Assembly (NCBI GenBank): GCA_032622095.1
Contig: CP136063.1
Coordinates: 91,303,980-91,367,979, forward strand
DNA from: Siphonodentalium dalli
Lineage: Eukaryota > Mollusca > Scaphopoda > Gadilida > Siphonodentaliidae
Direction: 5' to 3'
Length of the DNA: 64,000 nucleotides
The notes below the pieces were generated by a model. The model saw only the letters and a program-made list of their open reading frames with translations. It was not told the origin of the DNA and did not search any database. Made by a program: the position numbers and the translations under genes. Shown piece after piece: positions 1 to 64,000 of this stretch (the first letter of the stretch is position 1; every line of letters begins with the position of its first letter).

Positions 1-155
1 AATGCACTGGCTTCAAAGGTCAAGGTAAATATTGTTAGGCCAATGCATTCTCTTATATATGTGAGACTCCCTATGTGAGGCTTGCATATATAAGAGAATG
101 CATTAGCACAAGGTTTTCGCAAAATTTCAGGAAGCTCCAGTCATGGATGAGTTAA
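1..155. repeat. Family A palindromic element, left end cut by the window
   Basis: Right part of a family A copy: the CAATGCATTCTCTTATATATG hairpin at about 41-108 in a version with a damaged apex, then the TTTTCGCAAAATTTCAGGAA segment and the CCAGTCATGGATGAGTTAA end. See the copy at 3511 for the full structure. Confidence 0.85.
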
Positions 156-1464
156 TGTTCAGTATGTTAGGAGCCGCTAAGAGTGATTGTTCCCCCTATT
201 CTCACCAACTAACTTTAACAAGATTTTGCTGTAAGGCGAAGTGGAAGTTTCTCTATAAATTTATGAGTTATTCAAAACCATATAAGATAATAAGATATGT
301 TAAAGAAGAAATGTTAGATTTGATAATTACATTGGAAGTAACAAGCTTTTACAACATTGAAAAATCGATAGAATTTTTCTGTCTTCACAAGTAGCAAGAA
401 TTTGTTCAAAATTACTCTATTAATGCAAACTTGAGACATGTAATCATGTTGGGAAAATAATGCGAGGGAACTTTGTTTTCCTTGATATGAGGAATACCAT
501 CAGTTTATTTATTGTGAAAGACAATTACTGATAACCCAATTTTTGTACCGGTATTTGAGATTTTTCATGTCATAGACATGTGTATGATTATCATGCGTTT
601 TAAAATTTCAATCAACATTTTCAGGAAAAGGAATGTCCCGTGTATATAAGAAAGACGATGGTTGATTGGTTGATGAAATTAAAAAATGTTTCATAAACGA
701 TTTTCAACTACTCAAATATATTGAAGTTCTATTTTAAAGATTGGATATTCAATAATGAAAATATAAGAATGGGAGTGTCAATCTGCAAAAAATATATAGT
801 CTGTTAAAACAGCACTGCTAAAGAAGAACATGGAGAAATAGATAAACTTTTGTTTTTATATTCATTACATGTATTGATAGTTCTCGAATAATGAAATTTC
901 GCATGTTGAAAACCGTTGTTATGCAAACAAAACTCTTATGGTGATTTGTCAACAAACATACATGTATGAATATTCCAAAACCAGGAACACCCACACCACA
1001 CTGTCATGGTGTATCAAAGACACCTGGGAACATATACCCGCTTTATAATCAGTGTGCGTAATTAATAGTTAGTTGAAACATTGTTTTTCAAAGGAATGGG
1101 GCCAAAAATAGTAAATTTTCTGTGCATTAACCTTATAAGCATGCAAGAAAATGTGATTCCATCTTTTCACACAAAACATCGAACTTGAATGAGATATTTT
1201 CAATTTGTAATAATATTCTATGGTATGAAAGAGGTTACCAAGAGGACAACCAGGTTTTATAGCACACCAATTTGGCTGCTTGTTATTGTACTTAAACTTT
1301 GGTTAAGTTGGTGTGGACAAGAATGGAATTTGAAATTGTCATATGGAAATCCTTTATACCAAATATGAAGAAGATATTTCTATTTAAAGTTAAACGGGCA
1401 TGGCTCATTCAAACCCCAAATTAAGCATACATAATTTGGTAAGAGGTATCTCAAAATATACCTA
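156..1464. other. AT-rich DNA, no gene seen
   Basis: No recognisable coding, RNA or repeat signal in this stretch. An 83-residue open frame begins inside the family A end and has no conserved look. Confidence 0.5.
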
Positions 1465-1580
1465 CAGTAATACCCTGAATAATTGACTCCTTAACCACAG
1501 CAGAATTATGGGTAATTTTTCAGGATTTTGTCAGAAATATGACTTGTTGCCATTCATCGGAAAGCTCTCACTGAGGGTAT
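1465..1580. repeat. Family B palindrome, left half only
   Basis: Begins CAGTAATACCCTGAATAATT after TA and runs to the GGAAAGCTCTCACTGAG apex, where it breaks off, so only one arm is left. See 1644 for the full form. Confidence 0.8.
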
Positions 1581-1643
1581 GATGATCCTTAAAGGTGTAC
1601 TGTACTCAAATGTTGTTGCTGGTTCTATATTCTCTGCTTTGTA

Positions 1644-1857
1644 CAGTAATGCCCTAAATAATCGATTCCTTAACCACAGCAGAATTATGGGTTACTTTTC
1701 AGGATTTAGTCGGAAATATGGCTTATTGCCATTCATCTGAAAGCTCTCCCTGAGAGCTTTCCGATGAATGGCAAAAAGCCATATTCCGGACTAAATCCTG
1801 CAAAATCACCCATAATTCTACTGTGGTGAAGGACTCGATTATTTAGAGGCATTACTG
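1644..1857. repeat. Family B palindromic element, full copy
   Basis: 214 bp fold-back. The arms run CAGTAATGCCCTAAATAATC ... to the apex GCTCTC-CCT-GAGAGC and back to GCATTACTG, with TA on both sides. TA borders and CAGT ends are what Tc1/mariner-type transposases use, so this is called a non-autonomous Tc1/mariner-type MITE. An open frame of 103 residues on the minus strand here is a by-product of the palindrome. Confidence 0.92.
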
Positions 1858-2838
1858 TAAGTGGATGATTTCCGAACAAATTTGTTGATTTACTGCTGAA
1901 AATACATGTTCTGTTTCTTATAATTTTAATAAATTTGAGATCATTTCGCATGTGCCAGTTCAATTTTAGTAACCAGCGGTCGTATAAAAATTGCAACTGG
2001 AGACCATGGGAAGAAAATCTAGAGCTGTCATCTCTCTGAATCATTTATGGTACTCCATAATTTTTATGATTAAAATGAAGAGAAAGCAGTGTATAAAGTT
2101 TTTAAATAGTTTCATGTTAAGATAATGCAATAAACTTTTTCTGGACAGTCTCGCGTTATTCTGTTTCTGATTCCAGAATTCCAATGAATACAAACTGCAG
2201 TTTTCGATCGGTGTCCAATTTTTGTGTTCAAAGATCTATTTTTTATGACTGCAATGCATCCTTCTGGGACATATAACGCTCACATAAAGGTAGTTCAGGT
2301 ATTTCTTAACCTATATCAATACCAGGAAAAAGCAAATATTATATGTATTTTGGAGCGCAAACTGACATGTGGCTTTATTTTATCAATTGGAAATAAAATG
2401 TTATGGACAGTCATAACAGTTAGATGGAAGGACAGACATAGCAAATTTTGGATACTTTTACAATATATCACCAGTACAAGTTCTTCTTCTTCTTGTTACA
2501 GCTGTCAGTCATTTACTGACCAGTGACAAGTATTAGCCATTAGAAAGTTAGATACAAGTTAGATAGTTAAATGTTGTAATGGTAGTTCCGTAGTCAAGGA
2601 TGCATATGTAGTACCCACCACCAGGTCATTAGAAATTGGTCAAGAATTACCTCAGTATAGAATATACCGGTATACTCATATAATATGTGAGATTTTTTAA
2701 TAAATGTTGAATCCAATATACATGCTAAAACATCAAACTGATACACTCTGATCCGTGACTCTCAGAAGTGAGTGGTGAAATCACACAATTCAGCCTGTAA
2801 ATAGAGACCCTCAGATGGTCAGAATATACTGAGAGGTA

Positions 2839-3050
2839 CATAATGCCCTAAGTAATCGACTCCTTAAACGCAGCAGAATTATGGGTAACTTTTCAGGATT
2901 TAGTCGGAAATATGGCTTGTTGCCATTCATCGGAAAGCTCATGGAGAGAGCTTTCTGATGAATGGCAACAAACCATATTTCCGACTAAATCCTGAAATGT
3001 TACCCATAATTCTTCTGCGTTTAAGGAGTCGATTACTTAGGGAATTACTG
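2839..3050. repeat. Family B palindromic element
   Basis: Full-length fold-back of about 212 bp; the left end has lost the GT of CAGT and the apex reads GCTC-ATGGAGA-GAGC, departing from the usual triloop. Confidence 0.9.
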
Positions 3051-3510
3051 TACCACTGTACCAGTACATGGCCCTAAAATGGTCAGAATTATGCAGTTGA
3101 CATTGACAAGTATTACAGTTTGCAATCATTGATAGACAAACAAAATGCAGTAAACCAATATGCAAAAAAAACATGAAAAAGTTGGTACGGATGCATTTTT
3201 TACTCTAAGGGCCATAATTCTGCAAAAATAATTGGACGAACCAGTTCCATGCAGGTATCCTTTTCCCCATGCTGGTTCGCGAGCATACCGAAGATCATTC
3301 AAATCATATATGACTGAATTAGAAAGTTGTTAAGGGAGGACAAAGGGACAGATTGACAGAACCCATTTATAAATCCCCACGACAAACTTTGTTTGCGGGA
3401 GATAACTAATGTGTTATAGATCACACCATTAGCTTCCAAATGCTGGGATTTTCATGAATATTTGATTGATAATTTGTTTAATTCAGTTTAATATGTGTTG
3501 ATATTAGATA

Positions 3511-3779
3511 TTAACCCTACCATGACTAGAGCTTCTTGAAATTTTGCGAAAACCCTGTGCCAAATTATATTCTCTTATATATGCGAGTCTCCCATAGGGA
3601 GCCTCGTATATATAAGAGAATACATTGTCCTAACAGTATTTACCTTGACCTTGTATATAAGCCAGTGCATTCTCTTATATATGTGAGGCTCCCTATGGGA
3701 GACTCGCATATATAAGAGAATGCACCAGCACAGGATATTTAATGCTGCACCAGCGCAGCTCCCATCATGAAAGGGTTAA
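3511..3779. repeat. Family A palindromic element, full copy
   Basis: 269 bp. The ends are TTAACCCTACCATGA and TCATGAAAGGGTTAA. Inside are two ~60 bp hairpins (stems ATTCTCTTATATATGCGAG and its complement, apex CTCCC-ATA-GGGAG) separated by the TATTTACCTTGACCTTGTA spacer, then CTGCACCAGCGCAGCTCC. TTAA borders followed by CCCTTT point to piggyBac-type mobilisation. No transposase frame is present. Confidence 0.9.
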
Positions 3780-3989
3780 GTAGTGAAGTAGTGTACAAAT
3801 AACACTTGAAACGCTCAGCATGTCAACACCGATATTAGCATATATTATAGTAACCAATAGAAACAATGCATTGCTCAGAGAAGTAGCCAATGAAAACAAT
3901 GAATGGTTGATAGGAAAGTGTTACTAACAACAAATGTTGGCCAGATATGTGAAGACAAATAGCTGATTGAGGCACTGAGATCGCTTTTA

Positions 3990-4445
3990 TTAACCCTCAT
4001 GCTTTCTATACTAAATAGTCACTGACAAGTACAGTAATGCCCTAAATAATTGACTCCTTACCCACAGCAGAATTATGGGTAATTTTTCAGGATTTAGTCG
4101 GAAATATGGCTTGTTGCCATTATTGGGAAAGCTCTCAGTGAGAGCTTTCCGATGAATGGCAACAAGCCATATTTCCGACTAAATCCTGAAAAGTTACCCA
4201 TAATTCTGCTGTGGTTAAGGAGTCAATTATTTAGGGCATTACTGTAGTTCCCTTGGGAAATGTTCAGATAATAAGTTCAACAAATGTTTGTTGAACTTAT
4301 TATCTGACTATTTCCCATCAATGAATAGTAATCCTTCTCCACTAGTGTCTGGTGATGTTTCCTGATCATCTCTCCAGATGAATAATGTATCATTCCCATC
4401 ATTCTGTGGCTAACCGAGTTGTTGAATATCATGAGGGAGGTGTTG
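3990..4445. repeat. Family D element with nested family B copy (composite)
   Basis: D begins TTAACCCTCATGCTTTCTATA. After ACTGACAAGTA it is interrupted by a complete B element (4032-4244, apex AGT) flanked by TA, then resumes GTTCCCTTGGGAAATGTTCA with the AAGTTCAACAAATG fold-back. The right end past about 4400 is decayed. Confidence 0.85.
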
Positions 4446-4559
4446 TATCTGAAATTTTTTCGGAAACTTATATTCGCATTGAATTGAGATAGGTTGACTG
4501 CTATTAAACTGTAATCTAGGTCTCTTTGCCTGTGCTCAAACAGATGTCCAACCCAGGTA

Positions 4560-4750
4560 AAGTAATGCCCTAAATAATCAACTCCTTAACCACAGCAGAA
4601 TTATGGGTAACTTTTCAGGATTTAGTCGGAAATATGACTTGTTGCCATTCATCGGAAAGCTCTCAGTGAGAGCTTTGCGATGAATGGCAACAAGCCATAT
4701 TTCCGACTAAATCCTGAAAAGTTACCCATAATTCTGCTGTGGTTAAGGAG
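4560..4750. repeat. Family B palindrome, right end missing
   Basis: Runs from AGTAATGCCCTAAATAATCA through the CTCTC-AGT-GAGAG apex to TGCTGTGGTTAAGGAG, then stops abruptly. An 86-residue open frame overlapping it is a shadow of the repeat. Confidence 0.88.
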
Positions 4751-5277
4751 ATTTTTGCAGATATTGAAGTTGGTGCTAATTTCACACTTCATTATCAGAC
4801 ATTGGAGATACTGGAAATTTCTTCAAATTCTTAATTCATTTCCAAAGCCATTTGAGATACTGGTAACTTCTCAATCAGCTATCTTGTTTTCACTGAATGA
4901 TAAAAATAAGCGAAACACACAGCAACATGGGCAAAGATGACCTACAAACCTTCCCAGGGGGTAACAAAGCCCACTCAGAAGATTTCGGCCTTACGTCGAC
5001 ACCAAAGAAAACATCATCTGACCCTGAACATATATAAATATATTTATTTTCATTTATTAGACCTATATCCAATGTAATATATTTACATTAAAGCCCACTG
5101 TGTTACATATTTTTACAACTGTTAATAAAATAAACCTTCCAATCTTAAAATTGCAGTCAATTTTAAAGTTAATATGGGGCTAATTAATTAAGCCAGAATA
5201 TTATAAATCAAGAGAAATAGCTAAATCCTCTTTATTTGCCAACATATTAGAAAATACTATCTTTTATGCTTTATTAT
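4751..5277. other. AT-rich DNA, no gene seen
   Basis: Nothing recognisable. Short low-complexity ATATATTTATTTTCATTTA runs only. Confidence 0.45.
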
Positions 5278-5537
5278 TTAACCCTTTGATGGTGGGAACT
5301 GCGCTGGTGCAGCATTAAAGATCATGTGCCTGTGCATTCTCTTATACAATGTATATGCGAGTCTCCCATAGGAAGCCTCGCATATATAAAATAATGCACT
5401 GGCTTACATGGTCAAGGTAAATATTGTTCGGCCAATGCATTTTCTTACATATGCGAGGCTCCCTATGGGAAACCCGCATATATAAGAGAATTTACTGGCG
5501 CACAAGATTTCATGAAACTCCCATCATGAAAGGGTTA
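5278..5537. repeat. Family A palindromic element
   Basis: Begins TTAACCCTTTGATGGTGGGA and ends CATGAAAGGGTTA. Both internal hairpins are present with apex CTCCC-ATA-GGAAG and its reverse-orientation partner, slightly decayed. Orientation is opposite to the copy at 3511. Confidence 0.88.
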
Positions 5538-6169
5538 TTAGCCATAATTAGCTAATAGAGAAACAAAACTACATTAAACTGGGACACTTTTATTATTATG
5601 GCATTAGTGTTCAACACTAATATTTTTCTCGAAATAGATTAAAATTATCTTACTGCCCCAATACATAGCATATGTATAACAATCTCTTTTAGCTCATCAC
5701 ATTTATATATAATGAAAGTGTCAATGACACTGCAACTCAACTTGGAGAGGGGATAATGTCATACATTACAGTCAGCGGGGCCATAATGAATACAGAAAAT
5801 TGAAATGCTTATGAAAAATACAGGATGCATGCTGTCTCGAAGGATTTAGTCATGCAAAGAGTAAAATTCAAGATGGCTACCAACGGCCATGTTTTTCATC
5901 GAAAATCACAGCTAAAACTGCTTGTGAATTTTAAAAACATTTCTCCAAAGAGAGGCCGATCATGATTGGCAGATGTTAACCCATCCCTTGGCGATATTAA
6001 GTTACTCTGTTACTGTTACTACTTTTTTTTAATTATTATAAAAAAACAATTTTATTATTTTTTGTTGTTATTTATTTATTTATTCATTTTTTGTTGTTAT
6101 TTATTTATTTATTCATTTTATGTTAAATTGTGCAAGAAATTAAAACTAAATTTTTTTTTTTTTTTAAAG

Positions 6170-7310
6170 TGAATATTTTTTTGGAAAAAGGGCCATAACT
6201 CACTTAAAAATAGTCTGATCAAACCCATATTCAAACTCAATCTGTCTTTTGGTTCCGATCAGATAGAAAATGTTTGAGTTATCGCACCATGTGTAAAGTG
6301 TCTACAGGCAGACAGATGGACGGATGGGGTGGACTAACGACGAGTGGTCAATCCGGACATTGATACTATGTTTTAATACCATACTATGGTATGGGTAAAC
6401 ATACAAATTAGTCATTTGTGGGTAAGTATCAATTTTCCCATCTCCACTAGCATGGACATGTATGTGATTTTTGTGAAACACTGGACAAACATGACAGATT
6501 ATGTGATAAAACACAATTTATTCCCTATGAGTTTTCTATTGCAAGCCATCTTTCTTGACATAGAGACCTCCTCAGAAACCCAGGCTAACAGGGCAAATTA
6601 ATTACACAGAGCTCTTATCTCTCCACAGGTATAAAGTATCTCTGGTTAGGCCTCATACTGATGGCTAAAAATAACTCTATTTGTCATAATACAGATTACT
6701 GCTTATCTCCTTCTCTAAGGAGTTAAACTTCATATCACTGGTAATTAATTGAAGACTGCTAGGGTTGTCTGTTCAATTCTTAGTTGAAAAAGGGCCATAA
6801 CTCCATTAAAAAATAACGGATCAAACCCATATTCGAACTCGATCTGTATTTTGAGTTGATAAACTCACATACAAAATTTGGTTCCTATCAGTTGAGAAAT
6901 GGTGTATTTATGGAAGCATGCATGAATTCTATGTCAAAGGGCCATAACTTCATTAAAAAATATCAGATCAAACCCATATTCGAACTCGATACGTATTTTG
7001 GGCTGAGAAACTCGCATACCAGATTTGGTACCGGTCAAATAATTTTTTTTGGAGTTATGGCAGCATGCATGAATTTTAAGTCGAAAAAGGGCCATAACTC
7101 CGTAAAAAAAACTCGGATCAAACCCATATTCGAACTCGATCTGTATTTGGTGCTGAGAAATTCATATACAAAATTTTGTTCCGATCAGATAGAAAATATT
7201 TTAGTTATCGCACCATGCGTAAAGTGTCTACAGACAGACAGACAGACGCAGACAGACAGACGGACGGACTAACGACGAGTGGTCAATACTATGGTATGGG
7301 TAAACATAAA
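6170..7310. repeat. Pearl-like tandem block ending in GACA/GACG microsatellites
   Basis: Repeated units of about 150 bases starting AAAAAGGGCCATAACTC, then GGATCAAACCCATATTCGAA and AAACTCGCATACCAGATTTG. Copies begin near 6185, 6785, 6940 and 7085. Two runs end in microsatellite CAGACAGACAGACGGACGGA followed by CTAACGACGAGTGGTCAAT. This build, a short tandem core then a tetranucleotide run, resembles the pearl-type elements described in bivalves. Open frames here are shadows. Confidence 0.75.
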
Positions 7311-7319
7311 AATGTGGGC

Positions 7320-8360
7320 TGCAGGATGTGCCGATTCATTGAAATATGAATCCAAGATACAAGAAATTTTGTATGGCTCTCATCTAGAGGTCACCACTAA
7401 GATCTATACGAAGTTTGGTGATCTTCGGATTAGAAACGTGGCATGTAGGGTATACTGAAGGAAATAGTTGACAGACAAATGGACACACACATGGACGGAT
7501 GCCAACCCATGGCAATAGCTCAAACTTGAGCTAAAAATTTCCAGCCTTAGTTATTTAGCCTAAAATGAACTTCGGGTCGGACAGAGCTTATTTAAATACA
7601 AGATAACAAGCTATTATCTAAACATATCTATCACAAATAAAGCAAGTGAACATATATTACCGCTCACTGCTTCAAGTATGTAAGAATCGGAATAGAAGTC
7701 AAATTCATGCCTTCACTACATACTAACTATAGGCAGTTTGATAAAAAAGAGAAGCAGACAGCCCAATACTCAAAAATAATGATCTAAGAAAGAGCTTCTT
7801 CAAAGTGTAGATAAGTGCCAGAAATTCTAGTAAAATATTCCATATATAATTGTCGCAAACTTTTTATAAGAATTCTCTTTATATAATCCATTTAAATTTG
7901 CCTAACTGTTGCTGAGCAGTGAAGGACTATGTTTCAGGTTTCAGATATATTTGCAACACAATATGAATATTTATTCAATATTATTATGACTATTCATTCA
8001 AAATTCTCATGAATATTCATTAAAAAATTATGATTGTTGTTTGATATTTTCATGAATTCAATATTACGCGTAATAATCTGCTTTAAATAAGTCAGAAGAG
8101 TCTCTGATACATACTCCATCAACAAACGACATGCAAGGGCTCGAAACCGAAATGCCATCCAATATATGTGTAGCATACAAGGTGATCTATTGTCAGCACA
8201 GGCATATATATATAGTGCAGTCTTAAAACAGGAAACTCTGAAAATTACTCAAGGATGTTAAATAAGAGGAGATGGCACGGCTAAATAAAACAGCAGTTAC
8301 TACAGGGTACACAATATAGAGTTGACTCTTAAATTTGCCAAACCAATCACTTGGTTTAGT
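7320..8360. other. AT-rich DNA, no gene seen
   Basis: No convincing exon. An open frame at 7994-8176 on the minus strand has no recognisable family. Confidence 0.4.
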
Positions 8361-8363
8361 ATA

Positions 8364-8544
8364 CAGTGATGCCCTAAATAATCGACTCCTTAACCACAGC
8401 AAAATTATGGGTAATTTTTCAGGATTTAGTCAGAAATATGGCTTGTTGCCATTCATTGGAAAGCTCTCACAGAGAGCTTTCGGATGAATGGCAACAAGCC
8501 ATATTTCCGACTAAATATTACCTAAGTAATTTAGGGCATTACTG
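8364..8544. repeat. Family B palindrome with a deletion near the right end
   Basis: Starts CAGTGATGCCCTAAATAATC, apex CTCTC-ACA-GAGAG, ends GCATTACTG with TA on both sides. The right arm lacks about 30 bases between CGACTAAAT and AGTAATTTAGGGC. Confidence 0.9.
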
Positions 8545-8869
8545 TATATTCCATTTAAATTTGCCTAACTATTGCTGAACAGTGAAGGACTATGGTGTCT
8601 CTTACTGGTACAGTGTCAAATGCAAACAGATTGCACCTAAATTAGTTTAGAAAAGAAGTCAGAACAACTGTACTTATAGAAGTAAATTTGTCTGTTGAAT
8701 ATTATAGGCAGATGTTTGTCACTTTTATCTAGTGAGCCCATTATTGGGTCGAAATATGTAACCTTGGCATTACCGCGACACCATTTTGAGGCCTATCGGC
8801 CATGTCACTAAAAGAATTAAACAAATTGAATACTTTAACATTCATAATTTGTAAGGGATACTTATAGAC

Positions 8870-9031
8870 AGAACACAACATGCGTCTCAATTGTTAATCT
8901 TTTATTGAATGAGGTGTGGATGGCACAACGATATATTTCATGAAAATAGAGCTTAAGTGAAATATGACTACGCAATTAGTTCAATATAAATTCCAGAATA
9001 TTATGCAAGTTGTGTTCTGTATTTATTGCAC
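8870..9031. repeat. Inverted-repeat element, AGAACACAAC ends
   Basis: Begins AGAACACAACATGCG and ends GCAAGTTGTGTTCTGT. A related copy lies at 33103-33270, sharing the TCTTTTATTGAAT and ATATATTTCA segments. Small non-autonomous DNA element; superfamily not clear. Confidence 0.65.
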
Positions 9032-9556
9032 ACCCTTAGTAATTTTGATACTATAACTACCTCTATTGTCATTTAATTCTGATGAAAAACAGGTAATCAT
9101 CTGTGTTTCACATGAATGGATCATTGACGTTATGTACATCATCGCTCTTGGCAACGTCAACTTGGAAGTAGTTCCGGCTTGTATTCCACTTTTGTGGTAT
9201 ACAACAATTTATATCCAATGGTTTGGATTCTATTGAATACATACGCTTCAACGGGTGTGGAATAACATAGTTTCGCTATATAAATCAAGAATTCTTTTCC
9301 CAAATTGTAGACAATAAATAATAAATTTTCCATTGAAAAATGTGAGCATATACCAACTAACAAATTATTTCTTCTGGACTATGAATATGCTTCAATTTCC
9401 ATGGATAATTCAGCTCAAATTGTTTACCATCTAGGATCTATTGCAATCTGCCATCTCAAAAAACTTAGCATCCTTGATCTAGAATCATAATAACATAAAC
9501 TCTATGCATGCCAACTTGTAACAAGAATAGAAGCACAAGAAAATAAAAACAGAAAA
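9032..9556. other. No gene seen
   Basis: AT-rich DNA. A 68-residue minus-strand open frame at 9157-9363 has no recognisable motif. Confidence 0.4.
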
Positions 9557-9819
9557 TAAACCCTTCCTGTACTAAATACTCATTGATGAGTAGTTATCCC
9601 TGAAGAAATGTTCAGATAATAAGTTCAACAAATGACCATAGGTCGTTTGTTGAACTTATTATCTGAACATTTCCTGTAAATAAATAGCACTCTTTTCACA
9701 CTTTTATTATCTGTTGTCTGATTATTTTTCCTGAACACCCCTCCAAATGAATAATAGACCATTCCAATGTATACTTTTATTACTCAATGGAAGAATCCAT
9801 TCAGTATAGAAAGGGTTAA
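9557..9819. repeat. Family D element, uninterrupted copy
   Basis: About 263 bp from TAAACCCTTCCTGTACTAAA to CAGTATAGAAAGGGTTAA. It carries the fold-back ATAAGTTCAACAAATGACC-ATA-GGTCGTTTGTTGAACTTAT. The site where B sits in other copies reads GATGAGTAGTTATCCC here, giving the empty target. TTAA borders and CCCTTTC ends suggest piggyBac-type mobilisation. Confidence 0.88.
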
Positions 9820-10390
9820 GACACATAAAGACCCTGATGACAGTTCAATCCTGATTATAATTTTCCACATGTTTTAGGTAAAGATGACCACAAAAATAGC
9901 AGCCGAACGTTTAGTCTCTATTAGCAACTTTAAATTTATATGGAAATTTGGTAGACATTTCTATAATTTTCTATGACAGCCCCTATTATGACAATCCCCA
10001 GACTTATTATTGAACCTAAAAATAATTTTCAGAAGATTTGGGGGTTCTCATTATTTTTCGTTAAAAATAATAAAACTTTTGATGTAGAAAAACTCTGGTG
10101 AACTTGTTTAAAAGTAAAAATATTGATATCTAAATGTATCGTCTCTTTATCTTCTATCTCAATCTACTAAGATCAGAGGGAAATACCCTTTAGTCATGAT
10201 GTCCTACACAGAACTCAATCAAGTAGGTCAATTCGTATTTTGTTTCGGATAATAACCCGTGACCGAACACTGATAATCAGGCTTCAGGAATTTGTGTTTG
10301 ATGTTAGCAGAAACTGCAAAATAAATTGCAGACAATCTCTTGAGAGGATTTTTAAGTGCCCAATTTATCTTTTTAATGAGGATATGGGTA

Positions 10391-12257
10391 TTAACTCTTT
10401 CAGTGTCACGGGCCGATCTCATCGGCCTTAAATTATAGTCTGTAGAGTGCCAGGGCTGATAAAATCGGCCCTAAAAAAATTAAAATATTAAATTTTTGTT
10501 TTGTTTTTTTGGGTTGAATTTTTTTTGGGTATGCTTAAGAATGCTATAGCGAATTTAAAAACAAACTGGATAAAACCTTAGGGGCATGTTATAACTCAAA
10601 ACTATCACCAAGTATTCATAGTAATAATTTTGATGCACATGAAAAACGTAAGATTCCCTGGCACTAAACCTACAAAATAAGTCTGGCACTGAAAGAGTTA
10701 GTCCAAGTCTTCTCGTACTAAAACTAGCTAAGATTTTGGGATGGAGAGATGCTAGTGTTTAGTCTGAGATCGCGCGCATAGCCTTCTTATGACACGAGTT
10801 ACGCCCAGGATCTGTGGCGGGAATCTGTGGTGTATTTTACTCGATTTACCTAACAAAGCAATACATGATGCTATATACGTCGGAAAGAGTGACATCTTAC
10901 GGTCAGAATGGTGTATAATAATCTAACTTTAATGTTAAATTACACATAGAATATTCCAGTTGATTGCCACAAACATCGTTGTTTTTTCTGTTTGTTTACT
11001 TGACTGAAAGCCGAACTCAGGTTCCGAAGAACTTCGGCATTGTCCGGTGTTTGTTCTGAGTATTCTAGTTTCCGTTTCTATATATATCGCGGGGTTTTCC
11101 GAACAAAATGGTGAAAACCGATCGCCGCAAAGTCCAGTTTCCAATGTGCTTTGAGAACAATTCCCGCACTAAAAACTTAATGACATAATGGAGGATCAGA
11201 AAGGTAGTTTTGTTGACAATTTTCGCAAGCAACTTGTCAAAATTGGAGCAAATTAGAACTCTTGTGTCTGACTTGCCATGCGTGTGATTTTCATCCATGT
11301 GCATTTTGACTTTTGTGTTGATAAAATAATCAGAGAACCGAATCACACAGTTTCGAAATATAGTTCTTCCGTTTTAGTGGGACTTTTCAAACTTAAGGTT
11401 AAAAATTTATACAATTTTTTTTGGATTTTTTGTGTGCTTAACAAGAGCAGTATATTGCTCTGTTCGCTTAGTATATATCTTAATTTCGCTGAAGTCCACC
11501 AAATGTGGGAAATGTAGCACCATATTATTTATTCTAATGCTCGTTGTGTTTACACTGTTTTAAACTTTGAGAGGGTTGTAATTCCCCGTAATTTATTTAA
11601 TGTATTACATTTATATCTTCAATGTTTAATTAATCTATTTATTTTTTATTTATTGACACACATAATTACGATTACAATGGAGAATTCATCGTAATTTGCG
11701 TTGTCAGTCGAAAATCTACGGAATATTTTCAACGGAAAATGCCGAACACAGTTCGCGAGGTCAACTGAGTTCGCATACTTTTAAAAATTTGTAAACATTG
11801 CGGTAAATGTCTCTTTTCGCATTAAATTACCGCTTTCAATTCATAACTGATGTGGGGTTCAGATCAAATAGCATGTCTTCTGCGGAAAATATCTTTTATT
11901 GTCGCAATTGTGATATTTTATTTCATATAATTGTGGTTTTATTTGAGCGGGTCATTAACGCTTAACTCGTGTCATAAGAAGGCTATGTGCGCGATCTCGG
12001 ACTAAACACTAGCATCTCTCCATCCCAAAATCTTAGCTAGTTTTAGTACGAGAAGACTTGGACTATGAAAGAGTTAAAGAATATAAGAACAAATTATTAA
12101 AATTGTAAAAAATAATAACAAATGATGAAACTGTTTTAGGCCAATGCATTCTCTTATATATGCGAGGCGACCTATGGTCGACTCGCATATATAAGAGAAT
12201 GCATTGGCACAGGGTATATGGGTTGATACAAAAATCGGACTTGGCACTGAAAGGGTA
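10391..12257. repeat. Family E element split by a TA-flanked insertion
   Basis: The left part (10391-10700) begins TTAACTCTTTCAGTG and contains GGCCGATCTCATCGGCC. The right part (12066-12257) has the hairpin with apex CGACC-TAT-GGTCG orientation and ends GGACTTGGCACTGAAAGGGT. Between them lies the element at 10701-12063. The undivided relative is at 19446-19886. Confidence 0.85.
10701..12063. mobile_element. Non-autonomous DNA transposon with ~100 bp inverted ends, TA flanks
   Basis: 1363 bp. Left end GTCCAAGTCTTCTCGTACTA and right end its complement, and the arms match over about 100 bp (to the CATAAGAAGGCTATG region). TA on both sides. The interior (about 10805-11955) has two small open frames with no recognisable transposase. 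Long inverted ends with a TA target suggest a Tc1/mariner or related DNA transposon derivative. It lies inside a family E copy, so it is younger than that copy. Confidence 0.85.
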
Positions 12258-12302
12258 AAACGGACATGGCTTGTTCGAACCCCACAATTATGTATACATA
12301 TA

Positions 12303-12412
12303 CAGTAATGCCCTAAATAATTGACTCCTTAACCACAGCATAATTATGGGTAACTTTTCAGGATTTTAGTCGGAAAGCTCTCAGTGAGAGCTTTCCGATG
12401 AATGGTTACAAC
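12303..12412. repeat. Family B palindrome, collapsed right arm
   Basis: CAGTAATGCCCTAAATAATT to the CTCTC-AGT-GAGAG apex, then the right arm is lost after GATGAATGG. About 40 bases are also missing from the left arm. Confidence 0.85.
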
Positions 12413-12551
12413 CCATATTGTAAACATAATTTGGAAAGAGATATCTCAAACATACCTATCCTGAAGATTTCCGAACAAATTTGTCGATATAGCGCTGAAA
12501 ATATGAGTTCTGTTTCTGATATTTTTTTATATAAATTTGAGATCGTTTTGT

Positions 12552-12783
12552 TTAACCCTTTGAGTGCCAGGTCCGATTTTTGTATCGACCCATATACCCT
12601 ATGCCAATGCATTCTCTTATATATGCGAGTCGACCATAGGTCGCCTCGCATATATAAGAGAATGCATTGGCCTAACCCAAAAAACAAAAAACAAAAAAAC
12701 AAAATTTTTTATTTTTTTTTAGGGCACTCTACAGACCATAACTTAGGGCCGATGAGATCGGCCCCTGGCACTAAAAGGGTTAA
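12552..12783. repeat. Family E element, short complete form
   Basis: 232 bp from TTAACCCTTTGAGTGCCAGG to GGCACTAAAAGGGTTAA. It contains one perfect hairpin (stem GCCAATGCATTCTCTTATAT with apex CGACC-ATA-GGTCG), an A-rich run and the CCGATGAGATCGG short palindrome. Family A-like and E-like hairpins meet in this sequence type. Confidence 0.9.
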
Positions 12784-13098
12784 GTGTCATTTTTTGTCAG
12801 CGGTCCCATAAGAATTGTAACTTTAGACCATGAGAAGAAAATTTACAGCTGCCGTTGCTCACAAACATTTATGGTACTACATAATATTGATGATTAAAAC
12901 GAATACTAAGCAGTGTGTGAATTTTTTTTTTAAGTTTCCTGTTAAGATAACGCAATATACCTTTTTCCTGACATTCTGTTTCTGAATTATAATAAATACA
13001 AATGGCCGTTTTTTTTAACGGGACCCAATCATCGTATTCAAAGTTGTATTTTTAATGACATAAATGCGTCTGGGACATATAATGCTTGTTGAAAGGTA

Positions 13099-13202
13099 GA
13101 GCTTTCCGATGAATGTCAACAAGCCATATTTTCCCACTAAATCCTGAAAAATTACCCATAATTCTGCTGTGGTTAAGGAGTCGATTATTTAGGGCAATAC
13201 TG
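13099..13202. repeat. Family B right half
   Basis: GAGCTTTCCGATGAATGTCA through to GGGCAATACTG; the other arm is missing. Confidence 0.8.
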
Positions 13203-13318
13203 TAAGAACAAAACACTTGCTTACAACATGAAGCGTTGAGCTAAAAATAAAACCTCACTGCCTCCCTCACTTATTGTGGAAAAATACCTTCGAGACAGAA
13301 CATCTTAATTATATTTCT

Positions 13319-13722
13319 CTTAACCATTTCTATACTAAATACTCATTGACAAGTACAGTAATGCTCTAATTAATCGACCTCTTAACCACAGCATAATTAA
13401 CAAGCCATATTTCGGACTAAATCCTGAAAAGTTACCCATAATTATGCTGTGGTTAAGAGGTCGATTAATTAGAGCATTACTGTAGATCCCTTCGGAAATG
13501 TTCATATAATAAGTTCAACAAACAACCATAGGTCTTTTGTTTAACTTATTATCTGAACATTTCCCACCAATGAATATGAATCATTCTGATCTTGTACTAT
13601 CTGTTTTTCTGCCTTTTGTCTGCTTTTATTACCTGAACAACCCTTGAAATGAATAATAGACTGTTCCAAAATATACTTGTATAACTGAATGGGAGAATCC
13701 ATTCAGTACAGAATGGGTTAAA
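13319..13722. repeat. Family D element with nested family B copy (composite)
   Basis: D runs from TTAACCATTTCTATACTAAA to GTACAGAATGGGTTAA. A shortened B (13355-13482) sits after CATTGACAAGTA, at the same TA as in the copy at 3990. The D fold-back follows, with apex ACC-ATA-GGT. This B has lost the central part of its arms. Confidence 0.87.
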
Positions 13723-14034
13723 ATAAATCATATACCCAGTGTTTGAAATATTATAATTAGACATAGATCCATCAGTGGAATGTCATAGATACCAAAAATG
13801 AGCAGATGGACTATAAGTGCATTAAAACATTATTTATTCAATTTGAGATAATAGTAACAGAACAGCAACATAAATCTGTTGAACAGAACATAAGTGTTAG
13901 TTAATTCTGAGAAGAATGCGATTCACATATGAACAATAACAAGCTTCGACTTAACAATTTGATTACTGGATACTTGCCAACAGGTGGCGACTTGATATCT
14001 ATTCAGTAACATGTTCAAGTCTGAGTTTAGTGTA

Positions 14035-14352
14035 CACCCTCTGGGGAACTCAAATTGCTTAGGCCTCATTTTCTAGGAAATATCTATAGTCTCAAATTAA
14101 CATTGATTTTAGTTACTTTTTCCATTCTGGGAAGTTTCAAAAATCCACTAATTTGCAGAAGATAAATTGCATAATCGAGGAGACTAACTTCAACTGGGGA
14201 ACTTTACTATGATCCTAGGTCTCCCATAGCATTTGAGACCTAAGCAGAATGAGGTCCCCAGTGGGTGAATTTAGTGATGCTAGCCCGCTATGTGGGATAG
14301 CGTCACTAAGTTCACCCTCTGGGGACCTCATTCTGCAAATGACAGGCAAACT
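14035..14352. repeat. Family C palindromic element
   Basis: The arms include CAGAATGAGGTCCCCAG, then GTGAATTTAGTGATGCTAGC and the complement ACCTCATTCTGCAAATGACA. The apex region is CCCGC-TAT-GTGGG. An outer segment with CTTAGGCCTCATTTTCTAGG and TCAAATTAACATTG also belongs to the family. Confidence 0.82.
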
Positions 14353-14493
14353 ATACTCTGTCATCTGCTTATATTATCAGAACATCTACAAAGAGTAGAC
14401 CATTCCAATCAATAAATATGGAACTGAGATTCTATTCAGGAAAGAAAGGACTAAAACAAAAGCCATTCTGATCAAATCTACAAAAGGACCACC

Positions 14494-14732
14494 TTGACCC
14501 TTACATAATGGGAGCCGCTCTGGTGCAGCATTAAATATCATGTGCCAGTGCATTCTCTTATATATGTGAGTCTCCCATATGCACTGGCTTAGAAGGTCAA
14601 GGTAAATATTGTTAGGCCAATGTATTCTCTTATATATGCGAGGCTCCCTATGGGAGACTCGCATATATAAGAGAATGCATTGGCACAGAGTTTTTGCTAA
14701 ATTTCAGGAAGCTCCAGTCAAGAAAGGGTTAA
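14494..14732. repeat. Family A palindromic element, one hairpin damaged
   Basis: TTGACCCTTACATAATGGGA to CCAGTCAAGAAAGGGTTAA. The first hairpin is truncated after GAGTCTCCCATAT; the second, at about 14615-14690, is intact with apex CTCCC-TAT-GGGAG. Confidence 0.85.
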
Positions 14733-15094
14733 TTCCCAAATATTATGTCAATTATTATTTTCTTGAAAAGATTAAAATTTTTATATGGATATCGAAAGAC
14801 TTTTTCTTGATGAATACTAGCTTGAAACATAATTTATTGCACACCCAATGGCTTATTTGTGCGAAATACAGCAAAATACAGAAGAATTGAAACGTTCAAT
14901 AAAAAAATATGTATTGTTCTTGAACAATACAAACCTATTACGCCAACAACGTCACTGGCGACGTCAACTTTAACAGAAAATTTCTTCGCTAAATTATGGG
15001 GTATAGTCGACATTAAGCACATGTTTGTTCAATTAAACACAATAATATCGACATAAATGTTAGTATGTTACAAGCCGCAATCTTCAGAGTGTGC

Positions 15095-15265
15095 AATAAA
15101 CATAGAACAACACAGTTGTGTGAACATGTTAACGTTATTGCACTCGTTTGTCGTGCCGCGAGGTAAAACTCGAACCTCCGGTTCTCGTTTTACCATCGCG
15201 TCACAACAAACTCGTACAATAACGTTAACCAGTTCACACACTTGTGTCGTTCTATCTATGTCTTG
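15095..15265. repeat. Inverted-repeat fold-back element with nested palindrome
   Basis: The arm ATAGAACAACACAGTTGTGT to CTCGTTTGT pairs with ACAAACTCGTACAATAACGT to ACACTTGTGTCGTTCTAT. The centre GAACCTCCGGTTC is itself palindromic within AGGTAAAACTCGA / TCTCGTTTTACC. Open frames on both strands here are artefacts of the symmetry. Confidence 0.75.
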
Positions 15266-15731
15266 AGGGCTATCAGTATATATCATTGAATAAGAATACA
15301 CCAGCAGGCAACTTATAAGCAAGCTTGACATTCCACATTTTGTTCACATCCCCCTATTTTTAGTTCCCAGAAATTTTGTTACGAGACACAGACAGCAATC
15401 AAATAAAATGCAAGAGCGTTTGCTGGCAAATAGTTTGATACTGAAAGCTATAAAATGAACTGTCAAACCACAATAAGATTTACAGCCAAATAAATTTGGA
15501 AGCCATTCCAAAAAGCAGAACATTGAAAAAAAGTGGAAAACAACATGACATGGACAATTATGCAACTGCGACTGCAAATTTTTATAATCATTGAGATAAC
15601 TGATAAACCTAACTATTGATCTATATAATTAAACTGGATGTGGGCCTTTAACCCTTTGGTATGCTCACTAATGAGTAGTTACTTGATTCAAATTAAATTT
15701 GATATGACTCTGCGCTAACAAGTTTAACAAT

Positions 15732-15872
15732 GGATGTTGATTTGCTTGCGTCCATGGAGCATGACGCAAGTTGGTCTGACATTTTGTGTGGGATGAAAAT
15801 TGTTCTACACATAAAAATATCATACCAACTTGCATCTAAACTGCATGGAACGTAACAAAATCAACATCCAAC
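15732..15872. repeat. Imperfect fold-back element
   Basis: TGGATGTTGATTTGCTTGCG pairs with the CAAAATCAACATCCA end, and GACGCAAGTTGGTCTGA with CATACCAACTTGCATC. A small non-autonomous element of unknown class. Confidence 0.65.
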
Positions 15873-16179
15873 TCTAATATTTGCTCTCAACTTGCAGATT
15901 AAAAGATTATTTAAAGATATACTGGTATTGCGTTGCAAGTTGTCTCCATACAATATGAAAATAAGTTGGAGCCTGCATGCAATGTCAATGTGAGTTCAAC
16001 CAACCAACATCTTCCATTCATGGGCCACGGTGCGAATGCTTGGAGGAGTGTATATAGATATACTTGCTGCAAGAGAGCTTTTATTCAGCATAGTAGGGGG
16101 CTGTGGCCCATGTGTCCACTTCACGGACATGACAGACGGTTTCTACTCTTTAACATATATATAGATATTTATTATGCTT

Positions 16180-16580
16180 AAATATATCCTCGTGCAAATA
16201 GGTTCATATTGGACCAAAATATTGGCATTGGTTCATATTTGATTCTGGAATAAGCCCATAGTGGACTTATACCCATTATTCCGGCCACAGTGAAAACACA
16301 TATATAAAGAGTGTACATATCTGCTGCAACATATCCTAGTGCAAATAGGTTCATATTGGACTTATTTGATTCTGAAATAGGCCATAGTGATCTTATTTTA
16401 ATTTGTGTGTTTTTTTATCTATTTAATAATTTTTTTTTTTTAATTTATTGTGAAAAACTAACACTGTTATAACCACTGCCAGGGTACCCCAAGTCACCAC
16501 ACCAAATTTGGTTGAAATCGGACCAGCAGTCTGGGAGAAAAATCTGGACAGACAGACGGACCGACAGACAGATCCTTCTC
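16180..16580. repeat. Short tandem duplication and pearl-like end with GACA run
   Basis: TGCAAATAGGTTCATATTGGAC occurs near 16195 and 16340, followed by a T/A-rich stretch and the ACACCAAATTTGGTTGAAAT ... GACAGACAGACGGACCGACA tail common in molluscan repeats. Confidence 0.6.
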
Positions 16581-16716
16581 TTTTATATATATAGATATAA
16601 AATAGATGTATTTGAATCCATAGGGTGTGTAATTGTTATTGTCAGTTTATGTTATCTTATCATCCCATCATATGAAAAAAGACCATTCCATTATTCTTTT
16701 GAACTGAATAGAAATT

Positions 16717-16908
16717 TATCCCTTTTTATACTAAATACTCATTAGGAAATGTTCAGATAATAAGTTAAAATTAACTTTGTACTATTTGTTTTCTGTATGC
16801 TGTCTGCTTTTATCACTTGAACACCCCTTCAAATGAATAATAAATCATTCCAATGTATACATTTATAACTGAATGAGAGAATAATCCATTCAGTATAAAA
16901 TGGGTTAA
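16717..16908. repeat. Family D element, internally deleted
   Basis: Starts near TTATCCCTTTTTATACTAAA and ends AGTATAAAATGGGTTAA. The fold-back arm is reduced to GAAATGTTCAGATAATAAGT. Confidence 0.8.
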
Positions 16909-17175
16909 GAATGTTATTTGTCATATGTGAAAGCATCATTCCTCTCATTCAACTGAAAAGAACAGAAAAAACGGAACTGAAAATAATGGAATTAGAAAAT
17001 AAACAGAATGGTCCTAAATAAACAGAAACAGTGTGTTGACTTTAAACACGTCTAAATTTATGGAACACTGTTTACCGTCGAGGATATCTCTGCTATCTAA
17101 CTGAGTGGAGCCGGGGAGAGTAAGAGGGACGGGCTGAAAAGTTATAAGCATAGAGTAGAACCACATCCTAAAATA

Positions 17176-17459
17176 CAGTAATGCCCTAAATACTCGACTC
17201 CTTAACCACAGCAGAATTATGGGTAACTTTTCAGGATTTAGTCGGAAATATGGCTTGTTGCCATTCATCGGAAAGCTCTCAGTGAGAGCTTTCCGGTGAA
17301 TGGCAACAAGCCATAATTTTTCAGGATTTAGTCGAAATATGGCTTATTGCCATTCATCGGAAAGCTCTCACTATGGCAATAAGCCATATTTCTGACTAAA
17401 TCCTGAAGTTACCCATAATTCTGCTGTGGTTAAGGAGTCGATTATTTAGGGCATCACTG
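17176..17459. repeat. Family B element, rearranged with a partly repeated arm
   Basis: A full left arm and apex (CTCTC-AGT-GAGAG) are followed by a repeated TTTTTCAGGATTTAGTCGA segment and a second interrupted apex before the right arm and GCATCACTG. The structure suggests template slippage within the hairpin. Confidence 0.85.
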
Positions 17460-17790
17460 TAAGCAAGTCGAAGAATATTTATTTATAGAAAAGATAATCT
17501 GTACATTAAAACTGTCAAATCAACAGACAAGTAAGGCAAGTTTGAATCATATTGTAATAAATAGTAAGTTTCTATATATAGTACCACACTACTGAAGCAT
17601 TATTTATAAATTCTAATAAGCATAACTCATTATTATGTCATATCATTGTGTTGAAACTCGTAGAGTTTTTTTATATATAGCACAGCAATATTAAAGCGTC
17701 TTTAATAAATTTTACTTGGGATAACTCATGATTACATCGTATCATTATTATAAAAGTTTTTACAAGAATCTCATTAGAGATGTGGGGGAA

Positions 17791-18170
17791 GCCTGAATTT
17801 AGTGTGCCTGTCATTTGCAGAATGAGGTCCCCAGAGGGGACTCTCGGGACCCCATTCTGCTTAGGTCTAATCTTCTCAGGAAAGTTTCTTTATTAATTAT
17901 CAAATTTCTATAGAAACTTAGATTCTATTTCTTTTTTAGTTTAGTTTCTCTATGTCCCCCAAATTGGCAGACAACACATTACAATATTTACCATTTGGGA
18001 CCTCAATCTGAGTTTGTCTCGCATAGCTGATGAGACCATGTAGAATGAGGTCCCAAGCTGGTGAATTTGGTGATGCTAGCCCACTGTGGGGATAGCATCA
18101 CTAAATTCACCCTCTGGGGACCTCATTCTGCGAATGACAGGCACCCTTAACTCAGGCTTGTTTAAGTCCC
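17791..18170. repeat. Family C element, long form
   Basis: Ends AAGCCTGAATTTAGTGTGCC and ...AACTCAGGCTT. Inner arms CAGAATGAGGTCCCCAGAG and the complement. The apex near 18075 reads GCTAGCCCACTGTGGGGATAGC. The outer CAAGCCTGA arms give the true ends of this family. Confidence 0.8.
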
Positions 18171-18465
18171 AGTGCTATATCTGTAGCATCATAGATGGCG
18201 AACACTTTGAATTTTAAAGCACTCATATACAAGAACCCTAAGCAATTGGATTTAGTTAGTCACCTAAACAATATCTGAAGAAAAAATTTTGTTTTAACTT
18301 AATATTGTGGCAAATAAAATCACTTCATTTGTCTTTAAATATTGAAAACTTCTGATAATTACAAACTAACTTAATTGGGAAACATTAAAAAGATTAAAGC
18401 TATATGAGAACTTGAAAAGCAACAACATAAACAATTCTCCAACAAAACATCCTCTTAAAATAACT

Positions 18466-18549
18466 TCATAAGATAAGAGTTTCCACTGATAGCCTGTAGC
18501 TTGTAGCACACGTGTGACAAGTCTGAATGTATGGCCTGTCAGTAGGTGA
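18466..18549 (-). CDS. Candidate terminal exon with stop
   Basis: 84 nt after a ctaccttttag acceptor. In phase 0, which fits the candidate exon at 19282, it encodes SPTDRPYIQTCHTCATSYRL, then SVETLIL and a TGA stop. No clear AATAAA follows within the next 200 bases on the coding strand. A longer hydrophobic frame overlaps it. It is offered as the likeliest 3' end that could be seen, with low confidence. Confidence 0.25.
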   Translation of the reverse strand, partial: SPTDRPYIQTCHTCATSYRLSVETLIL

Positions 18550-19281
18550 CTAAAAGGTAGCATATAATCATAGAAATATGACAGAGTTGAACAAAGAACC
18601 TGAATCAGTGATTGAATCAAGGTTGATGAGCTATTTATATTGATGTAAATTGCTCCATTTTTTGCCAGTCAGTACTATCTCAATCAATTTGAGTTCTATT
18701 TCAAATCATGTTCTACTTGAATGTTGATTCAATAACGGTTGATTTAGGTTCTATTTCAAATCAGGTCAATTTGAGTATAATATAATTTGTTTCAACAATC
18801 GTTCCTGATGTATTAGGTTGTCTAAATCAATCTTTTAATTTGTGCAACAAATGGACTAAAACTGAATGACAAACCACATCCATGCCGATATTAATTTGTC
18901 ATGGTTCATTGGAAAAGTAAGACATTTTAAGGTAAACAATTTCTTCCCAGCAAAAATTTACAAACAATATATAATTCAATTGTTTCCAGGTAAATTTAAT
19001 AAATTTAATATTTAAAGGTTTAGGTTACCTCTTATTTTTTTTACTGTGGCATACAGCGGGCATATGACTTGCATATGTGCGTAGATGTAAAGACGGATAT
19101 ACAAGCAACAATCACAAGCTACAGGTTACAAGCTATCATCCGAAACTCACTAAAATTCTAGAAATTCGAAATGAATTCCCAGTTTATAACGAGTATTTTG
19201 TTGGAAATTCTTTTCAGCAAAAGCAGAAGAGATGGCGAAAAAGCTACATTTAAAGTAACCAAGATTTAATTCAGTAACTAC

Positions 19282-19342
19282 CTTTGAATCTGTGTTATCA
19301 GCCTTTGACTTCAAACTATCATCTCGATCAGATTTGTTTGAA
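19282..19342 (-). CDS. Candidate tail exon, acidic and serine-rich
   Basis: 61 nt between a good acceptor (atgattccag) and donor (gtagtta). In phase 2 it encodes SNKSDRDDSLKSKADNTDSK. Polar acidic composition suits the C-terminal tail, but exon S ends in phase 1, so an unseen exon would have to lie between 19342 and 22630. The whole stretch could be chance. Confidence 0.35.
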
Positions 19343-19445
19343 CTGGAATCATAATACAAATGGTTATTACATTTTGACTCATATTTTACTCGCAAACAGA
19401 AATAGATATGCACATCATTATTAGATTTCTACTAGCGATTTATTC

Positions 19446-19886
19446 TTAACCCTTTCGGTGCCAGGGGCCGATCTCATCGGCCCTAATTTACGGTCTGTAA
19501 AATCGGCCCTAAAAAATATTAGATTTTTTAAAGATTTTTTTGGGTATGCTTAAGCATGCTATAGCGAATTTAAAAACAAACTGGATAAAACCTTAGGGGC
19601 ATGTTATAACTCTAAACTATCACCAAGTATTCATAGTAATAATTTTGATGCCCATGAAAAACATAAAGATTCCCTGGCACTAAACCTACAAAATAAGTCT
19701 GTTAAAGAATATAAGAAAAAATTATTAAAATTGTAAAAAATAATAACAAATGATGAAAAATTGTTAGGCCAATGCATTCTCTTATATATGCGAGGCGACC
19801 TATGGTCGACTCGCATATATAAGAGAATGCATTGGAACAGGGTATATGGGTTGATACTAAAACTGTCCTGTCACTGAAAGGGTTAA
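19446..19886. repeat. Family E element, undivided long form
   Basis: About 441 bp between TTAACCCTTTCGGTGCCAGG and GTCACTGAAAGGGTTAA. It carries GGCCGATCTCATCGGCC near the left end and, near the right, the hairpin with apex CGACC-TAT-GGTCG. It is the intact counterpart of 10391-12257. Confidence 0.87.
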
Positions 19887-19971
19887 GGCCAATATTAAAA
19901 AAATTGCTAGATTTACATCCTCTCAATTTTTTTTATTTGCATATCTTTCATGCAAATTCTTTTCTCATACC

Positions 19972-20210
19972 TTAACCCTTTCATGATGGGAGCTGCGCTG
20001 GTGCAGCATTAAATACCCTGTGTCAGTGCATTCTCTTATATATGCGAGTCTCCCATAGGGAGCCTGGCATATATAAGAGAATGACTGGCTTACAAGATCA
20101 AGGTAAAATATTGTTAGGCCAATGCATTTTCTTATATATGGCATATATAAGAGAATGCATTGGCACAGGGTTTTCGCAAAAAATCAGGAAGCTCCAGTCA
20201 TGAAAGGGTT
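19972..20210. repeat. Family A palindromic element
   Basis: TTAACCCTTTCATGATGGGA to AGTCATGAAAGGGTT. The first hairpin is intact; the second has lost its apex (ATATATGGCATATATAAG). Confidence 0.88.
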
Positions 20211-21266
20211 TATCATCAAATTGGACAATCTAAATCACTATGTATTATACAAGATAGGATACATTTATCAATATCTAGAACTGTCCATGGCCAGTATGTT
20301 AGGAAGAATCAAATATAAAAAATAAATTCGACCTCCCGCCCCATTTTTATAAAAAAAAGTTGGATGTAAATCTAGCAATTTATTTATATTGGCCTAAACA
20401 GAAATCACAATGCCCATGATTATTATATTTAATATTTTATTCTCAATTATAGCACATGCACACATTACAAAATACACAATATAGACAACAGAACAGTATG
20501 TGGCAGTAATCCCAATGCTTGTTGGTGGCCATTTCCTAGGTATTTAAGGTACACCTGTGGACTCTTTAACACCATTATGTTATGAGCAGAGCTGTTAAGT
20601 TTTACAAATTGTCCGTGAAACTCCAGGATTGCCATATGGAAAACATCCCATTTCTCCTGCATATGCTGTTGCACTATTGGTCACTTCAACATAAAAACAA
20701 AACTGCTCAAAAGTTAAACAAACTGTCTGTAACATCAAGAGTAATTTCATATTCATCATCATTCAGTACTTATCAGCAGTACTAATCGAGACTAATTAAC
20801 TTTCACACCCATCATAGCCATGCAAGCTGTCATAAAAAACTTTGTTTTCATTAAGGTTTTATTTAGGTGTGTATATTTATAAAATAAACACGAACAGAAA
20901 CTCATAAAACTATTTAATCTTCATCACAAAAATGATAAATAAAAAGATAGAATTTAGAAATCAATTTAAAATAAAAAAATTTTGGAACAGAAGTATATTT
21001 AGGCATAGGCCTACCTCCCGCAAAAATCTCCAGGATTGCCATTTTCAAAACTTAACAGGTCTCATTATGAGCCAAGCCAGCTATCGACTCTAGCAATATT
21101 CCCCCTGACCATGTAATAATGGTTTGAAGTGCAGTCCGATATATTATGGCATGCACTACACAAATACATGCATTCATTATTGCCATACTAACCTGGTTTG
21201 CATTAGTCCAGTGACTTCGGAAGGTGTTTGGCCATCTGAAAAGATACATAAATAGAGGAAATGAAA
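20211..21266. other. Intron or downstream DNA, no gene seen
   Basis: Two similar phrases (CTCCAGGATTGCCAT) occur near 20623 and 21027, but no exon with proper borders and phase was found. The missing exon between 22630 and 19342 should be sought here. Confidence 0.4.
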
Positions 21267-21850
21267 TGAGTGTTTCTCTCATATGATATTTATGAAACGA
21301 GTCTAAGAATTTTCAGTTTTCTAGAGCCTCCGGTGAGAGAAAACTGAAAATTCGTGACGAGTTTCATATTCTATTTATCATATGACACCTATAAATTGAT
21401 TATGATGTCCAAAACGCACACAAATCACTAAATAGCTATATGACATCGGCAGCAAAAGGTTAATGTGACGTCACTTCATTGCACCGGAAGCCCAATTACA
21501 CCTGGTGAACTAGCATAAATAATATGCACGCGAAGATATAGTGCGCTATTCTGTTCTCAGTTTGTGACATTATATCGTATGTTTATTAGATAAATACGAA
21601 TTACATATTCTATTTATCGTATAACAATGTCCAAAACTATATATTTCAAGATTATAATTGCAAGAATTTCGGCATCGCGTTGATTGACGCGCACGAATTT
21701 GACCTGCATTTAGTTAGAGACACGGCTCGGCCCCGGCTGCCATTCAGCCAATCAGAACACACTTTTTGTCAACAAACCAATCAAATTATCGGAAAGTGAT
21801 ATGAACTAGTAGTTCATATGAAATTGATATATGACATATTTCCAAAGTAA
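21267..21850. repeat. Fold-back repeat with TCATATGATA arms
   Basis: The inner hairpin (about 21290-21360) pairs TTTTCAGTTTTCTAGAGCCT with the complement around a CCGGTG apex. Outer ATCATATGA-type arms recur near 21380 and 21865. Confidence 0.55.
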
Positions 21851-21910
21851 ATAATGATTGAGTCATATGATAAAGCTGTTTATAGGATGATTTATACTTT
21901 TGCTCTACTG

Positions 21911-22110
21911 TAACCCTTTCATGACGGGAGATGGGCTGGTGCAGCTATTAAATATCATGTGCCAGTGCATTCTCTTATATATGCCAGTTTCCCATAGGGA
22001 TCTTCGCATAGATAAGAGAATGCCCTGGCTTACCAAGTCAAGGTAAATATTGTTAGGCCAATGTATTCTCTTATATATGTGAGGCTCCCTATGGTTTTCG
22101 CAAAATTTCA
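21911..22110. repeat. Family A element, right end lost
   Basis: TAACCCTTTCATGACGGGAG start. One hairpin with a mutated apex, the second cut after GGCTCCCTATGG, then TTTTCGCAAAATTTCAG. Confidence 0.82.
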
Positions 22111-22593
22111 GCCCAGTAGATCCTATACAATAATTAATGTCAAATATAATTTCCATGAAGCCACAACTCTGGACTCAACAACTAGACAGCATTGACAAAT
22201 GCTAATGTCATGTGCAATTGTGCTAATAAATTTGACATCAGGGTTGGCGCTAGACCAAAATTTTGCGAGCCCTGTTTGACATCATCATTATTTGTCCTCA
22301 ACACTGGATTCTTTATTCGGATCATGGAGTGGATTTATTTACACCTCATTATACATGTTAACTTCTGGCATGTCAATTTTTAGGGAGATTGAACTTCAGA
22401 TCTGCGCTCACAAACTGATAGTTTATTTCGTCTGGGCTCACTTTGAATAGTTGTACCATATTGAGAAAGTCTTAGATACCGAATAGCAATGAAATTTGTT
22501 GATATTTTTTCTTATTTGTTATCAAATTAATGCCAGCTGTAGACACCCACCCAACGAACCGACCTCGGCAAACTTTAGGTCAAGTTTTCTGAT

Positions 22594-22616
22594 GGGGGGG
22601 GGGGGGGGGGGGGGGG
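22594..22616. repeat. G23 homopolymer beside an exon donor
   Basis: A run of 23 G (C on the gene strand), 13 bp beyond the donor of exon S. Long C tracts in introns can bind poly(C)-binding proteins, and such runs are prone to length errors. Confidence 0.85.
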
Positions 22617-22629
22617 TTCTGATATATAC

Positions 22630-22714
22630 CTGATTTGGGCGTAATGTAGGGGATTTCTTCAATAGGAGTGTCTCCAGCAACAGCTTCCTTTGGAGCTTCA
22701 TCACTGAAGATAGT
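22630..22714 (-). CDS. Exon S: acidic tail after RhoGAP
   Basis: 85 nt, phase 0 in and phase 1 out. It encodes TIFSDEAPKEAVAGDTPIEE then IPYITPKS, an acidic linker. The acceptor (tatttatag) and the first bases of this exon are also the seed of the tandem array immediately upstream (22700-23130). On the coding strand the donor gtatatatcag is followed 13 bp later by a 23-base C tract. The exon is supported by phase and reading frame. Confidence 0.78.
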
Positions 22715-25700
22715 CTATAAATATATACAAAGCATAAAATAACATGAAGATAGTCTACAGATATATACAAAGCATAAAATAACATGAAGATAGTCTACAG
22801 ATATATACAAAGCATAAAATAACATGAAGATAGTCTACAAATATATAAAAATCACTGAAGATAAGTCTACAAATATATAAAAATCACTGAAGATAAGTCT
22901 ATAAATATATACAAATCACTGAAGATAAGTCTATAAATATATACAAATCACTGAAGATAAGTCTATAAATATATACAAATCACTGAAGATAGTCTACAAA
23001 TATATACAAATCACTGAAGATAAGTCTACAAATATATACAAATCACTGAAGATAAGTCTACAAATATATACAAATCACTGAAGATAAGTCTATAAATATA
23101 TACAAATCACTGAAGATAAGTCTATAAATATGTGACCCGCCATATCAAATCTAGTCGGAAGTCGGGATTTTTTTTACCCTGTGCCAATGCATTCTCTTAT
23201 ATATGCGAGTCGACCATAGGTCGCCTCGCATATACAAGAGATGGACTGTCGTCCGGTGCATACCCCCTCATGGCATACCGCCTAGTGTGGGCACATCTAT
23301 AACTTATGATGGCTATACTCAGACATATGGACCCAGAAATCAGCATTTTCATATAAACAAAGATGAATAACTATAGAACAAAAAACCAAAACAAACATTT
23401 GAATGTGCCATTAACTGTCCTCATAGTGGTGAACATCCATACAAAATTTCATTGAGATCCGAGCATTACTGTTCAAGTTATGAGCTGAACAGACATCGGA
23501 TGGATCAAACAGCCAACATTTCCAGATAAACAAAGATGAATTACTCTAGAATGGAAAAGCAGAACAGAACAATGGAACCCCCTATTGAATGTCCTCATAG
23601 CAGTGAACATCTATACCAAATTCCATTGAGATCCCAGCACAACTGTTGAAGTTACGACATGAAGACACCAGACGGACCAAAAAGCCAACATTTATTTCCA
23701 GATGAACAAAGATGAGTAACTCTAGAATGGAAAAGCGGAACAAAACGATGGAACCCTCTTTTTAATGTCCTCATAGTAGTGAACATCCATACCAAATCCC
23801 ATTGAGATCCCAGTACAACTGTCGAAGTTACAATATGAACAGACACCAGACGAACCAAAAAGCCAACATTTTCAGATGAACAAAGATGTATAACTCTAGA
23901 ATGGAAAATCCGAACAAAACGATGGAACCCTCTATTGAATGCCCTCATAGTAGTGAACATCCATACAGAATTTCATTGAGATCCGAGCACTACTGTTCAG
24001 GTTATGACATGAACAGACACCAGATGGACCAAAACTCCAACATTTCAAGATAAACAAAGATGAATAACTCTAGAATGGAAAATCGGAACAAAACGATGGA
24101 ACCCTCTATTTAATGTCCTCATAGTTGTGAACATCCACACCAAATTTGGTTGAGATCCCAGCACAACTGTTGAAGTTACGACATGAACAGACACCAGACG
24201 TACCAAAAAGCCACTATTTCCAGATAAACAAAGATGAATAACTCTAGAATGGAAAATCCAAACAAAACGATGGAACCCTCTATTAAATGTCCTCATAATA
24301 GTGAACATCCATACCTAATTTCATTGAGATCCGAGCACTACTGTTCAAGTTATGACACGAACAGACATCGGACGGACGTACGGACGGACGGACGCACGCA
24401 CGGACGGACGCACAGACGGACGGACGGACAGGTGCAAAACAGTATACCCCCCTTTTTTTTTAAAAGGGGGTATAATAAGAGAATGCATTGGCCTAACAAT
24501 TTTTTATCATTTTTTTAAAAACATAGTCGTATAAGAGCGACGTATTTTATCCCAAAGGGTTAAACAGATGCGGAGATTTAAACCAGAAACTTTTAGAAAC
24601 GCAAACATGTTCGGTAGCGAAATATTTCACCGATAGATCACTACGCTACCAATACGCCATACTGCATGGAATTCCAAAGAAGTAAGCAAAATAAAATAAA
24701 GCGACAAAGTATTTGGACAAATTGACAACATAATCATGAATCGCGAGAGTTTGGGAAAAATGTTAATTAGGCCACGAAGCGATTGGGATAACTCTTGAGC
24801 AGGAATGGGGAGAACTATATTTTTACACGTAGGGGTGAGCGGCGCGGTCGGTGTCAACTTTCTTTCCAACTTATCGATCGAAGAAGACGGTCACCAATTT
24901 TTGAAAACCCTCCCTCCCTCCCATTTTTCGTGGTTGTTGGAGAGCACACAGGGTTGATGTCTTTGCCCCCCCCCCCCCCACCTTTCGGGGTTTGTTTTTG
25001 ATGGCGGCGGTTATTGCGCCTCAAAAATTGTTAATTGTTTTTATTATTATTCATGTATCGGCTTCCTGTAATTATGTTTTGCTAAACAGGTAGCTAAAAC
25101 CGCATTCCATTGTTTGTCTTTATTTTAACCCTGTGGGATAAATAAATGTTTGTTACAATTTTTAAGACATAAAATAAAAAACATCCATTACCCTGCACGG
25201 AGCCCCACGCATATATAGAAGCATATAGAAGAGTGTCGTCTGCTCATGTTTGTCTGGGGCTCTGTATGGGTGAAATTATAAAATTGTTAAAGAATACAAG
25301 AAAAAATTATTAAAATTGTAAAAAATTGTTAGGCCAATGCATTCTCTTATATATGCGAGGCGACCTATGGTCGACTCGCATATATAAGAGAATGCATTGG
25401 CACAGGGTAAAAAAATCCCGACTTCCGACTGGATTTGATATGGTGGGTCACATATATACAAAGCATAAAATAACATGAAGATAGTCTACAGATATATACA
25501 AATCATACAGTGAAATGTTTAATATGTTTAATGACTAAGAATTCAAAGAATATTAAAAGTACGGTAGTTTCTTTTGATTATTTTCACAAGCTAAGCAGAC
25601 TATCGAATGACTATTATTTATTGAAATACTTACAGGATTTTATGTGTGGAAGATCACTGTAGGTTTAGATGTGAAAATTTCTAAAAGCTATTTTAAACAT

Positions 25701-28700
25701 CAAATGTCAATACTTTGCACGTTCACTGATAGCTTCAATGGTAATTTTAAAATGGATCAGTTCTGCTAATTTTGGTGACTTTAGAATAATCTTACCTGCC
25801 ATGCAGCGATCATCACTTCAATGACTCTAGTCTGATGAGTTGTGTCCACTAAAGCAGCAAGAGACGGCATTCCATCCCTGAAATAAAAAATTATTGATTA
25901 ATCATTTCTATACTAAATGGATTCTCCGATTTAGTTATAAAAATATACATTTGAATGGTCTATTATTCGTCAGGAGGGATGTTCAGGTAACATAAGCAGA
26001 CAACAGTGCAAAAGGATTCATATTCTTTGGTGGGAAATGTTCAAATAATAACGACATATTGTTGTTTGTTGAACTTATTGCTTGAAAATTTCCTAAGGCA
26101 ACTACTCATCAAGAAATGGTTAAATGGCTACACTTGGTTTGAATGGAGATAAAATATAGTAGTTGTACAGTCATTAGAAAGATCATTTAAAAATATATGC
26201 CATATTCCTATAGCACTGTGCAATATATTTGCAAGCAAATAAGTACAGTATGATATGATTAAGCAGTTGGATATATCTATTTTTTCTCCAATATGAATTT
26301 GGTAACTGCTAGTTTCTCCTACTGTGCTATTTATATTTGATCTTTCACATTATAGATAGTCAAAATTTAACGTCATATTTACACAGATAAATAATAGTCA
26401 GTGTCGCAATTAACCCTTTCATGGCTGAAGCTTTCTGAAATTTTGCGAAAACACTGTACTAATGCATTCTCTTATATATGCGAGTCTCACATAGGGAGCC
26501 TCACATATATAAGAGAATAACAATATTTGCCTTGACCTTGTAAGCCAGTGCAATCTCTTATATATGTGAGGCTCCATATGGAGACTCGCAAATATAAGAG
26601 AATGCACTGGCACAGGATCTTTAATGCTACACCAGTGCAGCTCCAGTAATGAAAGGGTCAAACCAAACAGATATAACATTGCATAGATTAATTCTATATT
26701 AGTCTTGATAGTGTTATATTTATAACCATGCATTCTTTTATATTGAGATCATATCACAAACTATCGTACTGCTGCGTTCTGTTACTTACTCTGGTCTGAG
26801 AAGTGTTGGAGCAAGAACAATTCCCAGATTACTGGCAGGCATGTGATTTTCTTCAGAATGGGAGGCTACCCTGTATGGAGGCAAAATAAGATAAATTAAA
26901 AATGCATAATACGAATTAATGCTCCCAAATTACTATTTCCTTGGCTTTGGGGGTAAAAAATATTTGATTCGAGTCGAGGAACACACCCATCAATGCTCAG
27001 AGTGATCAGATATCGATGATTGAAATCTATTAATTTTTACCACCAATAATTTTAAGTGGCTCAGTGTGGCCCAGTAACAGTCTACGAGACGACGGGCTTG
27101 GACCAAATTGTGAATGAAGATGGATAACTCGAAAATCAAGTGGCTTTTTTTAGTCAGATATTTGACAAACCGGCAAAATTTCATTAACAAAATGTTGATA
27201 AATAAAAAAAATTGAGCAATTAATTGATTCTGATAAATGAAGCGGCATTTCAAAAAATGTTGTTGTTGTTATTGTTGTTGAAATCTGATGATATGGAGAC
27301 CATCGAATCGGATTGAGTACTCCTTTAAGACTGATGATAAAATATTGGCTAAAGAAATTTGGTGCATATTCATTTACACATTATTAGGACTTATGATATG
27401 CATTGCTATGGTCAAGATACTGATGCTGGATTGTTTGTGTCATCTAACGAAACAGGAATTAAAGGATAATAAAGCCACATGGCCATTTTTGCTCCAAAAT
27501 ACATCTAATAATATTCGCTTTTGAATTTTCCCGGTACTGAGAGAGACTCGTGCGACCTTCTCAAATATATAAACAAACAAGACAGTCAATGACTGTGGGG
27601 TCGCTCACCAGACTGCAAAGACTGATAAGACTGGGACTCTGGAGACCAAAACAGTGAGCACTTTTCATAATCACTTTAAAAGAAGTAGATTTAAACAGGA
27701 TATGTGGCTAGAGAGACTTCAAGTATGTAGCTTGGTAAAAAACCACCTTGAAATTGCCAACTGTACACTACTGATCACCCCCCTCCTCCAGCTCAACAAG
27801 TCCCCTCCCGACCGGGATCCAGACTCCCAAGTCTTAGGTTGGAATTTCACAACCGACACCTCAAACTTTCTCAATTGTTGGAAATTTCCAATCTCACAAG
27901 CGCCTTTTTCTAAAACCATTTAAACATGTTTGAAGCCCAATTATCCATGGACCCAAAACACAATACATGTATGTCAGACCAATCAGTCAGGTGGTTCCAA
28001 GGTAGATGTTTTAATGAATTTGGTATTTCTATGATTTTATTGGACACAAAAGTGTTAACTCCCCATAGACTGCCATTTCTTGACAGGTTGACCTCATTTT
28101 AATAAATCTGTATCTCAGTCACTAAAGGATCTTCCTGATTCCTCCATACTATATGTAAGCTAAATAGTCCAAAATCCCTTGAGAAGACATTTTAAGAATT
28201 ACTATAGAGACATATAGTTATGTCCCTGGTCCCACCCTTTTAACCTGGTGACCCCATCTGAATAAATTTGAATCCCAGACACCAAAGAACCCTTCATACA
28301 TATCATAAATATCAGTCAAATAGACCTGATGGTCCTTGTGAAGGAAGCATATTAAGAGGAAAACTGTCCTTCGCTTGGCCCCTATTTGACCAGGTGACCC
28401 CATTAAAAAAATCTGAATTGCAGTCAAGGAAGAACATTCCATTCTATATAAGCTAACTAGTTCTTGCAAACATATTTTAAGAATTACTATGTAGTGAAGT
28501 CTCTTGCTCTGCCCTTATTTGACTTTGTGATCCCATTTTCACAAATCTGATAAGGATAAAAATTAAGTTCCCCAGTTGAAGTTGGTGATATTCACCCATT
28601 GGGCACCTCATTTATGAATTTTATCTTCTGCAAATTAGGGGATATAGAAACTTCCTAGAAGGGAAATTTAACTAACAACAATGTAAATTTGATACTATAG

Positions 28701-31700
28701 ATACTTCCCAGAAGATGAGGCCTAAGCAGAATGAGGTCGTCAGAGGGGTGAATTTGGTGATGCTAGCCTGCTGTGCCGGATAGCATCACAAAAAGCGTGT
28801 CTGTTCCTACATTGTGTATGCCTGGCCTCAAGCAACACAATGTATTATACAACAAGCCTTGAAATAGTGTGATAGTGTGTCTGTCATTTGCAGAGTGAGG
28901 TCCCCAGAGGGTGAATTTAGTGACGCTAAATTCACCCTCTGGGGACCTCATTCTGATAAAGTCCTCAACTGCTATGGAAGACCTAGAATAAAATTGAATT
29001 TCCCCAGTTGAAGTTGGTGATGTTCACACATTGGGCCCCTCAATTATGAATTTTATCTTCTGCAAATTAGGGGATATAGAAACTTCCTAGAAGGGAAATT
29101 TAACTAACAACAATGTAAATTTGATACTATAGATACTTCCCAGAAGATGAGGCCTAAGCAGAATGAGGTCCCCAAATGCTGAATTTGGTGATGCTAGCCT
29201 TGAATCAAGCTTTGAAATAGTCTGTCTGTTATTTGCAGAATGAGGTACGCAGAGGGTGAATTTAGTGAGGCTATCCTGCACAGCGGGCTAGTATCACTAA
29301 ATTCACCCTCTGGGGACCTCATTCTGATAAGGCCCTCAACTGCTATGGAAGACCTAGAATAAGATTGAAGTTCCCCAGTTGAAATTGGTGATGTTCACCC
29401 ATTGGGCACCTCAATCATGAATTTTATCTTCTGCAAATTAAGGGATACAGAAACTTCCTAGAAGGGAAATTTAACTAACAACAATGTAAATTTGATACTA
29501 TAGATACTTCCCAGAAGATGAGGCCTAAGCAGAATGAGATCTTGAGACTCTAGATACTTCCCAGAAGATGAGGCCTAAGCAGAATAAGGTTCTCAGAGGG
29601 TGTATTTGGTTATGCTAGCCTGCTGTGTAGGATAGCGTCACTAAATTCACCCTCTGGGAACAAATTGCCAGGCACTCTTTGAGAAAATGAAATTAATCTG
29701 ATTTTAATGACCACTGAGTGATAATATAAACAACAAGGGTGCTTCATTGATAACACCATTAATCTCATTTAAATTATGGATGACATGAATACACTCCCTG
29801 GGGACTCTGTCTAAGGCTGCAGAAGCTCTCTTTATCTCTCTATCTGCCTTGCCATGTCTATCAGTTCATAGGAGAGTTGCCTTGTAATGGGAATTTAAAT
29901 AAATATACTTTATTTACCTGTGAGTTAGGATATGAGATAGGGTGGAATGCTGTTGGTTGGGGGTGGGGTTCTGGGTCATGTGGGGGGGGGGGGGGGGGTG
30001 ATATTTTTTGTTTGTATCTTAAATTGATCAAGGATTTTTTATTATTTTTTGGGGAATTATGGCCCTGGCTCCACCACTATTTGACCCAGTGACCCCATTT
30101 GAACAAATCTGAACCCCAGTCATTCAATGACCCCACATTCCAAATATAAACTAAATCGGCTTAATGGTTATTGACAAGAAGTCGTTATAAGAATTACCAA
30201 GGAGGAATATAGTTATGGCCCTGGTTTCGCAACTGTTTGACACAGTGACCTCATTTGAACAAATATTAATGACAGTCACCTAGGGAACATCCACCCCAAA
30301 TATGATCAAAATGCAAAAATGTAATTTTTTGGTTTTTAGAGTTATGTCCCTGGCTCTGCCCCTAATTGACCCAGTGACCCAATTTGAACAAATCTGATTC
30401 CCAGTCACCCAAGGTCCCTCAGTACCAAATATAAGCTAATTCGGCCCAATATTTTTGTAGAAGAAGTCATTGTAAGAATTACTATGAGTTATGGCCCTGG
30501 TTTCTCAACTAATTGACCGGGTGACCTCATTTGAACAAATCTGAACACCAGTCACCCAAGGACCCTCCATACCAAATATTAGCTAAATCGGCACAATGGT
30601 TATGGACAAGAAGTTGTTGTAAGAATTACTGTGGAGGAATAGAATTATGGCCCTGGTTTCGCAACTATTTGACCCAGTGACCTCATTTGAACAAATCTGA
30701 ATAAGAGTCACCTAGGGAACATCCACACCAAATATGAACCAATTTGGTATGATGGTTTCAGAGGAGAAGATGTTTTAAAAAAAAGTTGACGGACGGACAG
30801 ACAGACGGACGGACGGACGGACGGACGGACGGACGAGGAGTGATGACTATAGCTCCACCGGAGACTTCGTCTCAGGTGAGCTAAAAAGACTTAAAACATT
30901 GATCTCATTTATTAACCAAGCATTGAAATAGTGTGTCTGTCATTTGCAGAATGAGGTCCCCAGAGGGTGAATTTAGTGATGCTACCCCGCATAGCGGGCT
31001 AGCATCACCAAATTCACCCTCTGGTAACCTCATTCTGCTGAAGTGTAAGTAGAATGAAGTCCCCAGAGGGTGAATTTGGTGATGCTAGCCCACTATGCGG
31101 GGGTAGCATCACTAAATTCACCCTCTGGGGACCTCATTCTGCAAATGACAGACACACTATTTTTTCAAGGCTTGCATTTAACAGAAGAGAACAAGAGGTG
31201 CTGGGATATCCCCATGGTGAAAATTGAAATATGGAAATATATGCATCTAAGACCCCAACTATTTGATGGTGGTTACCTTTGTAAATGGCCCATGAATAGA
31301 CTGAGAGCATTGCGGTTGGATTCTGGCATCATGTTGACGATCTGAGTTAATTTATTTATAGTGGCTGGAGTGGATATTGATCCTGCCAGATTTTCCTGTA
31401 AAAGAAGGAGAAGATATTCTGAATTGGAAATTTTTTGGGCAATAGGTGAAAACATAAAGGGAGACTGTATAAACCCTTCCATGACTGGAGCTTCCTGAAA
31501 TTTTGCGAAAAACCTATGCAGATGCATTCTCTTATATATGAGAGTATCCCATAGGGAGCCTTACATATACGAGAATGCATTGGCCTAACTATATTTACAT
31601 TGACCTTGTAAGCCAGTGCATTCTACTATATATGAAGGCTCCCTATGGGAGACTCACATATATAAGAGAGTGCACTGGCACATAATCTGTATTGCTTCAA

Positions 31701-34700
31701 CAATGCAGCTCCCATCATGAATGGGTTAAGGTTCAGTAATTTGATGTAATGCGAAGTGGAAGTTGTGATATAAATTTCTGAGTTATACAATATAAAAATA
31801 AGTAAAATGTTTAAAATACAAGGGCAATGCACTTGAACTATTAGATCGTGCCATGAATCTCTACTCTAGCTAATGCCCGTAGAGATCATATTCCACCAGT
31901 ACAAAACCTTGGAACTTTTTACAGGGAACCTTATAAAGTTGAAAAAATAACGCGGGGAAAATATTTCTTAGTTATTATCTGTTCCTTAATAATGTACTTC
32001 ACTGTAGGTGAAGGTCCAACCCAAAATTTCACGATTTAAGTGAATTTGTGAGAGATTTTGCTTTGCGTCGCTTACAATTATGGAATTTTTCGTGGGTAAT
32101 TAATTCAAGTTTTTTGCGATATCGGCTCACAAAAGTCACAGAAAAGCATGCAATTTGGAGTACAGTGAAGTACATTACTAAGGAACAGATAATAACTAAG
32201 AAATATTTTCCCCGCGTTATTTTTTAAACTTTATAAGGTTCCCTGTCAAAACTTCAAAAAGTTCCAAGGTTTTGTACTGGTGGAATATGATCTCTACGGA
32301 CGTTAGCTACAGTAGAGATTCATGGCATGATCTATTGAACTATTAGCAGGGTTTACATTGTTGGTGGCCAAATTGGACAAAGACCACACTTTTTTTTAAA
32401 TGGCCAAATTAAATTACATCTGACCAAACTTTTTGGCCTAAAAAGTGTCAAGCCTTCAACAGTTAACTCTGAGACAATCACCAGTTTTCACTTTGAGCTT
32501 ACACTTATCAATAGTTTCAGCCCGTGTATGTTTGAATATCAATTACTAGAATTCATAAATTCTTACTTTTCAAAACAATGATGATAAGTTGCTATTACGG
32601 TGTCCTTTCTCAATCAGTTGGCCATTAATCAAATCGTTTATATCATATTTATGTTGGTATATGATAAATCAAACTGACTCTTTAGTAAATAAAATTGAAG
32701 TAATTGATTCATATTAACTAGGTCCATTTTACTCTTATTTGCCGATCTCATTGGGACATAATGAAGCATCAATTTTCTCATTTCAAAATTGATCAATTAT
32801 TTAGTTTCTGGGCGTGTGTTTTATTCTCTCCCTTCGCTTTATCTAACATTTGTTTGTTTTATTATAGTTTCAGTTTCTTAATGATCACATATTTTGGTTT
32901 TTCAAAGCTTTTGAAAAAAGGCCACGAAAATTTTAAAATGCCAAAAAAAATTGGCTACTAGAAATCTTACCTTAGCTAGTTGGATGAAGTCAGGATACAA
33001 CTTGAAGGTGAGTAAAGGCTCTGGCAACTGAATAGTTAACAAAAGAAGTTACAATTAGTAAAACAGGAATATGCTAGAATTATAATCTTGTACGAAAGAG
33101 ACTGAACACAATGCACATCTTGATAAGAGTCTTTTATTGAATATGTACGATATATTTCACAAGAAACGAGCTTGAGTGAAATGTGACTATGCTCCGTCCG
33201 CAACGAGTTCGACAAAAGATTTAAGATTATGATGCAAGTTGTGTTCTGTATTTATTCCGGACCCTTGTGTCGGTTAACCCTTTCTATATTAAATACTCGT
33301 CGACGAGTAGTTACCATATGAAATGTTCAGATAATAAGTTCAACAAACGACCACAAGTAGTTTGTTGAACTTATTATCTAAACATTTCCCTCCAGTGAAT
33401 ATGAATTATACTGAACTGGTATTATATTTCGTCAGGCTGTAGTCTTCTGCCATATCCTTAACATCCCTCTAAATGAATAATAGACCATTCCTATTTATAC
33501 TTTTATAACTGGATGGAAGAATCCACTTAGCTTAGAAAGGGTTAAGTTCAATCCTTGACTGCGACCTCCTTTGATAATATAACATAACATAATGATTTAA
33601 GACTGATGAAAAACTGGTAATTACTGGGACATTACCGGCAGCAGATGAATTGTGGATGAAGATGGATAACTCTAAAATCAAGAGGCTTTGTGTTGATAAC
33701 AAGGCCAAATTTAATCGAACAACATGTTGATAAATAACACGTTGCGGGCAATTTTATGCTATAGTTGACTGTGGTTAGCATCATTTTTGGGCAATTAATC
33801 GATTCTGATAACTGAAGTGGCATTTCTAAAAACATTGTTGTTGTTGTTGGAATCTGATTATATGGGGACCATCGAATTGGATTGAGTACCTTTTAATAAT
33901 CAGAAGATAGGAAATGCTCAAGTGATTTGGACGACATATCTCAGCTATGGTTCAGAGTAATGCTATCTAATATTTAAATATCATCCCTTTCTATACTAAA
34001 TAGATTCTCCCACTCAGTTATAAAAGTATTTATTTGAAGGCTCTATTATTCATCTGGAGGCATGTACCACGAAAAATAAGCAGACATCAGATAATAAAAT
34101 TGCGGAAGGACTCATATTTATTGGAGGGAAATGTTTGATTGTTGAACTTATTATTTGAACATTTCATAAGGGAACTACAGTAATGACCTAAATAATCGAC
34201 TCCTTAATCACAGCAGAATTATGGGTAATTTTTCAGGATTTAGTCGGAAATATGGCTTATTACAATTCATCAGAAAGCTCTCTGTGAGAGCTTTCCGATG
34301 AATGGCCATATTTCCGACTAAATTACCCATAATTCTGCTGCGGTTAAGGAGTCGATTATTTAGGGCATTACTGTACTCATCAATAAGTATTTAGTATAGA
34401 GACGGTTAATCCAAAACAAGCAACCATCATTTTTGGTTGGGAAGCTTGCAATTTCATTACAACAAATATAAACTGACCTGTCTTAAGTATTGCTTCAGTA
34501 CATTAGACACAATGTTTGGGTGCTGGTCGGTCAAGTCGACATTCTCGGAATCAAACTCAAACCTTTGACACAAACCCTCCACTTTACTTCTAACACCAGA
34601 TACCCTATAGATTCCCTGGAAGATAAACATACACAAGATGAATTATTGAATCCTCACTTTATCACATCATAAACTCCATAAATCACATAAATAGAAAAAA

Positions 34701-37700
34701 ATATACATAGAAAACAAGAGGTTGCACCAGCGGTGCTGGCATAACCTCAAGGAGGCAAATTTGAACCAACAAAGTATTGTTGAGATATCTGCTCGGATGG
34801 GGGGAAGGGGGGGGGGATAAAACCCAACATTTTCATATAAACAGGATAACTAACTCTAGAACGGAAAACACGAACACAATGATTGACCTCTCAATTGATT
34901 TCCATCATAGTAGTGAACATCCATAATGTCTTTATATAAGTATTGTATTGAGTTTTGTGGTATATATTTATAGTATTTTATGGAGTATTGAGTTTGAGAC
35001 TTACCTTAAGAGTCATCCCATTCTCTTCGATGGACTTGAGACATTTTGTGATGATAAGTGGAGTCTGAGACTTGAATTCATTCACTTGTTCTTGGAAATC
35101 AACACCAAAAGTAGTGTTTCTCCTCTCAACATTTTTCTGTAGAAAAATAAGTGGAATTCAGAATATAATGATAATTATCATAACCAACAAATTCGAACTT
35201 TACCTACATTTTGGGCTAGTAAACTCACATACAAAATTTCATTCCATTCAGTTCAGACATACTAAATTGATCATCCAGAAACTAAATTGAGTGAAAATTC
35301 CAACAAAATGGGCGATAACTCTGATGAAAATTGGAGGGTGGAACTCAAATAAGAACTTGACCTGTATTTTTGGCTAGTAAACTCAATTACCTAATTTTTT
35401 TCTAATCAGTTGCGACTTACTAAAGTTATCCCCCGGAAACAAAATTGAGAGCAAATTCCAACAAAATGGGCCACGAAAAATGAAAAAAAGTGAACGGAGG
35501 GACAGACGGACCAATAACATATTGGGCGTATAAAAAAAGCATTCCATCATTGTTTTGTTACCAGTGCAAGACAATCCAATTTGCACTTTATCGAATGAAC
35601 ATTACATCCAGCTCTGTTTAGACAAAACAACAAGGATATATGGTACTTAAAGGGACCCAAGGATTTTGAAGTGGGTTCATATCATATAAGATCATTTTTT
35701 TTATAAAAGTCTATAAAATCATCAACAAGTACATTTAACAAGACAGTCAAAGACTGTGGGGTCGCTCACCAGACTACAAAGACTGATAAGACTGGGACTC
35801 TGGAGACCACAACAGTCAGAACTTTTCATAATCATTTTAAAAGAAGTAGATCTAAACAGGATATGTGGCTAGAGAGGCTTCATGTATGTAGATCGGTGAA
35901 TATCTACCTTGAATTTACCAACTGTACACTACTGATCACCCCACCCCTCCTCCAGCTCAACAAGTCCCCTCCCGACCGGGCTCCAGACTCCCAAGTCTTA
36001 GGTTGGAATTTCACAACCGACATCTCAAACTTTCTCAATTGTTGGAAATTTCAAATCTCACAAGCGCCTTTTTATAAAACCATTTAGACATGTTTGAAGC
36101 CCAATTATCCATGGACCCAAAACACCATACATGTATGTCAGATTAATCAGTCAGGTAGTTCCAAGGTAGATGTTTTAATGAATTTTGTATTTTAATGATT
36201 TTATTAGACACAAAAGTGTTAAGTCCCCATAGCCCCGTCATTTCTTAACAGGTTGACCTCATGTTAACAAATCTGAATCTCAGACACTAAAGGATCCTCC
36301 ATACTATATGTAAGCTAAATAGTCCAACCTATCTTGAGAAGACATTTTAAGTATTACTATAGAAACATACAGTTATGTCCCTGGTCCCACCCTATTTAAC
36401 ATGGTGACCCCATCTGAATAAATTTGAATCCCATACACCAAAGAACCCTTCATACTAAATATCAGTAAAATAGACCTGATGGTCCTTGTGAAGGAAGCAT
36501 ATTAAGAGGAAAACTGTCCTTCGCTTGGCCCCTATTTGACCAGGTGACCTCATTTGAAAATTACCAACCTGACAACCCCATAAAGTTAAAATTTGTGGCC
36601 AATTCTGTCCAACAGTTTAACCTGAAGTAGGAACATATATGGACTGGTGATTTAAAAACATACATGTTGGAGAATTAAACCAAACTATGAAAACAGTTCC
36701 AACCGATTTTTAGTGTGAACATCTAATCTACAACTAATGTTGTATCAGGCATGAAATTTTCAACTGTTTTTATTTTTATCAAGGTAGGGGGTCAAAACTC
36801 CACCCCCTCTACACTCCCTCCCCATTGCCAAATGTAAATCCCCAACTATGAGATCAATTCATCTAGTAATATCAATATACCCCCCAATATCCTATATACC
36901 CCCCCCCCCCCCCCAAATTTTCTTTGAAAAATAAGGTCATGTGGTGGTTAAGAAAATAATATTGGAAAATCTACAACTAATGTTGTATCAGGCATGAAAT
37001 TTTTTGGTGTGAACATCTAATCTACAACTAATGTTGTATCAGGCATGAAATTTTCAACTGTTTAAATTTTGATTAAAGTAGGGGGCCAAAACTCCACCCC
37101 CTCTACACTCACTACCCATTGCCTCAAATGTTGCCCCCACCCAGGCTGCCTGGAAATCAATATTATTATACCAGTACCAAACAGCATAGAGGAGAGTTAA
37201 ATCTCTTATCTCTGCCCCTATTAGAACAAATGTGAATCCCCATCTATGAGATCCATTTATCTAGTAATATCAATATATACCCCCCAATATTCAATATACC
37301 CCCCCCCCCCCCCATTTTTCTTTGAAAAATAAGGGTATGATTTCACCTGGATAAGTGGTGGTTAAGAAAATAATTTTGGAACAGCAAGCCTGTATTAAGT
37401 GTGTCTGACCTTTGCAGAATGAGGTCCCCAAACGGCGAATTTAATGACACTATTCCGCAAGGTGGGCTAGCATCACTGAATTCACCTCACCCTCTGGGGG
37501 CCTCTTTTCCTAAAAATGACCCCATTTGAACAAATCTGAACCCCGGTCACCCAAGGCCCCTCCATACCAAATATAAGCTATATAGGCCCAATGGTTCTTG
37601 AGAAGAAATTGTTTTAAAAATTACTATGGCGGGAAACAGTTATGGTCCTGGCTTTGCACCTACATGTATTTGATCTGATGAACTTATTTGAACAAATCTG

Positions 37701-40700
37701 ATTGTGAGTCACCTAGGGAACATGCACACCAAAATATATAAACACATTTGGTCTTTAATATGGAGAAGAAAACAATTGTTGAAAGACAGATGGATAGACA
37801 TCCCAACAGATAGATGGATAGAAGGACTGCCTGACAGACAGAAGACAAATTCAATCCAATATACCCCCCAATTTTTCTTCACCTGGACACCTGGATAAGT
37901 GGTGGTTAAGAAAATAATATGAAACAGCCAAGCCTGAATTTAGTGTCTGACATTTGCAGAATGAGGTCCCCAAAAGGTGAATTGAATGACACTATTCCGC
38001 AAGGCAGGCTAGCATCACTGAATTCACACTCAGTCTGATTAGGCCTCAACTGCCATGGGAAACCTAGAAACAGATTGAAGTTCTACTGTTGAAGTTGGTG
38101 ATTCTAGCCTGCTGTACAGGGTAGCAACACTAAATCACCCCCTGGGGACCTCATTCTGCAAATGTCAGACACACTAAATTCAGGCTTGAGAAAATAATTT
38201 TGTTTTAATTTGATAATAACAACAAGCACCATTGCTAGTGCAGTGTTTACACAAACCTGTCCAATAACATTCTAATCTCTAATCTGTCATTCTGATCTCA
38301 ATTAATGACCTGACTGTGTGTCTCTATGAAGCTGAGTCCTCTTGTAGATATAATATTGGCAGATATAATAACTGCTTCTGGAGAGAGGTAAGTTGTGATA
38401 TGATATGGGTGAAGGGGCTGTTGGCAGGGTGGGGTCCTGGGTCATGTGAGGGTGGGGGGTGGGTAATGGAAAGTTTCTGTGATTTCATTGAAGACTGAAG
38501 TTTCATAACTCAGAGGATGTTATAATTATGTGAGTTTTTCAAATTTTATAACATGTTATAAAAAAAAATTATTAAAAAAATTTTGTGTGTTAAATTGAGC
38601 AAGGAGTTAAATCTGAATATTTTTTTTTGGGGTTTTTTTTTTTTTTAGTTATGTCACTGGCTCCGCCAACATTCGACACAGTGACCTCATTTGAACAAAT
38701 CTGAACCACAGTCACCCAAGGTACCCTCATACCAAATATGAACCCATTCGGCCCGACAACTTCAGAAAAGAAGTCGTTTTAAGAATTACTATGTGGAAAA
38801 ATAGTTATGGTCCTGACATCAAAACTATTTGACTTGGTGACCTCATTTGAACAAATCTGAATGAGAGTCACCTAGGGAACATCCACACCAAATATGAACC
38901 AATTCGGTATGATGGTTTCAGAGGAGAAGATGCTTAAAAAAAGTTTGACGGACGGACGGACGGACAGACGGACAGACGGACGCACGGACGGACGACGGAC
39001 GAGGAGTGATGACTATAGCTCCACCGGAGACTTCGTCTCAGGTGAGCTAAAAATAGATGGAATTTGTTTTTATTTTCATTAAAGACATATTATGCACTTG
39101 TTCGGGTATCTCAAACTGTTAAGTTAGTATTCAGGTACAAGGCCAACTGGGGGATGTAGCATTCTACTAACATAGCGAATATCTGAAGCAAATCGACGTA
39201 TAACTCCAAAGAAAACATCGTCTGAACTATGCTCAAATGGTAATATTTACTTCTAGATTAGGGATGCAACATTTGGCGATAAACTTACGAAAATAATTTC
39301 ACCATCGTGAGTCACTGCATTTCATTAATATATAAGAATGATGGTCAGTGTTGTCAATTTGGATATAATATTTGTAAAATATAACTACTTTGAGGAAGAT
39401 AATTCACCATTTCTATTTTATTACCCTACCGGAGTGTTTAACATCACTTTAATAATAACTCTCCAATAACGAGATTGTTATGTAAATATTACTGTTACAG
39501 TGACATTACCGACCAATTTCCAATTAATCCAATAAGTCATTGATAAATTAAGAACAAAGTTTATATATTTTTCATGTTCTTCATTGTGGTGTTGTTTTTA
39601 TAGACTTTTATATTTTTTGCACATTTACAGTTTTACACACTGCGAGTGCTTTGGGTAATAGTATATAGTATAATGATAGAATGGATGCAATATTTTCCAC
39701 AAAACACACTTTGTGTGACCCCAGCGTTTGTTTATATACAGCACATAAAGAGTGAGTAAACACTCAAAACCGTGACCCATTCAACACCGAAATCATGATT
39801 GGCCAGGAATAGCGAGCGCTAGTGCAGTCTCGCCGGTGTTGAGTCTTGCTTATCACGTACTCTTTACAAACTGTACTGTAACATAACATGGCTTTTGTTT
39901 TCATAACTTAGCATTCAAACTTGACAATAACGTACTATTCATGCAATATTTATGATCGGTATAAGAAAAAACTATGTCTACATTTTAATATTCTTTCTTT
40001 TTATGGCAATTTGAACAGATGAGACTATTTTAACAGCAATACCCACCGCAAAGACCATCCGTCTCTTTAAGCAATAATAAATAGGCTACATGTAAAAATG
40101 CAAAACAAGCAAACATGTCAGCAATAGAATTGATTCCACACTCAGACTTAGGGTCAATCAAGCCTTGAAATAGGGTGTCTGTCATTTGCAGAATGAGGTC
40201 CCCAGAGGGTGAATTTAGTGATGCTACCACGCATAGCAGGCTAGCATCACCAAATTCACCCTCTGGGGACCTCATTCTGCTTACACCTCAGCAGAATGAG
40301 GTTCCCAGAGGGTGAATTTGGTGATGCTAGCCCACTATGCGGGGTAGCATCACTAAATTCACCCTCTGGGGGACCTCATCTGAAAATGACAGACACCCTA
40401 TTTCAAGGCTTGGGGTCAATTAGGGCTGTGTTCTTTATTCTGGAGCTTCTTTTTTTTTAAGGTTGAGTTTAGTGGAGTTTAGTGCAGATTCAGTCTTACT
40501 CACAATTTATTGCCAGAAAATATTAATAGGTAAATAACTGACCTTGAGGATACCCTGTATGTCGAGCATATCAGCTCCGACTGGATGTTGCTTCAGACAC
40601 TCTCTGTTAGCTAAATAAAATGAATTTTCAATAATAAGGCCATTCCATTACCAAATCGGAAGAGAGCTATAACCTAGATTAGGCTTAACCCTTTCAGTGC

Positions 40701-43700
40701 CAAGTCCGATTTTTGTATCAACCCATATTTCCTGTAAGAGCTCTTTCCATCAATGTATCACATTATTATAATCAATAAATTTGAAAAATGATCAAGGAAA
40801 TATGGGTTGATACAAAAATCGGACTTGGCACTGAAAGGTTTCAACACATTTTAATAGTTTGGAAAATGAAAATTGTTCTAATTCTTTTTGAGCTAAATTA
40901 GCCAATTTCTAAATTATTATTTACAGCAAATTACAAAATTGTTGTCACAATTGTGCTCAACTAGGGTCTTTGATGGCCAGAAAATTCATTTGGCAAATTG
41001 TTCGGCCATTTCTGAGTTAATAGGTCATATTTCAAAAAGTTAAGCCAATCTAAAAAAACAAAACAAAATCTGAGGCACACCGATAGCATGAACCCTGTGG
41101 TCAATTATATTTGAAATGAATCGATCACTCAACTTATACTCTTATAACTAAATCAGAGATTTCATTTAAGTAATTAAATGTTAACCCTTTCATGACAGGA
41201 GCTGCGCTGGTGCAGCATTAAAGGCCCTGTGCCAGACTGCCAGTGCATTCTCTTATAAATGCAAGTCTCCCATAGATTGCCTCGCATATAAAAGAGAATG
41301 CGCTGGCTTACAACATCAAGGTAGATGTTGTTAGGCCAATGTATTTATTCTCTTATATATGTGAAGCTCCCATAGGGAGACTGGCATATATAAGAGAATG
41401 CATTGGCACAGGGTTTTCGCAAAATTTCAGGAAGCTCCAGTCATGGAAGGTTAACACTTTCATGACAGGAGCTGCGCCGGGGCAGCATTAAAGATCCTGT
41501 GCCAGCACATTCTCTTATATAAAACAGAATGTACTGACTTACAAGGCCAAGGTCAATATTGTTAGGCCAATGTATTATCTTATATATGCAAGGCTCCGTA
41601 TGTCAGAGAATGCATTGGCACAGGGTTTACGCCAGTCTGCACTCAGAGGAAAAAGATATGAAATATTGTGTCTGATTCCTTCTCCATTCAAATATATTAC
41701 ACCATAGAAACATTCCATCCAATCAAATTAGAGTGACAAAGGAACATGCACCAATGAGAATCGAGTATCAGGGATTCCTGGAAATTCTCGGTTCGATTGT
41801 CAGTTTTCATTGTCCTGCCTTTGTCTTAAAATAAAATTAAAAATATCAATTGCGCATGTTTACACTTGTAAATTCTAATGGTATGTATATTGGGCAATTG
41901 TTCCCATATATACTAATTGAATCCCATATCACAGAACATTTTCAAAGCCAAATACATCAGAGAAAGATATAGACACTTTTGCAAAATTACTTCTGACGAC
42001 AGCTATGTGCTGCCTTTTTAGATTTGTTTTTAACAAAAGATATCACATGTGGCAACTCAAGAGTGGTGACTACCGAGTAACATTATGACCGATCACGCGT
42101 GAAGAACGTGCGCATGGTGTAAAAGTCTTTGACTTGTGATTGAATACTTATAAGTTGCGACAATGAACAGAATTGCGATGGTTAAATATAATTTAGATTC
42201 ATGGATAATAATTGCTGTCATATATTTGTCCGAGATTTCCCATTGGACATGCCTATTGTGCAGCCATTGTTACAACATGTTTCGAAACCGTATTAATTTA
42301 GTGTAAATCATTTCTACTTTTAGAGTGCGCGACATCACCGCATATTAATATAGCTTGGGGATGCCGATTCGCCTTAGTACCGGTAATGAGGTCGTATGCG
42401 GAAGTAATCAGACGATCGAACGTAATGTTCTGATCGGCTTGAGGGACACAGACTGGGTTTTCGCAAAATTTCAGGAATCTCCAGTCATGGAAGGGTTAAC
42501 AGCTTCATGCTCAGCCACTGTTTCTCACCTTCTTCAACAATATATTCCTCGGTCACCTCATCCATGGAGTGACTGGCGATAAGAGGTGGCCGAAATCCCG
42601 GTCTCGGACTAGCATTAGGTGACGAGTCGTGTGATCGGGACCCACCAGCCTCACCATCACCAGCCAGAGGTGACTGTCCCCACGCCTTCACACGGAACTT
42701 ATCTGCATGAATAGTATATTCAATTTACTTCATAATTAGTAATAGTTATGCAGTATATTACTCGTTAGTAACACTCAAGCATGGAAATTTCTTTTACTAT
42801 ATGCTTGCCCTATAAAAGAGCAGGAATTTTCCGAAACGTACATCATTGTATTTATCTCTTAGAAGCCACAGTGAAATACGATGTCGTTATTTCACTCTAG
42901 TGTTATTTCACAGTCGCTTATCGACATCCAATTATCGATTGATCATGTAAGTGTCACCAGCAATTCGGGATTTTTGATTGGCTAGCCACAACTTATCACA
43001 CACCGGCCATGCAGCTGTGACCCGGCGGTGACGTGGGATTTTTTATATTTCGACTGTGGTGACACAGAGACTTGTTAGTTTTTTTTTACGTGTTTCTTTC
43101 TTTGCACAAGTCTTGTTGATTTATCTAGGTAATTGGGCACTTATATTTGTAGGAAGTATTCTTCCTAGTATTGCTGTACTATTAAAAATAAAGATGCAGC
43201 ATATCCTAGCAACTTTGAGCTTTAATAATGTGCATATAATAAAAAGAATACTTAAGTTTTTTGTCTGAATACCTGAAACATCTCATTCGTGTCTGGAAAG
43301 AAATATAGAATTTTCACTCGTAGTTGCGCCGCTCATGAAAATTTGATATTTCTCTCCAGATACTCATGAGATATTTTGTTATTCAAACAAAAACTGTAAG
43401 TATTCTCTATATACTCGGCACCAATTGGTTTGTGACGGTCATTCATAATTTTGTGCCAGTCATATAAATTTTCAAAAAGTATACAATATTTGTTACGGGA
43501 TTTAGTAAATCAATTAGATGCGTAAAACTTATAAAAAAAAAAAAAATAGGTGATTTTTCTCAACTTTGTTTGATACCAGCTATCATACATGTAACCTGCG
43601 GTAGCGGGCATTTCATCAAAAATGAATAACTTTATCTCATTAATAAAGCATGCAATGTTGTTTGTTTTCATTTTTGGTTACACAAGCGATAGGTAAAAGT

Positions 43701-46700
43701 AAATATGCATGTTATCAAGGCATTGAAAATAAGTAGTTTGTTACAAGTAACAAATTTATATGTTGAATCAACAAAATATTGCCAAATTGTATAGTTGCAT
43801 GATACATAAATGATTACCATTCATAATGACAGGTACAATCAAACATGCACTGGTCATTTCAGTATTTCAGCAGGTCATTGACCATGATGCTTATTTCCAG
43901 TCTTGGTAACACTGTCAGGCTATCGTCCTACCACCATTTAGATGAGCACATGAAACATAGTGAGCAACGGATGACCTTCCCACCAGCTAAAGAGTCCTTC
44001 TAAATTTATTTATGTTTCCAATATACAGTAATGCTCTAAGTAATCGACTCCTTAACCACAGCAGAATTATGGGTAACTTTTCAGGATTTAGTCGGAAATA
44101 TGGCTTGTTGCCATTCATCGGAAAGCTCTCGGGGAGAGCTTTCTGATGAATGGCAACAAGCCATATTTCCGACTAAATCCTGAAACGTTACCCATAATTC
44201 TGCTATGGTTAAGGGGTCGATTACTTAGGGCTTTACTGTATTATGTGTTGATTAACCTCTGTTCTGATCATTGATTGCATTTCATCAAAGAGAAATATCA
44301 CTTTAATATGGAACATTATGTCATTTTTAAAGGTACTCAATCTGATCAGACCCTCCTAAATTACTATTTCTTTGGCTTCGGGAGTAAAAAATATTTGATT
44401 CGAGTCGAGGAACCCACCCATCAAAGCTCAGAGTGATCAGATATCGATTTTTGAAGTTTGTTATTTCTTGAGATCTGCAGTATAACCACTTGATTTTAGA
44501 GTTATCCATCTTCATCCGCAAGACCGTCTGTTTCTGGGCCACTTATTATTGCACATCTCGAGAAATAACATACTTGAAAAATCTATATCTGATCACTCTG
44601 AGCTTTGATGGGTGGGTTCCTCGACTCAAACATTTTTTACCCCCGAAGCCAAAGAAATAGTAATTTAGGAGTGTCTGATTGGACTGAATACCTTTAAAGA
44701 AGATGTAACATATATATGGTAACAGAAACATAATTTTTTCATCAAAGCTGTATCAAAATATGTGTGGTTATTAGTACAAGAAGCGTACCTTTCCTGAGGT
44801 GTGGTGAACCTTCTGGATCGTTAGATTTTCTACTATCTGTATCTCTGAAAATAGATAAAAAATATGCAGAATGAGGTCCCCAGAGGGTAAATTTAGTGAT
44901 GCTACTCCGCAGTGGGCTAGAATCGCCAAATTCACACTCCTGGGATCTCATCCTGCTTAGGCCTCCTCTTCTGGGAAGTATCTATAGTCTCAAATTAACA
45001 TTACTTTTAGTTACTTTTCCCCTTCTGTTCAGTTTCTATATCCCTTAATTTTCAGAATATAAAATGCATGATTGAGGTGACTAATGAACATCACCAACTT
45101 CAACTATGGAACTTCAAACTGATCCTAGGTCTCCCATAGCTGTTGAGGCCAAAGCAGAATGAGGTTCCAAGAGGGTTAATTTGGTGATGCTACCCTGCCG
45201 TGCGGGATAGTGTCACTAAACTCACCCTCTGTGGAACTATATTCAGACTTGAACCTGGCACAGTATCATTCACTTTTCAAGGTTATGCCCTCTTTTGAAA
45301 GAACATCATCATCATGTTAACACTAAATAGCTTAAAAGTTCCGTCCGAAAATAGGACCATATCATTGAAATGAAGCTTAAGACAGTTATTATTCATTTTT
45401 GTGATGCCACAATTTCACGAAATACTACATTACCACGAACATAAATAAATGTTGATATATTACATCTTATTTACTTTAACCCTTTCAAGATGGGAGTTGT
45501 GCTGGTGCAGCATTAAAGATACTGTGCCTGTGCATTCTCTTATATATGTGAGTCTCCCGTTGGGAGCCTCGCAAATATAAGGGAATAAGGGAATGTACTG
45601 GCTTACAAGGTCAAGGTAAATATTGTAAGGACAAAGGCTCCGTATGGGGGACTCGCACATGGTTTTCGCGAAATTTCAGAAAGTTCCAGTAATGAACGGG
45701 TTTAATGAAGAACATTTATACATAAAATTGCTAGGGCGCAAACTAAGTTCTATCTTTTGAGTCACCAAATTAAATTAAAATTGAGTAACTTAGTAATTCT
45801 GAAGACCACTTAAGTATTTTATGTGGCATCATTGAAATATCACATCAAATTTCTAGTACCTTTGCGAAACATATGGCTCAAACACGAAATTTGATGACTG
45901 CGGAGGTGTGGTAGATGCTTCGGGCAGTCTGCGTACGAACTCTGCATACTGTAAGCCTGGAACATAATGGCGGCTAGTCTCGCGGAGTGTTTGGCACTGG
46001 ATTGGAATCGGGGCAGCAACCGTTTGCAGGGTCTGGAAATATTCCACTGTCACCTAAAGAAATAAAAGGTCAATAAAGTCAGTCTTAAATTTCTTAATAT
46101 ATATTTTGCATGCTCTCCCTTAATACATACTGCAGTTGAAGATTATAGTTTAGCAAGGGAAGTCGAACTGTCTTATTAAAGCATTGTTCGGTATAACTTG
46201 TCATAAGTTGCTTGTTAAGTACGATAACTTAGACAATTAGATATTTGGTGTACCAATTTGTATTGTATTAAAATATAGTGTAACTGATTTCACTTGGGTT
46301 AAGCGCTTCAGGTGAATTGTCACTGTAGTTGAAGCTGAATTTTCATAAAGTGCATTGATATTCATATACTTAATGCACATATGACCAATGTTACCCCCCC
46401 CCCCCCCCCCCCCCCCCCCAACAACAAAACGTTGCCCTACTGTCTTGCAGCATCATTTTTTACACACCTTTTTATGTCACTTCACAGATATAATAAATAG
46501 GAACTTGACAGGAAAAACATCTCACTTGCACAAACGTTATGGCAAGATCTCGCTAATTATAGATCTCTCCCGCCTCCCACTAATTTTCAGAACATAGTAC
46601 TAAAGCGTCTCTGACAGGCAGGTTTACAGTGTGAAAATCTTCATAACATCAACATAAAATGTCAAGTAACTTGCGAGTTACCTTATAATCCCAGCTTTCT

Positions 46701-49700
46701 GCGCATACAAAAACTTATTTTGATTTGTCGAAATTCCCCCATGTGGTGTAAAAGAAAAACTTTTTAAAACAATTTTTACAGCCTGTTTGATTTGGTTTAT
46801 TGACTGACATAAAAGATGTAAATGGCCCGGTTTGTTGAGTAAAGGATTAAATATGTTTCGGTAAAGAATAAAGAGTCCATCACATGAGCCTTGTTGTTAC
46901 CACGCTAAGAGTTCAATAAATATGGTTATGAAGACTGTAATCAAGGTAAATCATAAAGGCTATGTTAAATTAACACTTGAGCATCAAACTTCTATGATAT
47001 TATAAGGATTTTTATACAATACAGGAAGTTATTGATGGTACAGTCAATTCCGCTTTATTGCATAGCGTCGGTGCATGACCTTTCCCATGCATATAACCGA
47101 ATATGCATAAAGCCGAAATCACCCCATTTGAGGTTCTTAAGATTGTTTAGTTTGTACAGTACGTAGTACCACGAAATGGCGAAATAGCGAAATCATTAGA
47201 TTGCTGTATCATATTTTCATCTAATACCTTGTTGTAAATTACTATTATGTCAATAAACTGATTCATTAACATCTTTATTTGTTGTTACATGTATAAAATG
47301 ATTACATACCATCATTATCACACACAAAAAAACATTAAGAAAAAAAAACCATTTTGTAAACGTGTTGTTTTTAATTTCCCATCCCATAATTTTATAGATA
47401 AATATGTATGGGAGGCCAGACCAAACACATTCCTTGTTATTTCCATTACAGAATGGATATGTATGGGAGGCCAAGGAAAGGTCGTTGCGTTTTTGTTTTG
47501 AAGACATGATGAATGATATGCTGTACACTGATAACCAATAGCCTTTATACTGAGAAATGTTTTGATAAAACCCGACAATAAATCATAGTGAACCATTGTT
47601 ACACTAATGAGTTGAAATCATTGTAAAAACACGACACCATGTGTGTCAGGATGAGAAACAAAGACCGTGTTGTTTTAGTCTTTGTGTTTAACTTGGGGAA
47701 ACAGTGATGTCAACCAGCTGTTCAGTTAATGATAAGCCATCACTATGTAAACATGTTTCTATTCATTAAATTATTGTCGGCTCAGAAACAAAGAGATCAC
47801 TGTCGGCCTTCTTTTTGTGTCGGCGACCTTGACACTTTATTGATAGAATTCGCGGAAGCGTCCTTTCACATTCAATAGGAATTCTAACTGCAAGTGTTTA
47901 CAATCGTTTTTATTTTTACACAAAACAAATATACAAGCTTTAATAATTCATATAATTCACACAGAAATAAGGAAACATAGAGGAAATGTTTGTGAGCAGA
48001 AGCATGTTAGAAGAAATAGAAAAGCACTTTCGGTTTCGGTTTCGGTTTAGTTCACTTCCTTGTTGGGGAATTCCCGGGAATCTTCCTTTCACATTGAATT
48101 CTCAGAATTGCAACTGGAACTTCAGGTGTTTACAAACTCAACAAACAACCAAATAAATATTCAAATTTTAATAAATCATACAATTCACAAATAAATATGT
48201 AAACATACAGGAAATGTGTGCCAACAGAAGCATGTTACTGAGAAGAGATAGAAAACCACGTGTGTTATGAAATTGAAAATTGCCGTCTTCGCTCTCGCGA
48301 TGGTCATCTTCAACAACTTTGCATTAAGTTTTCCCATAAAAAACGTTTTTCAAGGTAAATAATTTAACAAATTGCTATAATTTCGACACCATCAGGTGAC
48401 TTTTTACCCCTTCTCATCAACATTTTTGGCGATTTTCGTATGCATAAAAACGGAATAGAGTCCGACCCTTATGCAAATAAACGATTAAAAAATAGTCTTT
48501 TTATGAGAAAATGGTTTGGTGCATGCATATTTTATGCAGATAGCCGAAATATGCATTTAAACGATATGCAATTAACTGAAATTGACTGTATAACCCTTTT
48601 TTAATCAGTAAATCTACTTTTGGTTTATTTTATTTTCAGGTATAGGGGTACTGAGCAGACAGAAATCATTTCTCACTGGTAAAAAGAGAGGTTACATGTA
48701 AGACTGGATTAAATCTTTTTTTATCACCTACATATTTCAGGCTCTAAAATTAACCTGTTTCACATTTTCAAAAGAATGCCTGACAGAAATTTTGGTAACA
48801 TTTTTTTTATATTTTCATAATTGGCCTATATGACGAAAAATCTGTTCTTTAATTTAATTTTTGTTTTAATTTTTATACAGAAATCATAGTACAATTTTGT
48901 TTGATTTTATTTTAATAATTTTCCTGTCCTTGTAACAAAAATAGTTTAAGAATTTTCCTCTTCTCAACTGTCTGGCATTTAACTTTAATGACATATTAGT
49001 TTAGAATTTATTTCTTTTTATAGTATGAGAAAATTATTAGTTGATTGTCCACGATAAGATTGAAAATCAAACTAGTGACCTTATTCCTGACAAATAACTC
49101 ACAAAAATACTGTCAGACATAATGTCAGTCTCAAATACAAATGATTGGACATTCGTGGTTTTGCACGGGACAATGTCCGATGTCAGACAGTTAATTCCAG
49201 GTATGGTTACATATTTCTAGGTGGGACTATGGAGATTCATCAGCAGCACTAACCTGTTTCATCACTTGATCACATAATAGAATCTGTTCTCTTATTCTCG
49301 CCAACAAATCAGCCTGAAAATGAACATCAAAATAACAATTAACCCTTTCGTTCCTAAATGGATTGGAATGTAATGGATGGCTCAGTTTAATAGTGGGCTG
49401 TCCTTTGAGCTACACATTCGATACGGTCGAGGGTTCAAATCCGATATGGTATCAGTCAGAATTTGTGTCGTCATTTGCATTCCCAACACATGTACCATGG
49501 GCATCACGAATCAACCATTAATAGAAACTATCAGGTATCTGAGAATGATTTCAGAAGCAAAAAGAATCTCTTGACAGATTTGAAGAATATGTACTGGGTT
49601 AATTTCGTAGCTCCGCTCATTGTTATGTCATGGCCAGGAATAACACTACGCTAGGTACACTGTCAGATCTAGAGCTGACGCCAATGGCTGTCTGGTTTGC

Positions 49701-52700
49701 AACAATGTGCACATGTTAAAGATCCCTAGACAAATTGGGTGGAAGCACTCATATACTGACTGCAAGCAGTACCAACGAACAAGCAGAAGAATGGTCTCTG
49801 GAATGAACCAATAAGAATGTAATAGTATATATAAGCTTTCAGTAACTTGTGTATAATTTATATATTTTTCATTACCTATAGCCATGATTTAGAATCAAGA
49901 ACTAAAGCATATGTAGAAACAAATAAAATCAGTAAATGAAAGGCTTTGGAGAGGTATGTGCAAATTCTAATTGGTATAAATATACTAGTGCTATTAGCCA
50001 TACCTTTGTCTTTTCAAGTTTTTGTTGTCGATTATTTGCTTCAGCAACACATGCTTGGTATGTAGTCTCAGCCTCTGCAGCCTGAAATAACAGTTAATAC
50101 GTGTGTTAGCAACACCATCGATACATAATCTTACAGATCATAAGTGGCAGCAAATGAATGTGATGTATTATAACACCATCCATGAGAAACACAGATTACA
50201 TATGGGTCAACAAATCAATGTGATGTGCTGTAACACCTTGTATGACAACTTGTGACTCTTGCACCCCCACCCCAGGACTCAACATCACCCCACTAATTTT
50301 CTTCCTTAAGGTCTTCTCTAATTTTGTTCACTTGTTAACAAGAAAAACAAATGGCTGCAAAGACTCCAGACAAGATGTGTCCATCATGGGGGCCATTTTG
50401 CTTGATATGCACCAGGTCTCTTATACTGTCATTATAGTAAATATAATATCACATTCTCTTTTATTTTCCACTTGATTCGTTATGCCAATATACAACCCTT
50501 ACAACTAGCCAAAAATCAGACATCAAAATCCAATATGGCGGCCAAGATGGCAGCTGAAATGTGAAAAATGTATAATTTTCCAACATTTCACCACCTATCG
50601 TTTGTCTCCGAGGGAATACGTAGGCATCTTGGTGGGATTTAAAAAAATTATCATATAGAGGAGTCATTTGTGACACAATGAGATTAAAATATGCATTCCA
50701 GGCTGGATGTTATTGCCCAAAATCATATTCTTCCAAATGCCGGTATAATCCGGTCAAAGTTGTATGGAACATTGATAAAAAGTATTCTTTTGAGTTAGGC
50801 AATTGATAATGTCAAAATGTAAAGATGAAACAGTTCACAAATCATCTATTTGTTCCTATTTAACACTTCTTCAGATGCATAGCGCAGCTAGTAGTATATT
50901 GGGAGAATGAAAACCCAAAATGAATAATCGCAATGTGGCATTTCAAATTCCATTCTCCAGTAAACACTGACAATGTCCTTGGTGCGCCGAATAGTCATAT
51001 TATGACTTACAAGATTCAGAACAACCACCTGTGCTTAATTGTGATTTGCCACTTTCAAAATTATCTGGACCAGCTTCCGTCTGACAGAAACACTATTTGC
51101 AGGCTTGGAGACTGATGAATTCTAAACTTAAAGCTAATCTTACTTTATGTAAGGCCTCCTCCTCCACCTTCTTCCGTTTGTCGACTTTGCTGTTAGACAG
51201 TCCAGATCCAGACTGAGACAACATTTCCTGCTCCGATTTCTGGGCAAGTTCTCGTGCTTTCTCATAATCCTGTTGTCGAGTGATGTATAACGATTGTGCT
51301 TTCTTCAAGTTTGTAACTGCATCTTGCTGAAGAGGAAGCAATCAATTTATAGAAATTACACAGATCAACAGTTGAAACAGAAATTCTGAGCTCAATAATT
51401 ACACAAAACAAGAGGAAGTATTAAGTTCCTGGACATGTTGTGCAAATAGCACATATGGTCACAGATACAATTTCGGAGGAAGTGCATTGCGCTGTTTGAC
51501 AATATTCGAACCCATTTTCTAATTGATATGCTTCTCAATTCTCGGTGAAAGGTCTTCTGTTTATGATGTTGGTTATATCAGAAGAGGAAAAGTAATTACA
51601 AGCAGAGTGAGGTCCCCGGAGGGTGAATTTAGTGACTAAATTCAACCTCTGGGGACCTAATTCTGCAAATGACAGACACACTATTTCATACAGGAACCAT
51701 AAATTCGCAGTACATGTAGATTGTTTTGAAAAACTCTCTGTCCAAATGCATATAAAATATATGGAGCTTGAGACAAGCATTGCTATATTAGAGAAGAACA
51801 CTTACCCATCTGATATCCATTGATAGAGAAGCAAGTTAAAGTAGAAGAAACATATATAAATTGACTTCAAAGCTCAAAGTAGTTTAACCCTTTCATGACT
51901 GGAGCTTCCTGGAATTTTGCGATAACCCTGTGCCAATGCATTCTCTTATATATGAGTCTTCCATAGGGAGCCTCACATATATAAGAGAATACATTAGCCT
52001 AACAATATTTACCTAGATCTTGTAAGTCCCTATGGAAGACTTGCATATATAATAGAAATCACTGGCACAGGATATTTAATGCTGCACCAGCGCAGCTCCT
52101 GTCATGAAATGGTTAACCCTTTCTGTCCCCATTCAGTTTATAAAGTATAAAGACATTGGAAATGGTCTATTCATCTGAAGGGATGTTCAAAAGATTCTGA
52201 TTCATTGGTGGGATATGTTGAGAACTTAATATTTCAACATATCCTAAGCCATCGTATCACCAATGAGTATTTAGTAATGAAAGGGTTAAACTACAATTTA
52301 TCATGATTTTACATTGAATTTGGGAACAAAATATATACTTCAGCCACGCGAAGAGTGAAAATGTGTTATATATTGGTATATAAAGTCGTTAAAAACTTGA
52401 CCATGAATTCAAGTTCAGCAAGGTGTACCTTCATATACTTTTAGGTCACTGGATCTACAAAACAGTGGATTTAGAAATGTTAAATAACAATTTAGCCAAT
52501 AGAATATGCATCTTACGATCATACATAGATAATATGTCCTAAAGAAACACTTACCATTCGTTTCACTTCTTTAGCCCAAGTATCTTTGACAGTTTTGCGG
52601 ACTTTGTCATGTTCTGCTCTTCTTGCTGACAAAGGCTAAAAAAGGAATTCAATAGATATGACTGCAGTTGTTTAAACATAATTTATTATACACTCAACAG

Positions 52701-55700
52701 TGATTTATACCATATTTATGCTCAGTGCTTGAAATGGCAATTTTCTTCTACAGCATTTTTTCTAGAACTGCATGAAATTCTATATTGGCTTCTATGGTTT
52801 TTTCTACTGCATTATATTTTGCCATAGCTAATTACGAGGTGCTTATGTTGGTTTGAAGCAATGAGGCAACTAAACAAGGAATTATTTGAGTTTATTTCTG
52901 AATGGACTCTCATTCGATTATAAAGTAAACATTAGAATGGTATATATTTGTATGGATATTCAGATAATATAAGCAGAAGACAGGCAGAGAAAACATTCAT
53001 TCATTTCTTAACCCATTCATTACTAAACGGATTCTCCAACCCAGTTATAAAAGTATATATTGAAATGGTTTATTATTAATCTGGAGGGGATGGTCAGGAT
53101 AAATGAGCAGAAGGCAGATAGACCAAAATTGCAGAAGATTTTTCTTATGGGAAATGTTCAGATAAGTTCTAAAACCTAAGGAAACTACACATCAACGCGT
53201 ATTTAGTATATAAAGGATTAAGCCTGAATCTGGCTCAGCATAATGTTAGATAAATAATCAGACATGTCCATATAAGGTAAAATTAAAAGAAGGAAATGTT
53301 TTGACTTGTAACCATTCATATATGATTACATGTGCAACTAGAGCATGTGGCAAACTTACAATGGAATAATACTCCACATACATTGGATGATGGACCAGAG
53401 AAGAAGTTTCAAATTGGAATAATTTACTTCTCCCTATTTGTTTATTAGGGAGAAGTGGACTATTACCAGGGAGAAGCATAAAGGCTGAAGTTCAATTTAC
53501 AGCTCAACATCACCCTTCTATGATCCAATAAGTATTAATTTATGCAATACACGAGCAGCCCATTTATAGAACCAATATAATGACTAAATACACCGTTAAA
53601 ATAAAGAAATACAGTTTAAATATTATTTTGGAAATATGTAGTAATGCCATAAATAATCGACTGTGAGAGCTTTCCGATGAATGGCAACAAGCCATATTTC
53701 TGACTAAAACCTGAAAAATTACCAATAATTCTGCTGTGGTTAAGGAGTTGATTATTTAGGGCATTACTTATATATACTGGTGGTATAGGAGAGAGAAGTC
53801 AATTCTAACTAAAAATAAACGAGAGGCCGATCACGATCGGCAGATGTTTAACCCATACCCGGGCGATAGCGATTAGCTATAACTGATAATTTATCAAAGA
53901 TATGAACACAGGTATCCATATATCAGCACCATCTTGAATTCAATAGCTCAAATAATTTGTCTTAAGAAGGGGTTAAAGTATTTGTGGTTGCGAAGGGGGG
54001 GGGGGGGGGGGGGGGGTGTTCTAAATCTAATAACTCTATCCTTATTCATCCAAGGACCTATCTATGTTAGATCCAAGGGTTTAGTTATTTCTGAGGATAT
54101 GTTTATAAGTTGAAGTTAGCTCATTGGAAACAAAACTACCAGCTATTCAAATCTCATTCACTTCTAAAGAGAAATTATAATTAGTTGACAAGCCAGACTG
54201 CATAGAACAACATGTGGGATTCCATCTCATATTTAATTTGAACTTTAATGACCCCCGCCCCCCCCATTCTTCCCAGTTGTTATTTGTTTATCAATCATGT
54301 CAAAAATGCATGTAGTTTATACAGTATAATTCAAAAATGTTATCTATATAATGTTATACAGCCATGTTATTAGGCTTGCCGCGATTTTGGATTTTCAAAA
54401 TCGATTAATCGGTGGCTATAATCGACGATTAATCGATTTTTCTACCCATGAAATTAAATCTCAAATAGAGATTTAATTTGTAGTAAATAGATGCCAAAAA
54501 AAGAGACTATTAAGAGGTGCGTCTGGTAAGTGTAAGATGGTAAGTATAACTCCCGCACGTCGGAAATGAAGGGCATTAGTTCTGAGAATTTGCTCCCATA
54601 TAAATTCAAATGCCTCTATTAAACAATAAAAACAAAATAATTACTCGTAGTTTATGAACTTTATGTAAGCACTAAGCAGATTCAGAAATCATTTTGATTA
54701 AACAAATTGAACGAAAAAAATCGGAAAAATACTCCCCAACTCTCGTCGGGCCACGTGCTTCGTGAGACTGTTCGCGAATTTGGGATCGTGCATTAATTGA
54801 ATTTGAAGTTCGGGATCGTGCCTTTATTCAAAGTCGGGAATCTCTCAAGAGCGGAATAGCACGTGACCGCTGAACATCTGCTATCACGCATGCCGCGGAG
54901 TATACACATGCGTTGGCACATTAAAAGAAAAACCGCCGTGACGTGAAACCAAGACGGAACTAGATTACTCTGTCGGCCTGACCTCAAAAGACGCCGCAAC
55001 TGAAAGTTACATTGTCACAAATGTTTGCGTGGGTGGGTTTCTGGGTTAGATTAGTGCTGTAAATACGGTGCAAAATATTGCCTCTTAAGTTGAGATAAGT
55101 TCTTTGCAAATACGCTGTATGCCAGCGTTCTTGTGTTGTTGTATAATATGCATTGTTATTTGAACTAAAAAAGTCGATTTTCAAAATGAAAATCGATTAA
55201 TCGGCACCACTGACGATTGTTCGATTATTCCCAAAATCGCGGCAAGCCTACATGTTATACAGCCATTATATGGTGCGGATGCTGGCCCCAATGATCACTA
55301 AATCGAAAAGATTACCATAGTTAATATAAAGGAATGTAACACTGAATCAAATGGTTTCAAGACATAACAATATTTTACAAGTAGCTTGCAGACTAAAACA
55401 CATAACCTTCACTGTTAATCTTTTAAGCACTCTGTGGTCCCCAAAATTCAGTCAACCATGACAATATGAACAGATGGGAAAATAAGGTTCCTGGCAATAT
55501 TATCTGCCATATTGATTTTCAAAATAATGCATCACCTATAATCTGTAAGCATATTCAATTGGTGTCTTATTGAACGTTCATTAACTAATGAACCTGATTC
55601 AAAAAGAGGGTTCATTTAATATGTTTCTGCATAATACAAACAATAATGAAGATTTATCTGCTTGTAACCTATTGCATATAACAATTATATTGGCTATTAG

Positions 55701-58700
55701 CCATTATTTTAATGTAATATCAAAAGAATGTGTCTGAAGGGTTAATATATTTTTCAAAAATCAATTAATCAATTCCACAATCCATAGAAGTTAATAGTGT
55801 GAAGATAACCCAAGATAAGACATATGAGGAAGAGCCCATGTGCATTAAAGCATAAATCTGTTGGAAACTTGGAAAGGGTTAATTATTTTCTAAGCATATC
55901 AATGGAATATGCAGACAATTGTGTAGGTCATGGGTCAATTATCAGGCAGCCTGTAATGAAATTTCAAAATTAGATAAACAAGAGCCTGGTGTCATTTATC
56001 AAATTTGACAATTAACCAGCCATCAGTATAATATTGTTTGTTTATCTTGGTATCCATCTAACCACTTGGCCATAGCTAAATAGCAATTAATCATTTCATG
56101 AGCTGTTTACAATCTACATGGGCATACACCAGGGAATGTTATCATTATATTTCCAATAGAGTTGTCCACCATTCGACCATATACCAGTGTATTTCATGGA
56201 ACTACATTATAAGTCACTTGAATTATAAAGGGCCATAACTCTGTTAAAATATATCGGATCAAACCCAAATTTGAACTTGATCTGTATTTTGGGGTGAGGA
56301 CCACATGTACCAAATTTGGTGCAGATCAGATGAAAAATGTTTTGAGTCATAGCAGCTTGCGTGAGTTCTAAGTAAACATTAAGAGTGAAAAGGGTTAATT
56401 AAATGATACCAAAAACCATACAGATGAAGACCGTGCTAAGAAAAACCTAGGTAAGAAATATGAGGCAGATCAGAAGATATATGTTCAACTTATTACATTG
56501 GATAGCATGTGTGTGAAGGGTTAATTATTTTCTAAACTGATCAACTAATCGATACCAAAAACTATACAGGTGAGGGGTGTGTCATCATAAACCTACATAT
56601 CAAATATGAAAACAATCAGACAAAAAATATTTTGGTTATAGCATCGGATAGCTCATGACTATGTGCGGATGCAAAGTGTTAATAATTTCTAAACCGATCA
56701 ACCGATCGATACCAAAAACTATACAGGTGAGGAGTGTGTCATCATAAACATGCACATAAAATTTGAACAAGATCCGATAAAAACTATTCGAGTAAATGAA
56801 TCGGATAGCAAGTGTCTACGGACAGACGGACAGACGGACAGACAGACAGACAGACGGACAGACGGACGGACGAACGACGGATGGTTGATCCGGACGTCGG
56901 CATTATGTGTACCATACATGGTATGGGTACACATAAAAAACGAAAAGTGCCACAATTTAGGGAGAAGATATCTCCCAAGTCGTCTTCTATAAGCCTTGAA
57001 ATAGGGTGTCTGTCATTTGCAGAATGAGGTCCCCAGAGGGTGAATTTAGGGACCTCATTCTGCTTACACCTCAGCAGAATAAGGTTCCCAGAGGTAGCAT
57101 CACTAAATTCACCCTCTGGGGACCTCATTCTGCAAACGACAGGCACCCTATTTCAAGGCTTGGGACTCACTACTCTTCTATAATGGTCCCTCCATGGTAT
57201 GAAGTAACTAAATTTGATACCTCGAGAAATTTGTGTGTCTGCAGCAGGTTCAGGGTGGTATGACAAGTTCCAGAGTACTCCATATCCTGGACTAGTGCTG
57301 TACAGTATACTGACTGCAGAGGCAGGAAACACTGAATAGAAAGGATCAAAAGTAAGTCAATTAGATAATCTTATTACATTTTCATCAACTTTTTAGGTCA
57401 CACTCGCCGAAGACCAAACATGTTATCCTACTCTCAGCACTGCGTCATGACGTCTATTTTTGCATCTCTCGGTATCCTTGCATGTTATTTTTAAATTTAA
57501 CAGAAATGGATGGTGATGTTGTCTTTAAAGGTACTCAATACGATCAGACAAGACACTCTGAAATTACTATTTTTTTGGTTTCGGGTGTAAAAAATATTTG
57601 ATTCGAGTCGAGGAACTTCTGCTTCTGGTCCACAAACAATTGAAATAACAAACTTCAAAAATCGATATCTGATCACTCTGAGCTTTGATGGGTAGGTTCC
57701 CCGACTCGAATCAAATATTTTTTAACCCCGACACCAAAGAAATAATAATTTAGGAGCGTCTGATTGGATAGAGTACCTTTAAGAACATATTAGGTCTTAC
57801 TGTATGTTTCATTGTGGTCTGGGTCATAAGAAACTGCTACAGAAATTATAATAAACATAACATTCAACTGTTCTGAGTGGCATACAGATTTTCTCCTCTC
57901 GTGAGATGTGAGAATTATTTTCACTCGGCAAGTGCCTCACAAAAATAAACCTTCGCATCTCACTCGAGGAGAAAAAAACTTATGCTACTCAGAACAGTTC
58001 ACTATTGTGTATACATCCTGAATGATTGATGTATAGTATACAGACTGCGGAGGCAAGAAACACTGGAAAGAACAACAAAGGACCAAAAGTGAACAAGCCT
58101 GCAAATAGAGTGTCGGTCATTTGCAGAATGAGGTCTCCAGAGGGTGAATTTAGTGATGCTATCCCGCACAGCGGGCTAGTATAACCGAATTCACCCTCTG
58201 GAAACCTCATTCTGCTTAGGCCTCATCTCTGGTAAGTATCAATAGTCTCAAATTAACATTGTTTTTTAAGTTACTTTTTCCCTTCTGGGAAGTTTCTATA
58301 TCCCCTTAAAAGGGTGTAACACATTATATGCTGAATTTTAACATGTAAAACACATTGTTATATTATTTTGTTGGTTTTGACTAGAAATATAGAAAAATGG
58401 GTAAGTATGTTCTGTATTTCAGATGCACTATCATTCCCTTTTACTTAGAAAAGGAGATGGCAAGATTATGCAATAGCTAGACATGATATGAACATAAATT
58501 TTATGTAGACAAGACAATCGAGAAAAGAGTGAAGAGGTATAAATACGAACCTCCTCTGTCAGAACAGGCCGCATGGATTGAGCAAGCCTTGTTAAATTCT
58601 TAGCATATTCAGCTTCTGAAATTCAAAATTATATGCCGTGTCACATGTTTATTACACCAGGTCAGACACATCCCGAATTCCACTATTATATTATATATGG

Positions 58701-61700
58701 TATATGACCATAACATGTTTCCTTTATTTGTGTTGGAAATAGAAATCGGCGCATACCAGTGCACAGGCAAATTTCGCTCTTAATAATATCGCAGGGAATG
58801 AACATTCTTCTGACAAAATTTGTTGAGCAATCTTTTGTGCCAGCTTTGTTATTAAATAATATTACTAATAGTAATATATGCCTTTCTAAATGACAATAAC
58901 AGGGTGACTCAATCGCTCCTTCATAACAACATTTAAACTAATTGAATGCTAATTGAGTTGCTTATCGTGTGCCGTCATGATTAATCATTCTCCTGGACAA
59001 AATATATGTATGATATCGAATTAGTGCAACACTGATTTTGAATAATTTGTATGAAATATTATTTTGCATTATCCCTCTTTTATCAAATTCATGAAACGGT
59101 AATGGTCATATACCACTATAATAGTGGAATACTACTATAATAGAATAATTCAGGATGTGTCTGACCTGTACACCAATTTATAACATTTAAATTAACTCTT
59201 GTGAGAATTTAGATTTCAGTAATTTTCCAAAAACTGTGGACTAATTTGTTCAGGTAGGGTGCATATTTAACAAGGTACTTTCATGTGCCTAATAATAGTG
59301 TCAGCATGATTATTATTTTGTAAAAAACATTCCCAACAATCACTATTATTTAGCATTTTACACAGAGTGAAATTGCCATCACTATTATTAAAGGGGTACT
59401 GTACACTAAATCCGGCCATTTACGGGACCATCTCCTTTTAATAACAAAGCTGGCAACAAATGAATGAATTTTAACCATGGATTAGTGAAGAATACACTCA
59501 TGTGCTTTATGAACGATGCCAACGACATGGTAATTATAATGAACATCAATAAATGGCTGTTGTCATAAATTCATTTTCATTATAATTACCATGTTGTTTG
59601 CATCATTCATAGAGTACACAAGTGTATTTTTCACTAATCCATGGCTCAAATTCATTCATTTGTTGCTTATTTCTGTTGAGTATAAAAGAAGATGGTCCTA
59701 TAAATGGCTGGATTTAGTGTACAGTACCCCTTTAATTTCAGCCTAAATTCCCATCCATCACAATTATTAGGCACCTGAGAGTATGTAGATATCTTAGCAT
59801 GTGAGATGAAACATTGTTGGTGCATCTTAATACAATTACAACTACTTTTGATTTCATTGAAATGCATGTGTTTAATTGGCTGAGAGGACAGTGAGCGACC
59901 TGATCTATAACTGTAGAGAAGTTGAAGTGAACGAATCACAGGTAGTAATATTTCAAGAAAATGGGTGAGGCTAATGGTCACCCTGCATCATGACGGCATG
60001 GATAATGCGAAATCTAAAAGAAAAATTTGTGCCATGTATTTTTTTTTAGCCAAATTATCGTAAAAGAATCTGATTACATATACAGTAGTTACCATGAAAA
60101 CAAATGATCAACAAACTGATAAACTGAGATAATTTTATTGAGAATGCTACTGCTTCATACCAATGATGACATATCATTTGTTGCGAGAACGTCAAATGTA
60201 GTCAAATGCGACTAGGGAATTTGTATACATCGGGAGTTATCACCAGAGATTGCTAACCCATCAGGGACCATCGCTTTCAGAATTTCGGTCACCTCTTGGT
60301 TTTTACATCATTTTAAAGTATACATACATTGCAGGCAAACAGGAATTGCCTTCAGATATATTGTCTTCATTATTGGTAGTTTATCACCGAAATGGAAGTT
60401 TAATTGTATTCATTTTCTTAACATTTGTTTGGTCGAGTGTATAGGAGTCCGTGGGCGAACCACATTCAAAGTATAACTCCGTTATTATACAGTATGTTAT
60501 TCATCCACTGACACTTCTATTCACTCATAAATCCATCGAAAAACAATGTTAATTACATATGTAAGTAGATTATATCTAACAACATATTGATAATTGATAT
60601 CCAACAAGTGCACCGCTGGGCGGAGGTAACGCCCCCGACTGTACAATCAGAGAGGATTTTTCTTATTTTTGTGCAAATGCTTATTAAATGGCACTTTGTA
60701 AAGTTATGTTATTCATGAGTAAACAATCCAAAATCAAGTTATCATCTGGAAACCAAAAAAAGTAGCAGAAAACCTGAATTTTCTAAGTCCAAAAAGGGGC
60801 GTAACTCTGGAAAAAATGGGCGGACGAAACCACGGCTATGGGGAAATCTTGTCCCCCCGGCTGGTCTATTGGCATACCAAATATCAACTGAATTGAATTA
60901 GCGAAACCAAAGTTATGAGTTGAAACGTTCGTACGGACAATTTTCTAAGTCCAAAAAGGGGCGTAACTCTGGAAAAAATGGGCGGACAAACGTTCGTACG
61001 GACGGACGGAAGGACAGACGGACGGAAGGACGGAAGGACGGACGGCGGACGGAGGGCTCCACTATATACCCCCAAATCTCCATCGGAGATCGGGGGCATA
61101 ATAAAACTAATAGCTTTAATCTTTTGGCCAATGAAATTGCAGCAGTTTATTTGTAACAAACAAAGTTAATTAGAATCAATTGACGTTCAGTGTGCATACC
61201 AAGTTGTGCTTTGCGTTCAACGTAAGCCATAATTTCTTTTGCATATTTAGACCAAGCCTTAGCTCGCTGGAGGCTGAGTTCCACACCAGCATCGAGTTTA
61301 CACAGCACAGCATCAATCTCCTCCGGTGACAATTTAACTGAAATTAAAACATTATTAAGTTCAATCAATATCAACTAAAATTGCTAACAAACCCTTACTA
61401 TACTAATGGATTCTCAAATCCAGTTACAAAACTATACATCGCAATTGTCTATTATCTATTTTGAGAGATGTTCAGAAAATATTAGTCAATGACAAAAAAT
61501 AGAAGTGCAGAAGGATTCTTTTATCTGTCACGATTTTAGCGCGTTTAAAAATATATCGCCTTAATGTCTGATTGACCCAAATTTTGACCATATCATGCAG
61601 CAAATCTTAGAATAAGACATGCGAATTGGTGAAAGACGAACTGAGATATAACGCATTTCCCAAAGGTTATCAAGGTGATGTTTTACTGATATAATGTGTA

Positions 61701-63859
61701 CAAGACGATAAAACATGAATGTGGCTTCAGTGGCCTCTGTGCCAAAGCTACATTCCGGACAAACTCCGTGCACCGTTTGCCAGCTTTCTTTATATCGTTA
61801 TCAGAGGTTACGATATTTTCTTGCAATCATGTTTGTTACCCGTCGTTTTTTACCTCAGACGACTTAAAGGGGCACACGTGAGCAATACAGAGCATTCATT
61901 ATAAGCTTAGAATATATGGAGGAAAATTGGTACACATATGTTTACATGACCAGTGGAATATCATGGGATAGGCAACTTTGACCTCAAATGACTCCTTAAA
62001 GGTGGACTATTGCATAATCAATAAAGAGCGTTTATCAGCAGCTCAGAAGACATGTGGGAAAACTAGTGCACACCTATATAGGTACATGTAACATGACACA
62101 TGGAATGTCATCGGATAGGTGCTTTTGATCTCACCGGACATACAGACTACAGGACCAATAACATAATATGTCTTGTTTTTTTTCTAAACAAGCATATAAA
62201 AACAAGTTATTTTTGGCTAGACCGAGGTAGCATGAGGTTCCATAAATTAATATTGTTTTTTACAGTGGAACATGAAACTCAATGATGAATTAACCCTTTC
62301 TATATTAAATGGATTCTCCCATTCAGTTATAAAAATATGCATTGGAACAGTCTATTATTCATCTGGAGGGGTGTTCAGGAAACAATAAGCAGATAATAAA
62401 AGCACAAAAGGAGTTCAGATAATAAGTTCAACAAACAACCTCTTATCTGAACATTTCCTAAGGAATAAGGAATAACTACAGTAATGCCCTAAGTAATCGA
62501 CTCCTTAACCACAGCAGAATTATGGGTAACTTTTCAGGATTTAGTCGGAAATATGGCTTGTTGCCATTCATCGGAAAGCTCTCCCTCTTATTTTTTTGTA
62601 CTTGTAAATAATTTGGACTGACAGCAACATGCTGACGGCACATGTGGATGAGTGTTTAAAGTCGCATCGATTGCATCCAGTTTAGCAATATAACGCAAAT
62701 CATAAAAAAAAATGTGGATCAATAAATAAAGATTGCTCTCTAAGGAACCGATTAAAGACAACCAAATACCACCAAATTCTGTTAAATATATGTCATCCAT
62801 CATCAGAAGTTATGATAACATACTACGGGTATACCTTATGAAATCGATACATGATCATGTGTTTGTTATGTGTCCGAACATATTCCGTATTTTGATATCA
62901 CTATGAAATTTTACATCCGTTTTGGTTCCTATTTTTTTTTAATTGTTTTTCAATTCGCTATGCTGTCAGGAGATAATCAATGGTACGGTATCTCCTGAGT
63001 CTCCTGCATTAGATATACGCGAAAAAACTTTAGTTATGCTGCGATTGACTCGACTTGAGGTGATCCTATTTCCTATTTTCGTGATATGTTTATCATTAGG
63101 TATTTAAGTCACTTCCCCCAATATATTTAACAAACATGGCGCAAAAAAGTCTATGCAGCGGTCTCTGAGACTCAAATAATATTTTATACAAAAACATTCC
63201 GTTGATGCCAACAACAAGACATATGTGACCCGCCATATCAAATCCAGTCGGAAGTCGGGATTTGCCAATGCATTCTCTTATATATGCGAGTCGACCATAG
63301 GTCGCCTCGCATATATAAGAGAATGCATTGGCCTAACAATTTTTTACAATTTTAATAATTTTTTCTTGTATTCTTTCACAATTTTATAATTTCACCCATA
63401 CAGAGCCCCAGACAAACATGAGCAGACGACACTCTTCTATATGCTTCTATATATGTGTGGGGCTCCCTGCAGGGTAATGGATGTTTTTTATATTATGTCC
63501 TAAAAATTGTAAGAAACATTTATTTAAAAAACATGATAAAAAATTGTTAGGCCAATGCATTCTCTTATATATGCGAGGCGACCTATGGTCGACTCGTATA
63601 TATAAGAGAATGCATTGGCACAGAGTAAAAAAATCCCGACTTCCGACTGGATTTGATATGGCGGGTCACATATACTTTGAGCAATGTGTCTTCCTGTGCA
63701 CAATCTCAGCCCATGGCTAAGAAATTCCTATTTGAAGTAAAATTGTGAGATATTAAAAATTTGTTTCTGGTACATACAGTCTGGCTTTGAGTCCACTTCA
63801 ACTTGAAATCCTTTTTCCTTGTCTTTTTCTTTTCCAAGGATCATAAGATTGTCAACAGA
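22630..63859 (-). CDS. F-BAR and RhoGAP domain protein, ARHGAP45/ARHGAP29/GMIP-like (partial gene, 19 exons)
   Basis: Rho GTPase-activating protein with a membrane-bending F-BAR domain; proteins of this group sit at membranes or the cell cortex and speed GTP hydrolysis by Rho-family GTPases. Nineteen exons were read on the minus strand, all with GT donors and AG acceptors. Intron phases agree throughout: phase 1 after exons A, B, J and K, phase 2 after I, P and Q, phase 0 elsewhere; the last exon ends in phase 1. The joined product is about 661 residues: a short linker (1-27), F-BAR (about 28-310), a Ser/Pro/Gly-rich linker (about 311-430), RhoGAP (about 440-620) and the start of an acidic tail. 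The order and the FLPLQSVY, EEEALHK, GIYRVSG and NLGIVLAPTLLRP stretches fit ARHGAP45/29/GMIP and not srGAP or ARHGAP4. No start codon is present (5' end beyond 64000) and the 3' end is unsettled. No C1 finger was found. Confidence 0.93.
22700..23130. repeat. Minisatellite built from an exon edge and 3' splice site
   Basis: About 13 tandem units of two types: a ~40 bp unit (GAAGATAGTCTACAGATATA then TACAAAGCATAAAATAACAT) repeated from 22704, and a 32 bp unit (CACTGAAGATAAGTCTATAA then ATATATACAAAT) repeated to 23130. On the gene strand each unit reads TATATTTATAG-ACT(T)ATCTTCAGTGA, that is, the acceptor and the first ~14 bases of exon S. One more unit lies past the insertion, at 25453-25507. 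Confidence 0.92.
23340..24460. repeat. Six tandem ~174 bp repeats and GGAC microsatellite
   Basis: The phrase GTGAACATCCATACC recurs at 23431, 23604, 23781, 23954, 24129 and 24303 (spacing 173-177). Other shared blocks are AAACAAAGATGAATAACTCT and CAAAACGATGGAACCCTC. It ends in GGACGGACGGACGCACGCAC and a CCCCCC/GGGGG hairpin. The pattern fits a pearl-like array. Minus-strand open frames of 87-102 residues arise only because the unit is nearly in frame. Confidence 0.85.
24573..24660 (-). repeat. Possible tRNA-like (SINE head) segment
   Basis: On the minus strand ATGGCGTATTGGTAGCGTAG resembles a box A and CTGGTTTAAATCTCCG a box B about 55 bases later. Too degenerate for a tRNA gene; could be a decayed SINE head or chance. 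Confidence 0.3.
25001..25089 (+). CDS. Candidate signal-peptide exon inside a composite insertion
   Basis: ATG followed by MAAVIAPQKLLIVFIIIHVS and ASCNYVLLN, ending at CAG before gtagct. The stretch has a hydrophobic core and a small-residue site (SAS-C) typical of signal peptide cleavage. It sits in about 570 bases of otherwise unexplained, locally GC-rich DNA between two repeat arms (24563-25130). No second exon was found. It could be a captured 5' exon of a host gene or chance; read on without splicing the frame closes at once. Confidence 0.2.
25796..25877 (-). CDS. Exon R: end of the RhoGAP domain
   Basis: 82 nt, phase 2 in and phase 0 out. It encodes DGMPSLAALVDTTHQTRVIE then VMIAAWQ, matching the last RhoGAP helix in which the protein commits to the (V)VExLI pattern. 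A family D element starts 20 bp upstream of the acceptor (25898). Confidence 0.9.
25898..26123. repeat. Family D element next to exon R
   Basis: TTAATCATTTCTATACTAAA to ATCAAGAAATGGTTAA. The fold-back is reduced. It starts 20 bp from the exon R acceptor, so it lies in the polypyrimidine/branch region on the gene strand. Confidence 0.8.
26410..26660. repeat. Family A palindromic element
   Basis: TTAACCCTTTCATGGCTGAA to CCAGTAATGAAAGGGT. Both hairpins present; the first apex reads CTCAC-ATA-GGGAG (one stem mismatch), the second CTCCA-TAT-GGAG. Confidence 0.88.
26790..26870 (-). CDS. Exon Q: RhoGAP NLGIVLAPTLLRP segment
   Basis: 81 nt, phase 2 in and phase 2 out. It encodes VASHSEENHMPASNLGIVLA then PTLLRP. 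The asparagine of NLGIVLAPTLLRP matches the RhoGAP residue that positions the arginine finger and contacts the GTPase, so both key residues are present. Donor gtaagtaac is strong. Confidence 0.96.
26921..27329. repeat. Family F element (AAAGGTACTC ends), diverged
   Basis: Shares GCTCCCAAATTACTATTTCC, ATTTGATTCGAGTCGAGGAA and CTCAGAGTGATCAGATATCG with the copies at 44327 and 57522; ends GATTGAGTACTCCTTTAAG. A TTGTTGTTGTTATTGTTGTT microsatellite has grown inside. Confidence 0.75.
27578..28500. repeat. Long duplicated repeat, copy 1
   Basis: About 800 bp, nearly identical to 35737-36560, beginning AACAAGACAGTCAATGACTG and including CCTCCAGCTCAACAAGTCCC and CATGGACCCAAAACAC. It then continues into ~170 bp units with GACCCCATCTGAATAAATTT. 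Probably a longer retro- or pearl-type repeat; no coding domain could be recognised. Confidence 0.7.
28550..29670. repeat. Tandem cluster of family C elements
   Basis: The phrase CCCCAGTTGAAGTTGGTGAT recurs near 28569, 29002 and 29373 with the same downstream order (CTTCTGCAAATTAGGGGATA, AGAAGATGAGGCCTAAGCAG, family C palindrome). Three units of roughly 370-430 bp. The arms keep ATTCACCCTCTGGGGACCTC. Confidence 0.8.
30040..30890. repeat. Pearl-like array with GGAC run and conserved tail
   Basis: About five units of 150-170 bases with ATGGCCCTGG, TTTGACCCAGTGACC and ATTTGAACAAATCTGAA, then CAGACGGACGGACGGACGGA and the tail GGAGTGATGACTATAGCTCC / ACCGGAGACTTCGTCTCAGG. The same order occurs at 38640-39050. 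Confidence 0.8.
30918..31170. repeat. Family C element, two palindromes back to back
   Basis: Outer arms CAAGCATTGAAATAGTGTGT and ACACACTATTTTTTCAAGGCTTG (split here for length), inner GCAGAATGAGGTCCCCAGAG. The first apex is CCCGC-ATA-GCGGG, the second CCACTATGCGGGGG. It ends about 107 bp from exon P. Confidence 0.85.
31277..31395 (-). CDS. Exon P: RhoGAP middle helices
   Basis: 119 nt, phase 0 in and phase 2 out. It encodes ENLAGSISTPATINKLTQIV, then NMMPESNRNALSLFMGHLQ and a split arginine. LPxxNRxxLxxLxxHLxRV is the expected RhoGAP helix. A family C palindrome ends about 105 bp downstream of the donor. Confidence 0.95.
31470..31729. repeat. Family A palindromic element
   Basis: TAAACCCTTCCATGACTGGA to CCCATCATGAATGGGTTAA, with both hairpins moderately decayed. 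Located in the intron upstream of exon P. Confidence 0.86.
31844..32332. mobile_element. Long inverted-repeat element (~165 bp arms)
   Basis: Ends GATCGTGCCATGAATCTCTA and its complement. The arms match to about ATGTACTTCACTGTA near 31990 and 32162. Flanked by the direct repeat TTGAACTATTAG (31833-31844 and 32335-32346). Long arms and a direct repeat near 9-12 bp would suit a Mutator-like or hAT-type element; no transposase inside. Confidence 0.75.
32971..33027 (-). CDS. Exon O: RhoGAP LPEPL segment
   Basis: 57 nt, phase 0 at both ends: LPEPLLTFKLYPDFIQLAK. LPEPLxxFxLYxxFxxLAK is a core RhoGAP motif. Acceptor actattcag, donor gtaagatt. Confidence 0.95.
33103..33270. repeat. Inverted-repeat element related to 8870-9031
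   Basis: Begins GAACACAATGCACATC and ends GATGCAAGTTGTGTTCTGT. Shares TCTTTTATTGAAT and ATATATTTCA with the other copy. Confidence 0.65.
33274..33545. repeat. Family D element, uninterrupted
   Basis: TTAACCCTTTCTATATTAAA to TTAGCTTAGAAAGGGTTAA, about 272 bp. The empty site reads GACGAGTAGTTACC. The fold-back is CAACAAACGACC-ACA-AGTAGTTTGTTG. Confidence 0.87.
33640..33895. repeat. Family F element, diverged
   Basis: Shares TGAAGATGGATAACTCTAAAA and GGATTGAGTACC(TTTT) with the other family F copies, and has a GTTGTTGTTG run. Confidence 0.6.
33981..34409. repeat. Family D element with nested family B copy (composite)
   Basis: D in the opposite orientation, from about ATCCCTTTCTATACTAAATA to AGTATAGAGACGGTTAA, with B (34178-34373, apex CTCTC-TGT-GAGAG) between GGGAACTA and TACTCATCAATAAG. 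This is the same TA of D used at 3990 and 13319. Confidence 0.87.
34478..34615 (-). CDS. Exon N: RhoGAP catalytic segment with the arginine finger
   Basis: 138 nt, phase 0 at both ends, 46 residues. It begins GIYRVSGVRSKVEGLCQRFE and ends NIVSNVLKQYLRQ. The arginine of GIYRVSG is the arginine finger that completes the GTPase active site in RhoGAP proteins. LCQRFE and the SNVLKxYLRxLPEPL block across the junction are the expected conserved elements. The catalytic residue is intact, so the domain is predicted active. Confidence 0.97.
34700..34935. repeat. Pearl-like fragment
   Basis: AGAGGTTGCACCAGCGGTGC start, a G-rich run (34799-34817), then AACTAACTCTAGAACGGAAA and GTGAACATCCATA, matching the 174 bp units at 23340. 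Confidence 0.7.
35005..35136 (-). CDS. Exon M: start of the RhoGAP domain
   Basis: 132 nt, phase 0 at both ends, 44 residues. It begins KNVERRNTTFGVDF and continues with TPLIITKCLKSIEENGMTLK. The FGVDF start followed by xPxIIxKCxxxIEexGxxxKGIYRxSG in the next exon is the canonical entry into a RhoGAP domain. The intron upstream is 5.4 kb and filled with pearl-like and family C repeats. Confidence 0.95.
35190..35530. repeat. Pearl-like units
   Basis: Two units with TACATTTTGGGCTAGTAAAC / GTATTTTTGGCTAGTAAACT, ending GGAGGGACAGACGGACC. Confidence 0.65.
35737..36560. repeat. Long duplicated repeat, copy 2
   Basis: Direct-orientation copy of 27578-28400, similar over about 800 bp with scattered substitutions. 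The two copies lie in different introns. Confidence 0.75.
36700..37380. repeat. Tandem duplication of ~300 bp with C tracts
   Basis: CTACAACTAATGTTGTATCAG occurs at about 36730, 36971 and 37021; CCAAAACTCCACCCCCTCTA-type text twice; CAATATACCCCCCAATAT plus a C tract twice (36898, 37300). Confidence 0.75.
37386..38190. repeat. Two family C elements with a pearl-like unit between them
   Basis: Family C arms GCAGAATGAGGTCCCCAAA at 37416 and 37958, apex text CCGCAAGGTGGGCTAGCATC. In between lie ATTTGAACAAATCTGAACCC units and a GACAGATGGATAGACATC tail. Confidence 0.75.
38640..39050. repeat. Pearl-like array with GGAC run
   Basis: Units with GTTATGTCACTGGCTCC and TTTGAACAAATCTGAA, then GACGGACGGACGGACGGACA and the tail TGATGACTATAGCTCCACCG. 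Same order as 30040-30890. Confidence 0.8.
39750..39870. repeat. Imperfect inverted repeat
   Basis: AAAGAGTGAGTAAACACTCA pairs loosely with TTATCACGTACTCTTT; GTGACCCATTCAACACCG pairs with CCGGTGTTGAGTC. Around it is locally GC-richer DNA with no coding signal. Confidence 0.5.
40161..40413. repeat. Family C element, double palindrome
   Basis: Outer arms AAGCCTTGAAATAGGGTGTC and GACAGACACCCTATTTCAAG. Two inner palindromes with apexes CCACGC-ATA-GCAGG and CCACTATGCGGGG. Very similar to 56992-57166. Confidence 0.88.
40543..40610 (-). CDS. Exon L: linker before RhoGAP
   Basis: 68 nt, phase 1 in and phase 0 out. It encodes the split alanine and NRECLKQHPVGADMLDIQGI plus LK. In vertebrate relatives the C1 finger lies hereabouts; this exon has one cysteine and no HxxxxxxxxxxxxCxxC pattern, so it is not a C1 domain. 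Acceptor tttatttag, donor gtcagtt. Confidence 0.78.
40685..40842. repeat. Short family E-type inverted repeat
   Basis: TTAACCCTTTCAGTGCCAAG, then TCCGATTTTTGTATCAACCC, and their complements, enclosing about 80 bp. The usual hairpin module is absent and replaced by unrelated AT-rich DNA. Confidence 0.85.
41181..41632. repeat. Two family A elements head to tail
   Basis: First copy 41181-41454, second 41451-41632, sharing the TTAA at the joint. The second lacks its right end. Hairpin apexes partly decayed (CTCCC-ATA-GATTG in the first). Confidence 0.85.
42448..42499. repeat. Family A end fragment near exon K
   Basis: GGGTTTTCGCAAAATTTCAG, then GAATCTCCAGTCATGGAAGG and GTTAA. Only the terminal part remains, 29 bp from the exon K donor. 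Confidence 0.8.
42529..42702 (-). CDS. Exon K: Ser/Pro/Gly-rich linker
   Basis: 174 nt, phase 1 in and phase 1 out. It encodes DKFRVKAWGQSPLAGDGEAG, a serine/proline-rich stretch (HDSSPNASPRPGFRPPLIAS) and an acidic end (MDEVTEEYIVEE). The SP-rich content suggests a phosphorylated linker between F-BAR and the catalytic part. Codon use is more GC-rich than the surrounding introns. A fragment of family A (42448-42499) ends 29 bp beyond the donor. Confidence 0.82.
43266..43391. repeat. Fold-back repeat
   Basis: GAATACCTGAAACATCTCAT and GAAATATAGAATTTTCACTCG pair with CATGAAAATTTGATATTTCT and ATGAGATATTTTGTTATTC around a central GTAGTTGCGCCG. Confidence 0.65.
44026..44238. repeat. Family B palindromic element
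   Basis: CAGTAATGCTCTAAGTAATC to GGGCTTTACTG, 213 bp, apex CTCTC-GGG-GAGAG, TA on both sides. Nearly perfect arms. Confidence 0.93.
44327..44700. repeat. Family F palindromic element
   Basis: TTAAAGGTACTCAATCTGAT to ATACCTTTAA. The arms carry AAATTACTATTTCTTTGGCT and GATTCGAGTCGAGGAACCC with complements. Most symmetric copy of the family; centre near 44510. Confidence 0.82.
44789..44844 (-). CDS. Exon J: short linker exon
   Basis: 56 nt, phase 2 in and phase 1 out. It encodes DTDSRKSNDPEGSPHLRK, a polar linker. It is supported by the in-frame joins on both sides and by splice signals (acceptor tctattttcag, donor gtacgc), not by conservation. A family C palindrome starts 19 bp upstream of the acceptor, so the repeat edge must lie inside or beside the branch-point region. 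Confidence 0.75.
44864..45250. repeat. Family C element beside exon J
   Basis: GCAGAATGAGGTCCCCAGAG from 44864, a first palindrome, the spacer with CTTCTGGGAAGTATCTATAG, and a second palindrome near 45150-45240. It begins 19 bp from the exon J acceptor. Confidence 0.8.
45476..45704. repeat. Family A palindromic element, decayed
   Basis: TTAACCCTTTCAAGATGGGA to TCCAGTAATGAACGGGTT. One hairpin with apex CTCCCGTTGGGAG; the second mostly lost. Confidence 0.8.
45860..46053 (-). CDS. Exon I: end of the F-BAR domain
   Basis: 194 nt, phase 0 in and phase 2 out. It begins VTVEYFQTLQTVAAPIPIQC and includes the YVPGLQYAEFVRRLPEA turn, equivalent to the pxxPGxxYxEFVRxL motif that closes the F-BAR domain in relatives. 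It ends SSNFVFEPYVSQ plus a split arginine, matching the aromatic segment that follows the F-BAR domain in ARHGAP45. Confidence 0.92.
46394..46419. repeat. C26 homopolymer
   Basis: Run of 26 C in the intron upstream of exon I. An overlapping open frame with a proline run is an artefact. Confidence 0.85.
47041..48588. mobile_element. Pogo/Tigger-like DNA element, non-autonomous
   Basis: 1548 bp with TA on both sides. Left end CAGTCAATTCCGCTTTATTG-CATA; right end, complemented, CAGTCAATTTCAGTTAATTG-CATA. The CAGT start and TTTATTGCA-type ends recall pogo/Tigger elements. An internal ~175 bp segment is duplicated (47857-48030 and 48078-48255). No transposase frame was seen. The candidate peptide exon at 48267-48354 lies near its right end. 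Confidence 0.75.
48267..48701 (+). CDS. Candidate small secreted peptide precursor, two exons, antisense in a gene intron
   Basis: Exon 1 (48267-48354) starts with ATG and encodes a signal-peptide-like stretch: MKLK, then a hydrophobic core IAVFALAMVIF, then NNFALSFPI. It ends CAAG before a gtaaat donor. Exon 2 (48640-48701) follows a ttttattttcag acceptor; the phase-1 join gives GIGVLSRQKSFLTGKKRGYM and a TAA stop. Total 49 residues. GKKR is a classical amidation plus dibasic cleavage motif, as in neuropeptide and other secreted peptide precursors. Against it: exon 1 lies inside the 47041-48588 transposon-like element and exon 2 outside it, no promoter or poly(A) signal is clear, and short frames like this can be chance. 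Without splicing, exon 1 would stop after two more residues. Confidence 0.3.
49254..49313 (-). CDS. Exon H: F-BAR helix
   Basis: 60 nt, phase 0 at both ends, 20 residues: ADLLARIREQILLCDQVMKQ. It corresponds to the (V/I)RxL-xxxDxVxKx helix after the ACVAEAN segment. Acceptor cattttcag, donor gttagtgc. Confidence 0.88.
49365..49835 (+). repeat. tRNA-derived SINE
   Basis: Box A TGGCTCAGTTTAATAGTGG at 49378-49396 and box B GGTTCAAATCC at 49432-49442 give a tRNA-like head for RNA polymerase III. The body has ATGTGCACATGTTAAAGATC followed by CC, a phrase like the TTAAAGATCCC box seen in many invertebrate SINEs. Ends are approximate. It was copied by reverse transcription through a LINE partner, by analogy with known SINEs. 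Confidence 0.7.
50004..50081 (-). CDS. Exon G: F-BAR, ACVAEAN segment
   Basis: 78 nt, phase 0 at both ends. It encodes AAEAETTYQACVAEANNRQQ then KLEKTK. The YxACVAEAN-xRQQxLExTK pattern is one of the most conserved parts of the ARHGAP45/29/GMIP F-BAR domain. Acceptor gttatttcag, donor gtatggc. Confidence 0.95.
51144..51326 (-). CDS. Exon F: F-BAR long helix
   Basis: 183 nt, phase 0 at both ends, 61 residues. It encodes a coiled helix with KKAQSLYITRQQDYEKAREL, a serine/glycine spacer (SQSGSGLSNSKVD) and KRKKVEEEALHK. The KAxxLYxxRQxxYEKAR and K(R/K)xxEEEALxK blocks with a Ser/Gly spacer between them are hallmarks of this GAP group. Confidence 0.95.
51602..51690. repeat. Family C element, short form
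   Basis: GCAGAGTGAGGTCCCCGGAG, GGTGAATTTAGT and complement with almost no loop (AGTGACTAAATTC). Internal part deleted. Confidence 0.8.
51884..52289. repeat. Family A and family D elements side by side
   Basis: Family A 51884-52115 (TTAACCCTTTCATGACTGGA to GTCATGAAATGGTTAA), then family D 52112-52289 (TTAACCCTTTCTGTCCCC to AGTAATGAAAGGGTTAA). The two share one TTAA. Confidence 0.85.
52555..52635 (-). CDS. Exon E: F-BAR central helix
   Basis: 81 nt, phase 0 at both ends. It encodes PLSARRAEHDKVRKTVKDTW, then AKEVKRM. It matches the family pattern PLxARRxExxxxRKxxKxxWxKExKRM. Donor gtaagtg is near consensus and the acceptor is tttttag. Confidence 0.92.
53008..53221. repeat. Family D element
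   Basis: TTAACCCATTCATTACTAAA to TTAGTATATAAAGGATTAA; reduced fold-back. Confidence 0.8.
53639..53768. repeat. Family B element, left arm deleted
   Basis: AGTAATGCCATAAATAATCG-ACTG joins directly to TGAGAGCTTTCCGATGAATG and the full right arm to GGGCATTACTTA. Confidence 0.85.
53995..54016. repeat. G22 homopolymer
   Basis: Run of 22 G in the intron between exons D and E. Further poly-C/G tracts occur at 24966-24979, 29982-29998 and 36898-36914. Confidence 0.85.
54371..55250. mobile_element. hAT-type non-autonomous element with 8 bp target duplication
   Basis: 880 bp. Ends TAGGCTTGCCGCGATTTTGG and its complement. Flanked by CATGTTAT at 54363-54370 and 55251-55258, an exact 8 bp duplication, the size hAT transposases make. 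Subterminal CGATTAATCG repeats occur at both ends (54395, 54425, 55193), which would suit transposase-binding sites. No transposase frame. Confidence 0.92.
55259..56219. other. Intron DNA, no gene seen
   Basis: AT-rich DNA between exons D and E without a recognisable repeat or exon. Confidence 0.45.
56220..56930. repeat. Pearl-like array with GACA/GACG run
   Basis: First unit AAAGGGCCATAACTCTGTTA; three later units of about 150 bp with ACCGATCAACCGATCGATAC and CATCATAAACCTACATATC, then GGACAGACGGACAGACAGAC and ACGACGGATGGTTGATCCGG. Open frames of 68-120 residues on both strands are produced by the microsatellite. Confidence 0.75.
56992..57166. repeat. Family C element, internally deleted double palindrome
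   Basis: AAGCCTTGAAATAGGGTGTC and ACAGGCACCCTATTTCAAGG ends with two shortened palindromes; close relative of 40161-40413. Confidence 0.85.
57221..57331 (-). CDS. Exon D: F-BAR, FLPLQSVY segment
   Basis: 111 nt, phase 0 at both ends. It encodes CFLPLQSVYCTALVQDMEYS, then GTCHTTLNLLQTHKFLE. The F-LPLQS-Y-x-ALxQDxEY signature and the TLxxLxxxKF-x-PL transition into the next exon are specific to ARHGAP45/29/GMIP-type F-BAR domains. Family C repeat material ends about 55 bp beyond the donor (57166). Confidence 0.93.
57522..57783. repeat. Family F element
   Basis: TTTAAAGGTACTCAATACGA to GATAGAGTACCTTTAAG with the GATTCGAGTCGAGGAA arms. Shorter in the centre than the copy at 44327. Confidence 0.8.
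57865..58010. repeat. Fold-back repeat with CTCCTC arms
   Basis: AACTGTTCTGAGTGGCATAC pairs with ATGCTACTCAGAACAGTT; TTTTCTCCTCTCGTGAGATG pairs with CATCTCACTCGAGGAGAAAA. Confidence 0.75.
58098..58300. repeat. Family C element
   Basis: CAAGCCTGCAAATAGAGTGT end, arms AGAATGAGGTCTCCAGAGGG, apex CCCGCACAGCGGG, then the CTTAGGCCTCATC spacer piece. Confidence 0.8.
58551..58615 (-). CDS. Exon C: F-BAR helix 1, continued
   Basis: 65 nt, phase 1 in and phase 0 out. It encodes EAEYAKNLTRLAQSMRPVLT plus EE. This corresponds to the FCH segment (E-x-EYAKxLxxLA) that defines F-BAR proteins. The phase-1 join with exon B restores the glutamate codon. Donor gttcgtat is weaker than most in this gene. Confidence 0.9.
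59388..59735. repeat. TTAAAGGGGTACTG-ended palindromic element
   Basis: 348 bp with ends TTAAAGGGGTACTGTACACT and complement. The arms include CATTTACGGGACCATCTCC and ATGGTAATTATAATGA and fold onto each other for most of the length. Flanks are AT-rich, so the target duplication (TA or TTAA) cannot be decided. Confidence 0.82.
60760..61105. repeat. Pearl-like units with GGAC/GGAAGGAC run
   Basis: TCCAAAAAGGGGCGTAACTC occurs at about 60789 and 60950, then CGGACGGACGGAAGGACAGA and ACCCCCAAATCTCCATCGGA. It sits in the intron upstream of exon C; open frames on both strands are artefacts. Confidence 0.75.
61200..61337 (-). CDS. Exon B: start of the F-BAR domain
   Basis: 138 nt, phase 1 in and phase 1 out. 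It encodes LSPEEIDAVLCKLDAGVELS followed by AKAWSKYAKEIMAYVERKAQL. This is the first F-BAR helix of the ARHGAP45/29/GMIP group, where the pattern LDxGVELaLxxAKxWSxYAK is characteristic. Acceptor ttttaatttcag, donor gtatgcac. Confidence 0.93.
61388..61520. repeat. Family D fragment
   Basis: AACAAACCCTTACTATACTA then GGATTCTCAAATCCAGTTAC and TGCAGAAGGATTCTTT; the rest is missing. Confidence 0.65.
61880..62135. repeat. Two tandem ~125 bp units
   Basis: Unit 1 has GGAAAATTGGTACACATATG and GGAATATCATGGGATAGGC; unit 2 has GGGAAAACTAGTGCACACCTA and GGAATGTCATCGGATAGGTG. Origin unknown. Confidence 0.55.
62290..62584. repeat. Family D element with nested family B half (composite, truncated)
   Basis: TTAACCCTTTCTATATTAAA start, D body, then GGAATAACTA followed by B (62479-62584) that ends after the CTCTCCCTC apex. 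B again sits at the same TA of D. The right part of both is lost. Confidence 0.83.
63231..63672. repeat. TGTGACCCGCC-ended palindromic element, intact
   Basis: About 442 bp. Ends ATGTGACCCGCCATATCAAA and complement, arms GTCGGAAGTCGGGATTT. Two family E-type hairpins (apex CGACC-ATA-GGTCG) lie inside, separated by ACCCATACAGAGCCCCAGAC and related text. TA-flanked. It gives the uninterrupted form of 23131-25452. Confidence 0.85.
63778..63859 (-). CDS. Exon A: linker before the F-BAR domain
   Basis: 82 nt, enters in phase 0 and ends in phase 1. It encodes a charged linker (SVDNLMILGKEKDKEKGF, then QVEVDSKPD) ahead of the F-BAR domain. The acceptor is preceded by a tttcattccag tract and the donor is gtatgta. 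A family B palindrome begins only 31 bp upstream of the acceptor, at 63891. The linker itself is not conserved enough to recognise; it is accepted because it joins in frame to exon B. Confidence 0.75.
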
Positions 63860-63890
63860 CTGGAATGAAAGAAACAATACATCAAACATA

Positions 63891-64000
63891 CAGTAATGCC
63901 CTAAATAATTGACTCCTCAACCACAGCAGAATTATGGGTAACTTTTTCAGGATTTAGTCAAAAATATGGCTTGTTGCCATTCATCGGAAAGCTCTCACTG
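63891..64000. repeat. Family B element, cut by the window end
   Basis: CAGTAATGCCCTAAATAATT to GGAAAGCTCTCACTG; only the left arm is in view. It starts 31 bp upstream of the exon A acceptor. Confidence 0.85.

Follow-up and report, generated by a model that had tools for sequence, protein, structure and literature searches.

Members of the piggyBac family duplicate a TTAA target, and MITE-derived small-RNA hairpins have a long near-perfect stem and a short loop. Paired changes in the two arms of such a stem are usually taken as proof of a functional structure. Within inverted repeats, template switching is reported to produce spacer inversion and clustered arm changes (PMC8604942; PMC8794818).

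The window analyzed here is a stretch of 64,000 nt from the scaphopod mollusc Siphonodentalium dalli, with a GC content of 36% and 82 inverted-repeat pairs (at least 20 nt, arms at most 300 bases apart). Three ORFs beginning with ATG, GTG or TTG reach at least 120 aa, the longest being 138 aa. When 8 of the 19 stop-to-stop ORFs of at least 100 aa were scanned against Pfam, we observed weak matches only, none above the cut-off, and no transposase was seen in the window. A tRNA scan returned nothing, and no Rfam family matched at the gathering score. The hairpin arm pattern, and likewise one B and one C pattern (families described below), had no match in viral contigs, nor did a tip-tolerant hairpin pattern in genome contigs; as the two collections consist of viruses and prokaryotes, these negatives say little. 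Among the matches listed in a search of the open-licence literature (titles and abstract openings), we found no description of the element and none of tip exchange between MITEs.

The anatomy of the elements can be read directly from the window (Table 1). The 12 elements of family A are dispersed and TTAA-bordered, lack a long ORF, and follow a plan of two 69-bp hairpins in opposite orientation, some truncated; A01, at the window edge, shows one. Each element has two hairpin classes, S (GCCAGTGC..GCACTGGC) and I (GCCAATGC..GCATTGGC), and the spacer is conserved in 12 occurrences. Where preserved, the ends are of the TTAACCCTTTCATGA type and are common to both sides of the element, forming terminal inverted repeats. 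An exact TTAA is present at both ends in 3 of 12 elements (A02, A09 and A12), at one end in 8 of 12 and at neither in A06, counts affected by the cutting of A01 by the window and by the loss of the right ends of A06 and A10. The three E copies contain one hairpin each, and their end, TTAACCCTTTCAGTGCC, is related to that of A; the terminal repeat was found at one end only in E1-E3. On the tail side, homology between E1 and E3 stops at TTAA, and at the opposite end E3 has TTAA whereas E1 is damaged. In the three T copies, which supply four modules, the hairpin is the same and the ends are TGTGACCC. Beyond the hairpin, E1, E3, T2 and T3 run into one common AT-rich tail, indicating that E and T have the same interior with different ends. 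The initial sequence-only reading, which had proposed a shared hairpin with distinct ends for these two families, was correct in this.

Table 1. Coordinates of family A, E and T elements, D hairpins and C elements in the window
Feature	Positions	Strand	Details
A01	1-155	+	cut by window start; hairpin 39-107
A02	3511-3779	-	TTAA both ends; hairpins 3561-3629, 3661-3729
A03	5278-5538	+	hairpins 5334-5403 (7-nt insertion), 5431-5499
A04	14494-14732	+	left hairpin lacks one arm; right hairpin 14616-14684
A05	19972-20212	+	hairpin 20022-20089; centre-deleted hairpin 20118-20164
A06	21910-22111	+	hairpin 21961-22029 plus a truncated hairpin; lacks right end
A07	26410-26661	-	hairpins 26458-26523, 26544-26611 (apex of the second CTCCATATGGAG, perfectly palindromic)
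A08	31470-31729	-	hairpins 31518-31584, 31612-31679
A09	41181-41454	+	TTAA both ends; hairpins 41239-41307, 41339-41407 (second with triloop inverted relative to mismatch)
A10	41451-41620	+	abuts A09 at common TTAA; two deleted hairpins; right boundary approximate
A11	45476-45704	+	hairpin 45526-45594 and a truncated one
A12	51884-52116	-	TTAA both ends; hairpin 51932-51998 plus a truncated hairpin
E1	12073-12259	-	hairpin 12140-12208, CGACC tip
E2	12552-12680	+	hairpin 12603-12671; A-rich tail; right boundary approximate
E3	19700-19886	-	hairpin 19768-19836
T1	23131-23241	+	one TGTGACCC end; hairpin from 23183; adjoins 32-bp minisatellite
T2	25250-25452	-	one TGTGACCC end; hairpin 25333-25401; shared AT-rich tail
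T3	63224-63670	+	TGTGACCC both ends; hairpins 63264-63332, 63551-63619
D hairpin	4254-4317	+	lacks exactly the 11-nt tip GACCATAGGTC
D hairpin	9605-9673	+	tip TGACC-ATA-GGTCG at 9633
D hairpin	13494-13564	+	tip CAACC-ATA-GGTCT at 13514
D hairpin	33320-33388	+	tip CGACC-ACA-AGTAG at 33340
C element	30946-31140	+	two hairpins, the first with exact CCCGC-ATA-GCGGG (30986)
C element	40188-40370	+	two hairpins

Judged by their termini, the A elements look like piggyBac-type passengers with TTAA ends, as do the E elements by their one recognizable end. Family A resembles piggyBac-type MITEs in having TTAA bounds with CCCTTTC inside, no long ORF and many dispersed copies; unlike such MITEs, A has two internal hairpins, E has the repeat at one end only, and T has other ends. 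Three further features touch the E and T families. A 32-bp minisatellite (22817-23131) stops at the base where T1, with its TGTGACCC end, starts. An element at 40685-40841 has E-type repeats at both ends around another interior with no hairpin. At 24475-24506, near a CGGA-type tandem repeat, part of a hairpin arm and the beginning of the E/T tail remain from an E/T copy.

A search with the hairpin arm ATTCTCTTATATATGCGAG, allowing up to 3 mismatches, gave 48 matches on both strands; we extracted 30 modules (23 from the 12 A elements, 3 from E and 4 from T), 23 of them near-complete (16 A, 7 E/T). A single hairpin is thus common to A, E and T as had been claimed, but its length is 69 bp rather than ~60 bp and A carries it twice, in opposite orientation. 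Two versions of its tip, with both arms changed together, had also been reported, and these were confirmed: CGACC-ATA-GGTCG is exact in all 7 E/T modules, and CTCCC-ATA-GGGAG is the A consensus, exact in 5 of 23 modules. Another A tip is stem-exact with an inverted loop and the rest are damaged or truncated, several A modules having deletions that reach the apex. The single T.C mismatch below the tip (columns 28/42) is indeed kept in both versions: near-complete A modules retain it at 30 of 32 sites and E/T modules at 14 of 14. Both changes in A are in A01b, which reads C opposite T. Across all families, we counted 22 perfect 5-3-5 tips within longer hairpins in the window, compared to a total of 1 across 20 Markov shuffles, and a looser scan for C-ATA-G or C-TAT-G tips gave 32 compared to 3-16 per shuffle. 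The occurrence of these tips in hairpins is beyond chance. The DNA folding z-scores of the four examples that we folded were -12 to -16, as expected of any such palindrome.

We compared the consensus sequences of the hairpin classes to locate the difference between the two tips. The I consensus differs from that of E/T at columns 30, 31, 39 and 40, all transversions and all in the tip, and at columns 46 and 62, where A is found in 5 of 9 and 7 of 11 I copies, giving the majority I consensus two C.A mismatches. Beyond the tip, the A and E/T consensuses are identical apart from columns 5/65 (in the S class) and columns 46 and 62 (in the I class), so the hairpins have a common and recent origin. 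That the founder difference is clustered is a direct observation: the tip change is confined to a block of 11-13 nt (13 nt at most) bounded by the T.C mismatch, and the probability that four changes would fall randomly as two adjacent complementary pairs is ~4e-6. Written from A to E/T, a direction that we presume, the tip changes are T->G and C->A, which permit no G.U intermediate and no wobble path. The outer pair 5/65, by comparison, differs by a transition in each arm, for which G.T is a possible intermediate, and module A03a shows the G.T state. None of the 30 modules is a full one-arm intermediate, one arm carrying all the E bases and the opposite arm all the A bases. In module A09a, column 39 of one arm reads T, the E base, with the left arm unchanged and two non-E changes alongside; this module could be read as a partial intermediate. 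Clustered, complementary in both arms and lacking a clear intermediate (A09a being a partial candidate), the tip change bears the marks of template switching, and one templated event is its simplest cause.

We consider it probable that A, E and T are non-autonomous, non-coding mobile elements (MITEs) made of palindromic modules, and that their two tips go back to one templated replacement in a founder, followed by transposase amplification and then one-sided decay. In the founder, the 11-13-nt apex block inside the T.C mismatch would have been swapped in one step for a different self-complementary block. The most likely mechanism, acting while the apex existed as a DNA hairpin, is template switching by a polymerase or a short conversion. 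Amplification of each founder by a transposase, presumably of the piggyBac type, would have followed, and the copies would have decayed neutrally through ordinary one-sided point mutation. An inverted triloop with an intact tip stem in the second A09 module (41339-41407) is a template-switch footprint; the chance of this inversion by three point changes is ~2e-4 over 16 modules. Template-switch (quasi-palindrome) mutations, as presented in the two reports (PMC8604942, PMC8794818), share with this locus the clustered multi-base change in both arms and the inverted triloop, seen here in one copy. Unlike them, the replaced block was not copied from the other arm of the same hairpin, and the T.C mismatch was left unrepaired.

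Families D and C bear on whether tips have also moved between elements. The D consensus CGACCATAGGTCG, derived from three damaged copies, has the 13 nt of the E/T tip on a different outer stem; D fragments shorter than the full hairpin are also present. The claim that D has the E tip holds for the majority consensus of the three copies, but the tip is exact in none of them. Similarly, the reported C tip CCCGC-ATA-GCGGG was exact in one copy (30986) and variable in the others. Among 10 aligned C modules, the loop is ATA in 5, ACA in 4 and another sequence in 1, and the likeness of C to the other families includes this ATA/ACA loop and, mostly, the closing C-G pairs. The stem variation in C is largely at CpG present in both arms. 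We discounted an apparent compensated change in C (CCCGC..GCGGG to CCTGC..GCAGG) as evidence of structure since the pair that varies is a CpG in each arm and forms altered on one side only occur frequently. An 11-mer in the spacer of two C elements, GTCTCCCATAG, was rejected as a donor of the A tip, as approximately half a hit would be expected by chance in a rough estimate of 15 words against 128 kb of both strands.

These likenesses suggest a common tip or tip exchange, a suggestion made post hoc from three tips. One explanation of this kind is that the tip is an exchangeable cassette, with self-complementary C-ATA-G blocks moving between unrelated hairpins by template switching. E/T and D share one tip on differing outer stems, while A and C have others; the apex of one D copy matches the E/T tip exactly over 12 nt and another D copy lacks exactly the 11-nt block; and the T.C mismatch six positions from the loop is found in A, in E/T and in 5 of 10 aligned C modules. 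However, the resemblance was noticed after the fact, and the probability that a second hairpin has the same arm and loop by chance (~1.2e-5 per hairpin pair) must be multiplied by all family pairs. In addition, the 12-mer occurred somewhere in 1 of 60 Markov shuffles of the window, a centre deletion explains the D copy lacking the tip, and only three different tips are known. We therefore rate the cassette explanation as unlikely. The broader proposal that palindromic elements here trade C-ATA-G-centred tips across ancestries during extrusion, keeping pairing in one step with no selection, is speculative and in our judgement rather unlikely; if true, tip exchange between families would allow template switching to be measured as a process in animal mobile elements. 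The tip common to E/T and the otherwise unrelated D is the one surprising remainder in what is mostly ordinary mobile-element biology.

The sequence-only reading had attributed the paired stem changes either to selection on the folded form or to repeated copying of one arm from the other. Within families, we found no excess of paired changes, a direct observation from changes counted against the class consensus (as cells, which are not independent events). In the 16 near-complete A modules (497 pair cells), there were 64 one-sided changes and 3 two-sided changes, of which 1 was paired, compared to an independence expectation of 2.7 two-sided and 0.9 complementary; columns 46 and 62, probably inherited, supplied 9 of the 64. 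The 7 E/T modules (223 cells) gave 6 one-sided and no two-sided changes, and in all 30 modules, fragments included (796 cells), one-sided changes numbered 88 and two-sided changes 3, 1 of them paired. Family A showed 62/850 changes per site in the outer stem, 12/159 in the tip stem and 5/48 in the loop, as against 40/521 and 27/469 in the ends and 18/369 in the spacer, the end and spacer rates leaning low because they come from BLAST hits that span 75% or more of the query. Stem, tip and loop have thus diverged to a similar extent as the ends and spacer, and the stem (7.3%) is not slower than the ends (5.8-7.7%) or the spacer (4.9%). G.T pairs left by one-sided changes numbered 22 on the aligned strand and 27 on the other (p 0.57), indicating that neither RNA strand is favored. 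Within families, selection on the folded form is thus not supported. Recurrent arm copying is likewise unsupported, since most mismatches persist; one single copying event survives as a reading.

A mixed alignment of 22 modules (15 A and 7 E/T, 19 distinct) beat all 500 shuffles in covariation score (0.129 vs. a shuffled mean of 0.083), in two-sided cells (16 vs. 6.1) and in cells paired (88.6% vs. 86.0%). The shuffles were not beaten in the count of pairs with changes in both arms (6 vs. 4.2, reached by 86 of 500) or in pair types (98 of 500). Pairs 5/65, 30/40 and 31/39 account for 13 of the 16 two-sided cells, and the covariation signal comes down to two differences inherited from founders, the outer transition pair and the tip. 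When the 15 A modules were taken alone, the signal weakened: 16 of the 500 shuffles attained the score, 24 the count of two-sided cells, 44 the share of cells paired and 131 the number of pairs; 5 of the 8 two-sided cells were the S/I pair 5/65. A score above every shuffle can therefore arise from two inherited differences, and mobile palindromes can mimic conserved RNA structure. The module has the long near-perfect stem and short loop of MITE-derived small-RNA hairpins; unlike those, it has no within-family sign of pairing selection and no Rfam match at the gathering score. In a small copy set from one window, the covariation results, with no paired excess and stem versions belonging to separate founders, run largely against the initial proposal.

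Selection on the fold, either of an RNA (for instance one that gives rise to small RNAs) or of extruded DNA, could still have acted in a few active copies, the sampled copies being dead and freely decaying. Founder-level differences comprise 2 that are paired (5/65 and the tip) and 1-2 that are one-sided (46 and 62), so the paired share is larger than among the copies (1 paired vs. 64 one-sided; Fisher 0.008 if two one-sided differences are counted, 0.004 if one, on four events only), an enrichment also expected from selection in an active lineage. With a single event observed at the tip and a single one at the outer pair, one template event and a quick series of selected changes in such a lineage are inseparable. 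The S and E/T consensuses are, moreover, fully paired save for the T.C mismatch. On the other hand, the I consensus, from an amplified lineage, has the two uncompensated C.A mismatches, and E/T, the least diverged modules (outer stem 6/377 vs. 62/850 in A), contain only one-sided changes. Together with the absence of strand bias and of any Rfam family at the gathering score, this makes selection in active copies quite unlikely. Two separately founded hairpins diverging through point mutation alone are highly improbable: each tip version is restricted to its own families in the window and A09a has one E base in one arm, but the near-identity of the E/T and A consensuses outside the 13-nt tip and the four clustered complementary transversions, improbable under drift, argue against separate founding.

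Palindromes of another type, B, with TACAGTAATGCCC ends, adjoin D hairpins or fragments at four places (4027-4317, 13353-13564, 34139-34375 and 62413-62589), which suggests a composite B-D element. The arms of nine B palindromes (at 1750, 2944, 4138, 4666, 8470, 12384, 17282, 34284 and 44132) are alike and their central bases vary, being AGT in four and CCT, ACA, TGT, GGG and one longer form in the others; the B apex may be mutation-prone. A separate palindrome at 15102-15255, with the tip GAACC-TCC-GGTTC, occurs once.
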